Positions 1 through 64,000 of a DNA stretch of 64,000 bases are shown here, piece after piece. The stretch is from Leuctra nigra. Its lineage: Eukaryota; Arthropoda; Insecta; Plecoptera; Leuctridae. A program made the translations under genes and the position numbers. The stretch is taken from NCBI GenBank assembly GCA_934045905.1, contig OW203764.1, positions 32,343,629-32,407,628 of the forward strand, given 5' to 3'. Numbering within the stretch: the first letter of the stretch is position 1; the number at the start of each line of letters is the position of its first letter. The notes beneath the pieces are model-generated. The model saw only the letters and a program-made list of their open reading frames with translations, did not search any database and was not told the origin of the DNA.

Positions 1-379
1 AGGAGGGCGTCGTGTCCGTTTCGAGCTCCCTCCAAAAGCGCCGTCCCTGACAAGTGGCGCCACCGTCTTGAGCAACGGCAGCGCGACGAAACCCTCCTCG
101 GTTCACGTCGCCGGCGTGGACAGTTGGCTACGCAGTCGCAACACCGTCGCCGAGTTGACGTCGCAGTCGAAGACGGCGGGAAGAGTTCACGACACGGGCA
201 AGTATCGCAGAGGCACGCTGGCGCCGACATCGGCGGAGGTGGCGGCCACTCCCGGCGCTGGCGTCGTCCTCAAGGCGGCGAGGGACGCCGACGAGAAGGC
301 GCTCAACGAGTACATCAGACTCGTCAAGCCGGGGAGCATCGCCGAGGAGGATGTCAACGCCGTCGACGGAGGCGGACGG
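1..379 (+). CDS. Ankyrin gene, first visible exon (partial at 5' side)
   Basis: The frame is open from base 2 and ends with a complete codon before the donor GTGAGT at 380. It encodes a Ser/Thr/Ala-rich, probably disordered segment and then NEYIRLVKPGSIAEEDVNAV, the lead-in to the first ankyrin repeat (DGGGR continues into TAVSHIASHG of the next exon). The exon is much richer in G+C than the intron that follows. The start codon lies outside the window or in an upstream exon. Confidence 0.8.
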
Positions 380-3300
380 GTGAGTGCGACGAGGAATTAT
401 TTTTTAATTGAGATTATTGTTCGAGTTATGTTCGACGCCATCGTGTGGAAGTCTGCCAGGAATTCTCTCCGTCACCCTCTTACATATTTGGCCGAGGTGC
501 AAGTTTAGTAAAATGAACGGTTCCGATGATTTGGGTTTCGAAGACAGTGATCGAGATGAGACGAAGGAATGGAACCAGTTTGTCTCTCAGCGAGACGTCG
601 GCGTTGTTGACTTAATCATTGTAAACGCGGTCCAGTTTGACAGTGATCTGGGACAGAGGCGAGAATACTTTGTATACTTTTGTTTTAACATCGACGGGGG
701 TTTTCATTGTTTTAAAACTAAATGCGTGTTACTGGCGCGAAAAGACGGCTCTGGAAAGTATCACAGAGTTCTGTTCTCACTTTCAGCAATCATTCTAATA
801 CGCGCAAACAATCATTCAAAAACTTCGACTAATTTGCGTCATTCTGCAATAATGCTAAATCGAGGGGGAATGAAATATAGCATACCTTTTGACTCTCAAA
901 ATAGACTAAAAATTGTGGGCACAAACGTGTGCTCTTTCAATTTTTAAGCATCGATTGGAGCATTATTTTTAGTTGTTGCTTCACAAGGCTAATCGTGTGT
1001 GTAAAATAAAAGAAATCGGCTCTACGAGTGACGGCAAATTGATGATGAGTGATGAAGAACAGGTGCTGAGGGAGGACTTGGCTGCGTGAGACTACCGCCC
1101 CTTGCTGTAGATAAATACGTACTTTTCACATCAACTGAGGTGATGCAACTGAAAGACAAATAATATTCAGATGCGCACGTAGGAAGTAGCGCAGAGTTCA
1201 TAGCACATTAGTTGAATTACAACACTTTGGGGTTATGTAAGCCCGAAGCATAATTTTAGCGTCAAAAAATTTATAATGTAAAATTAATTGCGTAATTTTA
1301 TTGTTTTGAGATCCGACTTATATGAAAAAGATTTGTTTTTCGATTCGGAAGATATTTACATCTTATCTTACCTTTAGAAATTAATAGGTACTTGAAATTC
1401 AGCTGAAAGGAACCATTGAGATTCAAGTTATAAGAATTCCTTCGTGTGAACAACAACAAAAAATAGTAATTAAATGTATAGATATAGAATGAACTGATTT
1501 TTTTATCTTCACCGCAAGAGAAGGGTAATAATCTACATAAAAGGGTCCAGAGACTATAGAAGTTGTGAAAAGTCCTCTTGGCAGTCAGATGAACATAATC
1601 GTTCAGTTTTCTTGCTTTTTAACAAGTGCTGAATAGGGCATTTTAAGTAGATTCTTCTCGCGTGATCACATCTGATAGATGTGAAGAACCCATTTATGTA
1701 ACTGTCATTAAAAAGGAGTGTAGGATTGAGATAAACTCTTCACACATTTTCAATTAATTCCATTTTCCACTTGCGTTTCCATCGATGTACACGGCGCGCT
1801 CTTTTCGAAATCGACGTCTTGACGATGCAATCCCATCGATCTTACTATGATAATCTCGGGTTTTATAATCATAGGAAAGCCCAAGCCCAACCGTATTTAT
1901 CTCCGGGCCTATATTTATCTTACACAGGCGCGTAGGAAGGGGGGGGGAGTGGGGGTCAATGACCCCCCACCTTTTCATCTTGACACCCCCAGATATAACC
2001 CCCAGATACACACAAATTTTGATAAAGAGATCCAAAAATGCACAAATTTGCTCCATTATGAGGTTGAATTCTCAAAATTTTCCCAAGTTTTGCAAAGCTA
2101 ATTGAACAGAGGTATTATCCAATTAGACAATAACTCATTTGTCCAACATGATCATCCTCATGAATACAATTTAATAATTACACGTTAAACTATGATACCG
2201 AATAAGCACCGTTTTCAAAGCAATTCCAAAATCTATTCATAATCGATTATCTTTAGGGATTTTATCGAATAACAAAATTTACAGATTATAATGCATTTTG
2301 TCAAAGTTTCCCAAGAATATTGCATATCACAAATTTTAAATTTCTTTGAAAACGATGCCAAAATAGCTTCAAATTCGATTCTTTTGCATCAAAAACTCAA
2401 AAAATTCCCTGCGGGGCCAATGGGGATTCTATAAAAACAAATAGTTACAGTTATATAACTATTTTCTTTCACAGAAAATTGCATTTCATACATTTTAAAT
2501 TTCTTTGAAAAGTATGCTAAAATAGCTTTAAGCTCGATTATTTTGTATCAATAACCCAAAAAATTCCCTGCGGGGCCAATAATGGGTATTAAAAACAAAT
2601 AGCTACAAATTATATTACATTTCTTAAAGTTTCCACAGAATATTGCATTTCACACATTGTAAATTTCTTTGAAAAATATACAAAAATAGCTTCAAATTCG
2701 ATTCTTTTGTATAAAAAATTCAAAAAAGGCCCTGCGGGGCAATTTGGGTTGCGGGCTTCCCAGACCCCATTGTAACGACGACTACTTTTCCTCACATTCA
2801 TTGATCCCCATAATTTTGACCCCCCACTCAAAATGAAGTTCCTACGCGCCTGATCTTACATCTTTTTTGTCGATTTATTTTGTCAAGAAACAAAGCAATG
2901 TGATTAGCAATGAATGAACCTGACGAACCCACGTGGCCGTGCATTCTGCATGACCCGGCTGCTCTGCCTACGTCAAGTCGCCTTCTTCTTCAGATGGATA
3001 TTTGCCAACAGTCTTCGCAGCGTAACTCTGCCTGCCAGCTTGAATAACAATTAACATTTCTCTCATCTCAATTGCCAATGCATGCAAATTCTCTTTCATT
3101 GGGTAATTGATAGCCGAGGTCGCGGTTATTTCATTCGCAAAGACGTCAGTGACACCAAATTTGTTTAATAAAAATATTATTTAAGATATTTTCTACAGAG
3201 AACAATTTGATTCCCAGGTTTAAAACAAGTAAACAACGGGTTTGCTGAAATGTAGAAATTTTCTGTTAATCTTAGATGGGATGTTATATATGAACTGCAA

Positions 3301-6300
3301 ATGTAAAAGATTTGACCTCCGGTGGGATTTAAGCCCACGACCTTTAGATTGTCGGTCTAATACTCAATTAGTAGTTTTTGTCTACTTGGTAAGTTTTTAG
3401 TCGTTTTTACTGCTAATTGCTAATTAGTTGATTTTAGTAGTTTAGATTTTGTCAATTGACAATTATTAGTAGTTGGCAGGAGCTTCTTTTATTCTTCATT
3501 CAGTACATAAACATTTGTCACTCAACCATGTAAACCAATTCTAATTTTCTTTGGTATTAGCGATTGAAATTGTGTAGCTGCCATATTTGTGTACATAACA
3601 AAATATCTGGTGATATTAGATATCTTATCTGAAACTCATCCAGCTTGTTAATTTCTTAGAAGCCAGTCACCGAGATAATATCTGAATTTGGTACATTCAA
3701 TTCAAGATCTGCAATGTCATTACTCATTAGACAACAATCATAATCCCATATGGAGAATTTTAGGCAAGGTCTCGCGAATTGTCTCAAGAGACCTTGTCAT
3801 TATGAATCACAATTAAATTATTGTTATAAGAAATGAAAGTTACACAACATCATTGTTGCTCGTTGGCGGCGAATACTTGGGTAAAATATTTCATCTGTTC
3901 GTCTGAAGATAATGTCACGCCTAGTCGATAAAGAAGTGGACTTTATTGCAGACTGATGAAGTTATGAAGATAGTGAAATCACAAGTATGCATGGGCGTCC
4001 ACAGTAGGGGGAGGGGGGGGGGGCAAGGAGGGCGCTTGCCCCTCCCCCCTGGATGTCAGGCAAACATAATTTTTTGTGGTATTTTAAAAATAGTTTTATT
4101 TAGTAAACAAAAAACTCAAAAATATTGATTTCAAAGCGAAAAAAACAAAAAATGCCCTGCGGGGCAAGGGGAAAGCATACCCTCCCCCCCCCCCCCCCGC
4201 CACCCAAAGTGTTAAATTTTAAAAAAATATTGAATATTTAACAAAATACACCTCATTTCATCTCAAAATTGATTTCAAAGTGTCCAAAAACCAAAAAACG
4301 ACAAGGAAATCTGTTTTAATAAGAAGAAAATATAGGTACCGTCCAAGGTGTTTACAACTTCTTTAAACACCTTGGGTATCGTCATCTGGATGACACTGGT
4401 TGTGAAATGTTTTCCAATAGATAGTACTTTACTTTTGGACACGGTCTACTGCATGGATTAATCAGTTGACATTTTCAATCGTGAAAAAGTCGCGTTGAGT
4501 CGCACGCTCCGCTGATCGGTCCATCCCTGTCACGTGTCTCTCAAAGCTCCCATCTCGAGAGCCGTCTGTTCGCACCCGCGCGCGACGCTGAGGAGGTTGT
4601 TGACGAGGTCGACAGAGACGAGTGTGACGTCATACTTGTGGGGGAAGTCGTCGGCCATCATGTCTCGACACAACTCGCTCGTCACAATCGGCTGTGCTCA
4701 AAGGTGAACCACATTGGTGATGTTTCATAAAATGTCGCTGTATAACTTTTGAACCGTTCAAGTTATCAAATATGTGGCCAAATTAAAGATAATTTTTAAA
4801 CACCAACTTATATAGTCCATATTTTTGCCAAAGTTCGTACAAAATCTTAAAATGATAGAGAAATTTCAGATTTTAAACGAATTTGGGCACAATTTTCTAA
4901 GATGGTGTTTATTATTTAAGAACCACAAACTATTGGATCCCTGGTATTAAAAATTAAAACACACTAAATCATATTTCGACGATGATTCGAAATGAAGACG
5001 ATTGAACCATCGTCGAAATATTGTTTTCATTTGTTTTCATTTTTAATACCAGGGATCCAATAGTTTGGGGTTTTTAAATAGTATACTAACTGGTCTGGTA
5101 TACAATCTCTTCTTGTTTTAATATGGTGTTTATTGCAAAGATCCACTCAAAACTTAGCCACTCTAATTTTTTTTTCACATATTTCATCATTTGGTTCACA
5201 AGTTATGACGACATTTAGAAAATATTATCACCAATGAAGTTTACTTCGAGCGATCTTTCCCCAAATATTTGAACATATTAAGTTTAGAAACCCAGAATCA
5301 CATTTAAATTGATTAAATTCTACAAAATCGCCCTGCAGGACAACAACTTGTCGGTTGTTTGTTGTAATTTGAGAAGCTTAGAAGTCGACACAAGTTAAAA
5401 TACATCCGACTTCATTTGCCGGTCCATCTCATTGGCATTTCATCCATGAAGGAAATCATCGGCGGGGGGGCGGGAGGGGGGGGGGGGAGCTCTGCAATAC
5501 TCACGTTCCAACTCCATTCATTTATGTAAATAGAATAATGAATTTTACATTTTTTGTATGCATAGCGAATTTTCCAATAGCATCAATAATAGTCGTATTC
5601 CATTTCTTGAAATAATTCTGACAGATTTGACTGCGAGTGCGTCTACGTAATGGAAATGCGTAGCTGCGTGAAATGTCAAGGTCAAGATACGTGTCGTGGA
5701 TACAAACCTGCAACCTCCCTTTACATTAGACAAATAATAATATAATGTTATAATATTATGGAAGACGAGGAAAGATTACTTAGGTGAAGTGAAGAGATCT
5801 GGACAGGCGCGTAGGAACTAAATTTGCAGGGGGGGGGGGGGGGATAATATCGTAAAATAACTTGAGTTGGAAATAGTGTCTACGAAGACAATGGGGGGTC
5901 TGGGGGGAGGGCCCCATAGTAAAATGCGGGTCCGGGGCGCACAGCCCCGGAAATGTTTAATTTGGATGTATTTCTACGCGATTTTAACAATTTTTAAGCA
6001 AATTTTTTTCTGAACACATAAATGTATAAGAACATAGGGAGGGGAATTGAATCAGAGGGGGGGGGGGTTCCCCCCAATCCCCCCCCCCCTTCCTACGCGC
6101 CTGGATCTGGAAGGAGACTAGGAAAACGCTACGTGTAATGCGTTGATAAGCGAGACTGCGTATTGCATGTGAATTGATATGCGTTAGAAAGTTGTGCTCT
6201 GTAATAGACGATAAAAATAGCGGATGACAACATGCGTCAAAGAAGAAGTGATAATTTTGTCTTTCCATTTCTTTGAATGAATTTGTAAATATTTACATGC

Positions 6301-9300
6301 AAGCGTAAAATGTCAGTAAAATATTAATAACTCTTAGAGCCGGTCTTTCAATAGTCTGCTAAACCTGTAGTTAAGTTTTAATCGGTCGTTCGAGGAGTGT
6401 CATTGGTTGTTGGCATGGCAATATAGTCTTCTTAATTGACTGTTTAAAAAGTTAGCAAGGCATTGAAAGACCGGCCCTTAAAGTTCTTGACATATTTATA
6501 TGAAAATTGTCAAAATCACCAAAAATGTTGGTCCAATGACCATCAAAATTTTAAGTCGATCAGTCTAACGGTTCCATTTTTAAGTTTCAAACAATCACAG
6601 GATCTCGTTCCATAATACCTGTGACCGCTCATATAACATTAGTGTGTGTGCAAATGATCAGAAAAATCGATTAAACGGTGTTATTAATAAGATTACCGTA
6701 GTGACGCTCTCTTATATTTATTTTCATAGTGGAAAAACTAATAAGATAAAATAAGAAAACGAGAGTGTCTTGTCTATGTCAAAGTGATTGGATTACTTGA
6801 TGCTTGGCAGGGGATGAGAAGTAAAACAATTTACAAAATAAACAGTATCATCCACGTTGATTGCATCTCCAAACCACAGTTTCGGTGCAACGGGCGATGA
6901 CATTGCAACGCTAAGTGTGGCCATGCTGCTTCTGATCAGGCTGCCACATCCTTGGGCCAGATAGCCGGACAATATGACAAGATACTAAATGTTATCTCAC
7001 CTTCACCTTCACGAGAAAGATGGCAGACACGTGACCTTGGTTATATATTTCACAGATTGGATCACCTCATGAATGCCAAGAGAATTGCTTGTGTAATATT
7101 TAACATCGGTTCGTGACACTTCAATTGAAATGTAATGTTATTGCGCTCTTGGATTGACGCATCAGTTTCACGAATGTTGGACAATGGGGACTTCAGGGTC
7201 CACTGAACTAAATCTACTGGAATCTTGTCACATGCGGTCCAATACTAATCATTATGAATCTATTTGAGAAAATAGGAACACGCTTAATTCTGGTGGATGC
7301 TGTGGTACTAGAGAGTCGATCAGAGAATATAATCACGAGCACATTTATATAAATAAATTATATAACATTTGCTTTAGTTGTTTGTTATGGCTAAAAAAAG
7401 TAAACTTGAAACTAAATTTCATTTTCAATTATTTTTCCTTTTTCCACAGCACTTCGAAACACGAGCTGTCAAAATAAAAAAGTGCGTCTAAAAAGTTTCC
7501 AATAGACATCTTGCTTGAAGTGGCTCCATCACGTATCACTTATTAGCGCGAATAGGTGCACATAATTTATCGTATTTATAAACAATTTTTAAATTAGATT
7601 AAATGTCCCGATTAGAGTTTAGGTCTTGATGACCAATTTTTCTAAAAAAAATTTACAATTTTCAATTTCCAACCAATGATTCAAAATCAAGGCGATGATT
7701 AGGGAATTGTAGTGTGTCAAAATTAATCTCAATTATAGGAACTCTCTAAGACAGGGGTCGGCAACCTTTTTTGATAAAGGAGCCAATTTCCCAAAAATTA
7801 TTAAATCTAGTGGAGCGGTCGCTCCACCCAGCCAAGTCGTACTGTACACACACACTCACTCATACCGTAAAGCTGGGTTCCCATACTTCGCATCGAATTC
7901 ACTTCCGGTTCGCTTCGCTTTCGCAAAATGGCTACCTTTTAACAAAGGAAATCGTCCATGTTTACATTCGCATGTTCGCGTGTTTCGGTTTCGTTAAAGT
8001 TGAGCCAATTTTAACTTTGACGAAACCGAAACGAAACCGAAACACGCGAACATGGGAATGTAAACATGGACGATTTCTATGTTAAAAGGTAGCCATTTTG
8101 CGAAAGCGAAGCGAACCGGAAGCGAATTCGATGCGAAGTACGGGAACCCAGCTTAAATGCCTAATAAACTGAGGAGCAGACCAACCACTTTTACTGTAAG
8201 CAACAACATGGCATTTTCGGCCTACTGGATCTCAAAATTGGGAAATCTCACATTGTTGCAAAATATCTTAATTTCGAGCTATGGCCCACCTCAACTTATA
8301 TACCAAATTTGGGAACAATATGTTATTCCATTTGCGAGCTAGTGGGCCGAGAAAACAGTGAAATTACATCACTTTTAAAAGGTATCTGATGATGATGATG
8401 ATGATTCTGATATCAGGCAACCCTGCTGTCACCGCTGAACCGATCGATCTGAAATTTTTACCACATGTGAACTTTTGGCGTCTGAAGTGCCTTTTTATAA
8501 AACCAACCAGAAGTCGCCATTTTGAAACCGGAAGTGTCGTCATATCTCGAAAACGGCTAGACCGATCGGAATGGAACTTGCGCCAAATGATTCAGACGGT
8601 CATCTATATGGAATATCAATAGTTGAAGTAGAAATGTACTATTACCGAAACTGGAAATGACGTCATAAATATGAATAATCATACTTTAATCACCTTTTAC
8701 GACAATAACTACATATTCAGAAGGCTTATAATGATACATAACATTCGTTGAAATAACTTCTAGGTGGCAGTAATTTCAGCCGCCATTTTGAAATCCGGAA
8801 GTGATGCCATATCTCGAAAACGGCTGGACCGATTGGAACGATGCTTTCGAAATTCTCATGGAATATCTCTTTCTGCTTATATTTAGAACCAAATACAATT
8901 TTTCTTACTAATCAATTCGGAAATAGCGTATTTTTTTAAAGGAATTAGTCATTGTTGCTCTGACATGTGTTACTAGTTGTGTAAATAAACTAAAAAAATG
9001 AGTGATATCCCCATAAAAAACACTCCGTGTTAAAATACCAGCCAAGTCTCTTCAACTATAAAAAAAAATAGAAGAAATCTAAAAATTCGACACTGAAAAG
9101 TAGTGATATCAAAAAATGGGCCAAGTCAAAACTTAATTTAAAAAAACAAAATATACTTTGGCGCATCGTTTTTAAGGGGATTAAAGGTATGTATAGAAGT
9201 AGGTAGATTTTATGTATTTTTAAATCTGGCCTATACTTCTAAACTATCTATATGCACGATGCGCCAAGTATATTTTGTTTTTTTAAATTAAGTTTTTACT

Positions 9301-12300
9301 TGGCCCATTTTTTGATATCACTACTTTTCAGTGCTGAATTTTTAGATTTCTTCTGTTTTTTTATAGTTGAAGAGACTTGGCTGGTATTTTTACACGGAGT
9401 GTTTTTTATGGGGTTAGATAATAGTGGGAGCCGCTGTAGAGGTAATCAAATATAATACACCGAAAATAATAAATTGAATTACTAGTTTATTTCGATATTT
9501 TGACGAAATCCCCTAGTTCGTGCCCCGCAGGGCGCTTTTATAGAATTTCAACAATTTAAAAGTGATTCTGGGATTCTAAAATGTACAAATTGAATCAAAT
9601 AATCTACCCATTGTTGCCCCGCAGGGCGTTTTGTTTTCGAATTTTTAAATTTTTCGATTCCAGATCTTTATTTAAATAATAAAGAGCCAATCAAGAACCA
9701 CCAAGGAGCCGCAGGTTGACAATCCCTGCTCTAAGAGGAGAGGCAAAAGTGTTGAAATGAACCCGCGTATTGATGCACGGCGCTTGGCACGGCGCCTGTG
9801 AGTCACTCCCGTGGGGTGGCGCTTGGCTGATTGCCACCTCGACACACGACATGATGAGATTATCTCACACTTCTTCAGACTCCAGGTCAACAGGTCACCT
9901 CGCGCGTCTGACGTCACAAGCTCGGACAACTCCCAGCTGGACTCGACTATACATTACATCAGACAGTGGCTCTGAATACAATGTTAGCAATTAAAATTAT
10001 ATGAAAACTTAGACATAAATAGTCTATATTACTTTTCATGTTTTATGAAGCACAAAAAAAGCGCGGCCCCTACTTTTTTCTAAGCGGCTTTACCGATTCC
10101 AATTTTCACATCTTATAGATAAAGAGTGGATCTGTGTCTCTAGTGGTCCCAAATTGTTATTTTTTGTTTAGTTATTTCAGGGCAGAGGTGCCAAAAAGAC
10201 TTATATATTGCCCATGTTAGCACCTCCTCAAAGCGAGAAAAACATCATTTTTTTTTAATCACTCGAGACACAGATTTACTCTTTATCTCTATGCTGTTAA
10301 ATTTTGAAGACAATCGGTCAAGACGATAAGAAAAAAGTAGGGGCCACCTTTTTATGTTTTTTTGTTGGGGTTTTCAATATTTGAATTAAAATAACTTAGT
10401 TCACAGGAGTATATGCAACATGCAACACACAATTAAATGTCACAAATGTCACGTACAACCCAGTCTAATGCATTTTCATGCATTTCTAGGATTTTTTTAC
10501 AACTGAATCGAAAATTTCTGTGAGTAAATTATTTCCAGTGAAAACAAGAAACCGATCTTTCTAGAAATCAGTAGGCAAAGACACTACCTGGTAATACATA
10601 TTTTGTGAAAAAAATTTGCCTGATACGTTTCTTTGTTTGATCTGTAAATTAGATAAACCCATCAAAAACAAAGATTTTATGTAAATTCGTACTTGCGAAT
10701 AAAGGTAGACATTATTAAAAATATGCACCACAAACTATGCAACTTTTAAATTCTATTGCAAGAAAGTTAGTTCGGTTTCGACATATGTTCTGGTCCACCA
10801 CATTCTCGCTCGCGTGCTGCCACTGAAATTACATCAAAACACAGTAATATGTTTTGATAGCTTATAGTCTTATATTGATTGATTCGAAACAAAATCACTA
10901 AGCGTCCTCTTCCACTATACTAGATATTCTACCAGTTTTATCATGAAAAAGAGAAATATTATGTAAATTTGTAGCCCCTCTTTGAGTTCCTGAGAAGAAT
11001 GCTTTGATCGTCTTGACACATCTCGCTGCATTTCCCGAGGCTTCGCATTGTTCTTCTCAAGAGTCTTGGCGTCATGATTGTCTCAAAGAACACTTCTCAA
11101 TCTCCGCAAGATCCAAGAATAAACAACAAACACACAGCTTTATCAAGACCTCGCAAAATATGCTAACTCTGCACACTTTGAAAAATCAATGGGAAAGTCA
11201 CACTGATATTTTTCTGTCGGATTAGAATAATGATTGTGTGATTTGATTTTGATTTGATCTTCAGGATGATTGCTTTGATGTTTTGTCTGAAATCCACCCA
11301 GTTTCTCATCTCTGCCACGAGATAAGGGAATTGCATCCACCTAAAAGTGTTTCATATCTCGTTTATTTATCAGCTGGTAATTTGGCAAATGTTAACTTGG
11401 ACATAAACTTCTTCCACTGCAGCTAAGCCGGCGAGCATATGCTCATGTGTAATGGCAACCCATGCCGGGCAGGTCAGTGGGGAGGTCCAGACAAAGAGCA
11501 GCCAGGGCTGACCTATCCATGCCCTCCCTTGATTCGTGGACTCATCGGACCGGCCTCCCCCCTCGACACGCTTGCCCCCCCCCCCCCCCCCCCCCCCCCG
11601 AATCATGGTCTCACCGGCCCGAAATCTCCCGCCCTTCGGTCAGTCCCCATTCTGGCCTTGGCCTTCCCACCAGTACTGGACTCCCCCGGACCGTGCTCCT
11701 TTGGTCGACCCCTCCTAATTACCTCCCTTTATGATCAAAAAAATAAAATATTTGATGTGCGCAAAATGACCTAGTTGTTGACGCGCCATTAAACAACACT
11801 ATAATCAATCAATGGAGTCAGCACTCAAAGAAAAATACACTGGAAATTATTTCATCATATTTCATTTCGGCAAGCTTTTGAGTCATCCAAATTAGGAAAA
11901 AATTGAAAAAAATTGAACATATTTTATAAAGATCTTGACAAGAAATAAGATTTTGCTAATTTGGCTAGATTTTGCAAATCTTATCAAAATCGTGTATAAT
12001 TCTTGTTCAGATATTTTTAGGATCAAGAAAATAATTATGGCAAGGTTTTATGGCAAGATTCATTACATCGAATTAACAGGTTTTAAATTGGGTAAAAAGT
12101 ATATCGTCTCCACAGAGTGTGAAACGAACACTCACCCTGCCCACGTGACTACTATGAAACTGTTGGAATTGCTTCAACAAGTCACAAAAGTGGGAGGAAC
12201 GTGAATCAATTGATATGGTAGGATAATGCCAAGATCGCGGTCAAGATGGTCAAGATGGCATCGACGTGTTTACTGTGAACTCTCCCTCAGCACGCAAACT

Positions 12301-15300
12301 CCAGATTCTATGTGATTTAAGGAAATTAAACAATCCCCGATCCGGATTTATATAAAATCCATAGCTAGATTTTTTCCATAAGAAAGCGATCAGTAGAAAG
12401 ATCGGTTTTCGTTGCAGTATTTTGTAAAATATGCAGTAAGTATGGTATTTAACTTTTAGAAAGTCATTTAAAATCGTTAAAACCTTTAAAATAGTTAATC
12501 ATTTAGAAATAATATATATATATATATATATATTTTATAAATTGTGTAGAATTTCAACCCATGTTACTATATTCAAGTCAAACCTTGAGTCACTTGCGGT
12601 AAAAATTATTGAAAACGTAACTACATCTTCAATATACAAAGTTAAACCACATGTCGTAAAATTTACTAGAAATGCATGTCTTTATATTTATTTAAATATT
12701 AAATATTTATATAAATTGCACGTTAACGTACAAATAATATCAATATAAAATAATATCAATGAGCTTATATTGTTTCGCATGGTAAATGTATCAATACGTA
12801 TCTGCACTTGCTATAATTCTATCATCTTTATCTGGTCTGTATAATAACTAGATAACTTCCAGGCCTGGCTATAGCCACGCGCGCTGACTCTCTTGTAAAT
12901 AGGTCGCACGGAACTATTTTTTCCCGTGCGGCAGTTTTTCTCGTGACAGAAACCACCAGCAAGAGTGTCACAGAGAAATGCATCCACAAAACCTTGGCTA
13001 GACGCTCTGCTGTGACTCACTGGGTTTAATATATGCCGCCGTTCACTCGTTGCCGTTCTGACTGACAGCCATTTCAAATTAATAGATTTTCATTAGTCAC
13101 TCAAGAAGCATTCATTAGGGTTGTGTTTGTGTAATGTGGAGATTGTGATTATATGAATTGTGGATGTTTGTTGATTACGAAATGTGTTATGTCAAGCTGA
13201 GCATGGACGCCAAATTAATTGTACTTTTTCTAAAAGGGACTTCCGCTATTTGTAGAATGTTACGTTTAGTGAAGATAATCTGATAGTACTCGTATTTTGC
13301 AATATTATGCGTATAGTTTTCTTTAATAATTTGATATCCTAATGATGAGCGGTTGTGCTGCATAAAAATCGCTGAAAATGAAGTAAATTTTCTTGATATT
13401 ATATATTATTATTTATTAATATTGATATTGATATTAATGTAATATTTATTAGGTATCTCAGACAGCTATTTAAAATAACATATTATTCAGTTTTTGGGAA
13501 AATATGTTTGAAATTATATCCGGAAACTAATACATTAATTCTCGATGGTGTATTACTACATCCAATAACAATCAAAAGAAAAGCAAGATACATTCATAAT
13601 AATATTCCAAAAACATTATTCAAGACTTTCTGCACGCACTGGCGACGGAAAGATTGTCATAAAAAATGAGAGAGTATTAATTCACAATAATCATATTTTA
13701 ATTTTGAGCTGCTGAGAGAAAAATATGGCTTAATCATAATCCATTGTTGAACGTTGAATGTTCGAAAATTTAAATAATCGCGCTCGGCCGTGATTGGTTG
13801 ATTTCTCCTGGAATTGCTAAAAGAATCTTCCTTTTCATCCAAGAAGAAATACAGCATTGAAAAAATAAGTTTATTAAATTGGCTGTAGTTTCGTTAAAAA
13901 ATAAAAAAAAAAAAAAATGTATCTTCCGCATATTGGTCCCGTTTGATCATGAACGAAGTCAGCGCAAAGTCTCCTCAACCAATTATCAGTGCCACCAACG
14001 CGTATACCTACAAGTGCTACAAGGTGATTTCTCGCGTATTCTTCACGTTAGCTTGCTCAACGCCTCCTCGCAGATGTGTTATTTTCTATTTCCTCCACCC
14101 ACATGTTACATGCGGGCAACGCAACAGATGATAAATTACATTCTCCTCGTAGGATTACAGATATAATACGAAGAAATTAAAAAAGGGATGAATTTCTTTT
14201 CCACCAGCCCACACAAGTTCTCTGTAACATCATCGTATAACAGTTTCATTTCCGTATCTGTTCCGAACACGTCTCTTTGCATGAGAAAGCACTGCTACGA
14301 ATATACAATTTACTGAGTTACCTAACATTTCTTATATGATTTGTAAGAAATGAGAATTTAATTGACTATAATATTCTTATGTCAGTCAGTCACTCGTGCA
14401 TCAAGAACCGTGAACTTGATGAAGGATTTTGTATACTTGACGGAATCCTGCGATCCAGCGAAATGAATTTATTTGGAGTTTCTGGACCAATGAATCGGAC
14501 TCTAATGCTTTGGTTTTAACATAATAGTCCCGATTTCCGGCCTCGGAATAAACTCTGCCAATAGGGAAGTTTCCTTAAAATTAGATTTCAAAATAATATT
14601 TATTTTATGAAAGTTAAGATGTTGCTGAACACAGATATGGTATTATTTTTGTTGTGAGATGATTTTTTTTAAAGTAATTAATTTACAAAGATTGATATAT
14701 TTCTTACAATTTTAAAACAGGAAAATTAACAATGACATCACAATCCTCTATATTGCCATAGTAACAAAGGAATCACCATGGTAACACATTGTTGGAGGCT
14801 TGGGCGAAATGACATCACGTTCCTGATTCTAGTAACATGCCGTTTTTCCCGCCAAAATATCCAATGACAATTGAATTTGATTTTTATGAATGAAAATTTT
14901 AAATTTCGCTGATGATAAGTGTGTTTGTTATTGTTAATTTTATGTTGATATTTACAAATTAACTGGAATAAAATTTCACGAGACTTCCCTGGACCCTATT
15001 CCAATACAGAGCGTTGCACTTTGAGTGGAATGTGAGTCATCCCGGCATAAAAAATAACCAACAGAAATATGGAGCAAGTTGGTTCAGGCAGTAACGCTCT
15101 GGACTTGCACTGAGGTCCCAGGTTCGGCTCACGCAGCCGTCCTTCATGATTATGGTGGCGCGATGATTTCTCGCACTTGTCTACAAAGTTTTGAAACTTT
15201 CAATATTAGTTCGTTATTGTATCATCCTCAATAATATCGAAAAATAGATGGGGTCTACTTTCTGAGATATTCACAGCTGAAATTTCACTTTTGCCCTATA

Positions 15301-18300
15301 CTTTAGCATTGGAAGTGGTAAAAAGGGACAGTTTATTTTTTTCCCCTCAATTTAAACTATGTTCCCACGTCGAGAATTTTGCCAAAAACTAAAATTAAGT
15401 TAGAATACATATTAATGAACACAATTTCGTCAAGAAAATGTTACCAAGCTGACCTATTTAAAAAGATATTCATCATTATGTATAAGTACCACTTTTCTGA
15501 TATTCCCATAAGAGCATTACAAATATAAAGTTAAAAGATAAAACATTGACTGCCAATATAAATTATATTTTATAAATGCAATACTAAAATTATTTCAACA
15601 TTATCCACAAAGCTTTACAAATTTCCAAATTCGAAGTAATCACTTCTCATATTTTAGTATTGACTTGTATCGAGGTCAATGGTTTCATCGAAATCATCTT
15701 TTCGTTGTTGCTNNNNNNNNNNNNNNNNNNNNNNNNNNNNNNNNNNNNNNNNNNNNNNNNNNNNNNNNNNNNNNNNNNNNNNNNNNNNNNNNNNNNNNNN
15801 NNNNNNNNNNNNNNNNNNNNNNNNNNNNNNNNNNNNNNNNNNNNNNNNNNNNNNNNNNNNNNNNNNNNNNNNNNNNNNNNNNNNNNNNNNNNNNNNNNNN
15901 NNNNNNNNNNNNTTCTTCTTCTTCTTCTTCTTCTCCTTCTTCTTCTTCTTCTTCTTCTTCTTCTTCTTCTTCTTCTTCTTCTTTTTCTTCTTCTTCTTTT
16001 TCTTCTTCTTCTTCTTCTTCTTCTTCTTCTCTTCTTCTTCTTCTTCTCTTCTTCTTCTTCTTCTTCCTTCTTCTTCTTCTTCTTCTTCTTCTTCTTCTTC
16101 TTCTTCTTCTTCTTCTTCTTCTTCTTCTTCTTCTTCTTCTTCTTCTTCTTCTTCTTCTTCTTCTTCTTCTTCTTCTTCTTCTTCTTTCTTCTTCTTCTTC
16201 TTCTTCTTCTTCTTTTAATGGACAGTAAGCCGAAGCTTATTTCAGCCAGCAGTCAATAAATTTTCACATGCAGTTTGATTGTACAGATATCTATCAGGTA
16301 GCAACACTAAAAGTGTCTGGAAAATCAATGAATTGGTTTAGAAACGACCTTATTCGTAGAAACGGGGGAAAAAATGCCGACCTCAGTTTAAATGTCAAAT
16401 CCTGCGAAAAAAACGGCCTAAGAAACAAATAAGAGAAACCAATTGGCTTGACCTGCGAACTTCGGGAGAAGATACTCGATAACTATACAAATAAAACAAA
16501 TCATTCAATTCCCTTTGTTCAAGTACATCGACACCGCCAGAAGAAATAAAAAAACTCTTATTGAAGACGCAACATCTCGATGCAAATGTGGCGCATTAAT
16601 TCGAACGTTATAAAGAGTTTGAATTGATGCCGTTGAGTCAAGCCGAGTACTGATTCGCTTCTTCTTCATCTTCGACTCTTTGAACTCGATCAGACGAACT
16701 CATTGCCAAGTGTTAATGAGTTGATTATACTCGCTCAACCTCTGCATAATGCCCGCCAATTCTAATGATCGAAGTAAATATCCATCTGTATTTCTATAGG
16801 TAATTGGACAAACGGATTCTAGAATAATCTAGATATATTCGGAGGCTAAGCAGAGTTAATTTAATATTGCTGTAAATATGTCCAAGGATGTTGAAAGTTG
16901 CCAACTGGTCGTCACTTAATTGAATTTAATATGAAAATTGAACTTTCCTTCATGTTTAATTACATAGAAGAATTAAAATGTTATAATTCTGTGATAAAGG
17001 GCCAATTTTCGACACCGTTTCGAAATTTGGAAAAAAACTTAAAGTGAAGCGGTATTATTTGAACCATAACCCAAATATTATCTCAACAAAAAAAACAGGA
17101 CATAAGTGTTTTTGGAGGGATAGTTGAGCGAGCGAAGCGAGGACTCCTTTTTTGCTCTTTTGGCACGGACCTGTTTTTTTAATGTTTTTTTGTTGTCCAT
17201 ACTGCTATACAGGTCGCTCAGTTTCTTCGATCGAGCTGAAATTTTGCACACATGTACGGACCATCTCTGGAATTTGCAGACCCAAATTTTTTTTAAATCC
17301 GTTGATTTCGTCAAATTTAAAACAATAGTATCTTCCGATTTGATTGATTGATTGATTAATTTGAATTATTGTGAAGTCATTGCGACCTACATTGTCTCAA
17401 ATCTTACAAAGTTTCAGACAAATCTTCCAATTGGTTAAGTTGAAATACTATGTTCTGATTGGTCAAAATTCAAAATGTTCCGATTTAGTTCACATTTGCA
17501 TGGTGATCAAGACCAACATAATCTACAAATATTACACATCACCAGGGATCGAACCCGATCGTTTACGGGTTCAGGTTCGGGTTCGGGTTCAGGCAAAAAA
17601 TTAATAAGGGTTCAGGTTCGGGTTCAGCTTCAGGCAAAAAAATAATATGGGTTCGGGTTCAGGTTCGGGTTCAGGCAAAGCAATAATACGGGTTCAGGTT
17701 CGGGTTCGGGTTCGGGTCCGGCTCTACACTTAGATTAATCAGTATGTATTTACATATTTGTGTTCCAGACCAATTCATTTTCAGGTGTACAGTTTAGTAA
17801 ATTTGAATTATATCAACAAACTTCATTTAATTTGACTTAAAATTTTATTTTTTGGTCAATGCTTTGTCATTGAACGCATGTCGAACTGACGCATGGGACT
17901 CATAGGCGTACGCAGGATAAAGCATTGGGGAAGGGGGGAGGGGGGAACGAATGATCAGCCTGAATTTACGCGATTTTTGGCATATAATTTGTAAAGGCGT
18001 TTAGATTTTCTAAAAAAAATTGGTAGACACAAAAAAGTATGCTGGGTTATGTATATAATTTATATATCCATTTATAAAAAAATTCGAGTGGCCAATACAG
18101 AGCTATTATTCAGAAAAATCATCAGAAATTCAAATTTCCCGTTTTGGGGGCGAAACCTCCGGAGATACTTTTTTTCATTGTCATTAATTTGTGTGCAATT
18201 TTGAGGCATTTTGAACCAAGGTTTTAGGAAATTGAAACACACATTCATTATAAGAAACATATTTTTAAAAGGAATTCTAGGCATTTAATGTTATTTGTTT

Positions 18301-21300
18301 AAATGCTTTGTTTTCTATAAAATTAGTACTTAGATCCAGTCGAAGATGACTTGATGATTAATGCGAAATGATGGCAGAATTGGGATTTCAGACATACAGT
18401 TTGCCCCGCAGGGAGATTTTTCATTTTACTCCCTACTAAAACGAATTTGGGACACTGAAGGCCACGAGTTACATTAAGATTGATTAAAATTATTAAATAT
18501 AAAATGTATTTTATTTAATTTGAAAACCCATAAAAAACCCTTAAAAATATGGGTTCGGGTTCAGGTTCGGGTTCACAAATATTATTTATAAAGGTTAAGG
18601 TTCGGGTTCGGGTTCAGACAAAAATGTAATACGGGTTCGGGTTCGGGTTCAGGTTCACAAAAAATACGGGTTTTTTCGGGTTACGGGTTCGGGTTCAGGT
18701 TCGGGTTCGATCCCCTGCACATCACATCAGTAAAGTAGTTACAGACTTAAATTTACATTTTATGAGTTTTAAATCGGTATCTGATGAGTTTTATCGAAAA
18801 TTACCAACTTCATGGCAACTTTGATCTATTATTCAATTGTTACAGAGTTTATAGATAGGAATGTTGCAATGAAAATAAGTAATGATGTAGTAAGGGTCGG
18901 TTTTTGTACCTCTTGCTAAAGTTCTTGATAGTTAGCTAACGGATAATGTTAGCAAGCACCTAATTTTACATTGATTTCATCCTCTAGCTAGCACTAGTAA
19001 GAATTTGAAAGACGTTTGCTAACGCTATCAAGAACATTATCCGGTAGCTAACTTTAGCTAAGTTATCTTTTATTGAGTAGATTGTGTTCAGTTGGAGTTT
19101 TGTGCGTATCCGTGCTCGCTCATCAACGCGTTACATTGAGCGTTTTCCTAGTAAATAACATGAATAACAAGTACAAACAATTTTATGAAAATGAGACATG
19201 CCATTTTTATTCTGAAATGGTCCACTGACGTTCAAAAGTATCAGCTCTCCTGCCTCTGTGACACTAACGTCACCCTCTCTTGCAGACCGCCGTCAGCCAC
19301 ATCGCCTCTCACGGGTCGCAGTCGATGCTGGAGGCGCTGCTGCAACTGTCTGGGGTCGACGTCAACAAGCCCGACAACGAGGGTAACACTCCTCTGCACT
19401 TCGCGGCCCAGGCAGGTGAGCGGGCCACAGACTATGCTTCACATTCATAGTTGATTTAGTTCCGACAAAATAATTCAAACCGTGACGCTAGAAATAGTTT
19501 TGAAAAGCGCGTAGTAATGCACAAGCTAACTCTGCATCTGTTACTTCCTCGGATGCTGTGAACTTGATCCTTGTTCCAGGTCATGCAGATGTTGTGAACT
19601 TGATCCTTGTTCCAGGTCATGCAGATGTTGTGAACTTGATCCTTGTTCCAGGTCACGCAGATGTTGTGAACTTGATCCTTGTTCCAGGTCATGCAGATGT
19701 TGTGAACTTGATCCTTGTTGTCATTCAGATGTTGTGAACTTAATCCTTGTTCCAGGTCATGCAGACGTTGTTAACTGTTCCAGGGGTTAAATGTTCCAGG
19801 GCATGCAGATGTTGTGAACTTGATCCTTGTTCCTGGCCACGCAGATGTTGTGAACTTGATCCTTGTTCCAGGTCACGCAGATGTTGTGAACTTGATCCTG
19901 AGCCACTGCTCCGAGGTCGACGTGGACGCTAGGAACCTCCTGGGCTTCACACCGCTCATGAAAGCCGCTCTTCAAGGTCGAACGCGGTGCGCCAAGCTGC
20001 TCATCAGTGCCGGTGAGTTACAATGTCATGACGTCATCATACACCTTCACATGTTAAAGGACCAGTGAACCCAAAAAACAAAATTTTACTATCGTTCATT
20101 TTCGGGGATTAAACACATTGACGCAGTGTTGGAACATCTAGCCTAACGCGTATGGTCTTGAAATAATACATAATTGAATGACCTTGCGACAAGTGGCGAG
20201 TCAGTATTACAGTGTTACATCGATTTTCATCTTCAAATATTCGGTGTGAGCAAACTAAGTGCAACCCAGGATTAATTTTATGATGAAATAACAAACAAAT
20301 ATTCCTCTTTCTAACCATATTTTATTCAAAATTATAGCGCTTATCGTTTACCTGCAATTAATAAATTATCTTATTAAGCTCCACTTTATATTTTACCAGC
20401 TGGTACTTTTGAGTGTAAATATCGCGTTTTGTTATGATTTCTGCATACCCGCAACCTCTTGACCCCGGCTGAGCTCGGGAATTAGTTTCGCCATTCCTCT
20501 CCGCAACCCAAATTCGAGGGATTTAAACTCAAATGAATTTACGGTCGAAATGAGATCATTATTGAAGGCATTTAAACATATTTTTTGAATGTCAGTGACG
20601 CAACATTTGTATTTTAAATGTACACTCAATGAATCAAAAAATGGCACACAAAGTTATTCTTTTCAAACACAATTTTCAAGTTTATAAACATTTTTTTTAA
20701 TTTTCTGCTTATCACAAATCAAATACTAATGATAGTGACCAATAACGCTAGTTATTAGAGTCAGGTACGTTTAGAAAAAATATGGTGGCCAGATTAACAG
20801 GGGCTTACGGACAAGAGTGTGACCTTGGATCTAAATGCCGCTATACAATAACTCGGGCTGCGTGATAGCGATCGTGAAGACAGAACGCCCAACAGCCTGT
20901 ATTTAATGTAGATTTCGATCCAAAGCGGACTGACTGAACCCACAAACATGCAAAATTACATTAAAATCATGCAATTATTCGTAGATTACTACCTTCATAA
21001 CACCCCCAGGAATAATATAAAATTAAATACTATTTTTAAAGTCTACAGAGGGTAGTTCGGTTATTATACCTACTGATAGAATCATAATTACACCAATTAT
21101 AGTCGAGGCAGGAAGATATTACAGAGAATTTATTAGCAAAATAATTTTCTCGGAATTAATTATCTGGGTGGTTTTGGATTCTAAAAAGAACATATTAAGA
21201 GACTAGACCTACACTTCCTCCACCCCACCATAACGAAAGAGCGAACTTCAAGATTTTCGCGGTCTCGAAATGGCCAAAAACCAACGATAATCATAAGCAG

Positions 21301-24300
21301 GAAGCGCAGCGCTTCTGAAAAGCTGTGTGAGGGAAGTTGGAACTATTCATTACGCACCTATATAATCTAAATACGTATAAATATTTATAAAAAAATATGT
21401 ACGGATATATTAAAAAAAATATATATATAAATATTATCTTTTTAATGAATATTAAGTTATTTAATGCGTTTTCTATACGTAGAACGTATAAAGATGGCGC
21501 CACAGTTTGTACTGCCGATGGACTTATTTGAGATTCAAATATTAACATTGGCAGCATTGGAAGATGACGCCCTTCCTTGTGGGTGGGTGTGGGAGGGGGG
21601 GAGTGTCTCTTAATCACCTACAGTTGTTCTGAAAAAACAAATTGCTTGTGTAAAGGGGATTAGAGAATCACTGTATTTTATTTCTTGGACGACTCAATGC
21701 TACTTGCATGCTTCACCGGTACACATCACGAAACAAAATAAGCCAAGATTAAATATGTTGTTATTATTTAATATTTACACACTTTATACAGTCTCGGTTC
21801 CTTCACATCAAGAAATAAACTAATAATTAATAATCCTTATATGATTGCCTCTTCTAAAAGCATTTCTCTTCACTAGTACATTTCCATTCACCTTGACAAC
21901 AACACCCTCTTTCGCCCAAATGACAACACTGTACTCCTGAACACCGAGCCGGCCATGTTGGCACTCGCTCGTCACCGATATACCCATCCCACTCACTCTC
22001 ATCAGATTCACAATACGTTCCTCCCCATGCCGTCTCACTTCCACTCGCAGTCCGTCGCCTGTCACTGCGACCTTGTTGCCGACGTCACTGCACACAGTCA
22101 CATTGTCCCCGCTGACGGTGACGTTGGTGCCAGTCACTCGCGCGGCGTTGCCGACTATCACGGCGTTGTTCCCGCGGACGACGGCGTCGTTGCCGTGGAT
22201 CAGAGCGTCGTCGCCGGTGACGTGCGCGTTGTTGGTGCGCACGCGTGCATTGTTGCCGGTGACGTGAGTCGTGTTGCGGCCCCTGATGATTGTGTTGTCG
22301 CCGACGACGGTGGAGTAGTCGCCGTACACGAGGGAGAAGTCGCCGCGGACATGGGCGTGGTCGCCGATGACTGTGTTTCCGTCGCCGGTGATGTTTGCGT
22401 TGTTGCCGTTGACGGTGAGGTCGCTGACGGACAGCTGGAGGTCGTTTCCGGTCAGCTCTGGCGTGTTCGTAGACGAAACTGAGAGAAAAAAGAGAGAAGA
22501 AAGCTGTCATGAATCTTCAAGGAACACGGACAAGAAACCGACTTTAGCTTTAATATTTCACTTCTCCCAACGCATGTATATCGGATTTTGCGTGATAGCT
22601 CGACCGAAGCAGACTTTACACATATTTAATTCACTCCAATGGTCTCTGTACACTAATATGAACAGAGCACGAGAGTCTCCTCGCTAGTAGAGGATTGCAG
22701 GAACAGGAGAAATAGGAAGGAATCTAAATCCCTAAAATCTATGAATTCAAAATGTTTTTCATAGTATTCATGTGGCGTCCACGCCTTGTACAGTTTGGCG
22801 TGGCAGCCATTTTTATGACACACATCAGAATTATTATCAATCTGTATTCTGGTATTTCGTCGTCGAGTGCAAATGAGGCTGCAGAAAAACTCGAATTGTC
22901 ATAAGGACCCCTCAGAACCAGAGTGGTGTAAGTCACATTTTCTCAAACTGAGATAATTGGACTTAAAGTTATTTGGAAAATGTTAATTGTGGGATGGTTT
23001 TTAGATGTTTGGAAGGGAATAATATTATTTAAAATAGAGTGATTTAACTAAAACAATAAATCTTCAAATCAAAATCTTTCAATATTGACCAGGGTCAGAG
23101 GTCAAAAATAGATACACCACTCTGGCATGGAAGTAAAATGACATTAGGGAAAGTTAAACAGTGAAACATAAAAACTTACACCAAAATGGCACTCAACTTT
23201 CGTTAGGTTAGTGTTGTGAGTGTTGTCATACTGTTGTGCTTGTCTTTTATCAAGCAAAATAAGTTTGTATGACTCATAATTTATGCTGTTAATCAATAAA
23301 TATATCAATAAGATATGAATAACTAACCCAAATCTAAATAATTTCGAAGAAAAGTACCTGAAAATTTAAAAAAAAATGTTGACTTATCACCACTCTGGTT
23401 CTGGAATAATTGCTAATAAAATCTGCATGCCTGGAGATAACTGCTCCCTAGCGGCCAAATTGAAAGTTATGACTTAGGCCACTCTGGCAAAGACAGAATA
23501 GAACATGACGATTATATTTCCGTGCCTAACACAAAATGTCAATTTTTTGACTTACTACACCACTCTGGTTCTGAGGGGTCCTCACTCATGAAATATAATA
23601 AAATACCACCGATTTACCTCAAGTAAAATCTGACTGACAGTGACATTTATAATCATTCAAGTCAACGAATGGCCGCCCCACAACTCAAAGTAAAGAGAAT
23701 GTTTTACATTTTTATGATGGTAAAATAACTCACTTACCTGTTGCACCTTGTACAACCCTGCCTGTCATCACGTGACAAAGCCACAGGGCTGCCAACGCGG
23801 TGACAACACTTGTCCGAGAACACATTGCGAGTGACGGACTTTCAATACAAACACAGCATTCAGAAGGTTACTGGGAAATTACATCAGAGGTTCGTTAGGT
23901 TATCGGTTAAAAAGACACAAACAAGTTGATTCAGCGTGGTCAAGAGCAAGAGCAAAGGTGTCACTTGCGAAATGTCCAATTCGATAGGCAAGAAACCAAA
24001 TCGCGATGCAAATTCCACCGCTCACCACCTGCTAACGTATTCTCCAAAACCTGTGTTTGTTTTTAAAGATATTATTAGGAACATTACGTTTAGTATCAAT
24101 GAATATTATAAAAAACTCAGTTTATTTTCACGCGTCATAAATGTTGTTACAAAACTAATTTAAAATATCTTGCTGTTGATGCATGACGAAATATTAAACG
24201 AATATTACTTGATTTATTTGTAATATTTTATCATAGGCGAAGCGACTTTGTATATAGTTTTTCACTAAACTGTGAATGTCTTTATTACTCACACTTCGAG

Positions 24301-27300
24301 AAGAGATCCGGGAATAACCAGCGAGATAAAATATAGTATTACTTTTCCTGCATATTTGACTTATTATATAAACAAAGCTATGTTAGTACACTCGGCCAAA
24401 CAAAAATGATGGCTTACAAATCTGATTGACTGAAAAAATGTTAGATCGCAGCATGAGGAGGCTTGCACGTTTTCTCAATTCCATTCCTGATGGAATCTAG
24501 CTCCCTGCTATAAGGATTAACATTGCATGGAATTTAATTTTATAAGAATTGAAAATTTAACAAGTTCAAAATAGGCATTCTAATTTGTTCGCCGATACGA
24601 TTTTCGTCAAGTGTACATTCAGCACTGATCGTATTGGTAACTGTCGATCGACAACTCTTAGAAGAGATCAGCATTGACTCGACAATGTAGTCGAGCGACT
24701 ATTGACGACGGTTACACGATCAAGTCTTCGAACACGCGGCGATTGTTTTGAACCTGCCGTTGACGAATTAACTGCCACTTCTTAATCACAGTGTCACGTG
24801 ATCAGTGTTGTGACATCGGGAAGTATACATGCAAGTTGACAGTAATTGATGCAATATTTGATCAAGATGAATTGTGGACATAACGGTGGACGAGAAACAG
24901 TTCCTATGCTGGATGATCTTCACTTTTAACAAGTCACATTAAATGTGTCACAAATGTGAAATAATGCTGCTTTATCACAAATAGACTCTGTCACTGTATG
25001 TCTGCTATACTGTTATATCACTATATTTTAATATACCTTTTGTAACAAAGTGCCCAAAAATATATTGATTACTGACGATCTTTCCGATAAATTCAAAACA
25101 AGTTGATTTGGTGCAACAGGTGCCAGTATGGAGTGTAAATGTTTGCAATTGCTGCTCTGATCATCTTCAGTTGGTCAGAGACAATGTCAAGTACACTGTC
25201 AAGTACAATGTCAAGTACAGTGTCAAGTACAATGTCAAGGTCAATGTCAAGGTCAATGTTCAATGTGTCTTGATCTGTTGTAATTTCCGTGCTATGACGT
25301 CATGACGAGTTGTATCGAGATTCTTCTACTAATATAAACATTTTTGGGCTCCCATATTTTAGTAATTGACTCATATTGAGGCAAATGACGTCATAGAAAT
25401 CATCGGGCCTTATTAAGTATTACTAGTCGACCTCTTAGTTTCGATGACGCTAATAGTCACTGAAATTGAACGTAAATAAGTAGAAGGTATGTCACCCCGA
25501 CACAACGGAGTAGAATGTGATCCATCATGGCACAAAAGAAGGGGGTAAGTAGAATGTATGTCACTCCGACACAACGGTGTAAGTAGAATGTATGTCAGCC
25601 CGACACAACGGTGTAAGTAGAATGTATGTTACCCCCAAGGAGGTTATTGTTATATTCTTCTGGAGGGGCCAACCGCTATACCGGCCTATGCTACGGGCTT
25701 GAAGCCACTCCCGGCTAACCGCCACTCCTCCCAGGCGGAAAAACTCCAGAGGTGGGATTCTATAACTCCATTGCGACTGCTTAGCAATTTCTTCCATAAG
25801 GATTAACATTGAAATAATTGCTAAGCGATCGCAATGGAGTTATAGAATCAGGGCCCAGGCAGAGAACGATTGCATTCGCACGCGCACTTACGACGCCAGT
25901 CCAAGAGTTACAGTAATTTTTTAATTGCGCGCCAATGAATACACTTAGAGAGATGCGGTCTATAACATTGTTTAACTGAGACTCCAAGGAATCACTTCCC
26001 ATTTTTCGATTCACTTTTTACACTTTGGGTGGCACGCAATTACAATATATATGGGAACGTTTTGAAAAGAACTAAGAATGCACAAAAAGTGTTCTATTCA
26101 ACTTGCTGTAACGTCGCAACTTTTTGAAGTATCAAGAATAAAAAAATTGGAGGTGATTTCTTAGAGTCTCAGTTAAACAATGTTTCAAACCGCATCTCCC
26201 TAAGTGTATTCATTGTTGCGCAATTAAAATATTTCTGGAACTCTTGGAACTGCGCTCGTATGACAGCGTGCGACGTGACTCGTTGCTTGCCTGGAGTTTT
26301 TGCCGCGTGAAGTGTAATATGACTGCAGAAAGTCGGCTTCAATCCGCGCGGCGCATGGCCACTCCATGTATATAACCTCCTTGGTTACCCCGACACAACG
26401 AACCATGTTGCAGGCGCCTCCACCGTGCTGCGCGACACCGGCAAAGGCCTGCGTCCCGACGGCTGGGCGCGCTACTGCGGCCGCTACGTGTGTGCCGACA
26501 TGATCGTCAAGCTGTCGCGTCACCGCCTCCTAGAGCGGACGGCCTCGTGTGGACGCTGGGGCAGCGAGCCGGACCTCGTGTCGCAGCTCATGGAGACCAC
26601 CAGACTGCCCGCAGCTGCGCAGCCGCAGACACACACACAAAGGTGACGTCATTATCATGTCTTTCATTTTACATACCTCAATCTGTTCATTTCACTGGGA
26701 GACAGGCAGTTTATCAATAGTTTGATCGTATTTTAAATACATTTGTGAAAGAGAGATATTAAGACGGCTCAGTAGTGATCGTGGTCTTGAAGAGTTTTTT
26801 AATCGATTTTTATCAATATCTTTTACCAATGTAATTGTTAACAAAATAGGGCTTTGTACGAGTATTCAGAACAGTTCAATGAAAATAATTTCATACTTTG
26901 GAATAAGTTATTAGTTTTATTTTGTCCAACAGATGTTTAGTGCCATAATTTTATTTATTTTCGGGCACTAAACATCTGTAGGACAAAGTAAATCTAAAAA
27001 ACCATTACAAGCTATGGTATTATTTTCATTGAACTGTTCTGAATACTCGTACAAAGCCTTATTTCGTTAACAATAACATTGGTAAAAGATATTGATAAAA
27101 ATAGATTAAAAACTCTTCAAGGTCAAACTCACTACCCAGCCGTCTTAAAATGAAATACAAAAAGGGGTATCGAATATATTATGAAATTAGAAAAAAACTC
27201 TCCCAGTGACATTTTGGTCATCTGAGACGCCATGTTGCAGTTTTCCTATACCACGGGAGAAGGAGAGGGAATCCTTTTTGACTGAGATATGTTTACTTTT

Positions 27301-28416
27301 GATCAACTTTTAATGATGGAAACTTTTGTGATATCTACACTCACTTAAAAGACGTCTGAGAAATTCTGGGTTCGAGTTTAAGTCGGATGTTCGTTTTTAT
27401 TTCCCATGCTTCTTCATAACTAGTAATTTGTAATTAAAATTTCCATTTAGTAGCAGCAGTAGTAGTAGTAGTAGTAATAGTAGTAGATATTCAAGCTTTT
27501 AGGTTTTTTAGACCACAAAGTGGCATTTTGACAGCATATAAGCTGTTAAACAGGTTACGCCAGAAGTTGGCACGCAAGTGCAAAGAGACAGGGTGACAGT
27601 ATCGTCGCCGGTGGTATGATAGTTCGTAGTGAGCATTCGTTTCATTCTCCTCGGAGATCTCTAACCCTCATCAGTGCGTTAATGTGTCAAGTGTAGGGTA
27701 GAGCTCTCGGGTTCGAGCCCCGGTTCGGTCGGATATTTTTCCCAAAGCACATCCCTTCCTCTCATCCTGACTCCATGGAAGTTCTCCACAGAAACCTACA
27801 TTCTCACCATTTATGTAAATTATATTTATCTCTCTGGTACAGATTGTAAGGTAAAACAGTAGCTAAAAAGTCAGGCATTGTATGTGTTCCCCTTCCTTGC
27901 AGACTAATTTGCAGACATTTTAAGTGATTCCTCCAGATTCAAGTTTTATGAAAGGGCATCTGAAAAATGATTGCGTATTTGAGGTTGTGAATGTTAACTT
28001 TGAACTTACAATCGACAGTGAGAGTAGCTTGTAAAGTATTTGTTTAGTATTGTATTATTTATTCATAATCTGATATTTCCGCACACAGTTTGAAATCCAA
28101 GTTCAAGACCGCCTTCTGGCCATCACACTTACCGGTCGAGCCGACGAAGCCTCGCTACTCATCGCTCGTAACTCAGCTGTCGTCCGCAGCGCTGTGCGCT
28201 AGTAGTCCGGTGCTGCCATCTCGCGGCACCACCTCGAACTCCGTGATGTCACTGGTGCGCCCTTTAGCGGTGCCCAAGCTTCACATCACCCCCGCCACGC
28301 CAGGCGCCGTCAGCGTCGCCTTGCCAGGCGTCGTGACGCCCCCGGCGACGACGCCGACCACCACAAGGACGTCGGCGGGACGACAGATGATATTCTTGAA
28401 GAAGAAGAAGAAATAG
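1..28416 (+). CDS. Ankyrin-repeat protein, ANKRD33/ANKRD33B-like, 5 exons, 5' partial
   Basis: Spliced gene with exons <1-379, 19286-19415, 19872-20012, 26414-26642 and 28089-28416; phases 0, 1, 1 and 2 join cleanly and give at least 401 residues. Exons 2-4 encode ankyrin repeats: VDVNKPDNEGNTPLHFAAQAG, HADVVNLIL, NLLGFTPLMKAALQGR and CAKLLISAGA. These are followed by a segment with GLRPDGWARYCGRYVCAD and WGSEPDL, then a basic, low-complexity Ser/Thr/Pro tail ending in five lysines. The layout of a few ankyrin repeats followed by a 'W A x Y x GR' segment is what I recall of ANKRD33/33B; these act as scaffold or transcription-modulating proteins in vertebrates. No enzyme, membrane or signal sequence is seen. 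The family call is by recall and moderately sure; an ankyrin protein is certain. The 18.9-kb first intron is full of transposons, and intron 3 holds another gene on the opposite strand. Confidence 0.75.
380..1924. other. Start of ankyrin-gene intron 1, no gene recognised
   Basis: Intronic sequence after the GTGAGT donor. A 179-codon open frame at 408-947 runs through it, but it starts inside the intron, has no recognisable domain and no splice partners, and is treated as chance. Nothing else is seen up to the hAT element at 1925. Confidence 0.5.
1925..2852. mobile_element. Non-autonomous hAT-type element, poly-G family, 928 bp
   Basis: The ends are inverted: CAGGCGCGTAGGAA at 1925 and TTCCTACGCGCCTG ending at 2852. 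They are flanked by the perfect 8-bp direct duplication ATCTTACA (1917-1924 and 2853-2860), the target-duplication length of hAT elements. The inside holds a poly-G tract near one end and three CCCTGCGGGGC palindromes with related flanks. There is no transposase frame. A shorter copy with the same ends lies at 5804-6103. Confidence 0.9.
2853..4529. other. Intron 1 segment with a tRNA-like patch and a truncated poly-G element
   Basis: Around 3315-3365 the bottom strand reads like part of a tRNA (a box-B-like GGGCTTAAATCCC), perhaps a SINE relic. From 3994 a GGCGTCCACAG end, poly-G, GCCCTGCGGGGCA and poly-C resemble the complete element at 59391-59810, but no matching right end is found. No gene is seen here. 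Confidence 0.4.
4530..4691 (-). CDS. Orphan terminal-exon-like segment, function unknown
   Basis: This GC-rich island in AT-rich intron has exon-like composition. On the minus strand a possible acceptor (TTTGAGCACAG) is followed by a 53-residue open frame ending in TGA, including PIVTSELCRDMMADDF and LVSVDLVNNLLSVARGCEQ. I do not recognise the protein. No partner exons are evident upstream on this strand, so it may be a remnant of a gene copy carried into the intron, or an exon of an undetected nested gene. Chance is possible but the codon-like composition argues for a former or present exon. Confidence 0.3.
   Translation of the reverse strand, partial: PIVTSELCRDMMADDFPHKYDVTLVSVDLVNNLLSVARGCEQTALEMGALRDT
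4920..5080. repeat. Inverted repeat / hairpin
   Basis: Arms of about 35 bp (4922-4955 and 5037-5072) share AAACTATTGGATCCCTGG and its complement around an 80-bp loop that itself contains a TTTCGACGATG / CATCGTCGAAA hairpin. It is likely a decayed fold-back MITE. Confidence 0.6.
5463..5490. repeat. Poly-G tract
   Basis: A nearly pure G run without recognisable element ends next to it. It could form G-quadruplexes; G and C runs recur throughout the window, often inside hAT-type elements. Confidence 0.8.
5804..6103. mobile_element. hAT-type MITE, poly-G family, 300 bp
   Basis: It has the same CAGGCGCGTAGGAA / TTCCTACGCGCCTG ends as the 1925 element and the perfect 8-bp target duplication GATCTGGA (5796-5803, 6104-6111). 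Poly-G lies near both ends. It is clearly non-autonomous. Confidence 0.92.
6116..6660 (-). mobile_element. Decayed Helitron-like element, reverse orientation
   Basis: It begins with ACTAGGAAAACGCT and TAATGCGTTGATAAGCGAG, the reverse complement of the CTAGT-ending terminus of the Helitron-like family at 32327, and continues with related text (TTGGTCCAATGACCAT, AAGTCGATCAG). A similarly diverged relative lies at 52130-52600. The far end is not defined. Confidence 0.6.
6337..6477. mobile_element. PIF/Harbinger-like MITE, 141 bp, nested in the Helitron relic
   Basis: Palindromic element with ends GAGCCGGTCTTTCAAT and ATTGAAAGACCGGCCC and the 3-bp duplication TTA (6334-6336, 6478-6480). TWA duplications are typical of PIF/Harbinger. 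The related sequence at 52130 lacks it, so it provides an empty site. Relatives are at 30703, 32007 and 63668. Confidence 0.8.
6661..7751. other. Intron 1 segment without recognisable features
   Basis: AT-rich intron. A 56-codon minus-strand frame around 6797-6975 looks slightly exon-like but has no clear splice context and was not accepted. Nothing else is seen. Confidence 0.4.
7871..8153. mobile_element. Palindromic MITE (Harbinger-like), 283 bp, nested in the hAT element
   Basis: Almost the whole element is one hairpin: arms start AGCTGGGTTCCCAT and end GGGAACCCAGCT, with FIR-like inner text GAAACCGAAAC in both orientations. It is flanked by TAA on both sides (7868-7870, 8154-8156). The related hAT copy at 48825 reads straight through this site (TTACTGCC) without it, which proves insertion. 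Confidence 0.88.
9010..9414. repeat. Long inverted repeat inside the hAT element
   Basis: Two arms of about 160 bp share AACACTCCGTGT, GATATCACTACTTTTCAGT and TTTGGCGCATCG in opposite orientation around a 75-bp centre. One arm is also recognisable at 49275-49375 in the second hAT copy, so the inversion belongs to the element's own end. Confidence 0.8.
9729..10045. other. GC-richer intron segment, no gene called
   Basis: Around 9760-9960 the G+C content rises and short frames exist on both strands, but none shows a domain or convincing splice sites. It may be an older repeat or exon remnant. Confidence 0.3.
10046..10366. mobile_element. MITE with long imperfect inverted repeats
   Basis: Ends include GCGGCCCCTACTTTTTTC (near 10062) and GAAAAAAGTAGGGGCC (near 10330). 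Inner matching pieces, GATAAAGAGT and ACTCTTTATC with GACACAGAT, lie in inverted order. No clean target duplication was found, so the superfamily is open. Confidence 0.7.
10367..15070. other. Intron 1 segment, no genes; poly-C tract and AT microsatellite
   Basis: Holds a long C run (about 11574-11600) in a GC-rich patch at 11440-11720 and an (AT)n run at 12512-12533. Several 60-110 codon frames here have no recognisable domains and no splice partners. Nothing else is supportable. Confidence 0.4.
15080..15150 (+). repeat. Possible tRNA-derived SINE head
   Basis: A TGGTTCAGGCAGTAACGC stretch (A-box-like) is followed about 35 bases later by CAGGTTCGGCTC (B-box-like GGTTCG). The spacing is tRNA-like but there is no foldable acceptor stem, so a SINE or tRNA pseudogene is likelier than a working tRNA. 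Confidence 0.3.
15713..15912. other. Assembly gap (200 N)
   Basis: A run of exactly 200 unknown bases, probably a placeholder length. It abuts a TTC microsatellite, which likely caused the assembly break. Confidence 0.99.
15913..16215. repeat. (TTC)n microsatellite
   Basis: About 300 bp of nearly pure TTC triplets with a few CTC/TTT interruptions. It is a polypurine/polypyrimidine tract capable of triplex formation. The long frames through it are artefacts of the repeat. Confidence 0.98.
16216..17123. other. Intron 1 segment with nothing recognised
   Basis: AT-rich sequence between the TTC repeat and the Helitron-like element. Neither strand shows a supportable exon or repeat end. Confidence 0.4.
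17124..19151 (+). mobile_element. Helitron-like element split by a nested hAT insertion
   Basis: The left end TTGAGCGAGCGAAGCGAG at 17124, then CTCTTTTGGCACGGACCT and TTGCACACATGTA, match the Helitron-like copies at 32327 and 54823. The right end ...GCTCATCAACGCGTTAC...TTTTCCTAG stops at 19151, followed by T. The hAT element 17543-18717 sits between the two halves, so this is one older element interrupted by a younger one. Confidence 0.7.
17543..18717. mobile_element. hAT-type element with GGGTTC(A/G)-repeat ends, 1175 bp
   Basis: Ends CAGGGATCGAACCCGAT and ATCGAACCCG-complement ...TTCGATCCCCTG are flanked by the perfect 8-bp duplication CACATCAC (17535-17542, 18718-18725). Subterminal arrays of GGGTTCGGGTTCAG hexamers occupy about 17560-17725 and 18550-18710. 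The centre contains a poly-G patch and a CCCCGCAGGGA motif shared with other elements here. No transposase is seen. Confidence 0.9.
19152..19285. other. End of ankyrin-gene intron 1 with acceptor
   Basis: The pyrimidine-rich CACCCTCTCTTGCAG ends at 19285, immediately before exon 2. The intron between 380 and 19285 is thus about 18.9 kb. Confidence 0.7.
19286..19415 (+). CDS. Ankyrin gene exon 2
   Basis: Starts in phase 0 after TCTCTTGCAG and ends one base into a codon before donor GTGAGC. It encodes the first ankyrin helix pair (TAVSHIASHGSQSMLEALLQ) and the loop and start of the second repeat (NEGNTPLHFAAQAG), with the classic TPLHxAA signature. Confidence 0.9.
19551..19871 (+). repeat. Exon-border tandem array, 36-bp unit (ankyrin exon 3 head)
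   Basis: About eight or nine copies of a 36-bp unit that joins the intron end (TTGATCCTTGTTCCAG) to the exon head (GTCATGCAGATGTTGTGAAC); two central copies are degenerate. Each unit carries a TTCCAG acceptor. The unit is 12 codons long and in register, so use of an upstream acceptor would add copies of a GHADVVNLILVP block in frame. The innermost acceptor (19871) joins exon 2 correctly without extra residues. Confidence 0.9.
19872..20012 (+). CDS. Ankyrin gene exon 3
   Basis: Begins with the two bases completing Gly after TTCCAG and ends one base into a Gly codon before GTGAGT. It encodes GHADVVNLILSHCSEVDV and the TPLMKAALQGR-containing repeat. Its first 22 bases are the seed of the array immediately upstream. 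Confidence 0.88.
20013..21676. other. Ankyrin-gene intron 3, first part; no features
   Basis: AT-rich intron between exon 3 and the 3' end of the nested minus-strand gene. A short AT-rich block at 21380-21450 and a small G run at 21590-21601 are the only low-complexity pieces. No exon is supported. Confidence 0.4.
21677..21682 (-). promoter_or_regulatory. Polyadenylation signal of the heptad-repeat gene
   Basis: AATAAA on the minus strand, about 140 bases after the TAA stop at 21820. It is the first canonical hexamer downstream. Confidence 0.5.
21820..22478 (-). CDS. Heptad-repeat gene exon 2 (repeat region and C-terminus)
   Basis: Acceptor CTTTTTTCTCTCAG precedes 22478; the frame stays open for 219 codons to TAA. 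It carries all the heptads and the C-terminal domain. Third-position G+C is high, unlike the AT-rich surroundings. Overlapping frames on both strands are shadows of the repeat. Confidence 0.88.
21820..23825 (-). CDS. Secreted heptad-repeat beta-roll-like protein, 2 exons, 248 aa
   Basis: Exon 1 is 23825-23738 and exon 2 is 22478-21820, joined in phase 1 (donor GTAAGTG, acceptor TCTCTCAG). Residues 1-25 form a signal peptide (MCSRTSVVTALAALWLCHVM). Residues 37-173 are about 19 seven-residue repeats of pattern x-V-x-G-[DN]-[ND]-[AT], for example HVTGDDA, LIHGNDA, VVRGNNA, RVTGTNV, with one single-residue insertion. Several Asn-X-Ser/Thr sequons occur. A 75-residue non-repeat tail follows, with hydrophobic strand-like pieces (VVIWAKEGVVVKVNG). 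Pairs of heptads would make 14-residue coils, as in the bacterial YadA-head/Hep_Hag left-handed beta-roll; that link is inference. I recognise no animal family. The gene lies wholly inside intron 3 of the ankyrin gene, opposite strand. Confidence 0.8.
22904..23582. mobile_element. MITE with CCAGAGTGG ends in the heptad-gene intron
   Basis: Inverted ends AGGACCCCTCAGAACCAGAG (22904) and CTCTGGTTCTGAGGGGTCCT (ending 23582), about 32 bp with one 3-bp gap. CCACTCTGG recurs at least three more times inside. No target duplication is clear and there is no coding capacity. It fills over half of the 1259-bp intron. Confidence 0.8.
23738..23825 (-). CDS. Heptad-repeat gene exon 1 (signal peptide)
   Basis: ATG at 23825-23823 opens 29 codons encoding a signal peptide with hydrophobic core VVTALAALWL, ending one base into a codon before the strong donor GTAAGTG. 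It was found by matching phase to exon 2 and is too short to show as an isolated frame. Confidence 0.8.
23826..25494. other. Ankyrin-gene intron 3, second part; short minisatellite
   Basis: No exon is seen. At 25185-25265 a 12-bp unit (TGTCAAGTACAA) repeats about six times. A promoter for the heptad gene would lie just above 23825, but no clear core element stands out. Confidence 0.4.
25495..25635. repeat. Intronic minisatellite, about 36-bp unit
   Basis: Units of the form TAGAATGTATGTCACCCCGA-CACAACGG repeat about four times, and one more CCCCGACACAACG lies at 26388-26400 beyond the inserted MITE, only 13 bases from the exon 4 acceptor. The array therefore once reached the splice site and was later split. 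Confidence 0.8.
25636..26383. mobile_element. hAT-type MITE with nested hairpins, 748 bp
   Basis: Ends CAAGGAGGTTAT and ATAACCTCCTTG, flanked by the perfect 8-bp duplication GTTACCCC (25628-25635, 26384-26391). Two inner inverted repeats occur: about 35-bp arms at 25756-25846 (CTATAACTCCATTGCGA) and about 75-bp arms at 25917-26230 (ACACTTAGAGAGATGCGG). It sits in the minisatellite just before exon 4. Confidence 0.88.
26414..26642 (+). CDS. Ankyrin gene exon 4
   Basis: Acceptor CATGTTGCAG, two bases completing Gly, then ASTVLRDTGKGLRPDGWARY, CGRYVCADMIVKLSRHRLLE and WGSEPDL; ends in phase 2 before GTGACG. It closes the ankyrin domain and holds the segment most reminiscent of ANKRD33. Confidence 0.88.
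26763..27144. mobile_element. Fold-back MITE, 382 bp, TTAA-flanked
   Basis: Arms of about 180 bp (GACGGCT...AGCCGTC ends; inner CAGAACAGTTCAATGAAAAT and complement; centre CACTAAACATCTGTAGGACA palindrome). TTAA lies on both sides (26759-26762, 27145-27148). TTAA is its own complement, so the duplication is weak evidence for a piggyBac-like origin. Confidence 0.75.
27145..28088. other. Ankyrin-gene intron 4 remainder
   Basis: Contains a short GTA triplet repeat (27450-27486) and a tRNA-like patch with B-box-like GGTTCGAGCCCC near 27709. Exon 5's acceptor (CCGCACACAG) ends at 28088 and has a weak pyrimidine tract. Confidence 0.4.
28089..28416 (+). CDS. Ankyrin gene exon 5 (C-terminus)
   Basis: One base completes Ser from exon 4, then 108 codons to TAG. 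Basic start (LKSKFKTAFWPS), then Ser/Thr/Pro/Val-rich low-complexity sequence and a QMIFLKKKKK tail. It is probably disordered. Confidence 0.82.
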
Positions 28417-28464
28417 CAGTTGCTGGAAGTGCCCAGGCTGTATTCACAGAGTGGCAGACAAAAG

Positions 28465-28470
28465 AATAAA
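28465..28470 (+). promoter_or_regulatory. Polyadenylation signal of the ankyrin gene
   Basis: AATAAA 48 bases after the TAG stop. It is the first canonical hexamer downstream. Confidence 0.65.
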
Positions 28471-30702
28471 AGTCTTACGGAGATTTCAAACAGATTGAAA
28501 AATCTAAGAGGCTTCATGCGATGAATATGTTTTAGTGGCGAAACTTACGAAGCCAATAGTCATATCTCGAATCTTCCTTCTTGCGGCGTGTTCCATGATT
28601 GAGAAATCAACGTCATTATCATTAATTAATTATAAATCATACTTAAGGTGAGGGATCACCAATGGACACCTCTGCCATTTTAAAGATTGTGACCATCTCG
28701 TTGAAAAAAAGACAATATGTAGAAATGACAGAAAATTGAAATGTTGCATTTTGTAATTTCCGTGTTATCAGCGGTCAGATTTTGCATAGAAATCCCTGAA
28801 TTTAAAAATCCACGATAACTTTTACGATCAAATTTACAATAATGTACAAAGATAAATTAATTCGCAAAAAAATGTGTAGCTTCGGCATTTTATTTCGTCA
28901 CTAACGACACTGTCAGTCTAACAAAATGTCGGTTTAAAGGCTCTTCCTTCCTCTTAATGAAATGTACTGTATGTAAGCAAGGTTAAATATTTCAACAATT
29001 GCGTTAACAAACACAAAGAGACTCTTTTGAAATGACCTTCACGTGCGCTTTTGACATAATAATCATATTTGATAATATAAGGATGTTCATATTTATCAAC
29101 AGCACCTGATAATTCAAGAGTTGTCCCACATTTTTCAATCAACAAATCGCCATGTAAATTGGGGGAGATCAAACTGAATTCAACGCCATATTCAAATATC
29201 TCACAGAAACAGTGCGAAAATATCATCGTAAACGCTTGTAACGCCTTAATTATAGAACAAGATTGTTTCAAAGTACATAAACTGTTTATCGATAGTAAAC
29301 GTATCAATGGATGGATTCCGCAGAAACTGTCAATTTTTGTGAGTTTTTGGTGGAAAGCACAAGAAAGGCACAAATCTTTTCTAAACGCGACAAACTAACC
29401 GACACATTCTGTGACTCAGTTATGTAGATGTATACTTAGACGATAGCGCACGTTCTCTACGGTCTTCCTACTTACTCTTTAGCTCTAGATTACGATTAAA
29501 GTTTTTACAATGTTAATCATATACAGAGATAAGGGATAACAAAGATGTTTTGGATGAATGGGCAATGTAAGACTGGAAGTTGGCAGAAAGACTGATGAAA
29601 ATATTAACATTTTATTATTGATCTGATTAGAAGTTTTAACAAATATTTATATTTCGAAACTGATCCGAATTACAACATATCTATCACAAATACACTCTGT
29701 TTCTAAAGTCGTATCGACCGCTGTTATGCAAATCACAAATTAGATGCAATGTGTTGTACTGAAAATTCAGCTGCAATCAGAGGTAAATTCTAGTAACACT
29801 TTCATCAACATCGTCGTAACTTTCAAACCATTCAAAGTCGATCAAGAAATAAGAATACAAACTTATAAGTACCAGTTTTATGCTCAAACTCGACGTAAAT
29901 AAAAGCGAATAGAAATTCGCTCACCTTTAGTCAACTTCGAACACAAATTTAGAAAAATTTACACAAATTTAGAAATTTGAAATCGGATGTCTTATTTCTA
30001 AGAAACTAAAATAGCTGCTAGTGAAAACTATTTTCACATTTATAATAATTAGCATAATTCAAAGTTATAACGGTATTTATGAAACATTGACTAGAATTTA
30101 CCTCAGGTAAACTCTGACTCTTACTGGACTCTAAATCGTACTGGCTGAACTTCAAGTCCTGTTGAATTTTGCAAACAGCATTACATATCTGTGTTTGAGA
30201 AAAATCAACAATACTCCAAATACATTGTGCAGTAAAATGTTCATAGTCAATTTCTGAAGTATTTGAAGTATTTCAATGTCCCACTTTATAGCAGGTAATA
30301 AAATAAGTACACCTGTCCAAGAACTTTTCTCATGCTTCATCGTATAGAGCTGAATCCAAGTTGTTTGTACGCATGTGTACAAATGGTGTACGTGTTGCTG
30401 TACATACTGGTTAAATATATAATATCTTCTATACACAAGTCAGTCTGCTCCTTGTCAAATATTGTAAATTATTTCTGTACAATCATGTCTCAGTTGCTGT
30501 ATGAATATTGGACGTTATTACAATAAAAATATATAAAACGTTATTTATTATATCATCATTCTTCAACGTAACACTTGTGTGCAACTAGTTTCGTTAGTTG
30601 ATAATATAGACCGACTGAGAAATCATCTGGTTGGTTTTAGTTTCTGAAGAAAATCACATGAAAGCTCGGTTTCCTAGATCTATTCGTGCTTTACAACAAT
30701 AA
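28471..30702. other. Intergenic region between convergent genes, no gene supported
   Basis: AT-rich sequence between the 3' ends of the ankyrin gene (+) and DNAJC22 (-). A 139-codon minus-strand frame (29373-28954) exists but has no recognisable domain or coding composition. No repeats with clear ends were found. Confidence 0.4.
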
Positions 30703-30823
30703 GGGCCATGTTTTTCAATACTCTGCTAAATTTTAAACAGCTTGACTATTGCCATGGCAACAACCAATGAAATTCCTTGAACCACAGATTAAACTTAATT
30801 ACTGGTTTTAGCAGAGTACTACC
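30703..30823. mobile_element. Harbinger-like MITE, degenerate copy
   Basis: Starts GGGCCATGTTTTTCAATACT after TAA and ends near AGCAGAGTACTACC before TTA, matching the 6337/32007 family (shared CATGGCAACAACCAATG-like centre). Confidence 0.6.
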
Positions 30824-30876
30824 TTAGTAGTAGGTATACAAGTCAATAATATTTATAAAAGCAAACTTCATGTGAT

Positions 30877-30882
30877 TTTATT
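30877..30882 (-). promoter_or_regulatory. Polyadenylation signal of DNAJC22
   Basis: AATAAA on the minus strand about 200 bases past the TGA stop at 31079-31081. Confidence 0.5.
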
Positions 30883-31078
30883 TAGAAGCCAGATCCATTC
30901 AGATTATTTCTAAATTTGCCCACCTCTTTGGAAGCGTTTAAGAAAACAGTTATAATTTTCACAAAACGAAGTCAGCTTCTTTCTGTGAAACTTCTGCTTT
31001 CAGTTCATGTCATACGAAAGAACATCACTCTATCTGTTGACACTCGAATCTTCACTTGTCCTTGTTTTGAACACCTCT

Positions 31079-31282
31079 TCACGCCGACTTCTGGTTCCTT
31101 CTGTTCCTCTTTCCCTTGATGTTGGACAGCGTCTCGTAGGCCTGTTGGATCGCCATGAATCTGTCTTGCGCAGCATCCCTGAGCTCCGGGTCCTTGACCT
31201 TATCGGGATGGAACTCTCTGGACAGAGCGCGCCACTTGCTGGTGATGTCGCTCTGTGACGCGCTGCCCGGCAGCCCCAGCAC
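31079..31282 (-). CDS. DNAJC22: DNAJC22 exon 5 (J domain)
   Basis: Acceptor TTTGCTTGACTCAG, phase 0, then 67 codons and TGA. It holds the whole J domain including EFHPDKVKDPELRDAAQDRF and the AYETLSNIKGKR end of helix IV. It keeps 13 bases (around CTGCCGGGCAGCG) that every upstream array copy lacks. Confidence 0.93.
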   Translation of the reverse strand: MLGLPGSASQSDITSKWRALSREFHPDKVKDPELRDAAQDRFMAIQQAYETLSNIKGKRNRRNQKSA

Positions 31283-34200
31283 CTGAGTCAAGCAAACACG
31301 CGGTCATTACATACTGCACTGGTTTCACGAGACATAAGGATGGAACACGAGGATGGAACTCTCTGGACAGAGCGCGCCACTTGCTGGTGATGTCGCTCTG
31401 TGACGCCCCAGCACCTGAGTCAAGCAAACACACGGTCATTACATACTGCACTGGTTTCACGAGACGTAAGGATGGAACACGAGGATGGAACTCTCTGGAC
31501 AGAGCGCGCCACTTGCTGGTGATGTCGCTCTGTGACGCCCCAGCACCTGAGTCAAGCAAACACGCGGTCATTACATACTGCACTGGTTTCACGAGACATA
31601 AGGATGGAACACGAGGATGGAACTCTCTGGACAGAGCGCGCCACTTGCTGGTGATGTCGCTCTGTGACGCCCCAGCACCTGAGTCAAGCAAACACTTTAC
31701 ATACTGGACACAGGCAGACATCACAACCTAAAACCATTTTCTCTTTAATGAGTGATAAAATGTCATGTTTATTATTCTAAAAATAAGATAAGAAGCAAAT
31801 AATGGTAACAATGTAAGTCATTTGCTTATTTGATTAACTTTTCAACATTAAAAAAATTAATGTTGGTTAAAACTTATAGGCTCTCTCTAAAACTGTTTTT
31901 TTTACGAAAATTTCAATTAATACCCATATTTATAATTTATTTACATTTCAAGAAGGATCCTAAGAATGATATAGGTAATTACAACAATTTACTATTAACA
32001 GTTTAAGGGCCGAGTTTCTAAATGGTTAGTTTAAATTGGTCATTCAAGTATGATTCATCGATTGTCATTGGTTGTTGTAATGGTAATTTTGTCCTAACCA
32101 ACTGTTTAAAATTTAGCAGAGCATTGAAAAACTGGCCCTAAAGGAATATAAAACTGTACCTATAAACAATACTATTAATAAACATTTATTGAAACAAGAC
32201 AATTCTTTTTGTACTTTCTACATAATCTTTATTATAATTATAAATCCAATCCAATATTTCGTGCAGTCTCACAGAACTTCTTACAGGACGAAATATTGTA
32301 TCTAATTAAAAATATAATAAAGATTATTGAGCGAGCGAAGCGAGCGACTCCATTTGGCTCTTTTAGCACGGACCTCTGTTTTTTTTTTTGTTTTTTTTTT
32401 TGTTTTTGTTTTTGTATGCTAAAGGAAGCAATGGAAGTCGCACCGTTTCACCGATCGACCTGAAATTTTGCACACATGTAAAGACAACCTTCTCTGTTTG
32501 CAGACCCAATTTTTTTTTGAAATCCATCCATTGGTTCATTGTTAAAATAAGTATCTCCTGATAGCCTAAAAAATTAAAATGGTCTTCGAGAAATGTGATC
32601 AAACTCATATTTAGCATGGTCAGTAAGACCAACAATGTCACTTATTTTACAAATTTTCAGCCGAATCTGTCAAGAAAGTATGCACTTATTGACATTTTTA
32701 ATAGCTGTCAGAAATGAAACATTGAAAATGAATGTCTTTCCAATGCAACTGAATCTGATTTGCTTTAGGTACAAGAGTGTTTTGATGGTATGTACAGTTT
32801 TTTAGTGAAAAGCAGATATTTTTATGTTTATTGAGTTGATCAAATTTGAATAATTCAATTTGGATCATAGTTTCCAACAAATCATTTCGAGTTTTTAAGG
32901 ACCTTGATTGTCTTTTCGTCAATTCGTAGTTCTAATGGCCGTGCCTCCCGTGTTTCTACTTGGCTGATTTTGCATCCAGGAGGGATTAGAAACATAAGCT
33001 CACATTTCAATAATATCATTGAGTGGCGTTTGTTCTCTTCTAGCGTTCACACGTCATTCCAAATCTCTCCTGCATTTTGCTTCTTTTCGTTGATAATTTT
33101 GGCAATTTGGTGTACTTTGTGAAGGTATTAGTAAAATTGAATCGCTTTTAAAGCATAGATATTAGGTATCTACAGTTTTTGTCCAGGGGATTGATTATTT
33201 CAAATTATTTTCTTCTTGGAAACGTTGGATTTATTCCGTTTCTGAGCTTCTGTCTAGCCTGACATTTCCTTGAAGGTTGCTATTTTTTTTTGAAAGTTTT
33301 GATTCATTCAGTTCAAAACATTATACGTTGTCTTATTTTAATTGTGGAACGTTGGATTCATTCCGTTTCTAAACTAGGTAGTTACTATTTTACCTGATCC
33401 GTTTTTTGTGTGGAACTTTGATTCCTTTCGCTTATTAGTTGAAAGGTGATTAGTTTATTTTCATATTTGCGAAGTTTTGTTCAAGATTCATTTCGTAACA
33501 TTACGACATTGAATACATTACGTCTTTGAGCACACATTTCGTGCATTTCAAACATTGATCACACAAATATTATTGTACTTTAATTAGGTAGGTACTCTAC
33601 TTCTTACTTTTTCATTACCTATCTTATCCCTATTTAACATGCCGAAAAATGGAAAGACTTCTGCTAGAATGAAAGCCATAAAGGCGAAAAAGCGTCTGCG
33701 TGAAATTGAAGATCAAGAAACTGACGAAGCTAAATCTAAAAGGTTGAAACAAAATGTCGTTAATAATAAAGCATCAAGGAGCAAAGAGACCCCCGACCAG
33801 ACTGCTGCAAGGAGATACTCAAACAATCAACGCAATACCCGCTCTCGTGCAGCGGGTATTGCCGATTGACCGACCAACTAAAAACTTCGCATGGTAATTG
33901 GTAGCAACATTTAAGGTATTTTTGCCAATTTTCAGTCTAATTTGTAGTTATTTTCAAAAGTTTTTGTAATTTTAGGGACATTTTGTGTGTTGGCTGTCAA
34001 ATTCACGGCGACATCGAATCTTTAGTTCAAGGCAAGGTAGTTAGAGCAGAAAGTTTCAAACGAAATGAAACTAATAATGACCGTTTAACAGATTGATCTG
34101 ATATTGTGTACACAGTAATATCATATCATATGAGTGGTCCCAGGTATATTGTTTGAAAGATATCCTGTGATTTTTGAAACTTAACAAGGAACCGTTCAAT

Positions 34201-37200
34201 CAAAGGTTTAATCGATCAACTTAAAACTTAGCAAGGTTATTGGGACCAATATTTTTGGAAATTTTGGAGATATTTATACAAGTCTGTGACGAAATTCAAG
34301 AATTATTGGCTTTTCATGACATTTTCGATAAACATAATTTCGGTTCGAGGTGTTGCGTGTATCCGTGCTCGCTCATCAACGCGTTACTCAGAGCGTTTTC
34401 CTAGTGTAGAAAGTACAAAAGGTTTGTCTTGTTTTAATCAGCCAATAGGATTCAATAATTTTCACTAACAATCAATACACAGTTGACAGTTGGTCCTACC
34501 CGGAGCAACGGGTATTTTAATTTTGGTAGACTTTTGTTATGTTTTACATTCATTTCTGAATCCAACGATATAAAATACTCAAATGTTGCAAATAGTGATA
34601 AGAGGTCCATTATTTGGCTTTAACTCTGGACTATTGTACCTTGAATGCGTTCTGCTCTCCATGCGGGTCCGAGAGATCTATGATCTGTCTCCAAGTCTCC
34701 AGCCAGCCGTGATGCTGCGCGTAGGTCCACGTGTCCTGCAGAGACTGCTTGAGGTCGACCCACCAGGGGGAGGTGAAGAAGTGGTGGAATGCTTGATGCA
34801 CGGGGATCTCCTCGCCCTCGCTGTCCGTCAGCTTGGCGTTGAAGTAGAGGTAGCTGCACCACAGCGAGGAGTAGAGCAGTGCGCATGTCACCAGCACAGC
34901 AATGCGTCTAGGACAGAAACACATGATATAACACGAGGGACATGCACGTGGATCTCCTCGCTGTCCGTCAGCTTGGCGTTGAAGTAGAGGTAGCTGCACC
35001 ACAGCGAGGAGTAGAGCAGTGCGCATGTCACCAGCACAGCGATGCGGCTAGGACAGAAACACATGATATAACACGAGGGACATGCACAGGGATCTCCTCG
35101 CTGTCCGTCAGCTTGGCGTTGAAGTAGAGGTAGCTGCACCACAGCGAGGAGTAGAGCAGTGCGCATGTCACCAGCACAGCGATGCGTCTAGGACAGAAAC
35201 ACATGATATAACACGCGGGACATGCACGGGGATCTCCTCGCTGTCCGTCAGCTTGGCGTTGAAGTAGAGGTAGCTGCACCACAGCGAGGAGTAGAGCAGT
35301 GCGCATGTCACCAGCACAGCGATGCGTCTAGGACAGAAACACATGATATAACACGAGGGACATGCACGGGGATCTCCTCGCTGTCCGTCAGCTTGGCGTT
35401 GAAGTAGAGGTAGCTGCACCACAGCGAGGAGTAGAGCAGTGCGCATGTCACCAGCACAGCGATGCGTCTAGGACAGAAACACATGATATAACACGCGGGA
35501 CATGCACGGGGATCTCCTCGCTGTCCGTCAGCTTGGCGTTGAAGTAGAGGTAGCTGCACCACAGCGAGGAGTAGAGCAGTGCGCATGTCACCAGCACAGC
35601 TATGCGTCTAGGACAGAAACACATGATATAACACGCGGGACATGCACGGGGATCTCCTCGCTGTCCGTCAGCTTGGCGTTGAAGTATAGGTAGCTGCACC
35701 ACAGCGAGGAGTAGAGCAGTGCGCATGTCACCAGCACAGCGATGCGTCTAGGACAGAAACACATGATATAACACGCGTGACATGCACGGGGATCTCCTCG
35801 CTGTCCGTCAGCTTGGCGTTGAAGTAGAGGTAGCTGCACCACAGCGAGGAGTAGAGCAGTGCGCATGTCACCAGCACAGCGATGCGTCTAGGACAGAAAC
35901 ACATGATATAACACGAGGGACATGCACGGGGATCTCCTCGCTGTCCGTCAGCTTGGCGTTGAAGTAGAGGTAGCTGCACCACAGCGAGGAGTAGAGCAGT
36001 GCGCATGTCACCAGCACAGCGATGCGTCTAGGACAGAAACACATGATATAACACGAGGGACATGCACGGGGATCTCCTCGCTGTCCGTCAGCTTGGCGTT
36101 GAAGTAGAGGTAGCTGCACCACAGCGAGGAGTAGAGCAGTGCGCATGTCACCAGCACAGCGATGCGTCTAGGACAGAAACACATGATATAACACGCGGGA
36201 CATGCACGGGGATCTCCTCGCTGTCTGTCAGCTTGGCGTTGAAGTAGAGGTAGCTGCACCTCAGCGAGGAGTAGAGCAGTGCGCATGTCACCAGCACAGC
36301 GATGCGTCTAGGACAGAAACACATGATATAACACGCGGGACATGCACGGGGATCTCCTCGCTGTCCGTCAGCTTGGCGTTGAAGTAGAGGTAGCTGCACC
36401 ACAGCGAGGAGTATAGCAGTGCGCATGTCACCAGCACAGCGATGCGTCTAGGACAGAAACACATGATATAACACGCGGGACATGCACGGGGATATCCTCG
36501 CTGTCCGTCAGCTTGGCGTTGAAGTAGAGGTAGCTGCACCACAGCGAGGAGTAGAGCAGTGCGCATGTCACCAGCACAGCGATGCGGCTAGGACAGAAAC
36601 ACATGATATAACACGCGTGACATGCACGGGGATCTCCTCGCTGTCCGTCAGCTTGGCGTTGAAGTAGAGGTAGCTGCACTACAGCGAGGAGTAGAGCAGT
36701 GCGCATGTCACCAGCACAGCGATGCGGCTAGGACAGAAACACATGATATAACACGCGTGACATGCACGGGGATCTCCTCGCTGTCCGTCAGCTTGGCGTT
36801 GAAGTAGAGGTAGCTGCACCACAGCGAGGAGTAGAGCAGTGCGCATGTCACCAGCACAGCGATGCGTCTAGGACAGAAACACATGATATAACACGCGGGA
36901 CATGCACGGGGATCTCCTCGCTGTCCGTCAGCTTGGCGTTGAAGTAGTGGTAGCTGCACCACAGCGAGGAGTAGAGCAGTGCGCATGTCACCAGCACAGC
37001 GATGCGTCTAGGACAGAAACACATGATATAACACGAGGGACATGCACGGGGATCTCCTCGCTGTCCGTCAGCTTGGCGTTGAAGTAGAGGTAGCTGCACC
37101 TCAGCGAGGAGTAGAGCAGTGCGCATGTCACCAGCACAGCGATGCGTCTAGGACAGAAACATATTACAAAATAATCTCAAAACGCATTCTCAAATGATAG

Positions 37201-40200
37201 TTTTATCTACATAATAGAGTGGTTGGTGCTTGGGTCAGTCTATGAAAGGAGGGGTAAGGGAACTGCCTATATTGCCTCGCAAGAGTTTTTTTTTTCACAC
37301 TTTAAAATCAATTTTGAGACTTTTTGAGATGCATTTTGTTTACAAAGTTCCAAACACCGCAAAATTTTTATTTTTTCCGAACATCCAGGGGATGGCCGTG
37401 GGGCAAGCACCTTTGTTCACCCCCCCCCCCCCCCCCCCCCACCCGTACAAACTAATTGGATTGTTAAAAGAAGAAACATTTGCATGAGGTCAATGAGGTT
37501 TTGCGGGGGAGGCCCCCCAGCACCATGCTGGTCCTTGGCCACAGTCACAGACATTTTTTTAATTTCATATATTAATTTAGTGAGTTTCTACGCGATTTTG
37601 ACGCTTTTTTAAGCCTATTTTTATCTCGACAAATGGCGTCTCCATTGGCTAAATAGACCCTACCCTGAAAATAAGAATAATCTGTGAATAATTTTGAAGT
37701 TTATTATACATAACTTCATGCTGTTTTTAAATCGCTCATGGGGAGGATGGTAGACAAATTAGCCATGGGTTAATGGAACCCATGGGACCCATGGTTACCT
37801 GGTCAGCGACTTCTTCTTCTTGGGCGTGCGCCGCCACTGCTTGGACTTGATGTCGAAGGCGTAGGAAGACGCGAATGTCATGAGAGTGGTCAGTGAGTGG
37901 TGAGTGAGTGGTGAGTGAATGGTCAGTACCTGGTCATAGACTTCTTCTTCTTGGGCGTGCGCCGCCACTGCTTGGACTTGATGTCGAAGGCGTAGGACGA
38001 CGCGAATGTCATGAGAGTGGTGAGTGAGTGGTGAGTGAGTGGTGAGTGAATGGTCAGTACCTGGTCATAGACTTCTTCTTCTTGGGCGTGCGCCGCCACT
38101 GCTTGGACTTGATGTCGAAGGCGTAGGACGACGCGAATGTCATGAGAGTGGTCAGTGAGTGGTGAGTGAGTGGTGAGTGAATGGTCAGTACCTGGTCAGC
38201 GACTTCTTCTTCTTGGGCGTGCGCCGCCACTGCTTGGACTTGATGTCGAAGGCGTAGGACGACGCGAATATCATGAGAGTGGTCAGTGAGTGGTGAGTGA
38301 GTGGTGAGTGAATGGTCAGTACCTGGTCAGCGACTTCTTCTTCTTGGGCGTGCGCCGCCACTGCTTAGACCTGATGTCGAAGGCGTAGGACGACGCGAAT
38401 GTCATGAGAGTGGTGAGTGAGTGGTGAGTAAGTGGTGAGTGAATGGTCAGTACCTGGTCAGCGACTTCTTCTTCTTGGGCGTGCGCCGCCACTGCTTGGA
38501 CTTGATGTCGAAGGCGTAGGACGACGCGAATGTCATGAGAGTGGTCAGTGAGTGGTCAGTGAGTGGTGAGTGAATGGTCAGTACCTGGTCAGCGACTTCT
38601 TCTTCTTGGGCGTGCGCCGCCACTGCTTAGACCTGATGTCGAAGGCGTAGGACGACGCGAATGTCATGAGAGTGGTGAGTGAGTGGTGAGTGAGTGGTGA
38701 GTGAATGGTCAGTACCTGGTCAGCGACTTCTTCTTCTTGGGCGTGCGCCGCCACTGCTTGGACTTGATGTCGAAGGCGTAGGACGACGCGAATGTCATGA
38801 GAGTGGTCAGTGAGTGGTCAGTGAGTGGTGAGTGAATGGTCAGTACCTGGTCAGCGACTTCTTCTTCTTGGGCGTGCGCCGCTACTGCTTGGACTTGATG
38901 TCGAAGGCGTAGGACGACGCGAATGTCATAAGAGTGGTCAGTGAGTGGTGAGTGAGTGGTGAGTGAATGGTCAGTACCTGGTCAGCGACTTCTTCTTCTT
39001 GGGCGTGCGCCGCCACTGCTTGGACTTGATGTCGAAGGCGTAGGACGACGCGAATGTCATGAGAGTGGTCTGTGAGTGGTGAGTGAAGTGTGAGTGAATG
39101 GTCAGTACCTGGTCAGCGACTTCTTCTTCTTGGGCGTGCGCCGCCACTGCTTGGACTTGATGTCGAAGGCGTAGGACGACGCGAATGTCATGAGAGTGGT
39201 CTGTGAGTGGTGAGTGAGTGGTGAGTGAATGGTCAGTACCTGGTCAGCGACTTCTTCTTCTTGGGCGTGCGCCGCCACTGCTTGGACTTGATGTCGAAGG
39301 CGTAGGACGACGCGAATGTCATCAGAGTGAAGGCGACGGTCTCGTCACTGAGGTAGTAGTAGAGAGGGAAGGAGAGATAAGCTGCTCCCAGCGCCCACCA
39401 GATGGTGCCCTTCTCTCTGCCGATGTTGCCCACTGTCCACACACCTGTACAAGAACACATGATAAGAGGGGGTTGCCATGGGGGGGGGGGGGGGGGCGAT
39501 GTTGCCCACTGTCCACACACCTGTACAAGAACACTTGATAAGAGGGGGTCGCCATGGAAGGGGGGGGGGGGGGCGATGTAGCCCACTGTTCACACACCTG
39601 TACAAGACACATGATAAGAGGGGGTCGCTATGGGGGGGGGGGGGGGGGGGCGATGTTGCCCACTGTCCACACGCCTGTACAAGAACACATGATAAGAGGA
39701 GGTGTGTGACGTACTCAAAACACAAATATACAAATATTTTGGTTTTAGAAGAAATATATGATTTTTAACTTCTAGTTTGATAATGACAACTAAATTAAAA
39801 TGGGAAGTGGACAGAAATCCAACAGATTTTTATGAAGTGGGGGGTCTCAATATGTGACGTTATATTAGGCGAGCATTATGGAGGGATGTTCGCAAGGAAA
39901 ACCCTACACAGCAAACAGAATATGAAACAATGACATCTTTGACATCTCAATATGTGAATAGACTAATTGAAAAGTGTAGATGTGCAAAGATGTTGTAATA
40001 ATAATTTATAATAATTATCGTCTGGAGTGCATGTTAGAGCGCATGGGACGTTTCATTACAAACTAAACTGTGTGTGTTGTGCTGTGAGCATGAATGTGTT
40101 ACTGTTTGGATTATGGCTAGTTGATTAATATTTGAAGTATCACTATTTATTTATTATCAACAAGTGGTTTAGTTATTCATGGTTTTCACGTGACGTCACG

Positions 40201-43200
40201 GCAGTCGTCTGGGCCGCATTTCCCCTACTTTACCCCTCCTGAGTATACACGAGTCACTGTTGTAGCTAGAGTAGCATTGTAAACAATCGCTTTTAGGTGG
40301 CTCGGCTAATCGGACATGGTCTCAGATCTTCATAATTTTTTGTCTACTTATTGATAATCACGTCATACACAATCCTTGAAAAAATTGAACAATTCTCGTG
40401 TCTAGTTTCTGAGATAAATTGAGTTTTCTTCCCCATAGAATCTTATGGCATTGGCAGCCACGTAAAATCGTGTCACATTTATACTAACTAGGAAAACGCT
40501 CTGAGTAACGCGTTGATGAGCGAGCACGGATACGCGCAACACCTCGAACCGAAATTATGTTTATCGAAATGGCCTTAAAAGCCAATAATTCTTGAATTTC
40601 GTCACAGACTTGTATGAAAATCTCCAACAATTCCTAAAATATTGGTTCCAATAACCACGCAAAGTTTTAAGTTGATCGATTGAACCTTTATGATTGAACG
40701 ATTCCTTGTTAATTTCCAAAAATCACAGGATATCGTTCAAAAAAATTTTAAATGGTTATATCAGTTTCATAATACGTTTGAAAGTTTCTGCTCTAACAAC
40801 CTTGAAATCGAAGATTCCGTGAAATATGAAATTCGAGAAATATGATAGCCAACACGCAAAATATCCGTAAACTGTCGATAACTTTTGAATTTAAACCCAG
40901 TTTATAGTCTGAAAATTGTCAAAAATACAGATAATGTTGGACCCGATGACCATGCAAAATTTTAAGTTGATCGGTCAAACGGTTCTGGTTTAAATTTCAA
41001 AAAGCACATGAAATATTTTTTTAAATTTTAACCAATGGGAGGATTTGGCTGAAAATTTGTAAAATAAGAGACAATGTTGGTGTTAATGACCATGCAAAAT
41101 ATAAGGTCGATCACATTTGTCGAAGTCCATTTTCATTTTTCAGCCCCTCAGGAGATGTTTATTTAAATTTCAACCAATGAATGGATTTCAAAAAAATTAG
41201 GGTCTGCAAACAGAGAAGGTTGGTTTTACATGTGTGCAAAATTTCAGATCGATCGGTGAAACGGTGCGACCTGTGTATCGGCTATTAGCAGCCAAAAAAA
41301 AAAAAAAAAAAAAAACCGAGGTCCGTGCCAAAAGAGCCAAAAGGAGACGCTCGCTTCGCTCGCTCAATAATGTAGATCTGATTTTTATGTATTCCCAATT
41401 TTGAACAAAATACTTATTTTCTGATAGATAGTTGGAACTTCTATTAGGAAAGAAATTGAAAACAATTCCAACGTGTGCTATTTTTAGAAGTTATAAACCA
41501 AAAACGAAATGATTTCCCTATACCTCCTGTGTTACAGTTTCTTCCATTCTCGGAAGGCAATAAATTGAAACTTCGCTATCAGACAGGGTTGTAAGCTTAA
41601 TCGCATGTAATGATTCGTTTATACTTAAATAGAGGTCACCACTGACCCCAGAGGGAAAATCTCGAATTATATCATAGCCAAATCTTTTTTTAATGTCCTA
41701 AGGAACAACACCACCAAATTTCATGCTTGTATCACAAAATGCTCAATTATTCCTCTTAGCCGCTCTACTAGGTATATGCATTTATTTTATATTTTTGCCC
41801 TCGAAGTTATAAAAGCTACGGCAATCCTGACATAGACAATGTTTCACTAGTTTTTTGCTGTTCCATAATACGGCTGTTGAAATCTAATGTGTCAAATGAT
41901 TTCCAAATTGAATATTTATTATGACTTGAATGTTTTTTTATTTCACTTTTTAATACACAAATAAGTTATTATAGTTTCTTCTTCTTTAAACTTGAACGAC
42001 TACGCTTTAATTTAAATATTTAACATGAAGAATTCATGTCAAACTCTTGGTGACTCTAGTTTTCACATGCATTTTTACGGCAGGCAAGTGCTACTTGTAT
42101 ACCCAAAATGGCGGCGTGACTGAAATACCTGGCCGTGGAGGGGCGGAAGTGGGGCTCGTGAAAACCATGAATATGTGAATAGACTAATTGAAAAGTGTAG
42201 ATGTGCAAAGATGTTGTAATAATAATTTATAATAATTATCGTCTGGAGTGCATGTTAGAGCGCATGGGACGTTTCATTACAAACTAAACTGTGTGTGTTG
42301 TGCTGTGAGCATGAATGTGTTACTGTTTGGATTATGGCTAGTTGATTAATATTTGAAGTATCACTATTTATTTATTATCAACAAGTGGTTTAGTATAAAC
42401 ACAGACAAGAGAAGTCTGTGGTATCAAGAACTGAGTCCAGTCAACCAACCTTGTAGCGATTAGCGATTTCTTTAAAATTAATTTACAGCTAAACCGCAAA
42501 AATTTTGAAGAGGTGTTAATAAAGAAAACATTCCCATTAATTAATGTCACAGCTACTTTTATTTCTATCTAATTTGGTTATCCTGTGTCATCAGCAGACA
42601 TTTTGCGCACTGCTTATTTCTAAAATTCTTTATGCTGGATCGATTAAAACCTTGTTTTTCCATTTATTGCCCACATTATCACAATCTGGTTGGTACCTTC
42701 ACATTGTCTAACAACTCAGATATAAATATTTGGTATAGAAATGGTAAATGTTTGGTTTTTGAATGTCTCGCACTGACTGGACCAATGCGATCTTCTGTTC
42801 CGATTCTGTTAATTTCGGTTGCAATCAGTTCCTTGAAACGAAATTAAGAGTTTCGTATGAAATTGATGATTTAAAACCCCTTTATGGACGTGACTTACCC
42901 AGCGTGCACCCCACGGGCACGAGGACCATGAGGAACTTCCAGTCGACGCCCCACACCTCCTCCTCCCCCGGCCCTGCATGCAATGGCGTGCCTACCCAGC
43001 GCGCACCCCACGGGTACCAGGACCATGAGGAACTTCCAGTCGACGCCCCACACCTCCTCCTCCCCCGGCCCTGCATGCAATGACATGACCTACCCAGCGC
43101 GCACCCCACGGGCACCAGGACCATGAGGAACTTCCAGTCGACGCCCCACACCTCCTCCTTCCCGGCCCTGCATGCAATGGCGTGACCTACCCAGCGCGCA

Positions 43201-46200
43201 CCCCACGGGCACCAGGACCATGAGGAACTTCCAGTCGACGCCCCACACCTCCTCCTCCCCCGGCCCTGCATGCAATGACATGACCTACCCAGCGCGCACC
43301 CCACGGGCACCAGGACCATGAGGAACTTCCAGTCGACGCCCCACACCTCCTCCTCCCCCGGCCCTGCATGCAATGACATGACCTACCCAGCGCGCACCCC
43401 ACGGGCACGAGGACCATGAGGAACTTCCAGTCGACGCCCCACACCTCCTCCTCCCCCGGCCCTGCATGCAATGACGTGACCTACCCAGCGCGCACCCCAC
43501 GGGCACGAGGACCATGAGGAACTTCCAGTCGACGCCCCACACCTCCTCCTCCCCCGGCCCTGCATGCAATGACGTGACCTACCCAGCGCGCACCCCACGG
43601 GCACCAGGACCATGAGGAACTACCAGTCGACGCCCCACACCTCCTCCTCCCCCGGCCCTGCATGCAATGACGTGACCTACCCAGCGCGCACCCCACGGGC
43701 ACCAGGACCATGAGGAACTTCCAGTCGACGCCCCACACCTCCTCCTCCCCCGGCCCTGCATGCAATGACGTGACCTACCCAGCGCGCACCCCACGGGCAC
43801 CAGGACCATGAGGAACTTCCAGTCGACGCCCCACACCTCCTCCTCCCCCGGCCCTGCATGGAATGGCGTGACCTACCCAGCGCGCACCCCACGGGCACGA
43901 GGACCATGAGGAACTTCCAGTCGACGCTCCACACCTCCTCCTCCCCCGGCCCTGCATGCAATGGCGTGACCTACCCAGCGCGCACCCCACGGGCACCAGG
44001 ACCATGAGGAACTTCCAGTCGACGCCCCACACCTCCTCCTCCCCCAGCCCTGCATGCAATGACATGACCTACCCAGCGCGCACCCCACGGGCACCAGGAC
44101 CATGAGGAACTTCCAGTCGACGCTCCACACCTCCTCCTTCCCGGCCCTGCATGCAATGGCGTGACCTACCCAGCGCGCACCCCACGGGCACCAGGACCAT
44201 GAGGAACTTCCAGTCGACGCCCCACACCTCCTCCTCCCCCGGCCGTGCATGCAATGACATGACCTACCCAGCGCGCACCCCACGGGCACCAGGACCATGA
44301 GGAACTTCCAGTCGACGCCCCACACCTCCTCCTCCCCCGGCCCTGCATGCAATGACATGACCTACCCAGCGCGCACCCCACGGGCACGAGGACCATGAGG
44401 AACTTCCAGTCGACGCCCCACACCTCCTCCTCCCCCGGCCCTGCATGCAATGACGTGACCTACCCAGCGCGCACCCCACGGGCACGAGGACCATGAGGAA
44501 CTTCCAGTCGACGCCCCACACCTCCTCCTCCCCCGGCCCTGCATGCAATGACGTGACCTACCCAGCGCGCACCCCACGGGCACCAGGACCATGAGGAACT
44601 ACCAGTCGACGCCCCACACCTCCTCCTCCCCCGGCCCTGCATGCAATGACGTGACCTACCCAGCGCGCACCCCACGGGCACCAGGACCATGAGGAACTTC
44701 CAGTCGACGCCCCACACCTCCTCCTCCCCCGGCCCTGCATGCAATGACGTGAGGCGTGACCTACCCAGCGCGCACCCCACGGGCACCAGGACCATGAGGA
44801 ACTTCCAGTCGACGCCCCACACCTCCTCCTCCCCCGGCCCTGCATGGAATGGCGTGACCTACCCAGCGCGCACCCCACGGGCACGAGGACCATGAGGAAC
44901 TTCCAGTCGACGCCCCACACCTCCTCCTCCCCCGGCCCTGCATGCAATGGCGTGACCTACCCAGCGCGCACCCCACGGGCACCAGGACCATGAGGAACTT
45001 CCAGTCGACGCCCCACACCTCCTCCTCCCCCGGCCCTGCATGCAATGACATGACCTACCCAGCGCGCACCCCACGGGCACCAGGACCATGAGGAACTTCC
45101 AGTCGACGCCCCACACCTCCTCCTCCCCCGGCCCAGCATGCAATGACGTGACCTACCCAGCGCGCACCCCACGGGCACCAGGACCATGAGGAACTTCCAG
45201 TCGACGCCCCACACCTCCTCCTCCCCCGGCCCTGCATGCAATGACATGACCTACCCAGCGCGCACCCCACGGGCACCAGGACCATGAGGAACTTCCAGTC
45301 GACGCCCCACACCTCCTCCTCCGGGATCGCCATCTGGACCACCGAGGCCCACAAGTAGGAGATGATCACTTGGCCGCAGAAGCGCACAGACGAGAACGGC
45401 GGCTGAAATCACCAGAGACAATGAATAGTACCAAGAAGAGAAATGGTTACGACTTCACGAGAAACAACGCATGTCAGTTCTTCGCTACACAATCCATGTT
45501 CGTGGTTTTGGCCCTGAAAAGGACAGCATTGAGGAACTACGAACTATAGGAATCCTGCTCGTGACGTCACAGTGGTAGAAAAATGGAGGCTGCTCTGGTA
45601 GGAGAAATGTGTCAAAGCTATAAATAAGAGCTATAAATCATATTTATCAGATGAATATTTAACTTGAACATGTGTAAGAATAAATATTGCGTATTATTAT
45701 TAGCTTGTACTTACTTAAATATCTTTCTTTCACAAGTAATCACTCTAAATATGAGATTTGGATTGCCACTGTCAGATTTGTTTATTCCCTATACTTTTGT
45801 ATAGGTTACTATGGCAACCTTTTCTCACGCAGGATGCCTATTCAACTTCACATGGACCGAAAACCAAATCTTTGGTCTGAAATAATTTCAGAGCATTGTT
45901 ATCCTTATGGCAGTGAAATTATTTCGTTTTCGTTATGGAATAGACAGCCAGGTGAATAATGAAGCTTTCCACAGCCACAAAACATCTCAAGAATTGAGCG
46001 ATGAACCGACGATATCAATTTATCATTCAACAGAGTCAACTCAAGTTGTCCTAAAATATGCCCAATAAAACGTTGATCGTAAAACGTTGATCGTAAAACG
46101 TTGATCGTATTGACAGGTTCACATGCGAATTTGGCATTCTGATTTGACAATACAACTAAATATACATTAATATTCTTTAGGTACACTCACACCAATAAAA

Positions 46201-48381
46201 ATCGGTACCTACTCGAAAAGAAAATGTTTGTCTGCTAGTAGGTGGGCTCCTATTTCATTGATACAAGGATTGATTGTATAAAGGCCAATGCACAATTGAC
46301 GCGAACGGACGACGCGGACGGACGACGGAGACGGATACAATGTTAAAGTCGTCGTCCGTCCGCGTCCGATTGTGAACAGCCAGAGTGAATATGTCATCAT
46401 ACCTAAACATTGTATCCGTCTCCGTCGTCCGTCCGCGTCGTCCGTCTGCGTCAATTGTGCATCGGTCTTCATCCTTTTCATTTCGAGTACCAATTTTTAT
46501 TGGTTTGAGTGTACCTACTTCATTCTATCGTATTTTAATATTTGTATTTTCGTCATTTTGTATTTTGTATTTTGTATTTTTGTAATATTTGTATTTTTTA
46601 TATTTGTTACTCGCAATTTTCTTTTCTAGGCTTTGTTTGGAGGATAAAGTACCATTAGTCTTTTGACACACTTTCCTAAAATACATTCTCTCTATCTGAT
46701 CATTGCACTTCATAACAAAGATGATGCAAGATATTGCTTCTCTTACTTTTTGACTCATCTGGAGGAAATGAACCAAATGAGCGAATCCATGAGCCATTTC
46801 TTCCTCTATCTTTTACATTATTTAATTTTTATTATATTTAGAATTGTTTCCCGATAGGTCTTTTACAAATTCCCGTGTTAAATTTCCTGTAATTGACTGC
46901 TTTAACTTTTTAATATAAAATCCTGTCATTAAGGATGTAATATTCAAAGATTTAACATCTTGATCTCTCAACAACTATTAGTGCAGGTTCAAGTGTAGAA
47001 AAAATGCTTTCCGCTCGATTGGAGTGCCGAAATAGATTTTTTCATAATTATCGATTGTTTACATAATTCTTAATATTACCTGACGTGCCTTCAATTTTTT
47101 GGGTGGCCATCTTGGAAAATATGGCGGAAAACGTTCATTTTACAAATTATTTAATTGTTGGTAGAGTGAAGGTTGAAAAATTATGAAATAATTCACTTAA
47201 ACTAACTCAAATATGGGGACTTGAAAAAAAAATACGCCGTGAACGAATTTTATTTTTTCATTGTTGGAATTGACCAATCACGTTTCTGTGTTTTTTTGCT
47301 CTCAATTTATTATGAAACGCGTAGACTTAGACTAAAATATGTAGAATTAAAATTTGTAGACAATTTCATTTTGAACAATATGCGTTTTAAAAAAAATTAT
47401 GTTTTTTTAGAAAAAAGATTACATTTTTTTTAAATTTTTTTAAATTTTTTGTTTACGGCGTATTTTTTTTTCAAGTCACTATATTTGAGTTAGTTTTAGT
47501 GAATTATTTCATAATTTTTCAATATTTCCTCTACCATCAATTAAATAATTTGTAAAATTTACGTTTTTCGTTCGTTTTCCGCCATATTTTCCAAGATGGC
47601 CACCAAAAAAATTGAAGGCACGTCAGGTAATATTAAGAATGATGTAAACAATCGATAATTATGAAAAAATCTATTTCGGCACTCCAATCGAGCGGAATTA
47701 CATTTGCTCCCCTACTATATCTACTGGCCAAGAGAATAACCCCGAGTGTGCAGGTAATTAATTACTCTTTCTAACACAGGTCAGGTCTGGTCTACTCACT
47801 CCAAAGTTTTAACAACATTCCTAAGTGATCTGCATCCTCTTTACATAGAAACACTCTTATCAATCAAATAATTGCCGTCGAATCATGCAAAACCATTACC
47901 AGTATAGTCGGCAAGCAGCATCGAACCCAGAACTTCACTCCGCTCATACTTACTAGTTTATTGTTTTTCTTATCATTCAATCGCCAATATACGACGCAAG
48001 TCTACTTCCACACATTAAATTCACTGCCAATATAAAGATAAAAACGTAATTAACTCTTGAACAATCTCGACTATTGACATTGTCTCTGTGACACATTTCC
48101 TCGTCTAACGCTACTTCTGACGTCACACCATACCGTACCTTCTCATGCGCCTTGAGCATCTCGATGTGCTTCTTCAGGAACTTCTCGTCGTCATTGGCGT
48201 CAGCGACATACTCTGGGATGTGGAAGATGTCCCTCAGCCACCCGCACCCGACATAACCTCCAAGCGTGCACCACCAGAGGAACGCCTGTGCATCGCGTCC
48301 TAGGTAGAGATGATGGAGTCCGAAGACGCCGCCGACGAGCCACAGCAAGTACGTCAAGAACATGCTCTTCTTCTCGGCCAT
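31079..48381 (-). CDS. DNAJC22: DNAJC22 / Wurst orthologue, 5 exons, 355 aa, complete
   Basis: Exons 48381-48139, 45402-45255, 39444-39240, 34907-34640 and 31282-31079 join in phases 0, 1, 2 and 0 to 1068 bases with stop. The length is close to human DNAJC22 (341 aa). Residues 1-45 (MAEKKSMFLTYLLWLVGGVF, GLHHLYLGRDAQAFLWWCTLGG) are a TM2-like region; more hydrophobic segments follow in exons 2-4, giving a multi-pass membrane protein. The C-terminus (about residues 289-355) is a J domain starting VLGLPGSASQSDITSKW, with HPD at about 313-315, so it can stimulate Hsp70. Drosophila Wurst is needed for clathrin-mediated endocytosis in airway clearance. Five of its eight exon borders carry tandem arrays. 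ATG 48381 is the first in frame and matches the family start. Confidence 0.93.
31283..31724 (-). repeat. Exon-border tandem array, 132-bp unit (DNAJC22 exon 5 head)
   Basis: Three extra copies of intron end plus exon head, with acceptors spaced exactly 132 bases apart. Each ends after the codons for SREFHP and switches back to intron, so the HPD aspartate is missing. All lack the same 13 bases found in the true exon, so splicing to them would shift the frame. The frame through the array itself stays open, because 132 is a multiple of three. Confidence 0.92.
31725..32326. other. DNAJC22 intron 4 segment with one MITE
   Basis: AT-rich intron. Apart from the Harbinger-like MITE at 32007-32138, nothing is recognised. 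Confidence 0.4.
32007..32138. mobile_element. Harbinger-like MITE, 132 bp
   Basis: Ends GGGCCGAGTTTCTAAATG and CATTGAAAAACTGGCCC, 3-bp duplication TAA (32004-32006, 32139-32141). Same family as 6337-6477, including the CATTGGTTGTTG centre. Confidence 0.8.
32327..34404 (+). mobile_element. Helitron-like element, longest copy, 2078 bp
   Basis: Left end TTGAGCGAGCGAAGCGAGCG after A; right end ...CGCTCATCAACGCGTTACTCAGAGCG then TTTTCCTAG followed by T. A CGCTC/GAGCG stem about 10 bases before a CTAG end and insertion between A and T fit Helitrons; the TT start instead of TC does not. Inside are several GATCGATCTGAAATTTTGC-type segments and a 76-codon frame (33639-33869) resembling the N-terminal part of Helitron Rep/helicase proteins. 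It is non-autonomous. Confidence 0.72.
33639..33869 (+). pseudogene. Truncated Helitron helicase-like N-terminal fragment
   Basis: 76 residues, very basic and helical: MPKNGKTSARMKAIKAKKRL, then SKRLKQN, ASRSKETPDQTAARRYSNNQ and RNTRSRAAGIAD. Such Arg/Ala-rich 'ETPxQ...AAR' stretches open many animal Helitron replicase-helicase proteins, as I recall. No Rep or helicase motifs follow before the element ends, so this is a leftover of the mother gene. Confidence 0.45.
34640..34907 (-). CDS. DNAJC22: DNAJC22 exon 4
   Basis: Acceptor TGTTTCTGTCCTAG; one base completes Arg, then 89 codons ending NAFK before donor GTACAA. Encodes RIAVLVTCALLYSSLWCSYL (a membrane segment), a lumenal or cytosolic loop with EEIPVHQAFHHFFTSPWW, and TWRQIIDLSDPHGE just before the J domain. 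Confidence 0.92.
34908..37158 (-). repeat. Exon-border tandem array, 140-bp unit (DNAJC22 exon 4 head)
   Basis: Sixteen extra copies at exact 140-bp spacing (acceptors from 35047 to 37147). Each carries a good TTTCTGTCCTAG acceptor, the exon head to GACAGCGAG, then GAGATCCCCGTGCAT before about 35 bases of intron. All lack the same 6 bases (GGCGAG) present in the true exon. Copies differ by scattered point changes (GCGTCTA or GCGGCTA; ACGCGGGA or ACGAGGGA). Confidence 0.96.
37159..37796. other. DNAJC22 intron 3 middle, poly-C tract
   Basis: Contains a C run (about 37420-37440) inside text resembling the poly-G hAT family (GAGTTTCTACGCGATTTTGACG also occurs near 5970), so it is likely a degraded element with unclear ends. 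Confidence 0.4.
37797..39239 (-). repeat. Exon-border tandem array, 131-bp unit (DNAJC22 exon 3 tail)
   Basis: Eleven extra copies spaced 131 bases apart (37797 to 39107), each with the exon tail from ATGACATTCGCGTCGTCCTA through CCCAAGAAGAAGAAGTCGC to a donor GGTACTGACC (GTAACC in the outermost copy). The intron part is itself a GAGTGGTGAGT short repeat. 131 is not a multiple of three. Confidence 0.96.
39240..39444 (-). CDS. DNAJC22: DNAJC22 exon 3
   Basis: Two bases complete Gly after TTCTTGTACAG; 67 codons and two bases end before donor GTACTG. Encodes VWTVGNIGREKGTIWWALGA and AYLSFPLYYYLSDETVAFTL (membrane segments) then the basic RRTPKKKKSLT loop. Confidence 0.92.
39445..39690 (-). repeat. 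Exon-border tandem array, about 76-bp unit (DNAJC22 exon 3 head)
   Basis: Three extra copies of CTTGTACAG acceptor plus exon head (GTGTGTGGACAGTGGGCAAC), each followed by a G/C run of variable length. Thus exon 3 has arrays at both of its borders with different units. Confidence 0.9.
39691..39950. other. DNAJC22 intron 2 segment
   Basis: Intron between the exon 3 head array and the 223-bp repeat. Nothing is recognised. Confidence 0.4.
39951..40173. repeat. 223-bp direct repeat, left copy
   Basis: Identical, as far as read, to 42172-42394; begins TATGTGAATAGACTAATTG and ends AACAAGTGGTTTAGT. The two copies exactly bracket the TA-flanked element 40176-42171. Confidence 0.9.
40176..42171. mobile_element. 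TA-flanked element with TTCATGG ends, 1996 bp
   Basis: Short inverted ends TTCATGGTTTTCACG and CGTGAAAACCATGAA, TA on both sides (40174-40175, 42172-42173). The TA fits a Tc1/mariner-type insertion but no transposase is present. A reversed Helitron-like element (40488-41367) is nested in it. Confidence 0.65.
40488..41367 (-). mobile_element. Helitron-like element, 880 bp, reverse orientation
   Basis: The CTAG end lies at 40488-40491 and the TTGAGCGAGCGAAGCGAG start at 41367 on the minus strand, inserted between A and T. Closely related to 32327 but with the middle deleted; contains a 22-base A run and several copies of AAATTTCAGATCGATCGGT-like text. Confidence 0.75.
42172..42394. repeat. 223-bp direct repeat, right copy
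   Basis: Partner of 39951-40173. The lack of visible differences suggests a recent duplication or gene conversion. Confidence 0.9.
42395..42894. other. DNAJC22 intron 2 segment, nothing recognised
   Basis: AT-rich intron between the direct repeat and the exon 2 tail array. Confidence 0.4.
42895..45254 (-). repeat. Exon-border tandem array, 98-bp unit (DNAJC22 exon 2 tail)
   Basis: About 24 extra copies of a 98-bp unit running from intron CATTGCATGCAG into GAGGAGGTGTGGGGCGTCGA and on to the GCGCGCTGG|GTAGGT donor. One unit near 44750 carries a small extra insertion (GTGAGGC). Each unit holds both a CATGCAG acceptor-like site and an intact donor, so each looks like a potential cassette exon of about 75 bp. 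The true exon has GATCCCGGAGGAGG where copies have GGCCGGGGGAGGAGG. 98 is not a multiple of three. Confidence 0.97.
45255..45402 (-). CDS. DNAJC22: DNAJC22 exon 2
   Basis: Acceptor GGTGATTTCAG, phase 0; PPFSSVRFCGQVIISYLWAS, a membrane segment, then IPEEEVWGVDWKFLMVLVPV and the donor GTAGGT one base into Gly. Matches the 'PIRFAAQVIVG' region of vertebrate DNAJC22. Confidence 0.92.
46180..46515. mobile_element. TA-flanked MITE with GGTACACTCA ends, 336 bp
   Basis: Ends GGTACACTCACACCAATAAA and TTGGTTTGAGTGTACC with TA on both sides. A second inner palindrome is built on GACGACGGAGACGGATACAA and its complement. No coding capacity. Confidence 0.75.
47009..47696. mobile_element. Fold-back element with about 240-bp arms
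   Basis: Ends TTCCGCTCGATTGGAGTGCC and GGCACTCCAATCGAGCGGAA; arms contain ACCTGACGTGCCTTCAATTT and ATGGCGGAAAACG-type text in inverted order; 200-bp AT-rich centre. No clear target duplication. Confidence 0.85.
48139..48381 (-). CDS. DNAJC22: DNAJC22 exon 1
   Basis: ATG at 48381 opens 81 codons ending KAHEK before donor GTACGG. Contains the TM2-like pair of membrane segments with GLHHLYLGRDAQ. An in-frame GTG further up is not a plausible start. Confidence 0.92.
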
Positions 48382-48824
48382 GGTCACCTGTGTACTGCCA
48401 GCCAGCGACACGTAGCCGCGTTGCTTGGTGTGAGTCTGACGTCACGATAACGGTACTGAAGGTTCAGCGGCGAACAGCTGTGGAGGTATCGAGCCGGTTC
48501 AACTGGGTCGGTGTAAGCAGGCGCGGAGGTCGACACAATGTCGATCGACTATGACGTGTCTGTGTGTTATTCTCCCATAAGGGCTGGCGATTACGGTCGA
48601 CAATTGTTATATAATCCAGTCTTCATTACATCCCAATCATTTGGCTTCCGCAGTGATGATTATGAATGCCAATGCGGGTGGTGATACAAATATCCATTGT
48701 TATAACGTAGCGTAGAGGGAAAATGCTGAAAGTGTGAGAAATTAAATTCTTACAAGGCATTTGCTTGGAATTTTTTTATTGATGTATTTTATGTATTTTT
48801 TATTACTTTCTGAGTACGGACTGT
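48382..48824. other. DNAJC22 5' region
   Basis: Probable 5' UTR and promoter side of DNAJC22. G+C is raised and CpG-containing over 48382-48560; no TATA box stands out. Confidence 0.4.
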
Positions 48825-49375
48825 ATATCTAGTGGAGCGGTCGCTTTACCTGGCCAAGTCGTACTGTTCACTCACAGTCATTAACTTACCGTTACTGCCT
48901 AATAAACTGAGGAGCAGACCAAACACTTTTGTTTGGCCTACTGGATCTCAACATTGGGAAATCTCACATTGTTGCGAAATATCTTAATTTAGAGCTATGG
49001 CCCACCCCACCCCATACCTATACCATATTTGGGAACAATACATTATACCGTTCCCTCTAGAGTCTAGATCACAAACGGTATAATGTATTGTTCTCAAATT
49101 TGGTATAGGTATGGGGTGTTATTTTACACGGCCCTCTATTATAGAGTCTAGATCACCCCGTGTAAAATAACACCCCTTCTAAAGACATTTTTAAAGTATT
49201 TCTCTGTGGTTTAAATTTTTTATTTCAAGGTATGATTAAATATTTGGAAATTTCAATGAATTGGCTCCTTTTTTGATATCACTCCTTTTCAGTGCTGAAT
49301 TATTTTTATTTCCTCTATTTTTTTAGTTTTCAGAGTCTTGGCTGCCTTTTTTACACGGATTGTTTTTTCTGTGAT
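48825..49375. mobile_element. Rearranged copy of the 7752-type hAT element
   Basis: Shares TCTAGTGGAGCGGTCGCT, TAATAAACTGAGGAGCAGAC and the GATATCACT-CCTTTTCAGTGCTGAA end with 7752-9728, but lacks the nested palindrome at 7871. Two unique hairpins sit at 49030-49100 and 49110-49180, each with an inner CTAGAGTCTAGATCAC-like loop. Neither terminal CAGGGG end is preserved. Confidence 0.75.
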
Positions 49376-49865
49376 TTAAACAACTCCAGTATTACTTATC
49401 GCTTAAATCTGTAATATTTTCAAGAATATAACTCCGTTTTTGTTGTGTAATTCACGGCTACAATTTTCTTCAAATAATATTCCTCCGGAATATACGTAAA
49501 ATATCACTGATACATTGCCATTCACTCTCTGAATTGCGTGTACAAAAGTGCTGACCCTCCCAACCGATGGCAATGGGCTGAGAAAGTCGCCGGGGTTTTG
49601 TCTGCGAGACATTGTGCAAATCGGATTTCCCACTTACCTCGACATCACCGCATTGGCAGACTGTACGTCTGAATTACTGTACATTACGTCACTCCGGTAT
49701 TCTTCAGTGAGCAGGGAAGTGGGCCGAGAGGTTTCACGAACTCAACATACACATTATAATGGGAATAGAAATAAAACTGTGTAATTATTAGAGAGGTCAT
49801 TGATAATGATAATAGCTCATGCTCATCTCCAGAGTCTATTGATAACGTTATTAAACCAGGATCAT
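49376..49865. other. Intergenic sequence downstream of the S28 gene
   Basis: No feature recognised between the hAT remnant and the minisatellite. Confidence 0.4.
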
Positions 49866-50632
49866 TGACCTGCAATCTTGTGTCTGCGCTGCGTCTTGCG
49901 TCTTGTATCGTGCGTCTTTGTGCCTTTGTGTCTTACGTCTTGCGTCTTTGTGTTACGTCTTGCGTTGCGTCTTGCGTCTTGCGTCTTGCGTCTTGTGTTT
50001 GTGTCTTGCATCTTGCGTCTTTGTGTCTTACGTGTTTGTGTTACGTCTTGCGTTTTAGTGTCTTGCGTTGCGTCTTGTGTTTGTGTCTTACGGTTTGCGT
50101 CTTTGTGTTACGTCTTGCGTTGCGTCTTGCTTCTAGTGTCTTGTATCTTGTGTTCTGCGCATTGCGTCTAGTGTCTTGCGTTGCGTCTTATGTCTTGCGT
50201 TGTGTCTATAGTGTCTTGTGTCTTGTGTCTTGTGTCTTGTGTCTTGTGTCTTGTGTCTTGAGTCTTGTGTTCTGCGCCTTGCGTCTAGTGTCTTGCGTTG
50301 CGTCTTGTGTCTAGCGTCTTGCGTCTTGCTTCTAGTGTCTTATGTATCTTGTGTTCTGCGCCTTGCGTCTAGTGTCTTGCGTTGCGTCTTGCTTCTAGTG
50401 TCTTGTATCTTGTGTTCTGCGCATTGCGTCTAATGTCTTGCGTTGCGTCTTATGTCTTGCGTTGTGTCTATAGTGTCTTGTGTCTTGTGTCTTGTGTCTT
50501 GTGTCTTGAGTCTTGTGTTCTGCGCCTTGCGTCTAGTGTCTTGCGTTGCGTCTTATGTCTTGCGTTGTGTCACGAGTGTCTTGTGTATTGTGTCTTGTGT
50601 CTTGTGTTCTGCGCCTTGCGTCTGTCTTGTGT
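49866..50632. repeat. TGTCTTGCG minisatellite abutting the S28 stop codon
   Basis: About 770 bp of 7-bp-based units (TGCGTCT, TGTGTCT) with longer higher-order blocks (GTTCTGCGCCTTGCGTCTAG repeats several times). It begins directly after the TAA of the S28 gene, so it occupies the expected 3' UTR. The long frames through it are repeat artefacts. Confidence 0.95.
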
Positions 50633-50736
50633 TTATATCCAGGAGCCGATGAGGTCGCGGACTTGCAGGCGGGCGGCTGTCAGCTGAGGAGAGTCGTTGG
50701 CGTTCGTCGCGTAGAGGAAGGCGATGTGGGAAGATT
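50633..50736 (-). CDS. S28 peptidase exon 7 (catalytic His)
   Basis: Acceptor AATTTGTGCAG; two bases complete Glu, then SSHIAFLYATNANDSPQLTA, ARLQVRDLIGSWI and TAA. The His in SSH aligns with the S28 catalytic His, and DSPQLTxAR is a family landmark. Confidence 0.9.
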
Positions 50737-53700
50737 CTGCACAAATTCATGTAGTTTATACCCGGGTTATTGCATATTTTTTTTTTTTTATAATTTGAAT
50801 TTTTCGATTTTTAATTGTTTAATATTTTTATTTAAATTAAATAATAATTTATATTTTTAATTTATTTATAGCATCCAAATGATATATTATATATATAAAT
50901 GAAAAACAAGTGATGATTGTCGTATCGTAATTTTATGGTCTGAAAAACGAAAACATTGACCCCTGCGAAGTAGGCAACTAATGTTACACGCATGCATTTG
51001 CGTTGCCTAACAAGTCAGGCGTCAGAACTTCAGTTCCAGCTGTTTGTCTTCCAATGAAGTCCTCAAATGCAAACTTATTTACTGTGTTTATTTCCTGTCA
51101 TGGGAGCAACAATAATTAAATTAAATTAGTGAAAAATATAAGAAATTGCAAAAAGAAATTGCAAAAATCACACATAATTAAGAATAAAAAACCTAATACC
51201 CACAAATCAGCTACATAAAGCGTGTTAGAAATAGAATATATAAATGTGATAACTTGATAAGCTTGTAGGGTGACATTCAAACGTTCGCAGCCAAATCCCC
51301 ATGTTGGTTTAAGGGGAATCGGTCTGCGAACTAATGAAAGTGGCTGTATCACAGATATTATGAAAACACCCGGCCCTTCTTATTCCGAAGCGGAGTTAGC
51401 TTGGGTTAGCTCGCAGTGACATAAGAAATAACATTGGCCCCCGGGGGTCATTCACGAAACTTTTTGACGGGGTTACCAGGGGCGATAATTTTTCTGGCAA
51501 AGACTTCGTATAAGGGAGAAAAAATGATTTGTATAAAATTCCAGTTTTAACTTTTTTGAAGTGAAATAAAATGGTTGATCCAACTAGATTATGTTTTAAA
51601 ATGTCATTCACGATAGTTCTGGAATGAAATTGGGGTCGTGAAAACTCTCTAGAGTAAAAAATGTTCGATTTTTTAATTCGAAAAAGAGCATATTTACTGT
51701 TCTTATAACCTTCATTTTACTAATGTAAAAATAAGTAAGTTGTTAGAGTGTTTGTCACAGTCAATTTACGTCCCATTTACGAAGTAATTGCCAGAAAAAT
51801 TCTCGCTTACCGGGGGCGGCCAATGTTATTTCTTATGGCAGTACGAGCTAACCCAAGCTAACCCAAGCTAACCCCGCTCCGTGAACAAGAAGGGCCGGGA
51901 GTCTTCACAATATCTTTGGCTGTACCTTCAATGACGATGGCTGTGGCGGACTCTGAGATGTCCTGCTGAACGCCGATGACGCGCCACGGGTCGAACGAGC
52001 CCTGCGTGAACACCACGTCAGTCACGGCCGGGAACAAACCGCCGTAGTTGTCGTTTAACCTCTCCACGGCTGCCTGGATGTAGTCGGCGTCGAAACTGAA
52101 ACGGTCATTCAGTCATTCATCGTATCCTCAATCCTGATGCTCTATGTAACACATTGATGGGCGAGCAGCAGTACTATTGCATGCGAATTAATATGCGTGT
52201 GAAAGTAGCTGCTCTAGAGACATTGAACCATAGAGGTAATGAACAGCATGCGCCACAGGAGCAGTGATAATTTTTAGAATCCTTTGAAATAAATGTGAGA
52301 AATATTTTTAAACAAAAATATTGTTAGTAAAATGTCAATCACTTTTGAAGTTCTTTACAGATTGGACTTAAAATTGTCAGAAGCTCCTAACATGTTGGTC
52401 CCAATGACCATGGGAAATTTTAAGTTGATCGGTCAAACGGTTCCAGTTTCATTTTTAGCCAACCACATGATCTATTTCCAAAAACTATACACGTGACAGC
52501 TCTTATGATAACGTGAAAATTGGAGATCGATTGGTTGAACAGTTTGACGGGCATTGCAGGCAAACACACGGACAGACAGAAAAAAAGCGAAAGATACATA
52601 AGAGCCATGAATTGACGCTAGCTCGCGCATAATACTTGTCTTGGACCTATAATTAGAGTCAAAGAATGAAAGTACAACAACATGTTCTTGAAACAGTTTT
52701 ATGACGACAATGTCTTGCTCGTCACCTCTCTCCGTAGAAGTCCGTGCACATGCGCACAAACGCGGCGCTCGGGAACGCGTCACCGAAGGGCTGCTCCTGG
52801 GACTCCGACGTCTCGAAGTCGGCGAACCACGAGCAGGTCTGATACGTGTAGACCCTCTGTCCCCGGCTGTTGATCGGGCTCTCCCAGGAGGTGTTCCCGT
52901 ACGCCTCCATGTAGGGGGCGTAGGTGATCTCGAAGCAGGTGTCGGGGTCGGGACGGAACACGCGACGGAAGAGGTCGACGAGGCGGTCGAGGGGAGTCGC
53001 GCCGTACACCGGGTTCGTCATCAGCGCGCAGTTGTTCAACACTTGAGCCAGCGACGACGCGGTCTGCACGACGCCGGCGTAGATGTCGGCGAAGGTGGTG
53101 AAGAACGTCATCATGTCCATCATGTTGTCCGGGTCCAAGTCAGTGCAGAGGCTGCAAACACGATTCATCTCAATCAAACATTTAGGTTTGTAATTTTGCC
53201 CATTCGGCGATTATGTACTTATACATAAATGTTAGAAAAAGCTTGTTTCGATATGTTCAAATTTTTGTGTAGACAAATACGTCCAAAATTTTGGTCACTT
53301 GGACTCACCCGAACATCTGTGTGACTGTCTGCGCGCCGCCCGGACCGCGCATGACGGCGTCCAAGTCCGTCACGGCCTCCTTCATGTCGTCGTAGCAGTC
53401 CTGATCGGCCAGCGCCATGACCCTCAACCTCTTGGACTCACCCGAACATCTGTGTGACTGTCTGCGCGCCGCCCGGACCGCGCATGACGGCGTCCAAGTG
53501 CGTCACGGCCTCCTTCATGTCGTCGTAGCAGTCCTGATCGGCCAGCGCCATGACCCTCAACCTCTTGGACTCACCCGAACATCTGTGTGACTGTCTGCGC
53601 GCCACCCGGACCGCGCATGACGGCGTCCAAGTCCGTCACGGCCTCCTTCATGTCGTCGTAGCAGTCCTGATCGGCCAGCGCCATGACCTCGACCTCTTGG

Positions 53701-56700
53701 ACTCACCCGAACATCTGTGTGACTGTCTGCGCGCCGCCCGGACCGCGCATGACGGCGTCCAAGTCCGTCACGGCCTCCTTCATGCCGTCGTAGCAGTCCT
53801 GATCGGCCAGCGCCATGACACGCCCGACCTCTTAGACTCACCCGAACATCTGTGTGACTGTCTGCGCGCCGCCCGGACCGCGCATGACGGCGTCCAAGTC
53901 CGTCACGGCCTCCTTCATGCCGTCGTAGCAGTCCTGATCGGCCAGCGCCATGACCCCGACCTCTTAGACTCACCCGAACATCTGTGTGACTGTCTGCGTG
54001 CCGCCCGGACCGCGCATGACGGCGTCCAAGTCCGTCACGGCCTCCTTCATGTCGTCGTAGCAGTCCTGATCGGCCAGCGCCATGACCCCGACCTCTTAGA
54101 CTCACCCGAACATCTGTGTGACTGTCTGCGCGCCACCCGGACCGCGCATGACGGCGTCCAAGTCCGTCACGGCCTCCTTCATGTCGTCGTAGCAGTCCTG
54201 ATCGGCCAGCGCCATGACACGCCCGACCTCTTGTACTCACCCGAACATCTGTGTGACTGTCTGCGCGCCACCCGGACCGCGCATGACGGCGTCCAAGTCC
54301 GTCACGGCCTCCTTCATGTCGTCGTAGCAGTCCTGATCGGCCAGCGCCATGACACGCCCGACCTCTTGGACTCACCCGAACATCTGTGTGACTGTCTGCG
54401 CGCCGCCCGGACCGCGCATGACGGCGTCCAAGTCCGTCACGGCCTCCTTCATGTCGTCGTAGCAGTCCTGATCGGCCAGCGCCATGACACGCCCGACCTC
54501 TTGGACTCACCCGAACATCTGTGTGACTGTCTGCGCGCCGCCCGGACCGCGCATGACGGCGTCCAAGTCCGTCACGGCCTCCTTCATGTCGTCGTAGCAG
54601 TCCTGATCGGCCAGCGCCATGACACTCCCGACCTCTTGGAAGTATTCTACACGAGGAAACAGCGATTCATGTTAAACATATACAAAAGAAATTGGAAAAG
54701 GAGGAAACTTTGTTGTCCTTTACTTCATTCTTCAAATTAGTTCTGAAAATTTTCCCTTTGCTCAAATACTCGATGTTGAGAGGAATGGGGAATAGGTGAA
54801 TGTTGAGATTATATTTTGTTTATTGAGCGAGCGAAGCGAGCGTCTCCTTTTGACTCTTTTGACACGGACCTCTGCTTTTTTTTTCTTTTAATAGCCGATA
54901 CACAGGTCACAATGTTTCACCCATCGATCTGAAATTTTGCACACATGTACAACCAACCTTCTCTGTTTGCAGACCCAATTTTTTTTAAATCCATTGAATG
55001 TTTAAAATTTAAATAAGCATCTCCTGATGGTAGGTTGAAAAATGACAATGGTCTTCGATAAATCTGATCAAACTCATATTTTGGCTACAGGTCAGAGTTT
55101 TTCTTCTATCGAGTTCAAATTTGGCACACATGTAGAGACAACCTTTTCTGTTTGCATACCGTAAATTTTTGGAAATTCATTATTTGGTTAAAATTTAAAT
55201 AAACATCTCCTGATAGGTTGAAAAATGAAAATGGTCTTCAAGAAATGTGATCAAACTCATATTTTGCATGGTCAGTAAGATCGATAAATGTCTCTTATTT
55301 TACAGATTTTCATCCTAATCAGTTAAGAACGTATGAACTTATTGACATTTTTAATATCTGTCAGATATGAAGTATCGAAATGAATGTTTTCCAGTGCCAG
55401 TTGAATTGAATCTGATTTGCTTTATGTACCAGGGTGCTTAGATGTCATTTTCAAGTTTCGATGAAAAGCATATACTTTTATGTTGATTCATGATTGAGTG
55501 GCTCATATTATTTCAATTCAATATGGATGTATATGTTTTATGTGCGTTGTGTACGCATTTCCGGTTCGAGAATTTGCACGTATCCATGCTCGCTCATCAA
55601 CGCGTTACTCTGAGCGTTTTCCTAGTATACAGAATAGACTCAAAGAGCAATGTGAAATTTTATAATATTTTTTTATATCATATATTTCCCATAATTAATT
55701 TATTAGTTTTCGACATTTTACTCCTCTGCAAAAACAAGCTGTACGTCACACGCCGTGTTCCCTGTGTTAAGGGATGCATAAAACTGGCTCTGGCTTACAT
55801 TATCTATGCGGCCCGACTCGGCGTGTGACGTCAAATTGTGTTTCATGGACAGCTACAATCTACCAAACTGTGTAAATTCGTTCCTTGAAAACTATTCATC
55901 ACAAAACAAAAATAATACCACATCTGTCATCAACAACATCTCAACTTTCATAAAATATGTATTATTCTAAAATCTAAACTTCACTTCACTTCCCTATTGA
56001 TTGATATAAGAAGTAATATCAGCTTGAAGATCCTACCCATGAAGTTGAACCTGGCTAGCAGTGGCGCACTGGCCACGACGGCGGCGTCGATGACGTCTGG
56101 ATACTTGAGTCGCGCCCAGGCGGCGAGGTTGCCGGCGATGGAGCCGCCGAAGACGACCACCTTGGCGTCGGGATGACTGACGCCGATGGCTCGCACGAGG
56201 TGGGCGACGTCGGCCAGGCTCTGCTCGGCAGTCAAGTACTGCAGATTCTCGACACTTGTGTCTCTGTAGAGCAAAGATCATTTCACAACGCAATCTCACG
56301 CGGGGCGAGATTCGAAATATTATGGGATCTTCAAGAGTTATTTTTTGAAGTGTTGAGTAGGGATAAAAATGAATGAGTATAGCGAAATTTGAAACGATTT
56401 GAGAAATGGTAGTAGAACAGACTAACTTATTGATAAGCGAGCATCTCGTGCATATTAATACCTGTAGATGTTGGATAGAATAAATTTTTAAATAATACAA
56501 TCAATTATTGAATAATGTAATACATAATAAGTAGTAGGGCATTACGTAATAAATATAATTACTACATTTCACAACTCTGAATTCCCCAAAATATATTCAT
56601 ACGAGTATGTACCTAAATCATGATTTAAAAAAGAAGAAATCGAAGCATTTTACTTTAGGTACATTTGTTGATCGGACAAGTATAATTGGATGTAAATTCT

Positions 56701-57913
56701 TCAGAAATTGTTGTGAATAACAGAACAACGGTCATCAGAGATGAGTGTGTATTTTCTAAACTATGCGTAATAAGAGAGAAAACTACACGACCGGAATAAA
56801 GTATACGATGCACGAGGTAGTTAGTAACTATCCCAGCATACAGTGTCTCACTCTGTCGGTCGGCTCTCGCCGTAGAACCTCTGCTCCACGAGGAAGATCT
56901 TGGCGTTGAAGAACAGCGCATACTCCGTCATCTGCCCGCCACGCAGCCAATCAGCGTCGGCCGGACCCTCCAGACTGATCATCAGGAAGATGGGGCCTCC
57001 GGGGGAGTAGAACTGCTCGTTCACGAAGTAGCGCTGCAACCAGAGTCATCACATGCATGTCCATTGGCAACCCGCCACGCAGCCAATCAGCGTCGGCCGG
57101 ACCCTCCAGACTGATCATCAGGAAGATGGGGCCTCCGGGGGAGTAGAACTGCTCGTTCACGAAGTAGCGCTGCAACCAGAGTCATCACATACAAGTCCAT
57201 TCGGTTTCCATGGCAACCCGCCACGCAGCCAATCAGCGTCGGCCGGACCCTCCAGGCTGATCATCAGGAAGATGGGGCCTCCGGGGGAGTAGAACTGCTC
57301 GTTCACGAAGTAGCGCTGCAACCAGAGTCATCACATGCAAGTCCATTCGGTTCCCGTGGCAACCGCCATTTCTCAGATTGTAGCCGTGTCGTTGAAACAG
57401 ACAATTTGTTGAGAATGAATATGGCAATCTCATATGACGTCACAGCTGACCAAAATCTAGCTGCTTTCGGTACTAATTTATCATTATTTTATTTATGTTC
57501 AATTTTATTTGATACTATTTCTGTATTTCTGAAAAATTGCTTGGCCCCCAACAAAATTGAAACAAGATTGAGTCTGTTACCATTAGCAACCTTGGTGATG
57601 CAACTACCCTATTGCTATTTGACAATCGTGAGACACTTAAAAAAAAATGAAGCTACGAACAGTTGTATTTTGCAAAAAAGTCGCCCTACAAATTCCCTAC
57701 AAGCTTGTCGCTTCAACATAAATGTTTCTCTACCTGAGGCCAGGTGCGTTCATCTGAGGCATTGAAGTGGTCGAGCTTCTGTTGGATCCAGCTGAGGACC
57801 GGCGCTCTGGCTTGCTGCAGCGGCGCAGGCGCGGGCGCCATCTTGTCTGCAAGCCGAAGACATTGCGCAAGCGCCACACTGACCAGCAGGAAGTAGAAGA
57901 CGACAGTTCCCAT
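50633..57913 (-). CDS. Secreted S28-family serine peptidase (PRSS16 / prolylcarboxypeptidase type), 7 exons, 474 aa
   Basis: Exons 57913-57734, 57033-56852, 56263-56037, 54646-54511, 53151-52726, 52095-51926 and 50736-50633 join in phases 0, 2, 1, 2, 2 and 1 to 1425 bases with TAA. Residues 1-17 are a signal peptide (MGTVVFYFLLVSVALAQ). The family entry motif QQKLDHFNASDERTWPQRYF, then GGPIFLMISLEGPA and VEQRFYGESRPTEDTS, leads to the nucleophile GGSIAG (Ser about 162), Asp in GSFDPW (about 419) and His in SSH (about 444). S28 enzymes are lysosomal or secreted and cut after proline or in dipeptide steps; closest by recall are thymus-specific protease and nematode K12H4.7-type proteins. The usual GGSYxG has Ile for Tyr. 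Length is normal. Two exon borders carry tandem arrays. Confidence 0.92.
50764..51368. other. S28 intron 6 segment
   Basis: AT-rich intron with a T run and (TA)n traces near 50780-50900. No exon. Confidence 0.4.
51369..51899. mobile_element. MITE with CCCGGCCCTTCTT ends, 531 bp
   Basis: Ends CCCGGCCCTTCTT and AAGAAGGGCCGGG; arms include GTTAGCTTGGGTTAGCTCG and AATAACATTGGCC inverted, with an extra AGCTAACCCA duplication in one arm. It lies 26 bases past the donor of exon 6. No target duplication was found. Confidence 0.85.
51926..52095 (-). CDS. S28 peptidase exon 6 (catalytic Asp)
   Basis: Acceptor ACCGTTTCAG; encodes FDADYIQAAVERLNDNYGGL, DVVFTQGSFDPW (catalytic Asp) and AIVIE, ending one base into Glu at donor GTACAG. 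Confidence 0.92.
52130..52600 (-). mobile_element. Decayed Helitron-like element
   Basis: Contains CTATGTAACACATTGATGGGCGAG, broken here as GTAACACATTGATGGGCGAG, related to the terminal region of the Helitron family, and TTGGTCCCAATGACCATG then TTTTAAGTTGATCGGTCAAA, both common in the family. It parallels 6116-6660 but without the nested MITE. Confidence 0.55.
52726..53151 (-). CDS. S28 peptidase exon 5
   Basis: Longest exon, 426 bases; one base completes Gly from exon 4. Encodes LCTDLDPDNMMDMMTFFTTF, then a helical insertion region, DTCFEITYAPYMEAYGNTSW and the family landmark YTYQTCSWFADFETSE. Several Cys positions fit the S28 cap (SKS) domain. Donor GTGACG. Confidence 0.93.
53152..53300. 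other. S28 intron 4, proximal part
   Basis: Unique intron of about 150 bp between exon 5 and the array. Confidence 0.5.
53301..54510 (-). repeat. Exon-border tandem array, about 133-bp unit (S28 exon 4 tail)
   Basis: Nine extra copies (donors between about 53308 and 54373) of exon 4 from GTCATGGCGCTGGCCGATCA through CACACAGATGTTCGG to the GTGAGTC donor, plus only 10-20 bases of intron. Units vary between about 131 and 137 bp around ACACGCCC/ACCCTCAAC junctions. A long open frame runs through on both strands purely because of the repeat. Confidence 0.96.
54511..54646 (-). CDS. S28 peptidase exon 4
   Basis: Acceptor CCTCGTGTAG; two bases complete Glu. Encodes EYFQEVGSVMALADQDCYDD and MRGPGGAQTVTQMFG. 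Only this copy carries the EYFQEVG start, so it is the true exon. Donor GTGAGT at 54510. Confidence 0.9.
54823..55625 (+). mobile_element. Helitron-like element, 803 bp
   Basis: TTGAGCGAGCGAAGCGAGCG start after A at 54823; CATCAACGCGTTACTCTGAGCG then TTTTCCTAG ends at 55625, followed by T. Shares the TTTTGCACACATGTA and GCATGGTCAGTAAGA segments with 32327. No coding capacity. Confidence 0.78.
55741..55832. repeat. Short inverted repeat
   Basis: Arms TACGTCACACGCCG and CGGCGTGTGACGTCA around about 60 bp. Perhaps a tiny MITE; no clean duplication. Confidence 0.5.
56037..56263 (-). CDS. S28 peptidase exon 3 (catalytic Ser)
   Basis: Acceptor TTGCTCTACAG; one base completes Glu. Encodes DTSVENLQYLTAEQSLADVA, VVVFGGSIAGNLAAWARLKY and PDVIDAAVVASAPLLARFNF; donor GTAGGA. 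The Ser of GGSIAG is the nucleophile. Confidence 0.93.
56264..56851. other. S28 intron 2
   Basis: AT-rich intron with no recognised repeat, apart from a short Helitron-tail-like GATAAGCGAGCAT near 56435. Confidence 0.4.
56852..57033 (-). CDS. S28 peptidase exon 2
   Basis: Acceptor CTGGTTGCAG, phase 0; RYFVNEQFYSPGGPIFLMIS, then ADADWLRGGQMTEYALFFNA and KIFLVEQRFYGESRPTE; two bases into Glu before GTGAGA. Only this copy continues past WLRGG into QMTEY. Confidence 0.93.
57034..57330 (-). repeat. Exon-border tandem array, about 143-bp unit (S28 exon 2 head)
   Basis: Two extra copies of the intron end (ATGTGATGACTCTGGTTGCAG as acceptor region) plus the exon head to CTGCGTGGCGGG, after which each copy returns to intron (TTGCCA). 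The frame in each copy is open to that point. Confidence 0.9.
57331..57733. other. S28 intron 1 remainder
   Basis: Unique AT-rich intron; a 119-codon plus-strand frame crosses it but has no domain and overlaps exon 1. Nothing else is seen. Confidence 0.4.
57734..57913 (-). CDS. S28 peptidase exon 1 (signal peptide)
   Basis: ATG 57913 gives signal peptide MGTVVFYFLLVSVALAQ, a linker, then WIQQKLDHFNASDERTWPQ and donor GTAGAG in phase 0. In-frame ATGs further upstream exist but would bury the signal peptide, so this start is preferred. Confidence 0.85.
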
Positions 57914-58990
57914 GGCAGGTGTTACTGATACCGACGCGATACCGCTGTTGACATCTTCTGATAACGACAAATAAACATACCTCAAAAACAAATTAAACAA
58001 AGATAATAACTCCATCATCAATGTTTGCATATCGGTCACGTGATTGGACAAAGTAAAATCGGTGTTCAAAAGAAACGGATTAGCTGATAAAGATTTGATG
58101 AATCATTAGATGAAGTCTATGCTAACTTTTGACGATCTAACTCTAGTGCAAAACCAGGAGTATTTGTCAAGGAACATGGCAGCGGCCATTCAAGATTTGG
58201 TAAATAACATTTTTACTTTGGCAAGGTGTTTCATTGATTCATAAGCAATGCATTTCATTGTTTCATAAGGGTTTCATTGCCGATGCTATTAGAAAAACCC
58301 GACGACCCTATAAAATCATCCCCGCATATACCTAATTGAAGTAAAATTCGGCACCTTAAAGGAGTAATCAAAATACAGTCCATCCAATGCGCATTATAAA
58401 ATCTTGTCACTTCGAAGTTCCATGACATTTAATATTCAATACGATTTGTTCTATCTAAAAAAAATGCATAATTATTTTATTTTGATTCATAAAATGTACG
58501 AGTTATGTAGAAATGGATTGAAACGATACAAATGTAGCATGAGCAGAAATTTATTAATTTGATTTTATTGAGCAGTAAGTCACAAACATAGTTTGTATTA
58601 ACATTATTGTAAATATTAGTGCATGCATCATGCATGTCATAACTCATAAGCTACAGAGTACTATAGTATTAAAAATATAAATACATTAAAATAAAACGAT
58701 TGCCATGCAGAATATCAGCTCAAATGTACGGCTAGCATCATTGTATAGAGCGATGAAAAAGGAAGTTCTTATTTTAAAATTTAATAAAGAGAAAATATCT
58801 CGTCTAATAATATTCTCTGACAACAAGCTGATGGAGTTTAAAAAAGAAACTCCCCATCGCCACTCGGTTGTCACTTGCTGAGGAATTGGCTTAGACAAAC
58901 AGTGCTGCCAACCTAGTAAACCACTTGCCCTCAATTCCCAATGCACGATGATGATGCAATGCCAGCTACCTACTTTCAAACACCGTAAAA
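57914..58990. other. Upstream region of the S28 gene, no gene seen
   Basis: AT-rich intergenic DNA. No obvious core promoter element; a 97-codon minus-strand frame at 58979-58686 lacks any recognisable feature. Confidence 0.4.
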
Positions 58991-58999
58991 AAACAGTTA

Positions 59000-59232
59000 C
59001 TGGTAAGTGTTCTAGTGACCACCATCTACTTACAAATGCCAGAGTGACTACCTTCTACTTACAAATGCCAGAGTGACCACCATCTTCTTACAAATGCCAG
59101 AGTGACTACCTTCTACTTACAAATGCCAGAGTGACCACCTTCTACTATGAATGCCAGAGTGACCACAATTTTACTACTAATGCCAGAGTGGCCACAATTC
59201 TACTACTAATGCCAGAGTGGCCAACTTCAACT
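59000..59232. repeat. Tandem repeat built on CCAGAGTG, about 29-bp unit
   Basis: About seven units of the form AATGCCAGAGTGACCACCTT plus CTACTTACA, shortening to the right. The CCAGAGTGG core is the same as the end motif of the MITE at 22904-23582. Confidence 0.85.
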
Positions 59233-59390
59233 GGCATAATAAGCTAGAGGGCAATTCTGGACGTATTTTCGACTAAAAACGTACAGGAATTATTTCCCAG
59301 GATTTCATAATTTTATTTACGAGGATAATACTTCCTCTTGCCACCCACTCTTCTGCCTTACACTATCCTTCTTTGTCCACTCACCTCATG

Positions 59391-59810
59391 GGCGTCCACA
59401 GGATTTCTGCCGGGGGAGGGGGGGGGGGGGTGGGGGGGGGAGGGGGGCAAGGCAAGGAAAACAATTTTCCCCACGCCAAGGGGAGTGTGGGGTGGTCACC
59501 ATTCCCCGCATGGCGTTTTTTGGTTTTTGGACACTTTGAAATCAATTTTGAGACGTTAAGAGGTGTAGGTATTTTGTTGAAATTCACAAGTTTTTAAAAT
59601 TGTAAGCTTTGGGGTGGTCGAAGGCATGCCCCTACCTTGCACCGCAGGGCATGTTTTGTTTTTTGACACTTTCAAATGATTTTTTTTAGTTGTTTTGTTA
59701 ACAAAAATGAAAATTTACGTAAAACACAAAAAAAATCCTAATAACCGGGAGGGGGGGGGGGGGGGGGTCAAGCTCCTCCCTAGCCCTCCCCCCCCCCCTC
59801 TGTGGACGCC
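59391..59810. mobile_element. Poly-G MITE with GGCGTCCACAG ends, 420 bp
   Basis: Ends GGCGTCCACAG and CTGTGGACGCC; G runs lie next to both ends and an ACCGCAGGGCATG motif inside resembles the CCCTGCGGGGC motif of the hAT poly-G family. Target duplication unclear. A left-end fragment lies at 3994. Confidence 0.75.
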
Positions 59811-60417
59811 TATGACTCACTTTCAGGCCTTCCAGCTCTTTACCTCCAACTCTTTTAAACTCTCTTCATGAATATTTCAATGTAATTTGCCAATTTATGT
59901 AAGTCGGAATTTAATACCAATGTACTATTTCTGTTCGTCTCTGACTCTCACTACGCTTGCTGAAGACATCTGGAAGATTATCTTTGTGAACCTAAAGCCT
60001 GCGGATTGAACGCATCGTCAAGCTACGCAGCATTTGTCGTGCGAGGCGAAACGCAGCTAATTTTAAACCGAAGTGTTTGAAAGTGCCAGCTGCTGCGTCT
60101 GCTAACTGAAATAAACCGATCGTATGCACTTTAAGTGCATCTGAGGGTCAAACGACGCGGTGGAAATAGCCGCTATGTCTGCTGGTAATGACTCATGGAG
60201 TGACAATGCAAGCTGAAACACAGCCTCAGTTTCAATTCCATTCTATATTGCATAGTACATACAGAAATGACATTAAACAGAGCAAACATAAAGAACATAA
60301 ATCATGAAAACTACATAGCATGAAGCACGCATAAGAACTGAATCATGTGGGCAGGCTGGCAAAAACAAATGATACAATTGAAGGGTAGGGGGAAAAGCTA
60401 TAGAATAACCGGGGCTA
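59811..60417. other. Intergenic, nothing recognised
   Basis: No exon, RNA gene or repeat end was supported here. Confidence 0.4.
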
Positions 60418-60569
60418 ATTCCTGAAAAAAGTGAGAGTGAGTATGAGAAATAAATAGTGAGAAAATCAGTATCAGCCAATAGAATCAAAGCCTGCTGGAT
60501 TCTTATATTGGTTGATAACAATTTTCTCAGTATATTTTTCTCATTCTCACTCTCACGTTTTTCAGGAAT
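60418..60569. mobile_element. Small palindromic MITE, 152 bp
   Basis: Ends ATTCCTGAAAAAAGTGAGAG and CTCACGTTTTTCAGGAAT; inner GTATGAGAAA / TTTCTCATTC pairs complete an almost continuous hairpin. Confidence 0.75.
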
Positions 60570-60796
60570 AGGTGTGCAGAAGACACTTCTATATAATTTT
60601 CTCCAAAAATGGACTTGGTAATTGGTATCGTTCTTCCCCTGTGCCGTTCAAATGCAGGAAAGGCCCATACTAATTAGTCACGAGCGCCTCATTCTCACCG
60701 TTCATAATAATTACCTTCTTATTCGTCATCACAATCATTCCTCCGTCGCCATTAGAAGTTGCAACGATGCGACTTGAAAAACCATTCAAATAGAAC

Positions 60797-61163
60797 TAGA
60801 GATGGGCAAAAAATATCGATATATCGATATATCGATACAGTGGATACGATATATCGAAGATTTCGTATCGATACACCACGTTACGATATATCGTGATATC
60901 GATACAATCCATCCGATATTTTGAAATCGAATAAAACTTGTTTTTTTCCTTAATTTTCAGTCAGATTTCTTGAAAACATCACTTTCAAAGACATATTTTT
61001 GGAAAATTGTATCGATATTTCGATATATCGATACAACGGTCTTGATAATATCGATATATCGTATCGATACAGCATGAAGTGATATATCGACGTATCGATA
61101 TCTCTTTGTAGGAATATCGATATTTCGATATATGGATACACTGACATATTGTGCCCATCTCTA
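60797..61163. mobile_element. hAT-type MITE with TAGAGATGGGCA ends, 367 bp
   Basis: Ends TAGAGATGGGCA and TGCCCATCTCTA (one mismatch) with the perfect 8-bp duplication AATAGAAC (60789-60796, 61164-61171). The inside is dominated by self-complementary ATCGATATATCG repeats in both halves. This end sequence is common among animal hAT elements. Confidence 0.93.
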
Positions 61164-61171
61164 AATAGAAC

Positions 61172-62480
61172 GTTTTCGAAACCAGCAGACTTGTGAATTG
61201 CATTGAGCGGCAATTGGCGCCGTCTATGAAGGAGCTCGGGAACTACGAGACGGTCATATTATCTGAAGGTCCATGTTCGAGCCCGGGGACTGACTATCCT
61301 GGTTCAGATGTATCATGATTACTCCTGACAAAGCTTAAAAACCATCGCTTTGAGTCGGCAATTTCAACCGTAGGAACAACATAAACAGTACAACAAACTT
61401 GAATCTGTGTATGTTTACTAAAAAATATAGAATAATAAAAAGTGTAGGTATATCTAGTTGAAGTTTCCATAGTTTAATTCAATGGTTTATAATCCAACGA
61501 CTGTTTCTCGTCAGATCACCGAGGTTTTTAGCAATGAAAACCTTTCATCTTATTATCTTATATCAGTCTTTGGACAGAGCGCTAAAGTCCCATCCAGCCT
61601 AAGATCATACGTAAATCTTGACACTTGACAGTTACGATTCTTCAACAAACATTATACCTCTGTTTTTTTTTATTTTTGTAGAAGTGAAATCTGTATAAAT
61701 GCAGGCTGGATGCTTGAGATGAATCATTGGCAGCGATCTCCCTGATGTTTGTATCTCGATAATCGCACTTTGTCCTCCGCGCGTTCTATTTCGGCCGCGT
61801 GCAGCTGTTGTAAACACGCGTGTTTTATCAACAGCACGTTAATTAACAGCCTTCATTCCCCTGCACCTCACGAGAGAATCGGGTCAAGAAAGTGGCCAGA
61901 AATCCGAGGCCACGTGACGACGTTACCTGTTGCATCGTCATTTATTTATTTTAACTGTCTGAAATATCAATGTTGAAATTGGGGGCAATCGGGATCATAT
62001 TTATATTAACAATGCGTAGTACGTAGATTTATTAGACGTTTTGTTTGTTGGGAAGAAAACTTCGACGATGGGTAAAAAAAAACACAGACGATTTCGGAAT
62101 CACCAGATAGAAGGTTGTGTTGGTGAAAACAAATAAAATTGAAATGTCGATAAATGACCAAATTTGATCACATATAATAAGATATTGCATCAGGAAAATC
62201 AGTATTATCATAAGTATCATGAAAGGGGTGTGTGTACTATACTATTAAAGATATTTAAAATGTGCGTAATTAAATGACATTAATGTCATAGTTTACGACA
62301 TGTGCAGTTTACGACATATCCATAGTTTACGAATAAAATGTAACTTGAATGCATTATGATGAGTTGGATAATGGATTGAAATGTTCAAAGACAGCATCAG
62401 GCACCAGCGGAAGACTTGTGGTTCAATTCCGAGCAGCAAAACAATCACGTGAGTGAGTGTAATGTAGCATTCAACAGGTG
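61172..62480. other. Intergenic, tRNA-like patches only
   Basis: B-box-like TGTTCGAGCCC near 61272 and GGTTCAATTCC near 62420 suggest SINE relics, without full tRNA folds. No gene. Confidence 0.35.
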
Positions 62481-62539
62481 GTGTGTGTGCAGCTAACAAC
62501 GTAGTCATGAACATGTGCGCGCGCCTCCTGCAGCAGTCA

Positions 62540-62610
62540 CGTGGTGTCGCCCCCGCACAGCGGCCACGTGTTCATCATGGTTCATCGAGACAGCCGCACG
62601 CGTCGCGTCA
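62540..62610 (+). CDS. Possible isolated exon before a minisatellite
   Basis: GC-rich patch after an acceptor-like CGCCTCCTGCAG; one frame reads SHVVSPPHSGHVFIMVHRDS then RTRRV. No clear donor: the sequence slides into GTCACT minisatellite units. Unrecognised; could be another exon with an expanded border, or chance. Confidence 0.25.
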
Positions 62611-63393
62611 CTGCAGTCACTCCTTCACTCCTTCACTCCTTCACTTACAGTCACTCTGTCACTCCTTCACTCTTGCACTTCCAGTCACTCTGTCACTCCT
62701 ACAGTCCTTCACTCCTTCACTCCTTCACTCCTTCACTCCTTCACTCATTCACTCCTTCCCTCCCAGTCACTCTGTCACTCCTTTCACTCCCAGTCACTCT
62801 TTCACTCCTTCGCTCCTTCAGTCCTTCACTTACAGTCACTCTGTCACTCCTTCACTCCCAGTCACTCCTTCACTCCTTCACTCCCAGTCACTCTATCACT
62901 CCCAGTCACTCTGTCACTCCTTCAGTCCTTCAGTCCTTCACTCCTTCACTCATTCACTCACTCCTTCACTTCCAGTCACTCTGTCACTCCCAATCACTCC
63001 CAGTCACTGCTTTACTCCCAGTCACTCTGTCACTCCTTCACTCATTCACTCCTTCACTCCTTAACTCCTGCACTTCCAGTCACTCTGTCACTCTGTCACT
63101 CCTTCACTTCCAGTCACTCTGTCACTCCCAGTCACTCCCAGTCACTTCTTTACTCCCAGTCACTCTGTCACTACTTCACTCCTTCACTCCTTCACTCCTT
63201 CACTCCTTAACTCCTGCACTTCCAGTCACTCTGTCACTCCTTCACTTCCAGTCACTCTGTCACTCCTTCGCTCCTTCAATCCCAATCACTCCTTCATTCC
63301 TAGTCACTCTCTCACTTCTTCACTTCTTCACTTCTTCACTTCTTCACTCCTTCACTTCTTCACTCTTTCACTCCCAGTCGCTCCTTCACAGAT
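62611..63393. repeat. CACTCCTTCACTC minisatellite, about 780 bp
   Basis: 7-bp-based units (TTCACTCC, CAGTCACTCTGTCACT) with higher-order repetition. Several long plus-strand frames of Ser/His/Leu-rich text are artefacts of the repeat. Confidence 0.96.
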
Positions 63394-63667
63394 CGTAACT
63401 GCCTGAGCCAACGTGCTCCATGGGTTCATTCAATGCGGACAAATTAATTAAAGGATTGGTATAATTTTGGAGGATCATTCCAGTACGTTTTTAATCTCTT
63501 TAGTAAGAAATCCTAACTTAATTTTCGTTTACTCCGAAGTAAACGTCCATAACATCGGTTGCTTTTAAAATGTGAAGAGAGTAAAATATGGACATGAATC
63601 TATGACACGAACTTCTCCAAGTGAAACTGCGCACGAGCAATACAAAGGTGACAACTGAATGTCTCAT

Positions 63668-63825
63668 GGCCGGTATCACCAAAGTTAATCTGAGCCGGAT
63701 TAACTAAATATTGGACTAAATTGGCGGCACAGCCAATCGGATATATCTCAAAATTATTGAAACAGTTGAATTTAATCCAAAAGTTAGGTAATCCAGCACA
63801 ATTTAACTTTTGGTAATACCGGACC
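63668..63825. mobile_element. Harbinger-like MITE, diverged
   Basis: Ends GGCCGGTATCACCAAAGTTA and AACTTTTGGTAATACCGGACC, matching inner pieces TTAATCTG/CAGCACAATT less well. Right side followed by TTA; left TWA not preserved. Confidence 0.6.
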
Positions 63826-63929
63826 TTAAATTATTTTTAAAACATGTACAATACAAATACAATTTTTCAAAACACAATTATACTTTGTAGTGCTAGTGCC
63901 TGCGTGTGGGGTGGCAGTGTGGGGGCGCC

Positions 63930-63953
63930 TGCCCCCCCCCCCCCCCCCCCCCA
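63930..63953. repeat. Poly-C tract
   Basis: C run near the window end. The last 40 bases look slightly GC-richer and could start another exon, but cannot be judged. Confidence 0.8.
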
Positions 63954-64000
63954 CCCATCATTCGGCAGCTCCATCAAGTCCTCCCGACTTTCTCTCAACT

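Follow-up and report, generated by a model that had tools for sequence, protein, structure and literature searches.

Exon borders in the stonefly Leuctra nigra are multiplied in tandem arrays whose units fuse an exon end, splice site included, to the adjoining intron. The account that we favor, with a probability of roughly 0.6, is GC-biased tandem duplication in which a duplicated piece of exon persists if it includes a splice site, since the surplus copies are then hidden by splicing. Eight such arrays lie in the window, the whole stretch of 64,000 nucleotides that was analyzed, and the same arrangement recurs at other genes in a random sample of the assembly.

Three genes in the window carry the arrays. 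The DNAJC22/wurst-like gene on the minus strand (31079-48381) has five exons (48139-48381, 45255-45402, 39240-39444, 34640-34907, and 31079-31282), and its hand-built spliced model gives an open frame of 355 aa with TM2 and DnaJ domains. A peptidase S28 gene on the same strand (50633-57913), presumably PRSS16-like, has seven exons (57734-57913, 56852-57033, 56037-56263, 54511-54646, 52726-53151, 51926-52095, and 50633-50736) and a hand-built model with an open frame of 474 aa. GT and AG flank all internal borders of both models, and several of the modeled junctions read AG|GT. The ANKRD33B-like gene on the plus strand (1-28410) is modeled in part, with approximate outer exon ends; it comprises an exon ending at about 394, exons 19286-19415 and 19872-20012, and exons at about 26.33-26.63 kb and 28.10-28.41 kb. 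The DNAJC22-like protein shares 74% identity with its homologue from Timema, 71% with Gryllus, and 70% each with Ischnura and Blattella, and every organism named among the 120 of 309 matches listed is an insect. The ANKRD33B-like protein is likewise insect-like, with Anabrus as the best match at 52% among the 120 of 628 matches listed. The S28 peptidase reaches at best 40% identity, to molluscs, among 41 matches and carries no lineage signal. Amphioxus was considered as the source of the DNA and was ruled out by the insect matches of the DNAJC22-like and ANKRD33B-like proteins. The protein model is uninterrupted at the arrays: when the splice sites adjacent to the exon bodies are used, the length of the DNAJC22-like protein agrees with its insect homologues, and alignment with Timema, Gryllus, Ischnura, and Blattella finds neither inserted nor lost residues at the borders that bear arrays.

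Detection with TRF recovered all eight arrays named in the initial annotation, and the spliced models place them, as it had claimed, on splice junctions of these three genes, five on the acceptor side and three on the donor side. Five belong to the DNAJC22-like gene, two to the S28 peptidase gene, and one to the ANKRD33B-like gene. The last is an acceptor-side array on the plus strand at 19552-19899 (36 bp x 9.6), with the functional acceptor preceding 19872. All the others are on the minus strand. In the DNAJC22-like gene, acceptor-side arrays are found at exon 5 (31273-31695, 132 bp x 3.2) and exon 4 (34816-37161, 140 bp x 16.8). Exon 3 has a separate array at each end, donor-side at 37796-39329 (131 bp x 11.7) and acceptor-side at 39421-39703 (77 bp x 3.7), and the donor-side array of exon 2 (42887-45322, 98 bp x 24.8) holds 25 intact GT donors. 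Thus arrays occupy five of the eight internal borders of this gene, which matches the scale first described, and the copy number of up to 24 given there becomes up to 25 donor copies. In the S28 peptidase gene, a donor-side array lies at exon 4 (53298-54640, about 132-135 bp x 10), its unit covering about 113-130 of the 136 exon bases without including the acceptor, and an acceptor-side array lies at exon 2 (56935-57347, 146 bp x 3). Across arrays, the exonic part of the unit measures 22-139 nt and the intronic part 7-68 nt, without a constant offset from the junction. The exonic share of the units, for which several exonic lengths were entered by hand from printed sequence, ranges from 29 to 93% (mean 0.71) and exceeds half in 10 of 12 arrays.

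Within the window, 8 of 14 arrays with a period of 30 or more straddle one of 25 modeled splice junctions, compared with 0.68 expected under uniform placement, and none of 200,000 placements reached eight. The 14 arrays were listed by hand from the TRF output. Rows that overlapped were left aside, as were a 29/86-mer at 59014 and an array built on an 8-mer at 62608, and with these last two the border share becomes 8 of 16. This count rests on the hand-built models, and an automated run with an exon caller based on codon usage scored lower: exon overlap was called for 5 of 10 arrays, against 1.45 expected from a uniform null (reached in 13 of 2000 draws) and 6.2 from a GC-matched null (1879 of 2000). 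The statement that an exon end is part of every large-unit array does not hold, as neither the 159-bp array at 2280 nor the 183-bp array at 54932 touches a modeled exon. Four further entries lie equally clear of modeled exons, a 262-bp row at 49965 and arrays of 34-41 bp at 17567, 18558, and 25477.

The wider sample consisted of 28 random 10-kb regions from the first 30 Mb of C1-C10 (the first 28 in order of 60 drawn) in an assembly of 536,196,549 bases and 144 contigs, with the window itself at 32343629-32407628 of C3. Among the 21 arrays with a period of 45 or more, six are clear border arrays and two are probable ones. Four of the clear cases are on the acceptor side, at L004:2452-3848 (154 bp x 9), L007:460-718 (137 bp x 1.9), L022:6541-7350 (160 bp x 5), and L028:2407-3903 (151 bp x 9.9). 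The other two are donor-side arrays at different exons of one gene, at L007:4599-5509 (151 bp x 6) and L007:3101-3383 (base unit of about 32 bp). The probable arrays are a degenerate one at L023:3777 and one at L023:9230 that is cut by the region end. From their translations we take the genes to be ERMP1-like (L007), dehydrogenase-like (L022), and sodium/proton exchanger-like (L028). Because these arrays sit at borders of other genes, the phenomenon is genome-wide, and the view that it is systematic is borne out. The clear ones are found on three further chromosomes (C2, C7, and C9). Six arrays per 280 kb correspond to about 21 per Mb and, scaled to the whole genome, to some 11,500 with a Poisson range of roughly 4,000-25,000, and the six to eight border arrays in the sample stand alongside 72 called exons. 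A Pfam kinase search of the genome, which returned at least 132 matches from 124 of 731 candidates scored, was of no use for counting decoys. Other repeats in the sample include similar non-coding units of 118-120 bp at L010:485-1138 and L011:6161-6925, on different chromosomes, which constitute a dispersed satellite family. Short duplications at L010:4495-4596 and L018:4005-4334 have the common motif GGAGCGACCGCTCC and are perhaps the ends of a mobile element. A 59-bp array with 65 copies, 97% matches, and a GC content of 0.54 extends over L014:1-3855 up to the region end, and no exon was recognized in it.

Whether the splice junction itself attracts the arrays was assessed against base composition. 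The exon caller was trained on the window genes; a score above 5 was reached in cross-tests by 97-100% of the coding windows of 90 nt and by 2.3% of background windows. In 25 random regions, called exons overlapped 6 of 17 arrays. Overlap above random placement is seen against the uniform null, which predicts 1.28 (1 of 2000 draws reached 6), but not against a GC-matched null, which predicts 5.3 (898 of 2000). With five further combinations of period and threshold, 4-6 overlaps were observed against 0.73-1.40 for the uniform null (reached in 0-32 of 2000 draws) and 2.8-5.3 for the GC-matched null (574-1237 of 2000). Array density in the 28 regions (24 arrays, period 30 or more) depends on GC content: non-exonic DNA with less than 50% GC, divided into three bins, had 4.5, 5.0, and 4.3 arrays per 100 kb, whereas at 50% GC or above the figures were 46 and 63 for non-exonic DNA and 46 and 52 where exons overlapped, on only 13 arrays in this GC class. 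When the 13 GC-rich arrays were read by hand, 8 proved to be at exons, with about 7 expected from the exonic share of GC-rich positions. Called exons below 50% GC in the 28 regions held zero arrays among only about 5,200 window positions. The caller prefers GC-rich codons, missed the border arrays at L007:3190 and L023:3777, and probably miscalled a low-complexity array in L009 that is one of the six overlaps, so effects of exons and of GC content are hard to separate. Border arrays show no excess over GC-matched DNA in this small sample. The splice site appears not to be the driver; the junction adds nothing measurable beyond GC in this sample, and the idea that arrays are anchored on splice junctions as such found no support in this comparison. 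A border would in any case be included in most units overlapping an exon, because exons are rich in GC and only modestly longer than a unit.

The copies within the arrays have a consistent anatomy. In the arrays that were read, one copy runs on into the single-copy exon body, and we refer to it as the functional copy and to the others as decoys. Of the 103 junction copies that were detected across 11 arrays, 102 keep GT or AG, counting copies with at most 3 mismatches to the anchor and excluding three false anchors and a single hit at L007:460. The exception is in the 36-bp array, where AG is kept in 7 of 8 detected junction copies and the AG-less copy adjoins the functional acceptor; at least one more copy of this array, outside the detected count, has lost the junction by deletion. 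The unit of this array amounts to 12 codons, and the reading frame of the exon stays open through the last few copies before the acceptor. Intact splice sites in decoys are largely expected anyway because TRF copy similarity is 91-98% in most arrays. In two arrays the decoys collectively differ from the functional copy. In the 31273 array (exon 5), 13 nt of the functional copy are absent from all 3 decoys, and all 16 decoys of the 34816 array (exon 4) diverge from the functional copy at one exonic point, with 6 nt absent from those decoys that were printed; the exon 4 codons that the functional copy retains have counterparts in homologues. In seven arrays, the functional copy departs from the array consensus at 0-1 exonic sites, and variable columns number 42 of 738 in exonic and 26 of 231 in intronic sequence. 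The variable exonic columns in these arrays fall on codon positions 1, 2, and 3 in the numbers 12, 11, and 19, and the changes number 19 synonymous and 22 non-synonymous. The low exonic variation and the consensus-like functional copy hint weakly at constraint, at conversion with the functional copy, or at very recent growth. The signs of concerted evolution within an array that leaves out the boundary copies, a trait of the amphioxus arrays discussed below, are mixed: the deletions common to the decoys in two arrays and an outermost copy that diverges on the intron side speak for it, and the consensus-like functional copy of seven arrays and neighboring copies that are scarcely more alike than all pairs speak against it. 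Copies carry differing variants and copy-specific indels. Microhomology at breakpoints was suggested in two cases only, the S28 exon 4 array and the L007 donor array.

According to the account that we favor, DNA above about 50% GC would duplicate in tandem at about ten times the rate of the AT-rich remainder, as the array densities suggest, and exons supply about half of this GC-rich sequence. A duplication internal to an exon would alter the protein and tend to be lost. A duplication that crosses the border, even by 7-15 nt, would take the splice site along, and the extra copies would then fall within the intron. Splicing would use the donor or acceptor that adjoins the single-copy exon body and would remove the decoys, a preference for the closest site that would be expected from exon definition. 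Hidden in this way, the array could expand and homogenize like an ordinary minisatellite. The duplication step itself we infer. No clearly exon-internal array with a period of 30 or more was found, and one is doubtful, in L009, the sole candidate among the remaining arrays. Its frame is of low complexity, and the array is probably not part of an exon, although it would be exon-internal if coding. Among the 12 border arrays whose exon length is known, no unit lies wholly inside the exon, against 2.83 expected (P = 0.022), but the set had been read beforehand as border arrays, which weakens the test; L007:4599, L007:3101, and both L023 arrays, with exon lengths not fixed, were left out. This restriction to borders, by mostly exonic units whose intronic part can be as short as 7-15 nt, would fit a filter against exon-internal duplications.

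Amplification directed by the junction is an alternative in which transcription, R-loops, or splicing intermediates cause breakage or slippage at borders and the splice site seeds the array. The share of arrays at borders, 8 of 14 in the window and 6-8 of 21 in the random regions, would follow from it, as would the independent arrays at both ends of exon 3 of the DNAJC22-like gene. We nevertheless consider it unlikely, as there is no excess over the GC-matched null, GC-rich non-exonic DNA is similarly dense in arrays, and the extents of the units bear no fixed relation to the junction. Selection could instead maintain the arrays if many donors or acceptors raised splicing efficiency or made isoforms; for example, the 36-bp array could add 12-residue ankyrin-repeat blocks, which agrees with the open frame of its last few copies. 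The preserved splice sites and the lower exonic variation point the same way, but the sites are largely expected from copy similarity, two arrays have deletions throughout their decoys (13 nt in one case), and copy numbers look arbitrary, all of which makes selection improbable.

An origin of introns through the arrays has also been weighed. Tandem duplication of exon pieces bearing AGGT would make new introns, a route that the amphioxus globin authors proposed from the mirages discussed below, and the arrays would be its footprint. Several junctions here do read AG|GT. However, an intron is already present at each array examined and no new one was found; comparison with the four insect proteins revealed no intron or exon boundary made by duplication at the array-bearing borders of the DNAJC22-like gene, where residues are neither extra nor missing. 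As the cause of the arrays, intron gain is very improbable, and it could rather be a later consequence of them. Finally, the arrays might be artifacts, single-copy borders that were falsely expanded or misassembled. The window does contain a 200-N gap at about 15.7 kb, and one amphioxus draft assembly of such a locus is described as aberrant (PMC3087553). Set against this are the clear border arrays on C2, C7, and C9, the copy-specific indels and differing variants, and the data behind the assembly, for which the genome report gives 174 scaffolds and 536,298,261 bp (ipLeuNigr2.1) from 32-fold HiFi coverage of 12-20 kb fragments (PMC10280035). Since the border arrays in the window measure at most about 2.4 kb, reads from such fragments should span them, and we find an artifact hardly credible.

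The arrays closely resemble the "mirages" of amphioxus, minisatellite-like units over an intron-exon boundary that are described for Adh3, the globins BflGb6 and BflGb9, TnC, and PGBD5 (PMC3087553, PMC3902484). In all eight named window arrays the unit likewise spans such a boundary, and together with the splice signals kept in the detected copies this upholds the resemblance that had been pointed out. Amphioxus units are also acceptor- or donor-side, measure 150-160 bp in the globins, and occur in many copies with intact AG or GT; copy number differs between two haplotypes of one globin gene, Adh3 is somatically unstable, and the mechanism is termed unclear in the text available from these sources (PMC3087553, PMC3902484). 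In contrast, Leuctra nigra is an insect with up to 25 copies and five of eight borders affected in one gene, its border arrays make up 6-8 of 21 arrays in a random genome sample, and the association is traced to GC content and not to the junction. Among the titles and abstract openings listed from the open-licence PMC literature, no report of border arrays in an insect or stonefly was found, in keeping with the earlier suggestion that the phenomenon would be new for another lineage. Mirage-type minisatellites are already known; what is new is the stonefly lineage, the scale, and the GC-based account. A looser parallel exists in human segmental duplications, where internal tandem minisatellites at exon-intron boundaries can change splicing (PMC2812944). 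Those units are about 30 bp, belong to recent paralogues, lie in half of the cases inside coding exons, and are kept or spliced out (PMC2812944), whereas in Leuctra nigra mostly 77-160 bp units occupy borders of conserved genes. Tandem genomic duplication in a coding gene has also been tied to intron origin (PMC4974935); Leuctra nigra differs in multiplying existing borders, with no new intron seen.

The amphioxus papers describe mirages in a few genes (PMC3087553, PMC3902484), and the stonefly permits a genome-scale test and makes the choice between a duplication bias and a splice-linked mechanism a testable question. The arrays bear on intron evolution, on annotation errors, as decoys resemble exon duplications, and on how the spliceosome chooses one among up to 25 near-identical sites. 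Tentatively, and at slightly less than an even bet, we propose that Leuctra nigra harbors on the order of ten thousand border minisatellites hidden by splicing, which would arise from ongoing genome-wide tandem duplication on GC-rich or transcribed exons. Splicing would make exons into seeds of arrays and thereby open a route to rapid allelic diversity as well as to new isoforms and introns, with an independent origin in insects and cephalochordates.

Several further features of the window deserve mention. A tRNA scan of the window found none. The assembly gap at about 15700-16214 consists of 200 N beside a run of about 100 TTC units and is thus located at a microsatellite. A heptamer-based (TGCGTCT) minisatellite at 49890-50623 begins right after the stop codon of the S28 peptidase gene. 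Similar translations at about 17.1-17.3, 32.4-32.6, and 41.2-41.5 kb are probably copies of one dispersed repeat. Between exons of the ANKRD33B-like gene, on the minus strand at 21823-22506, an open frame of 228 aa has regular short repeats, including in-frame 21-bp repeats at 22160 and 22297. This frame from a stream insect matches the Pfam family LbR_Ice_bind, a grass antifreeze beta roll, above the cut-off (E = 1.1e-9).
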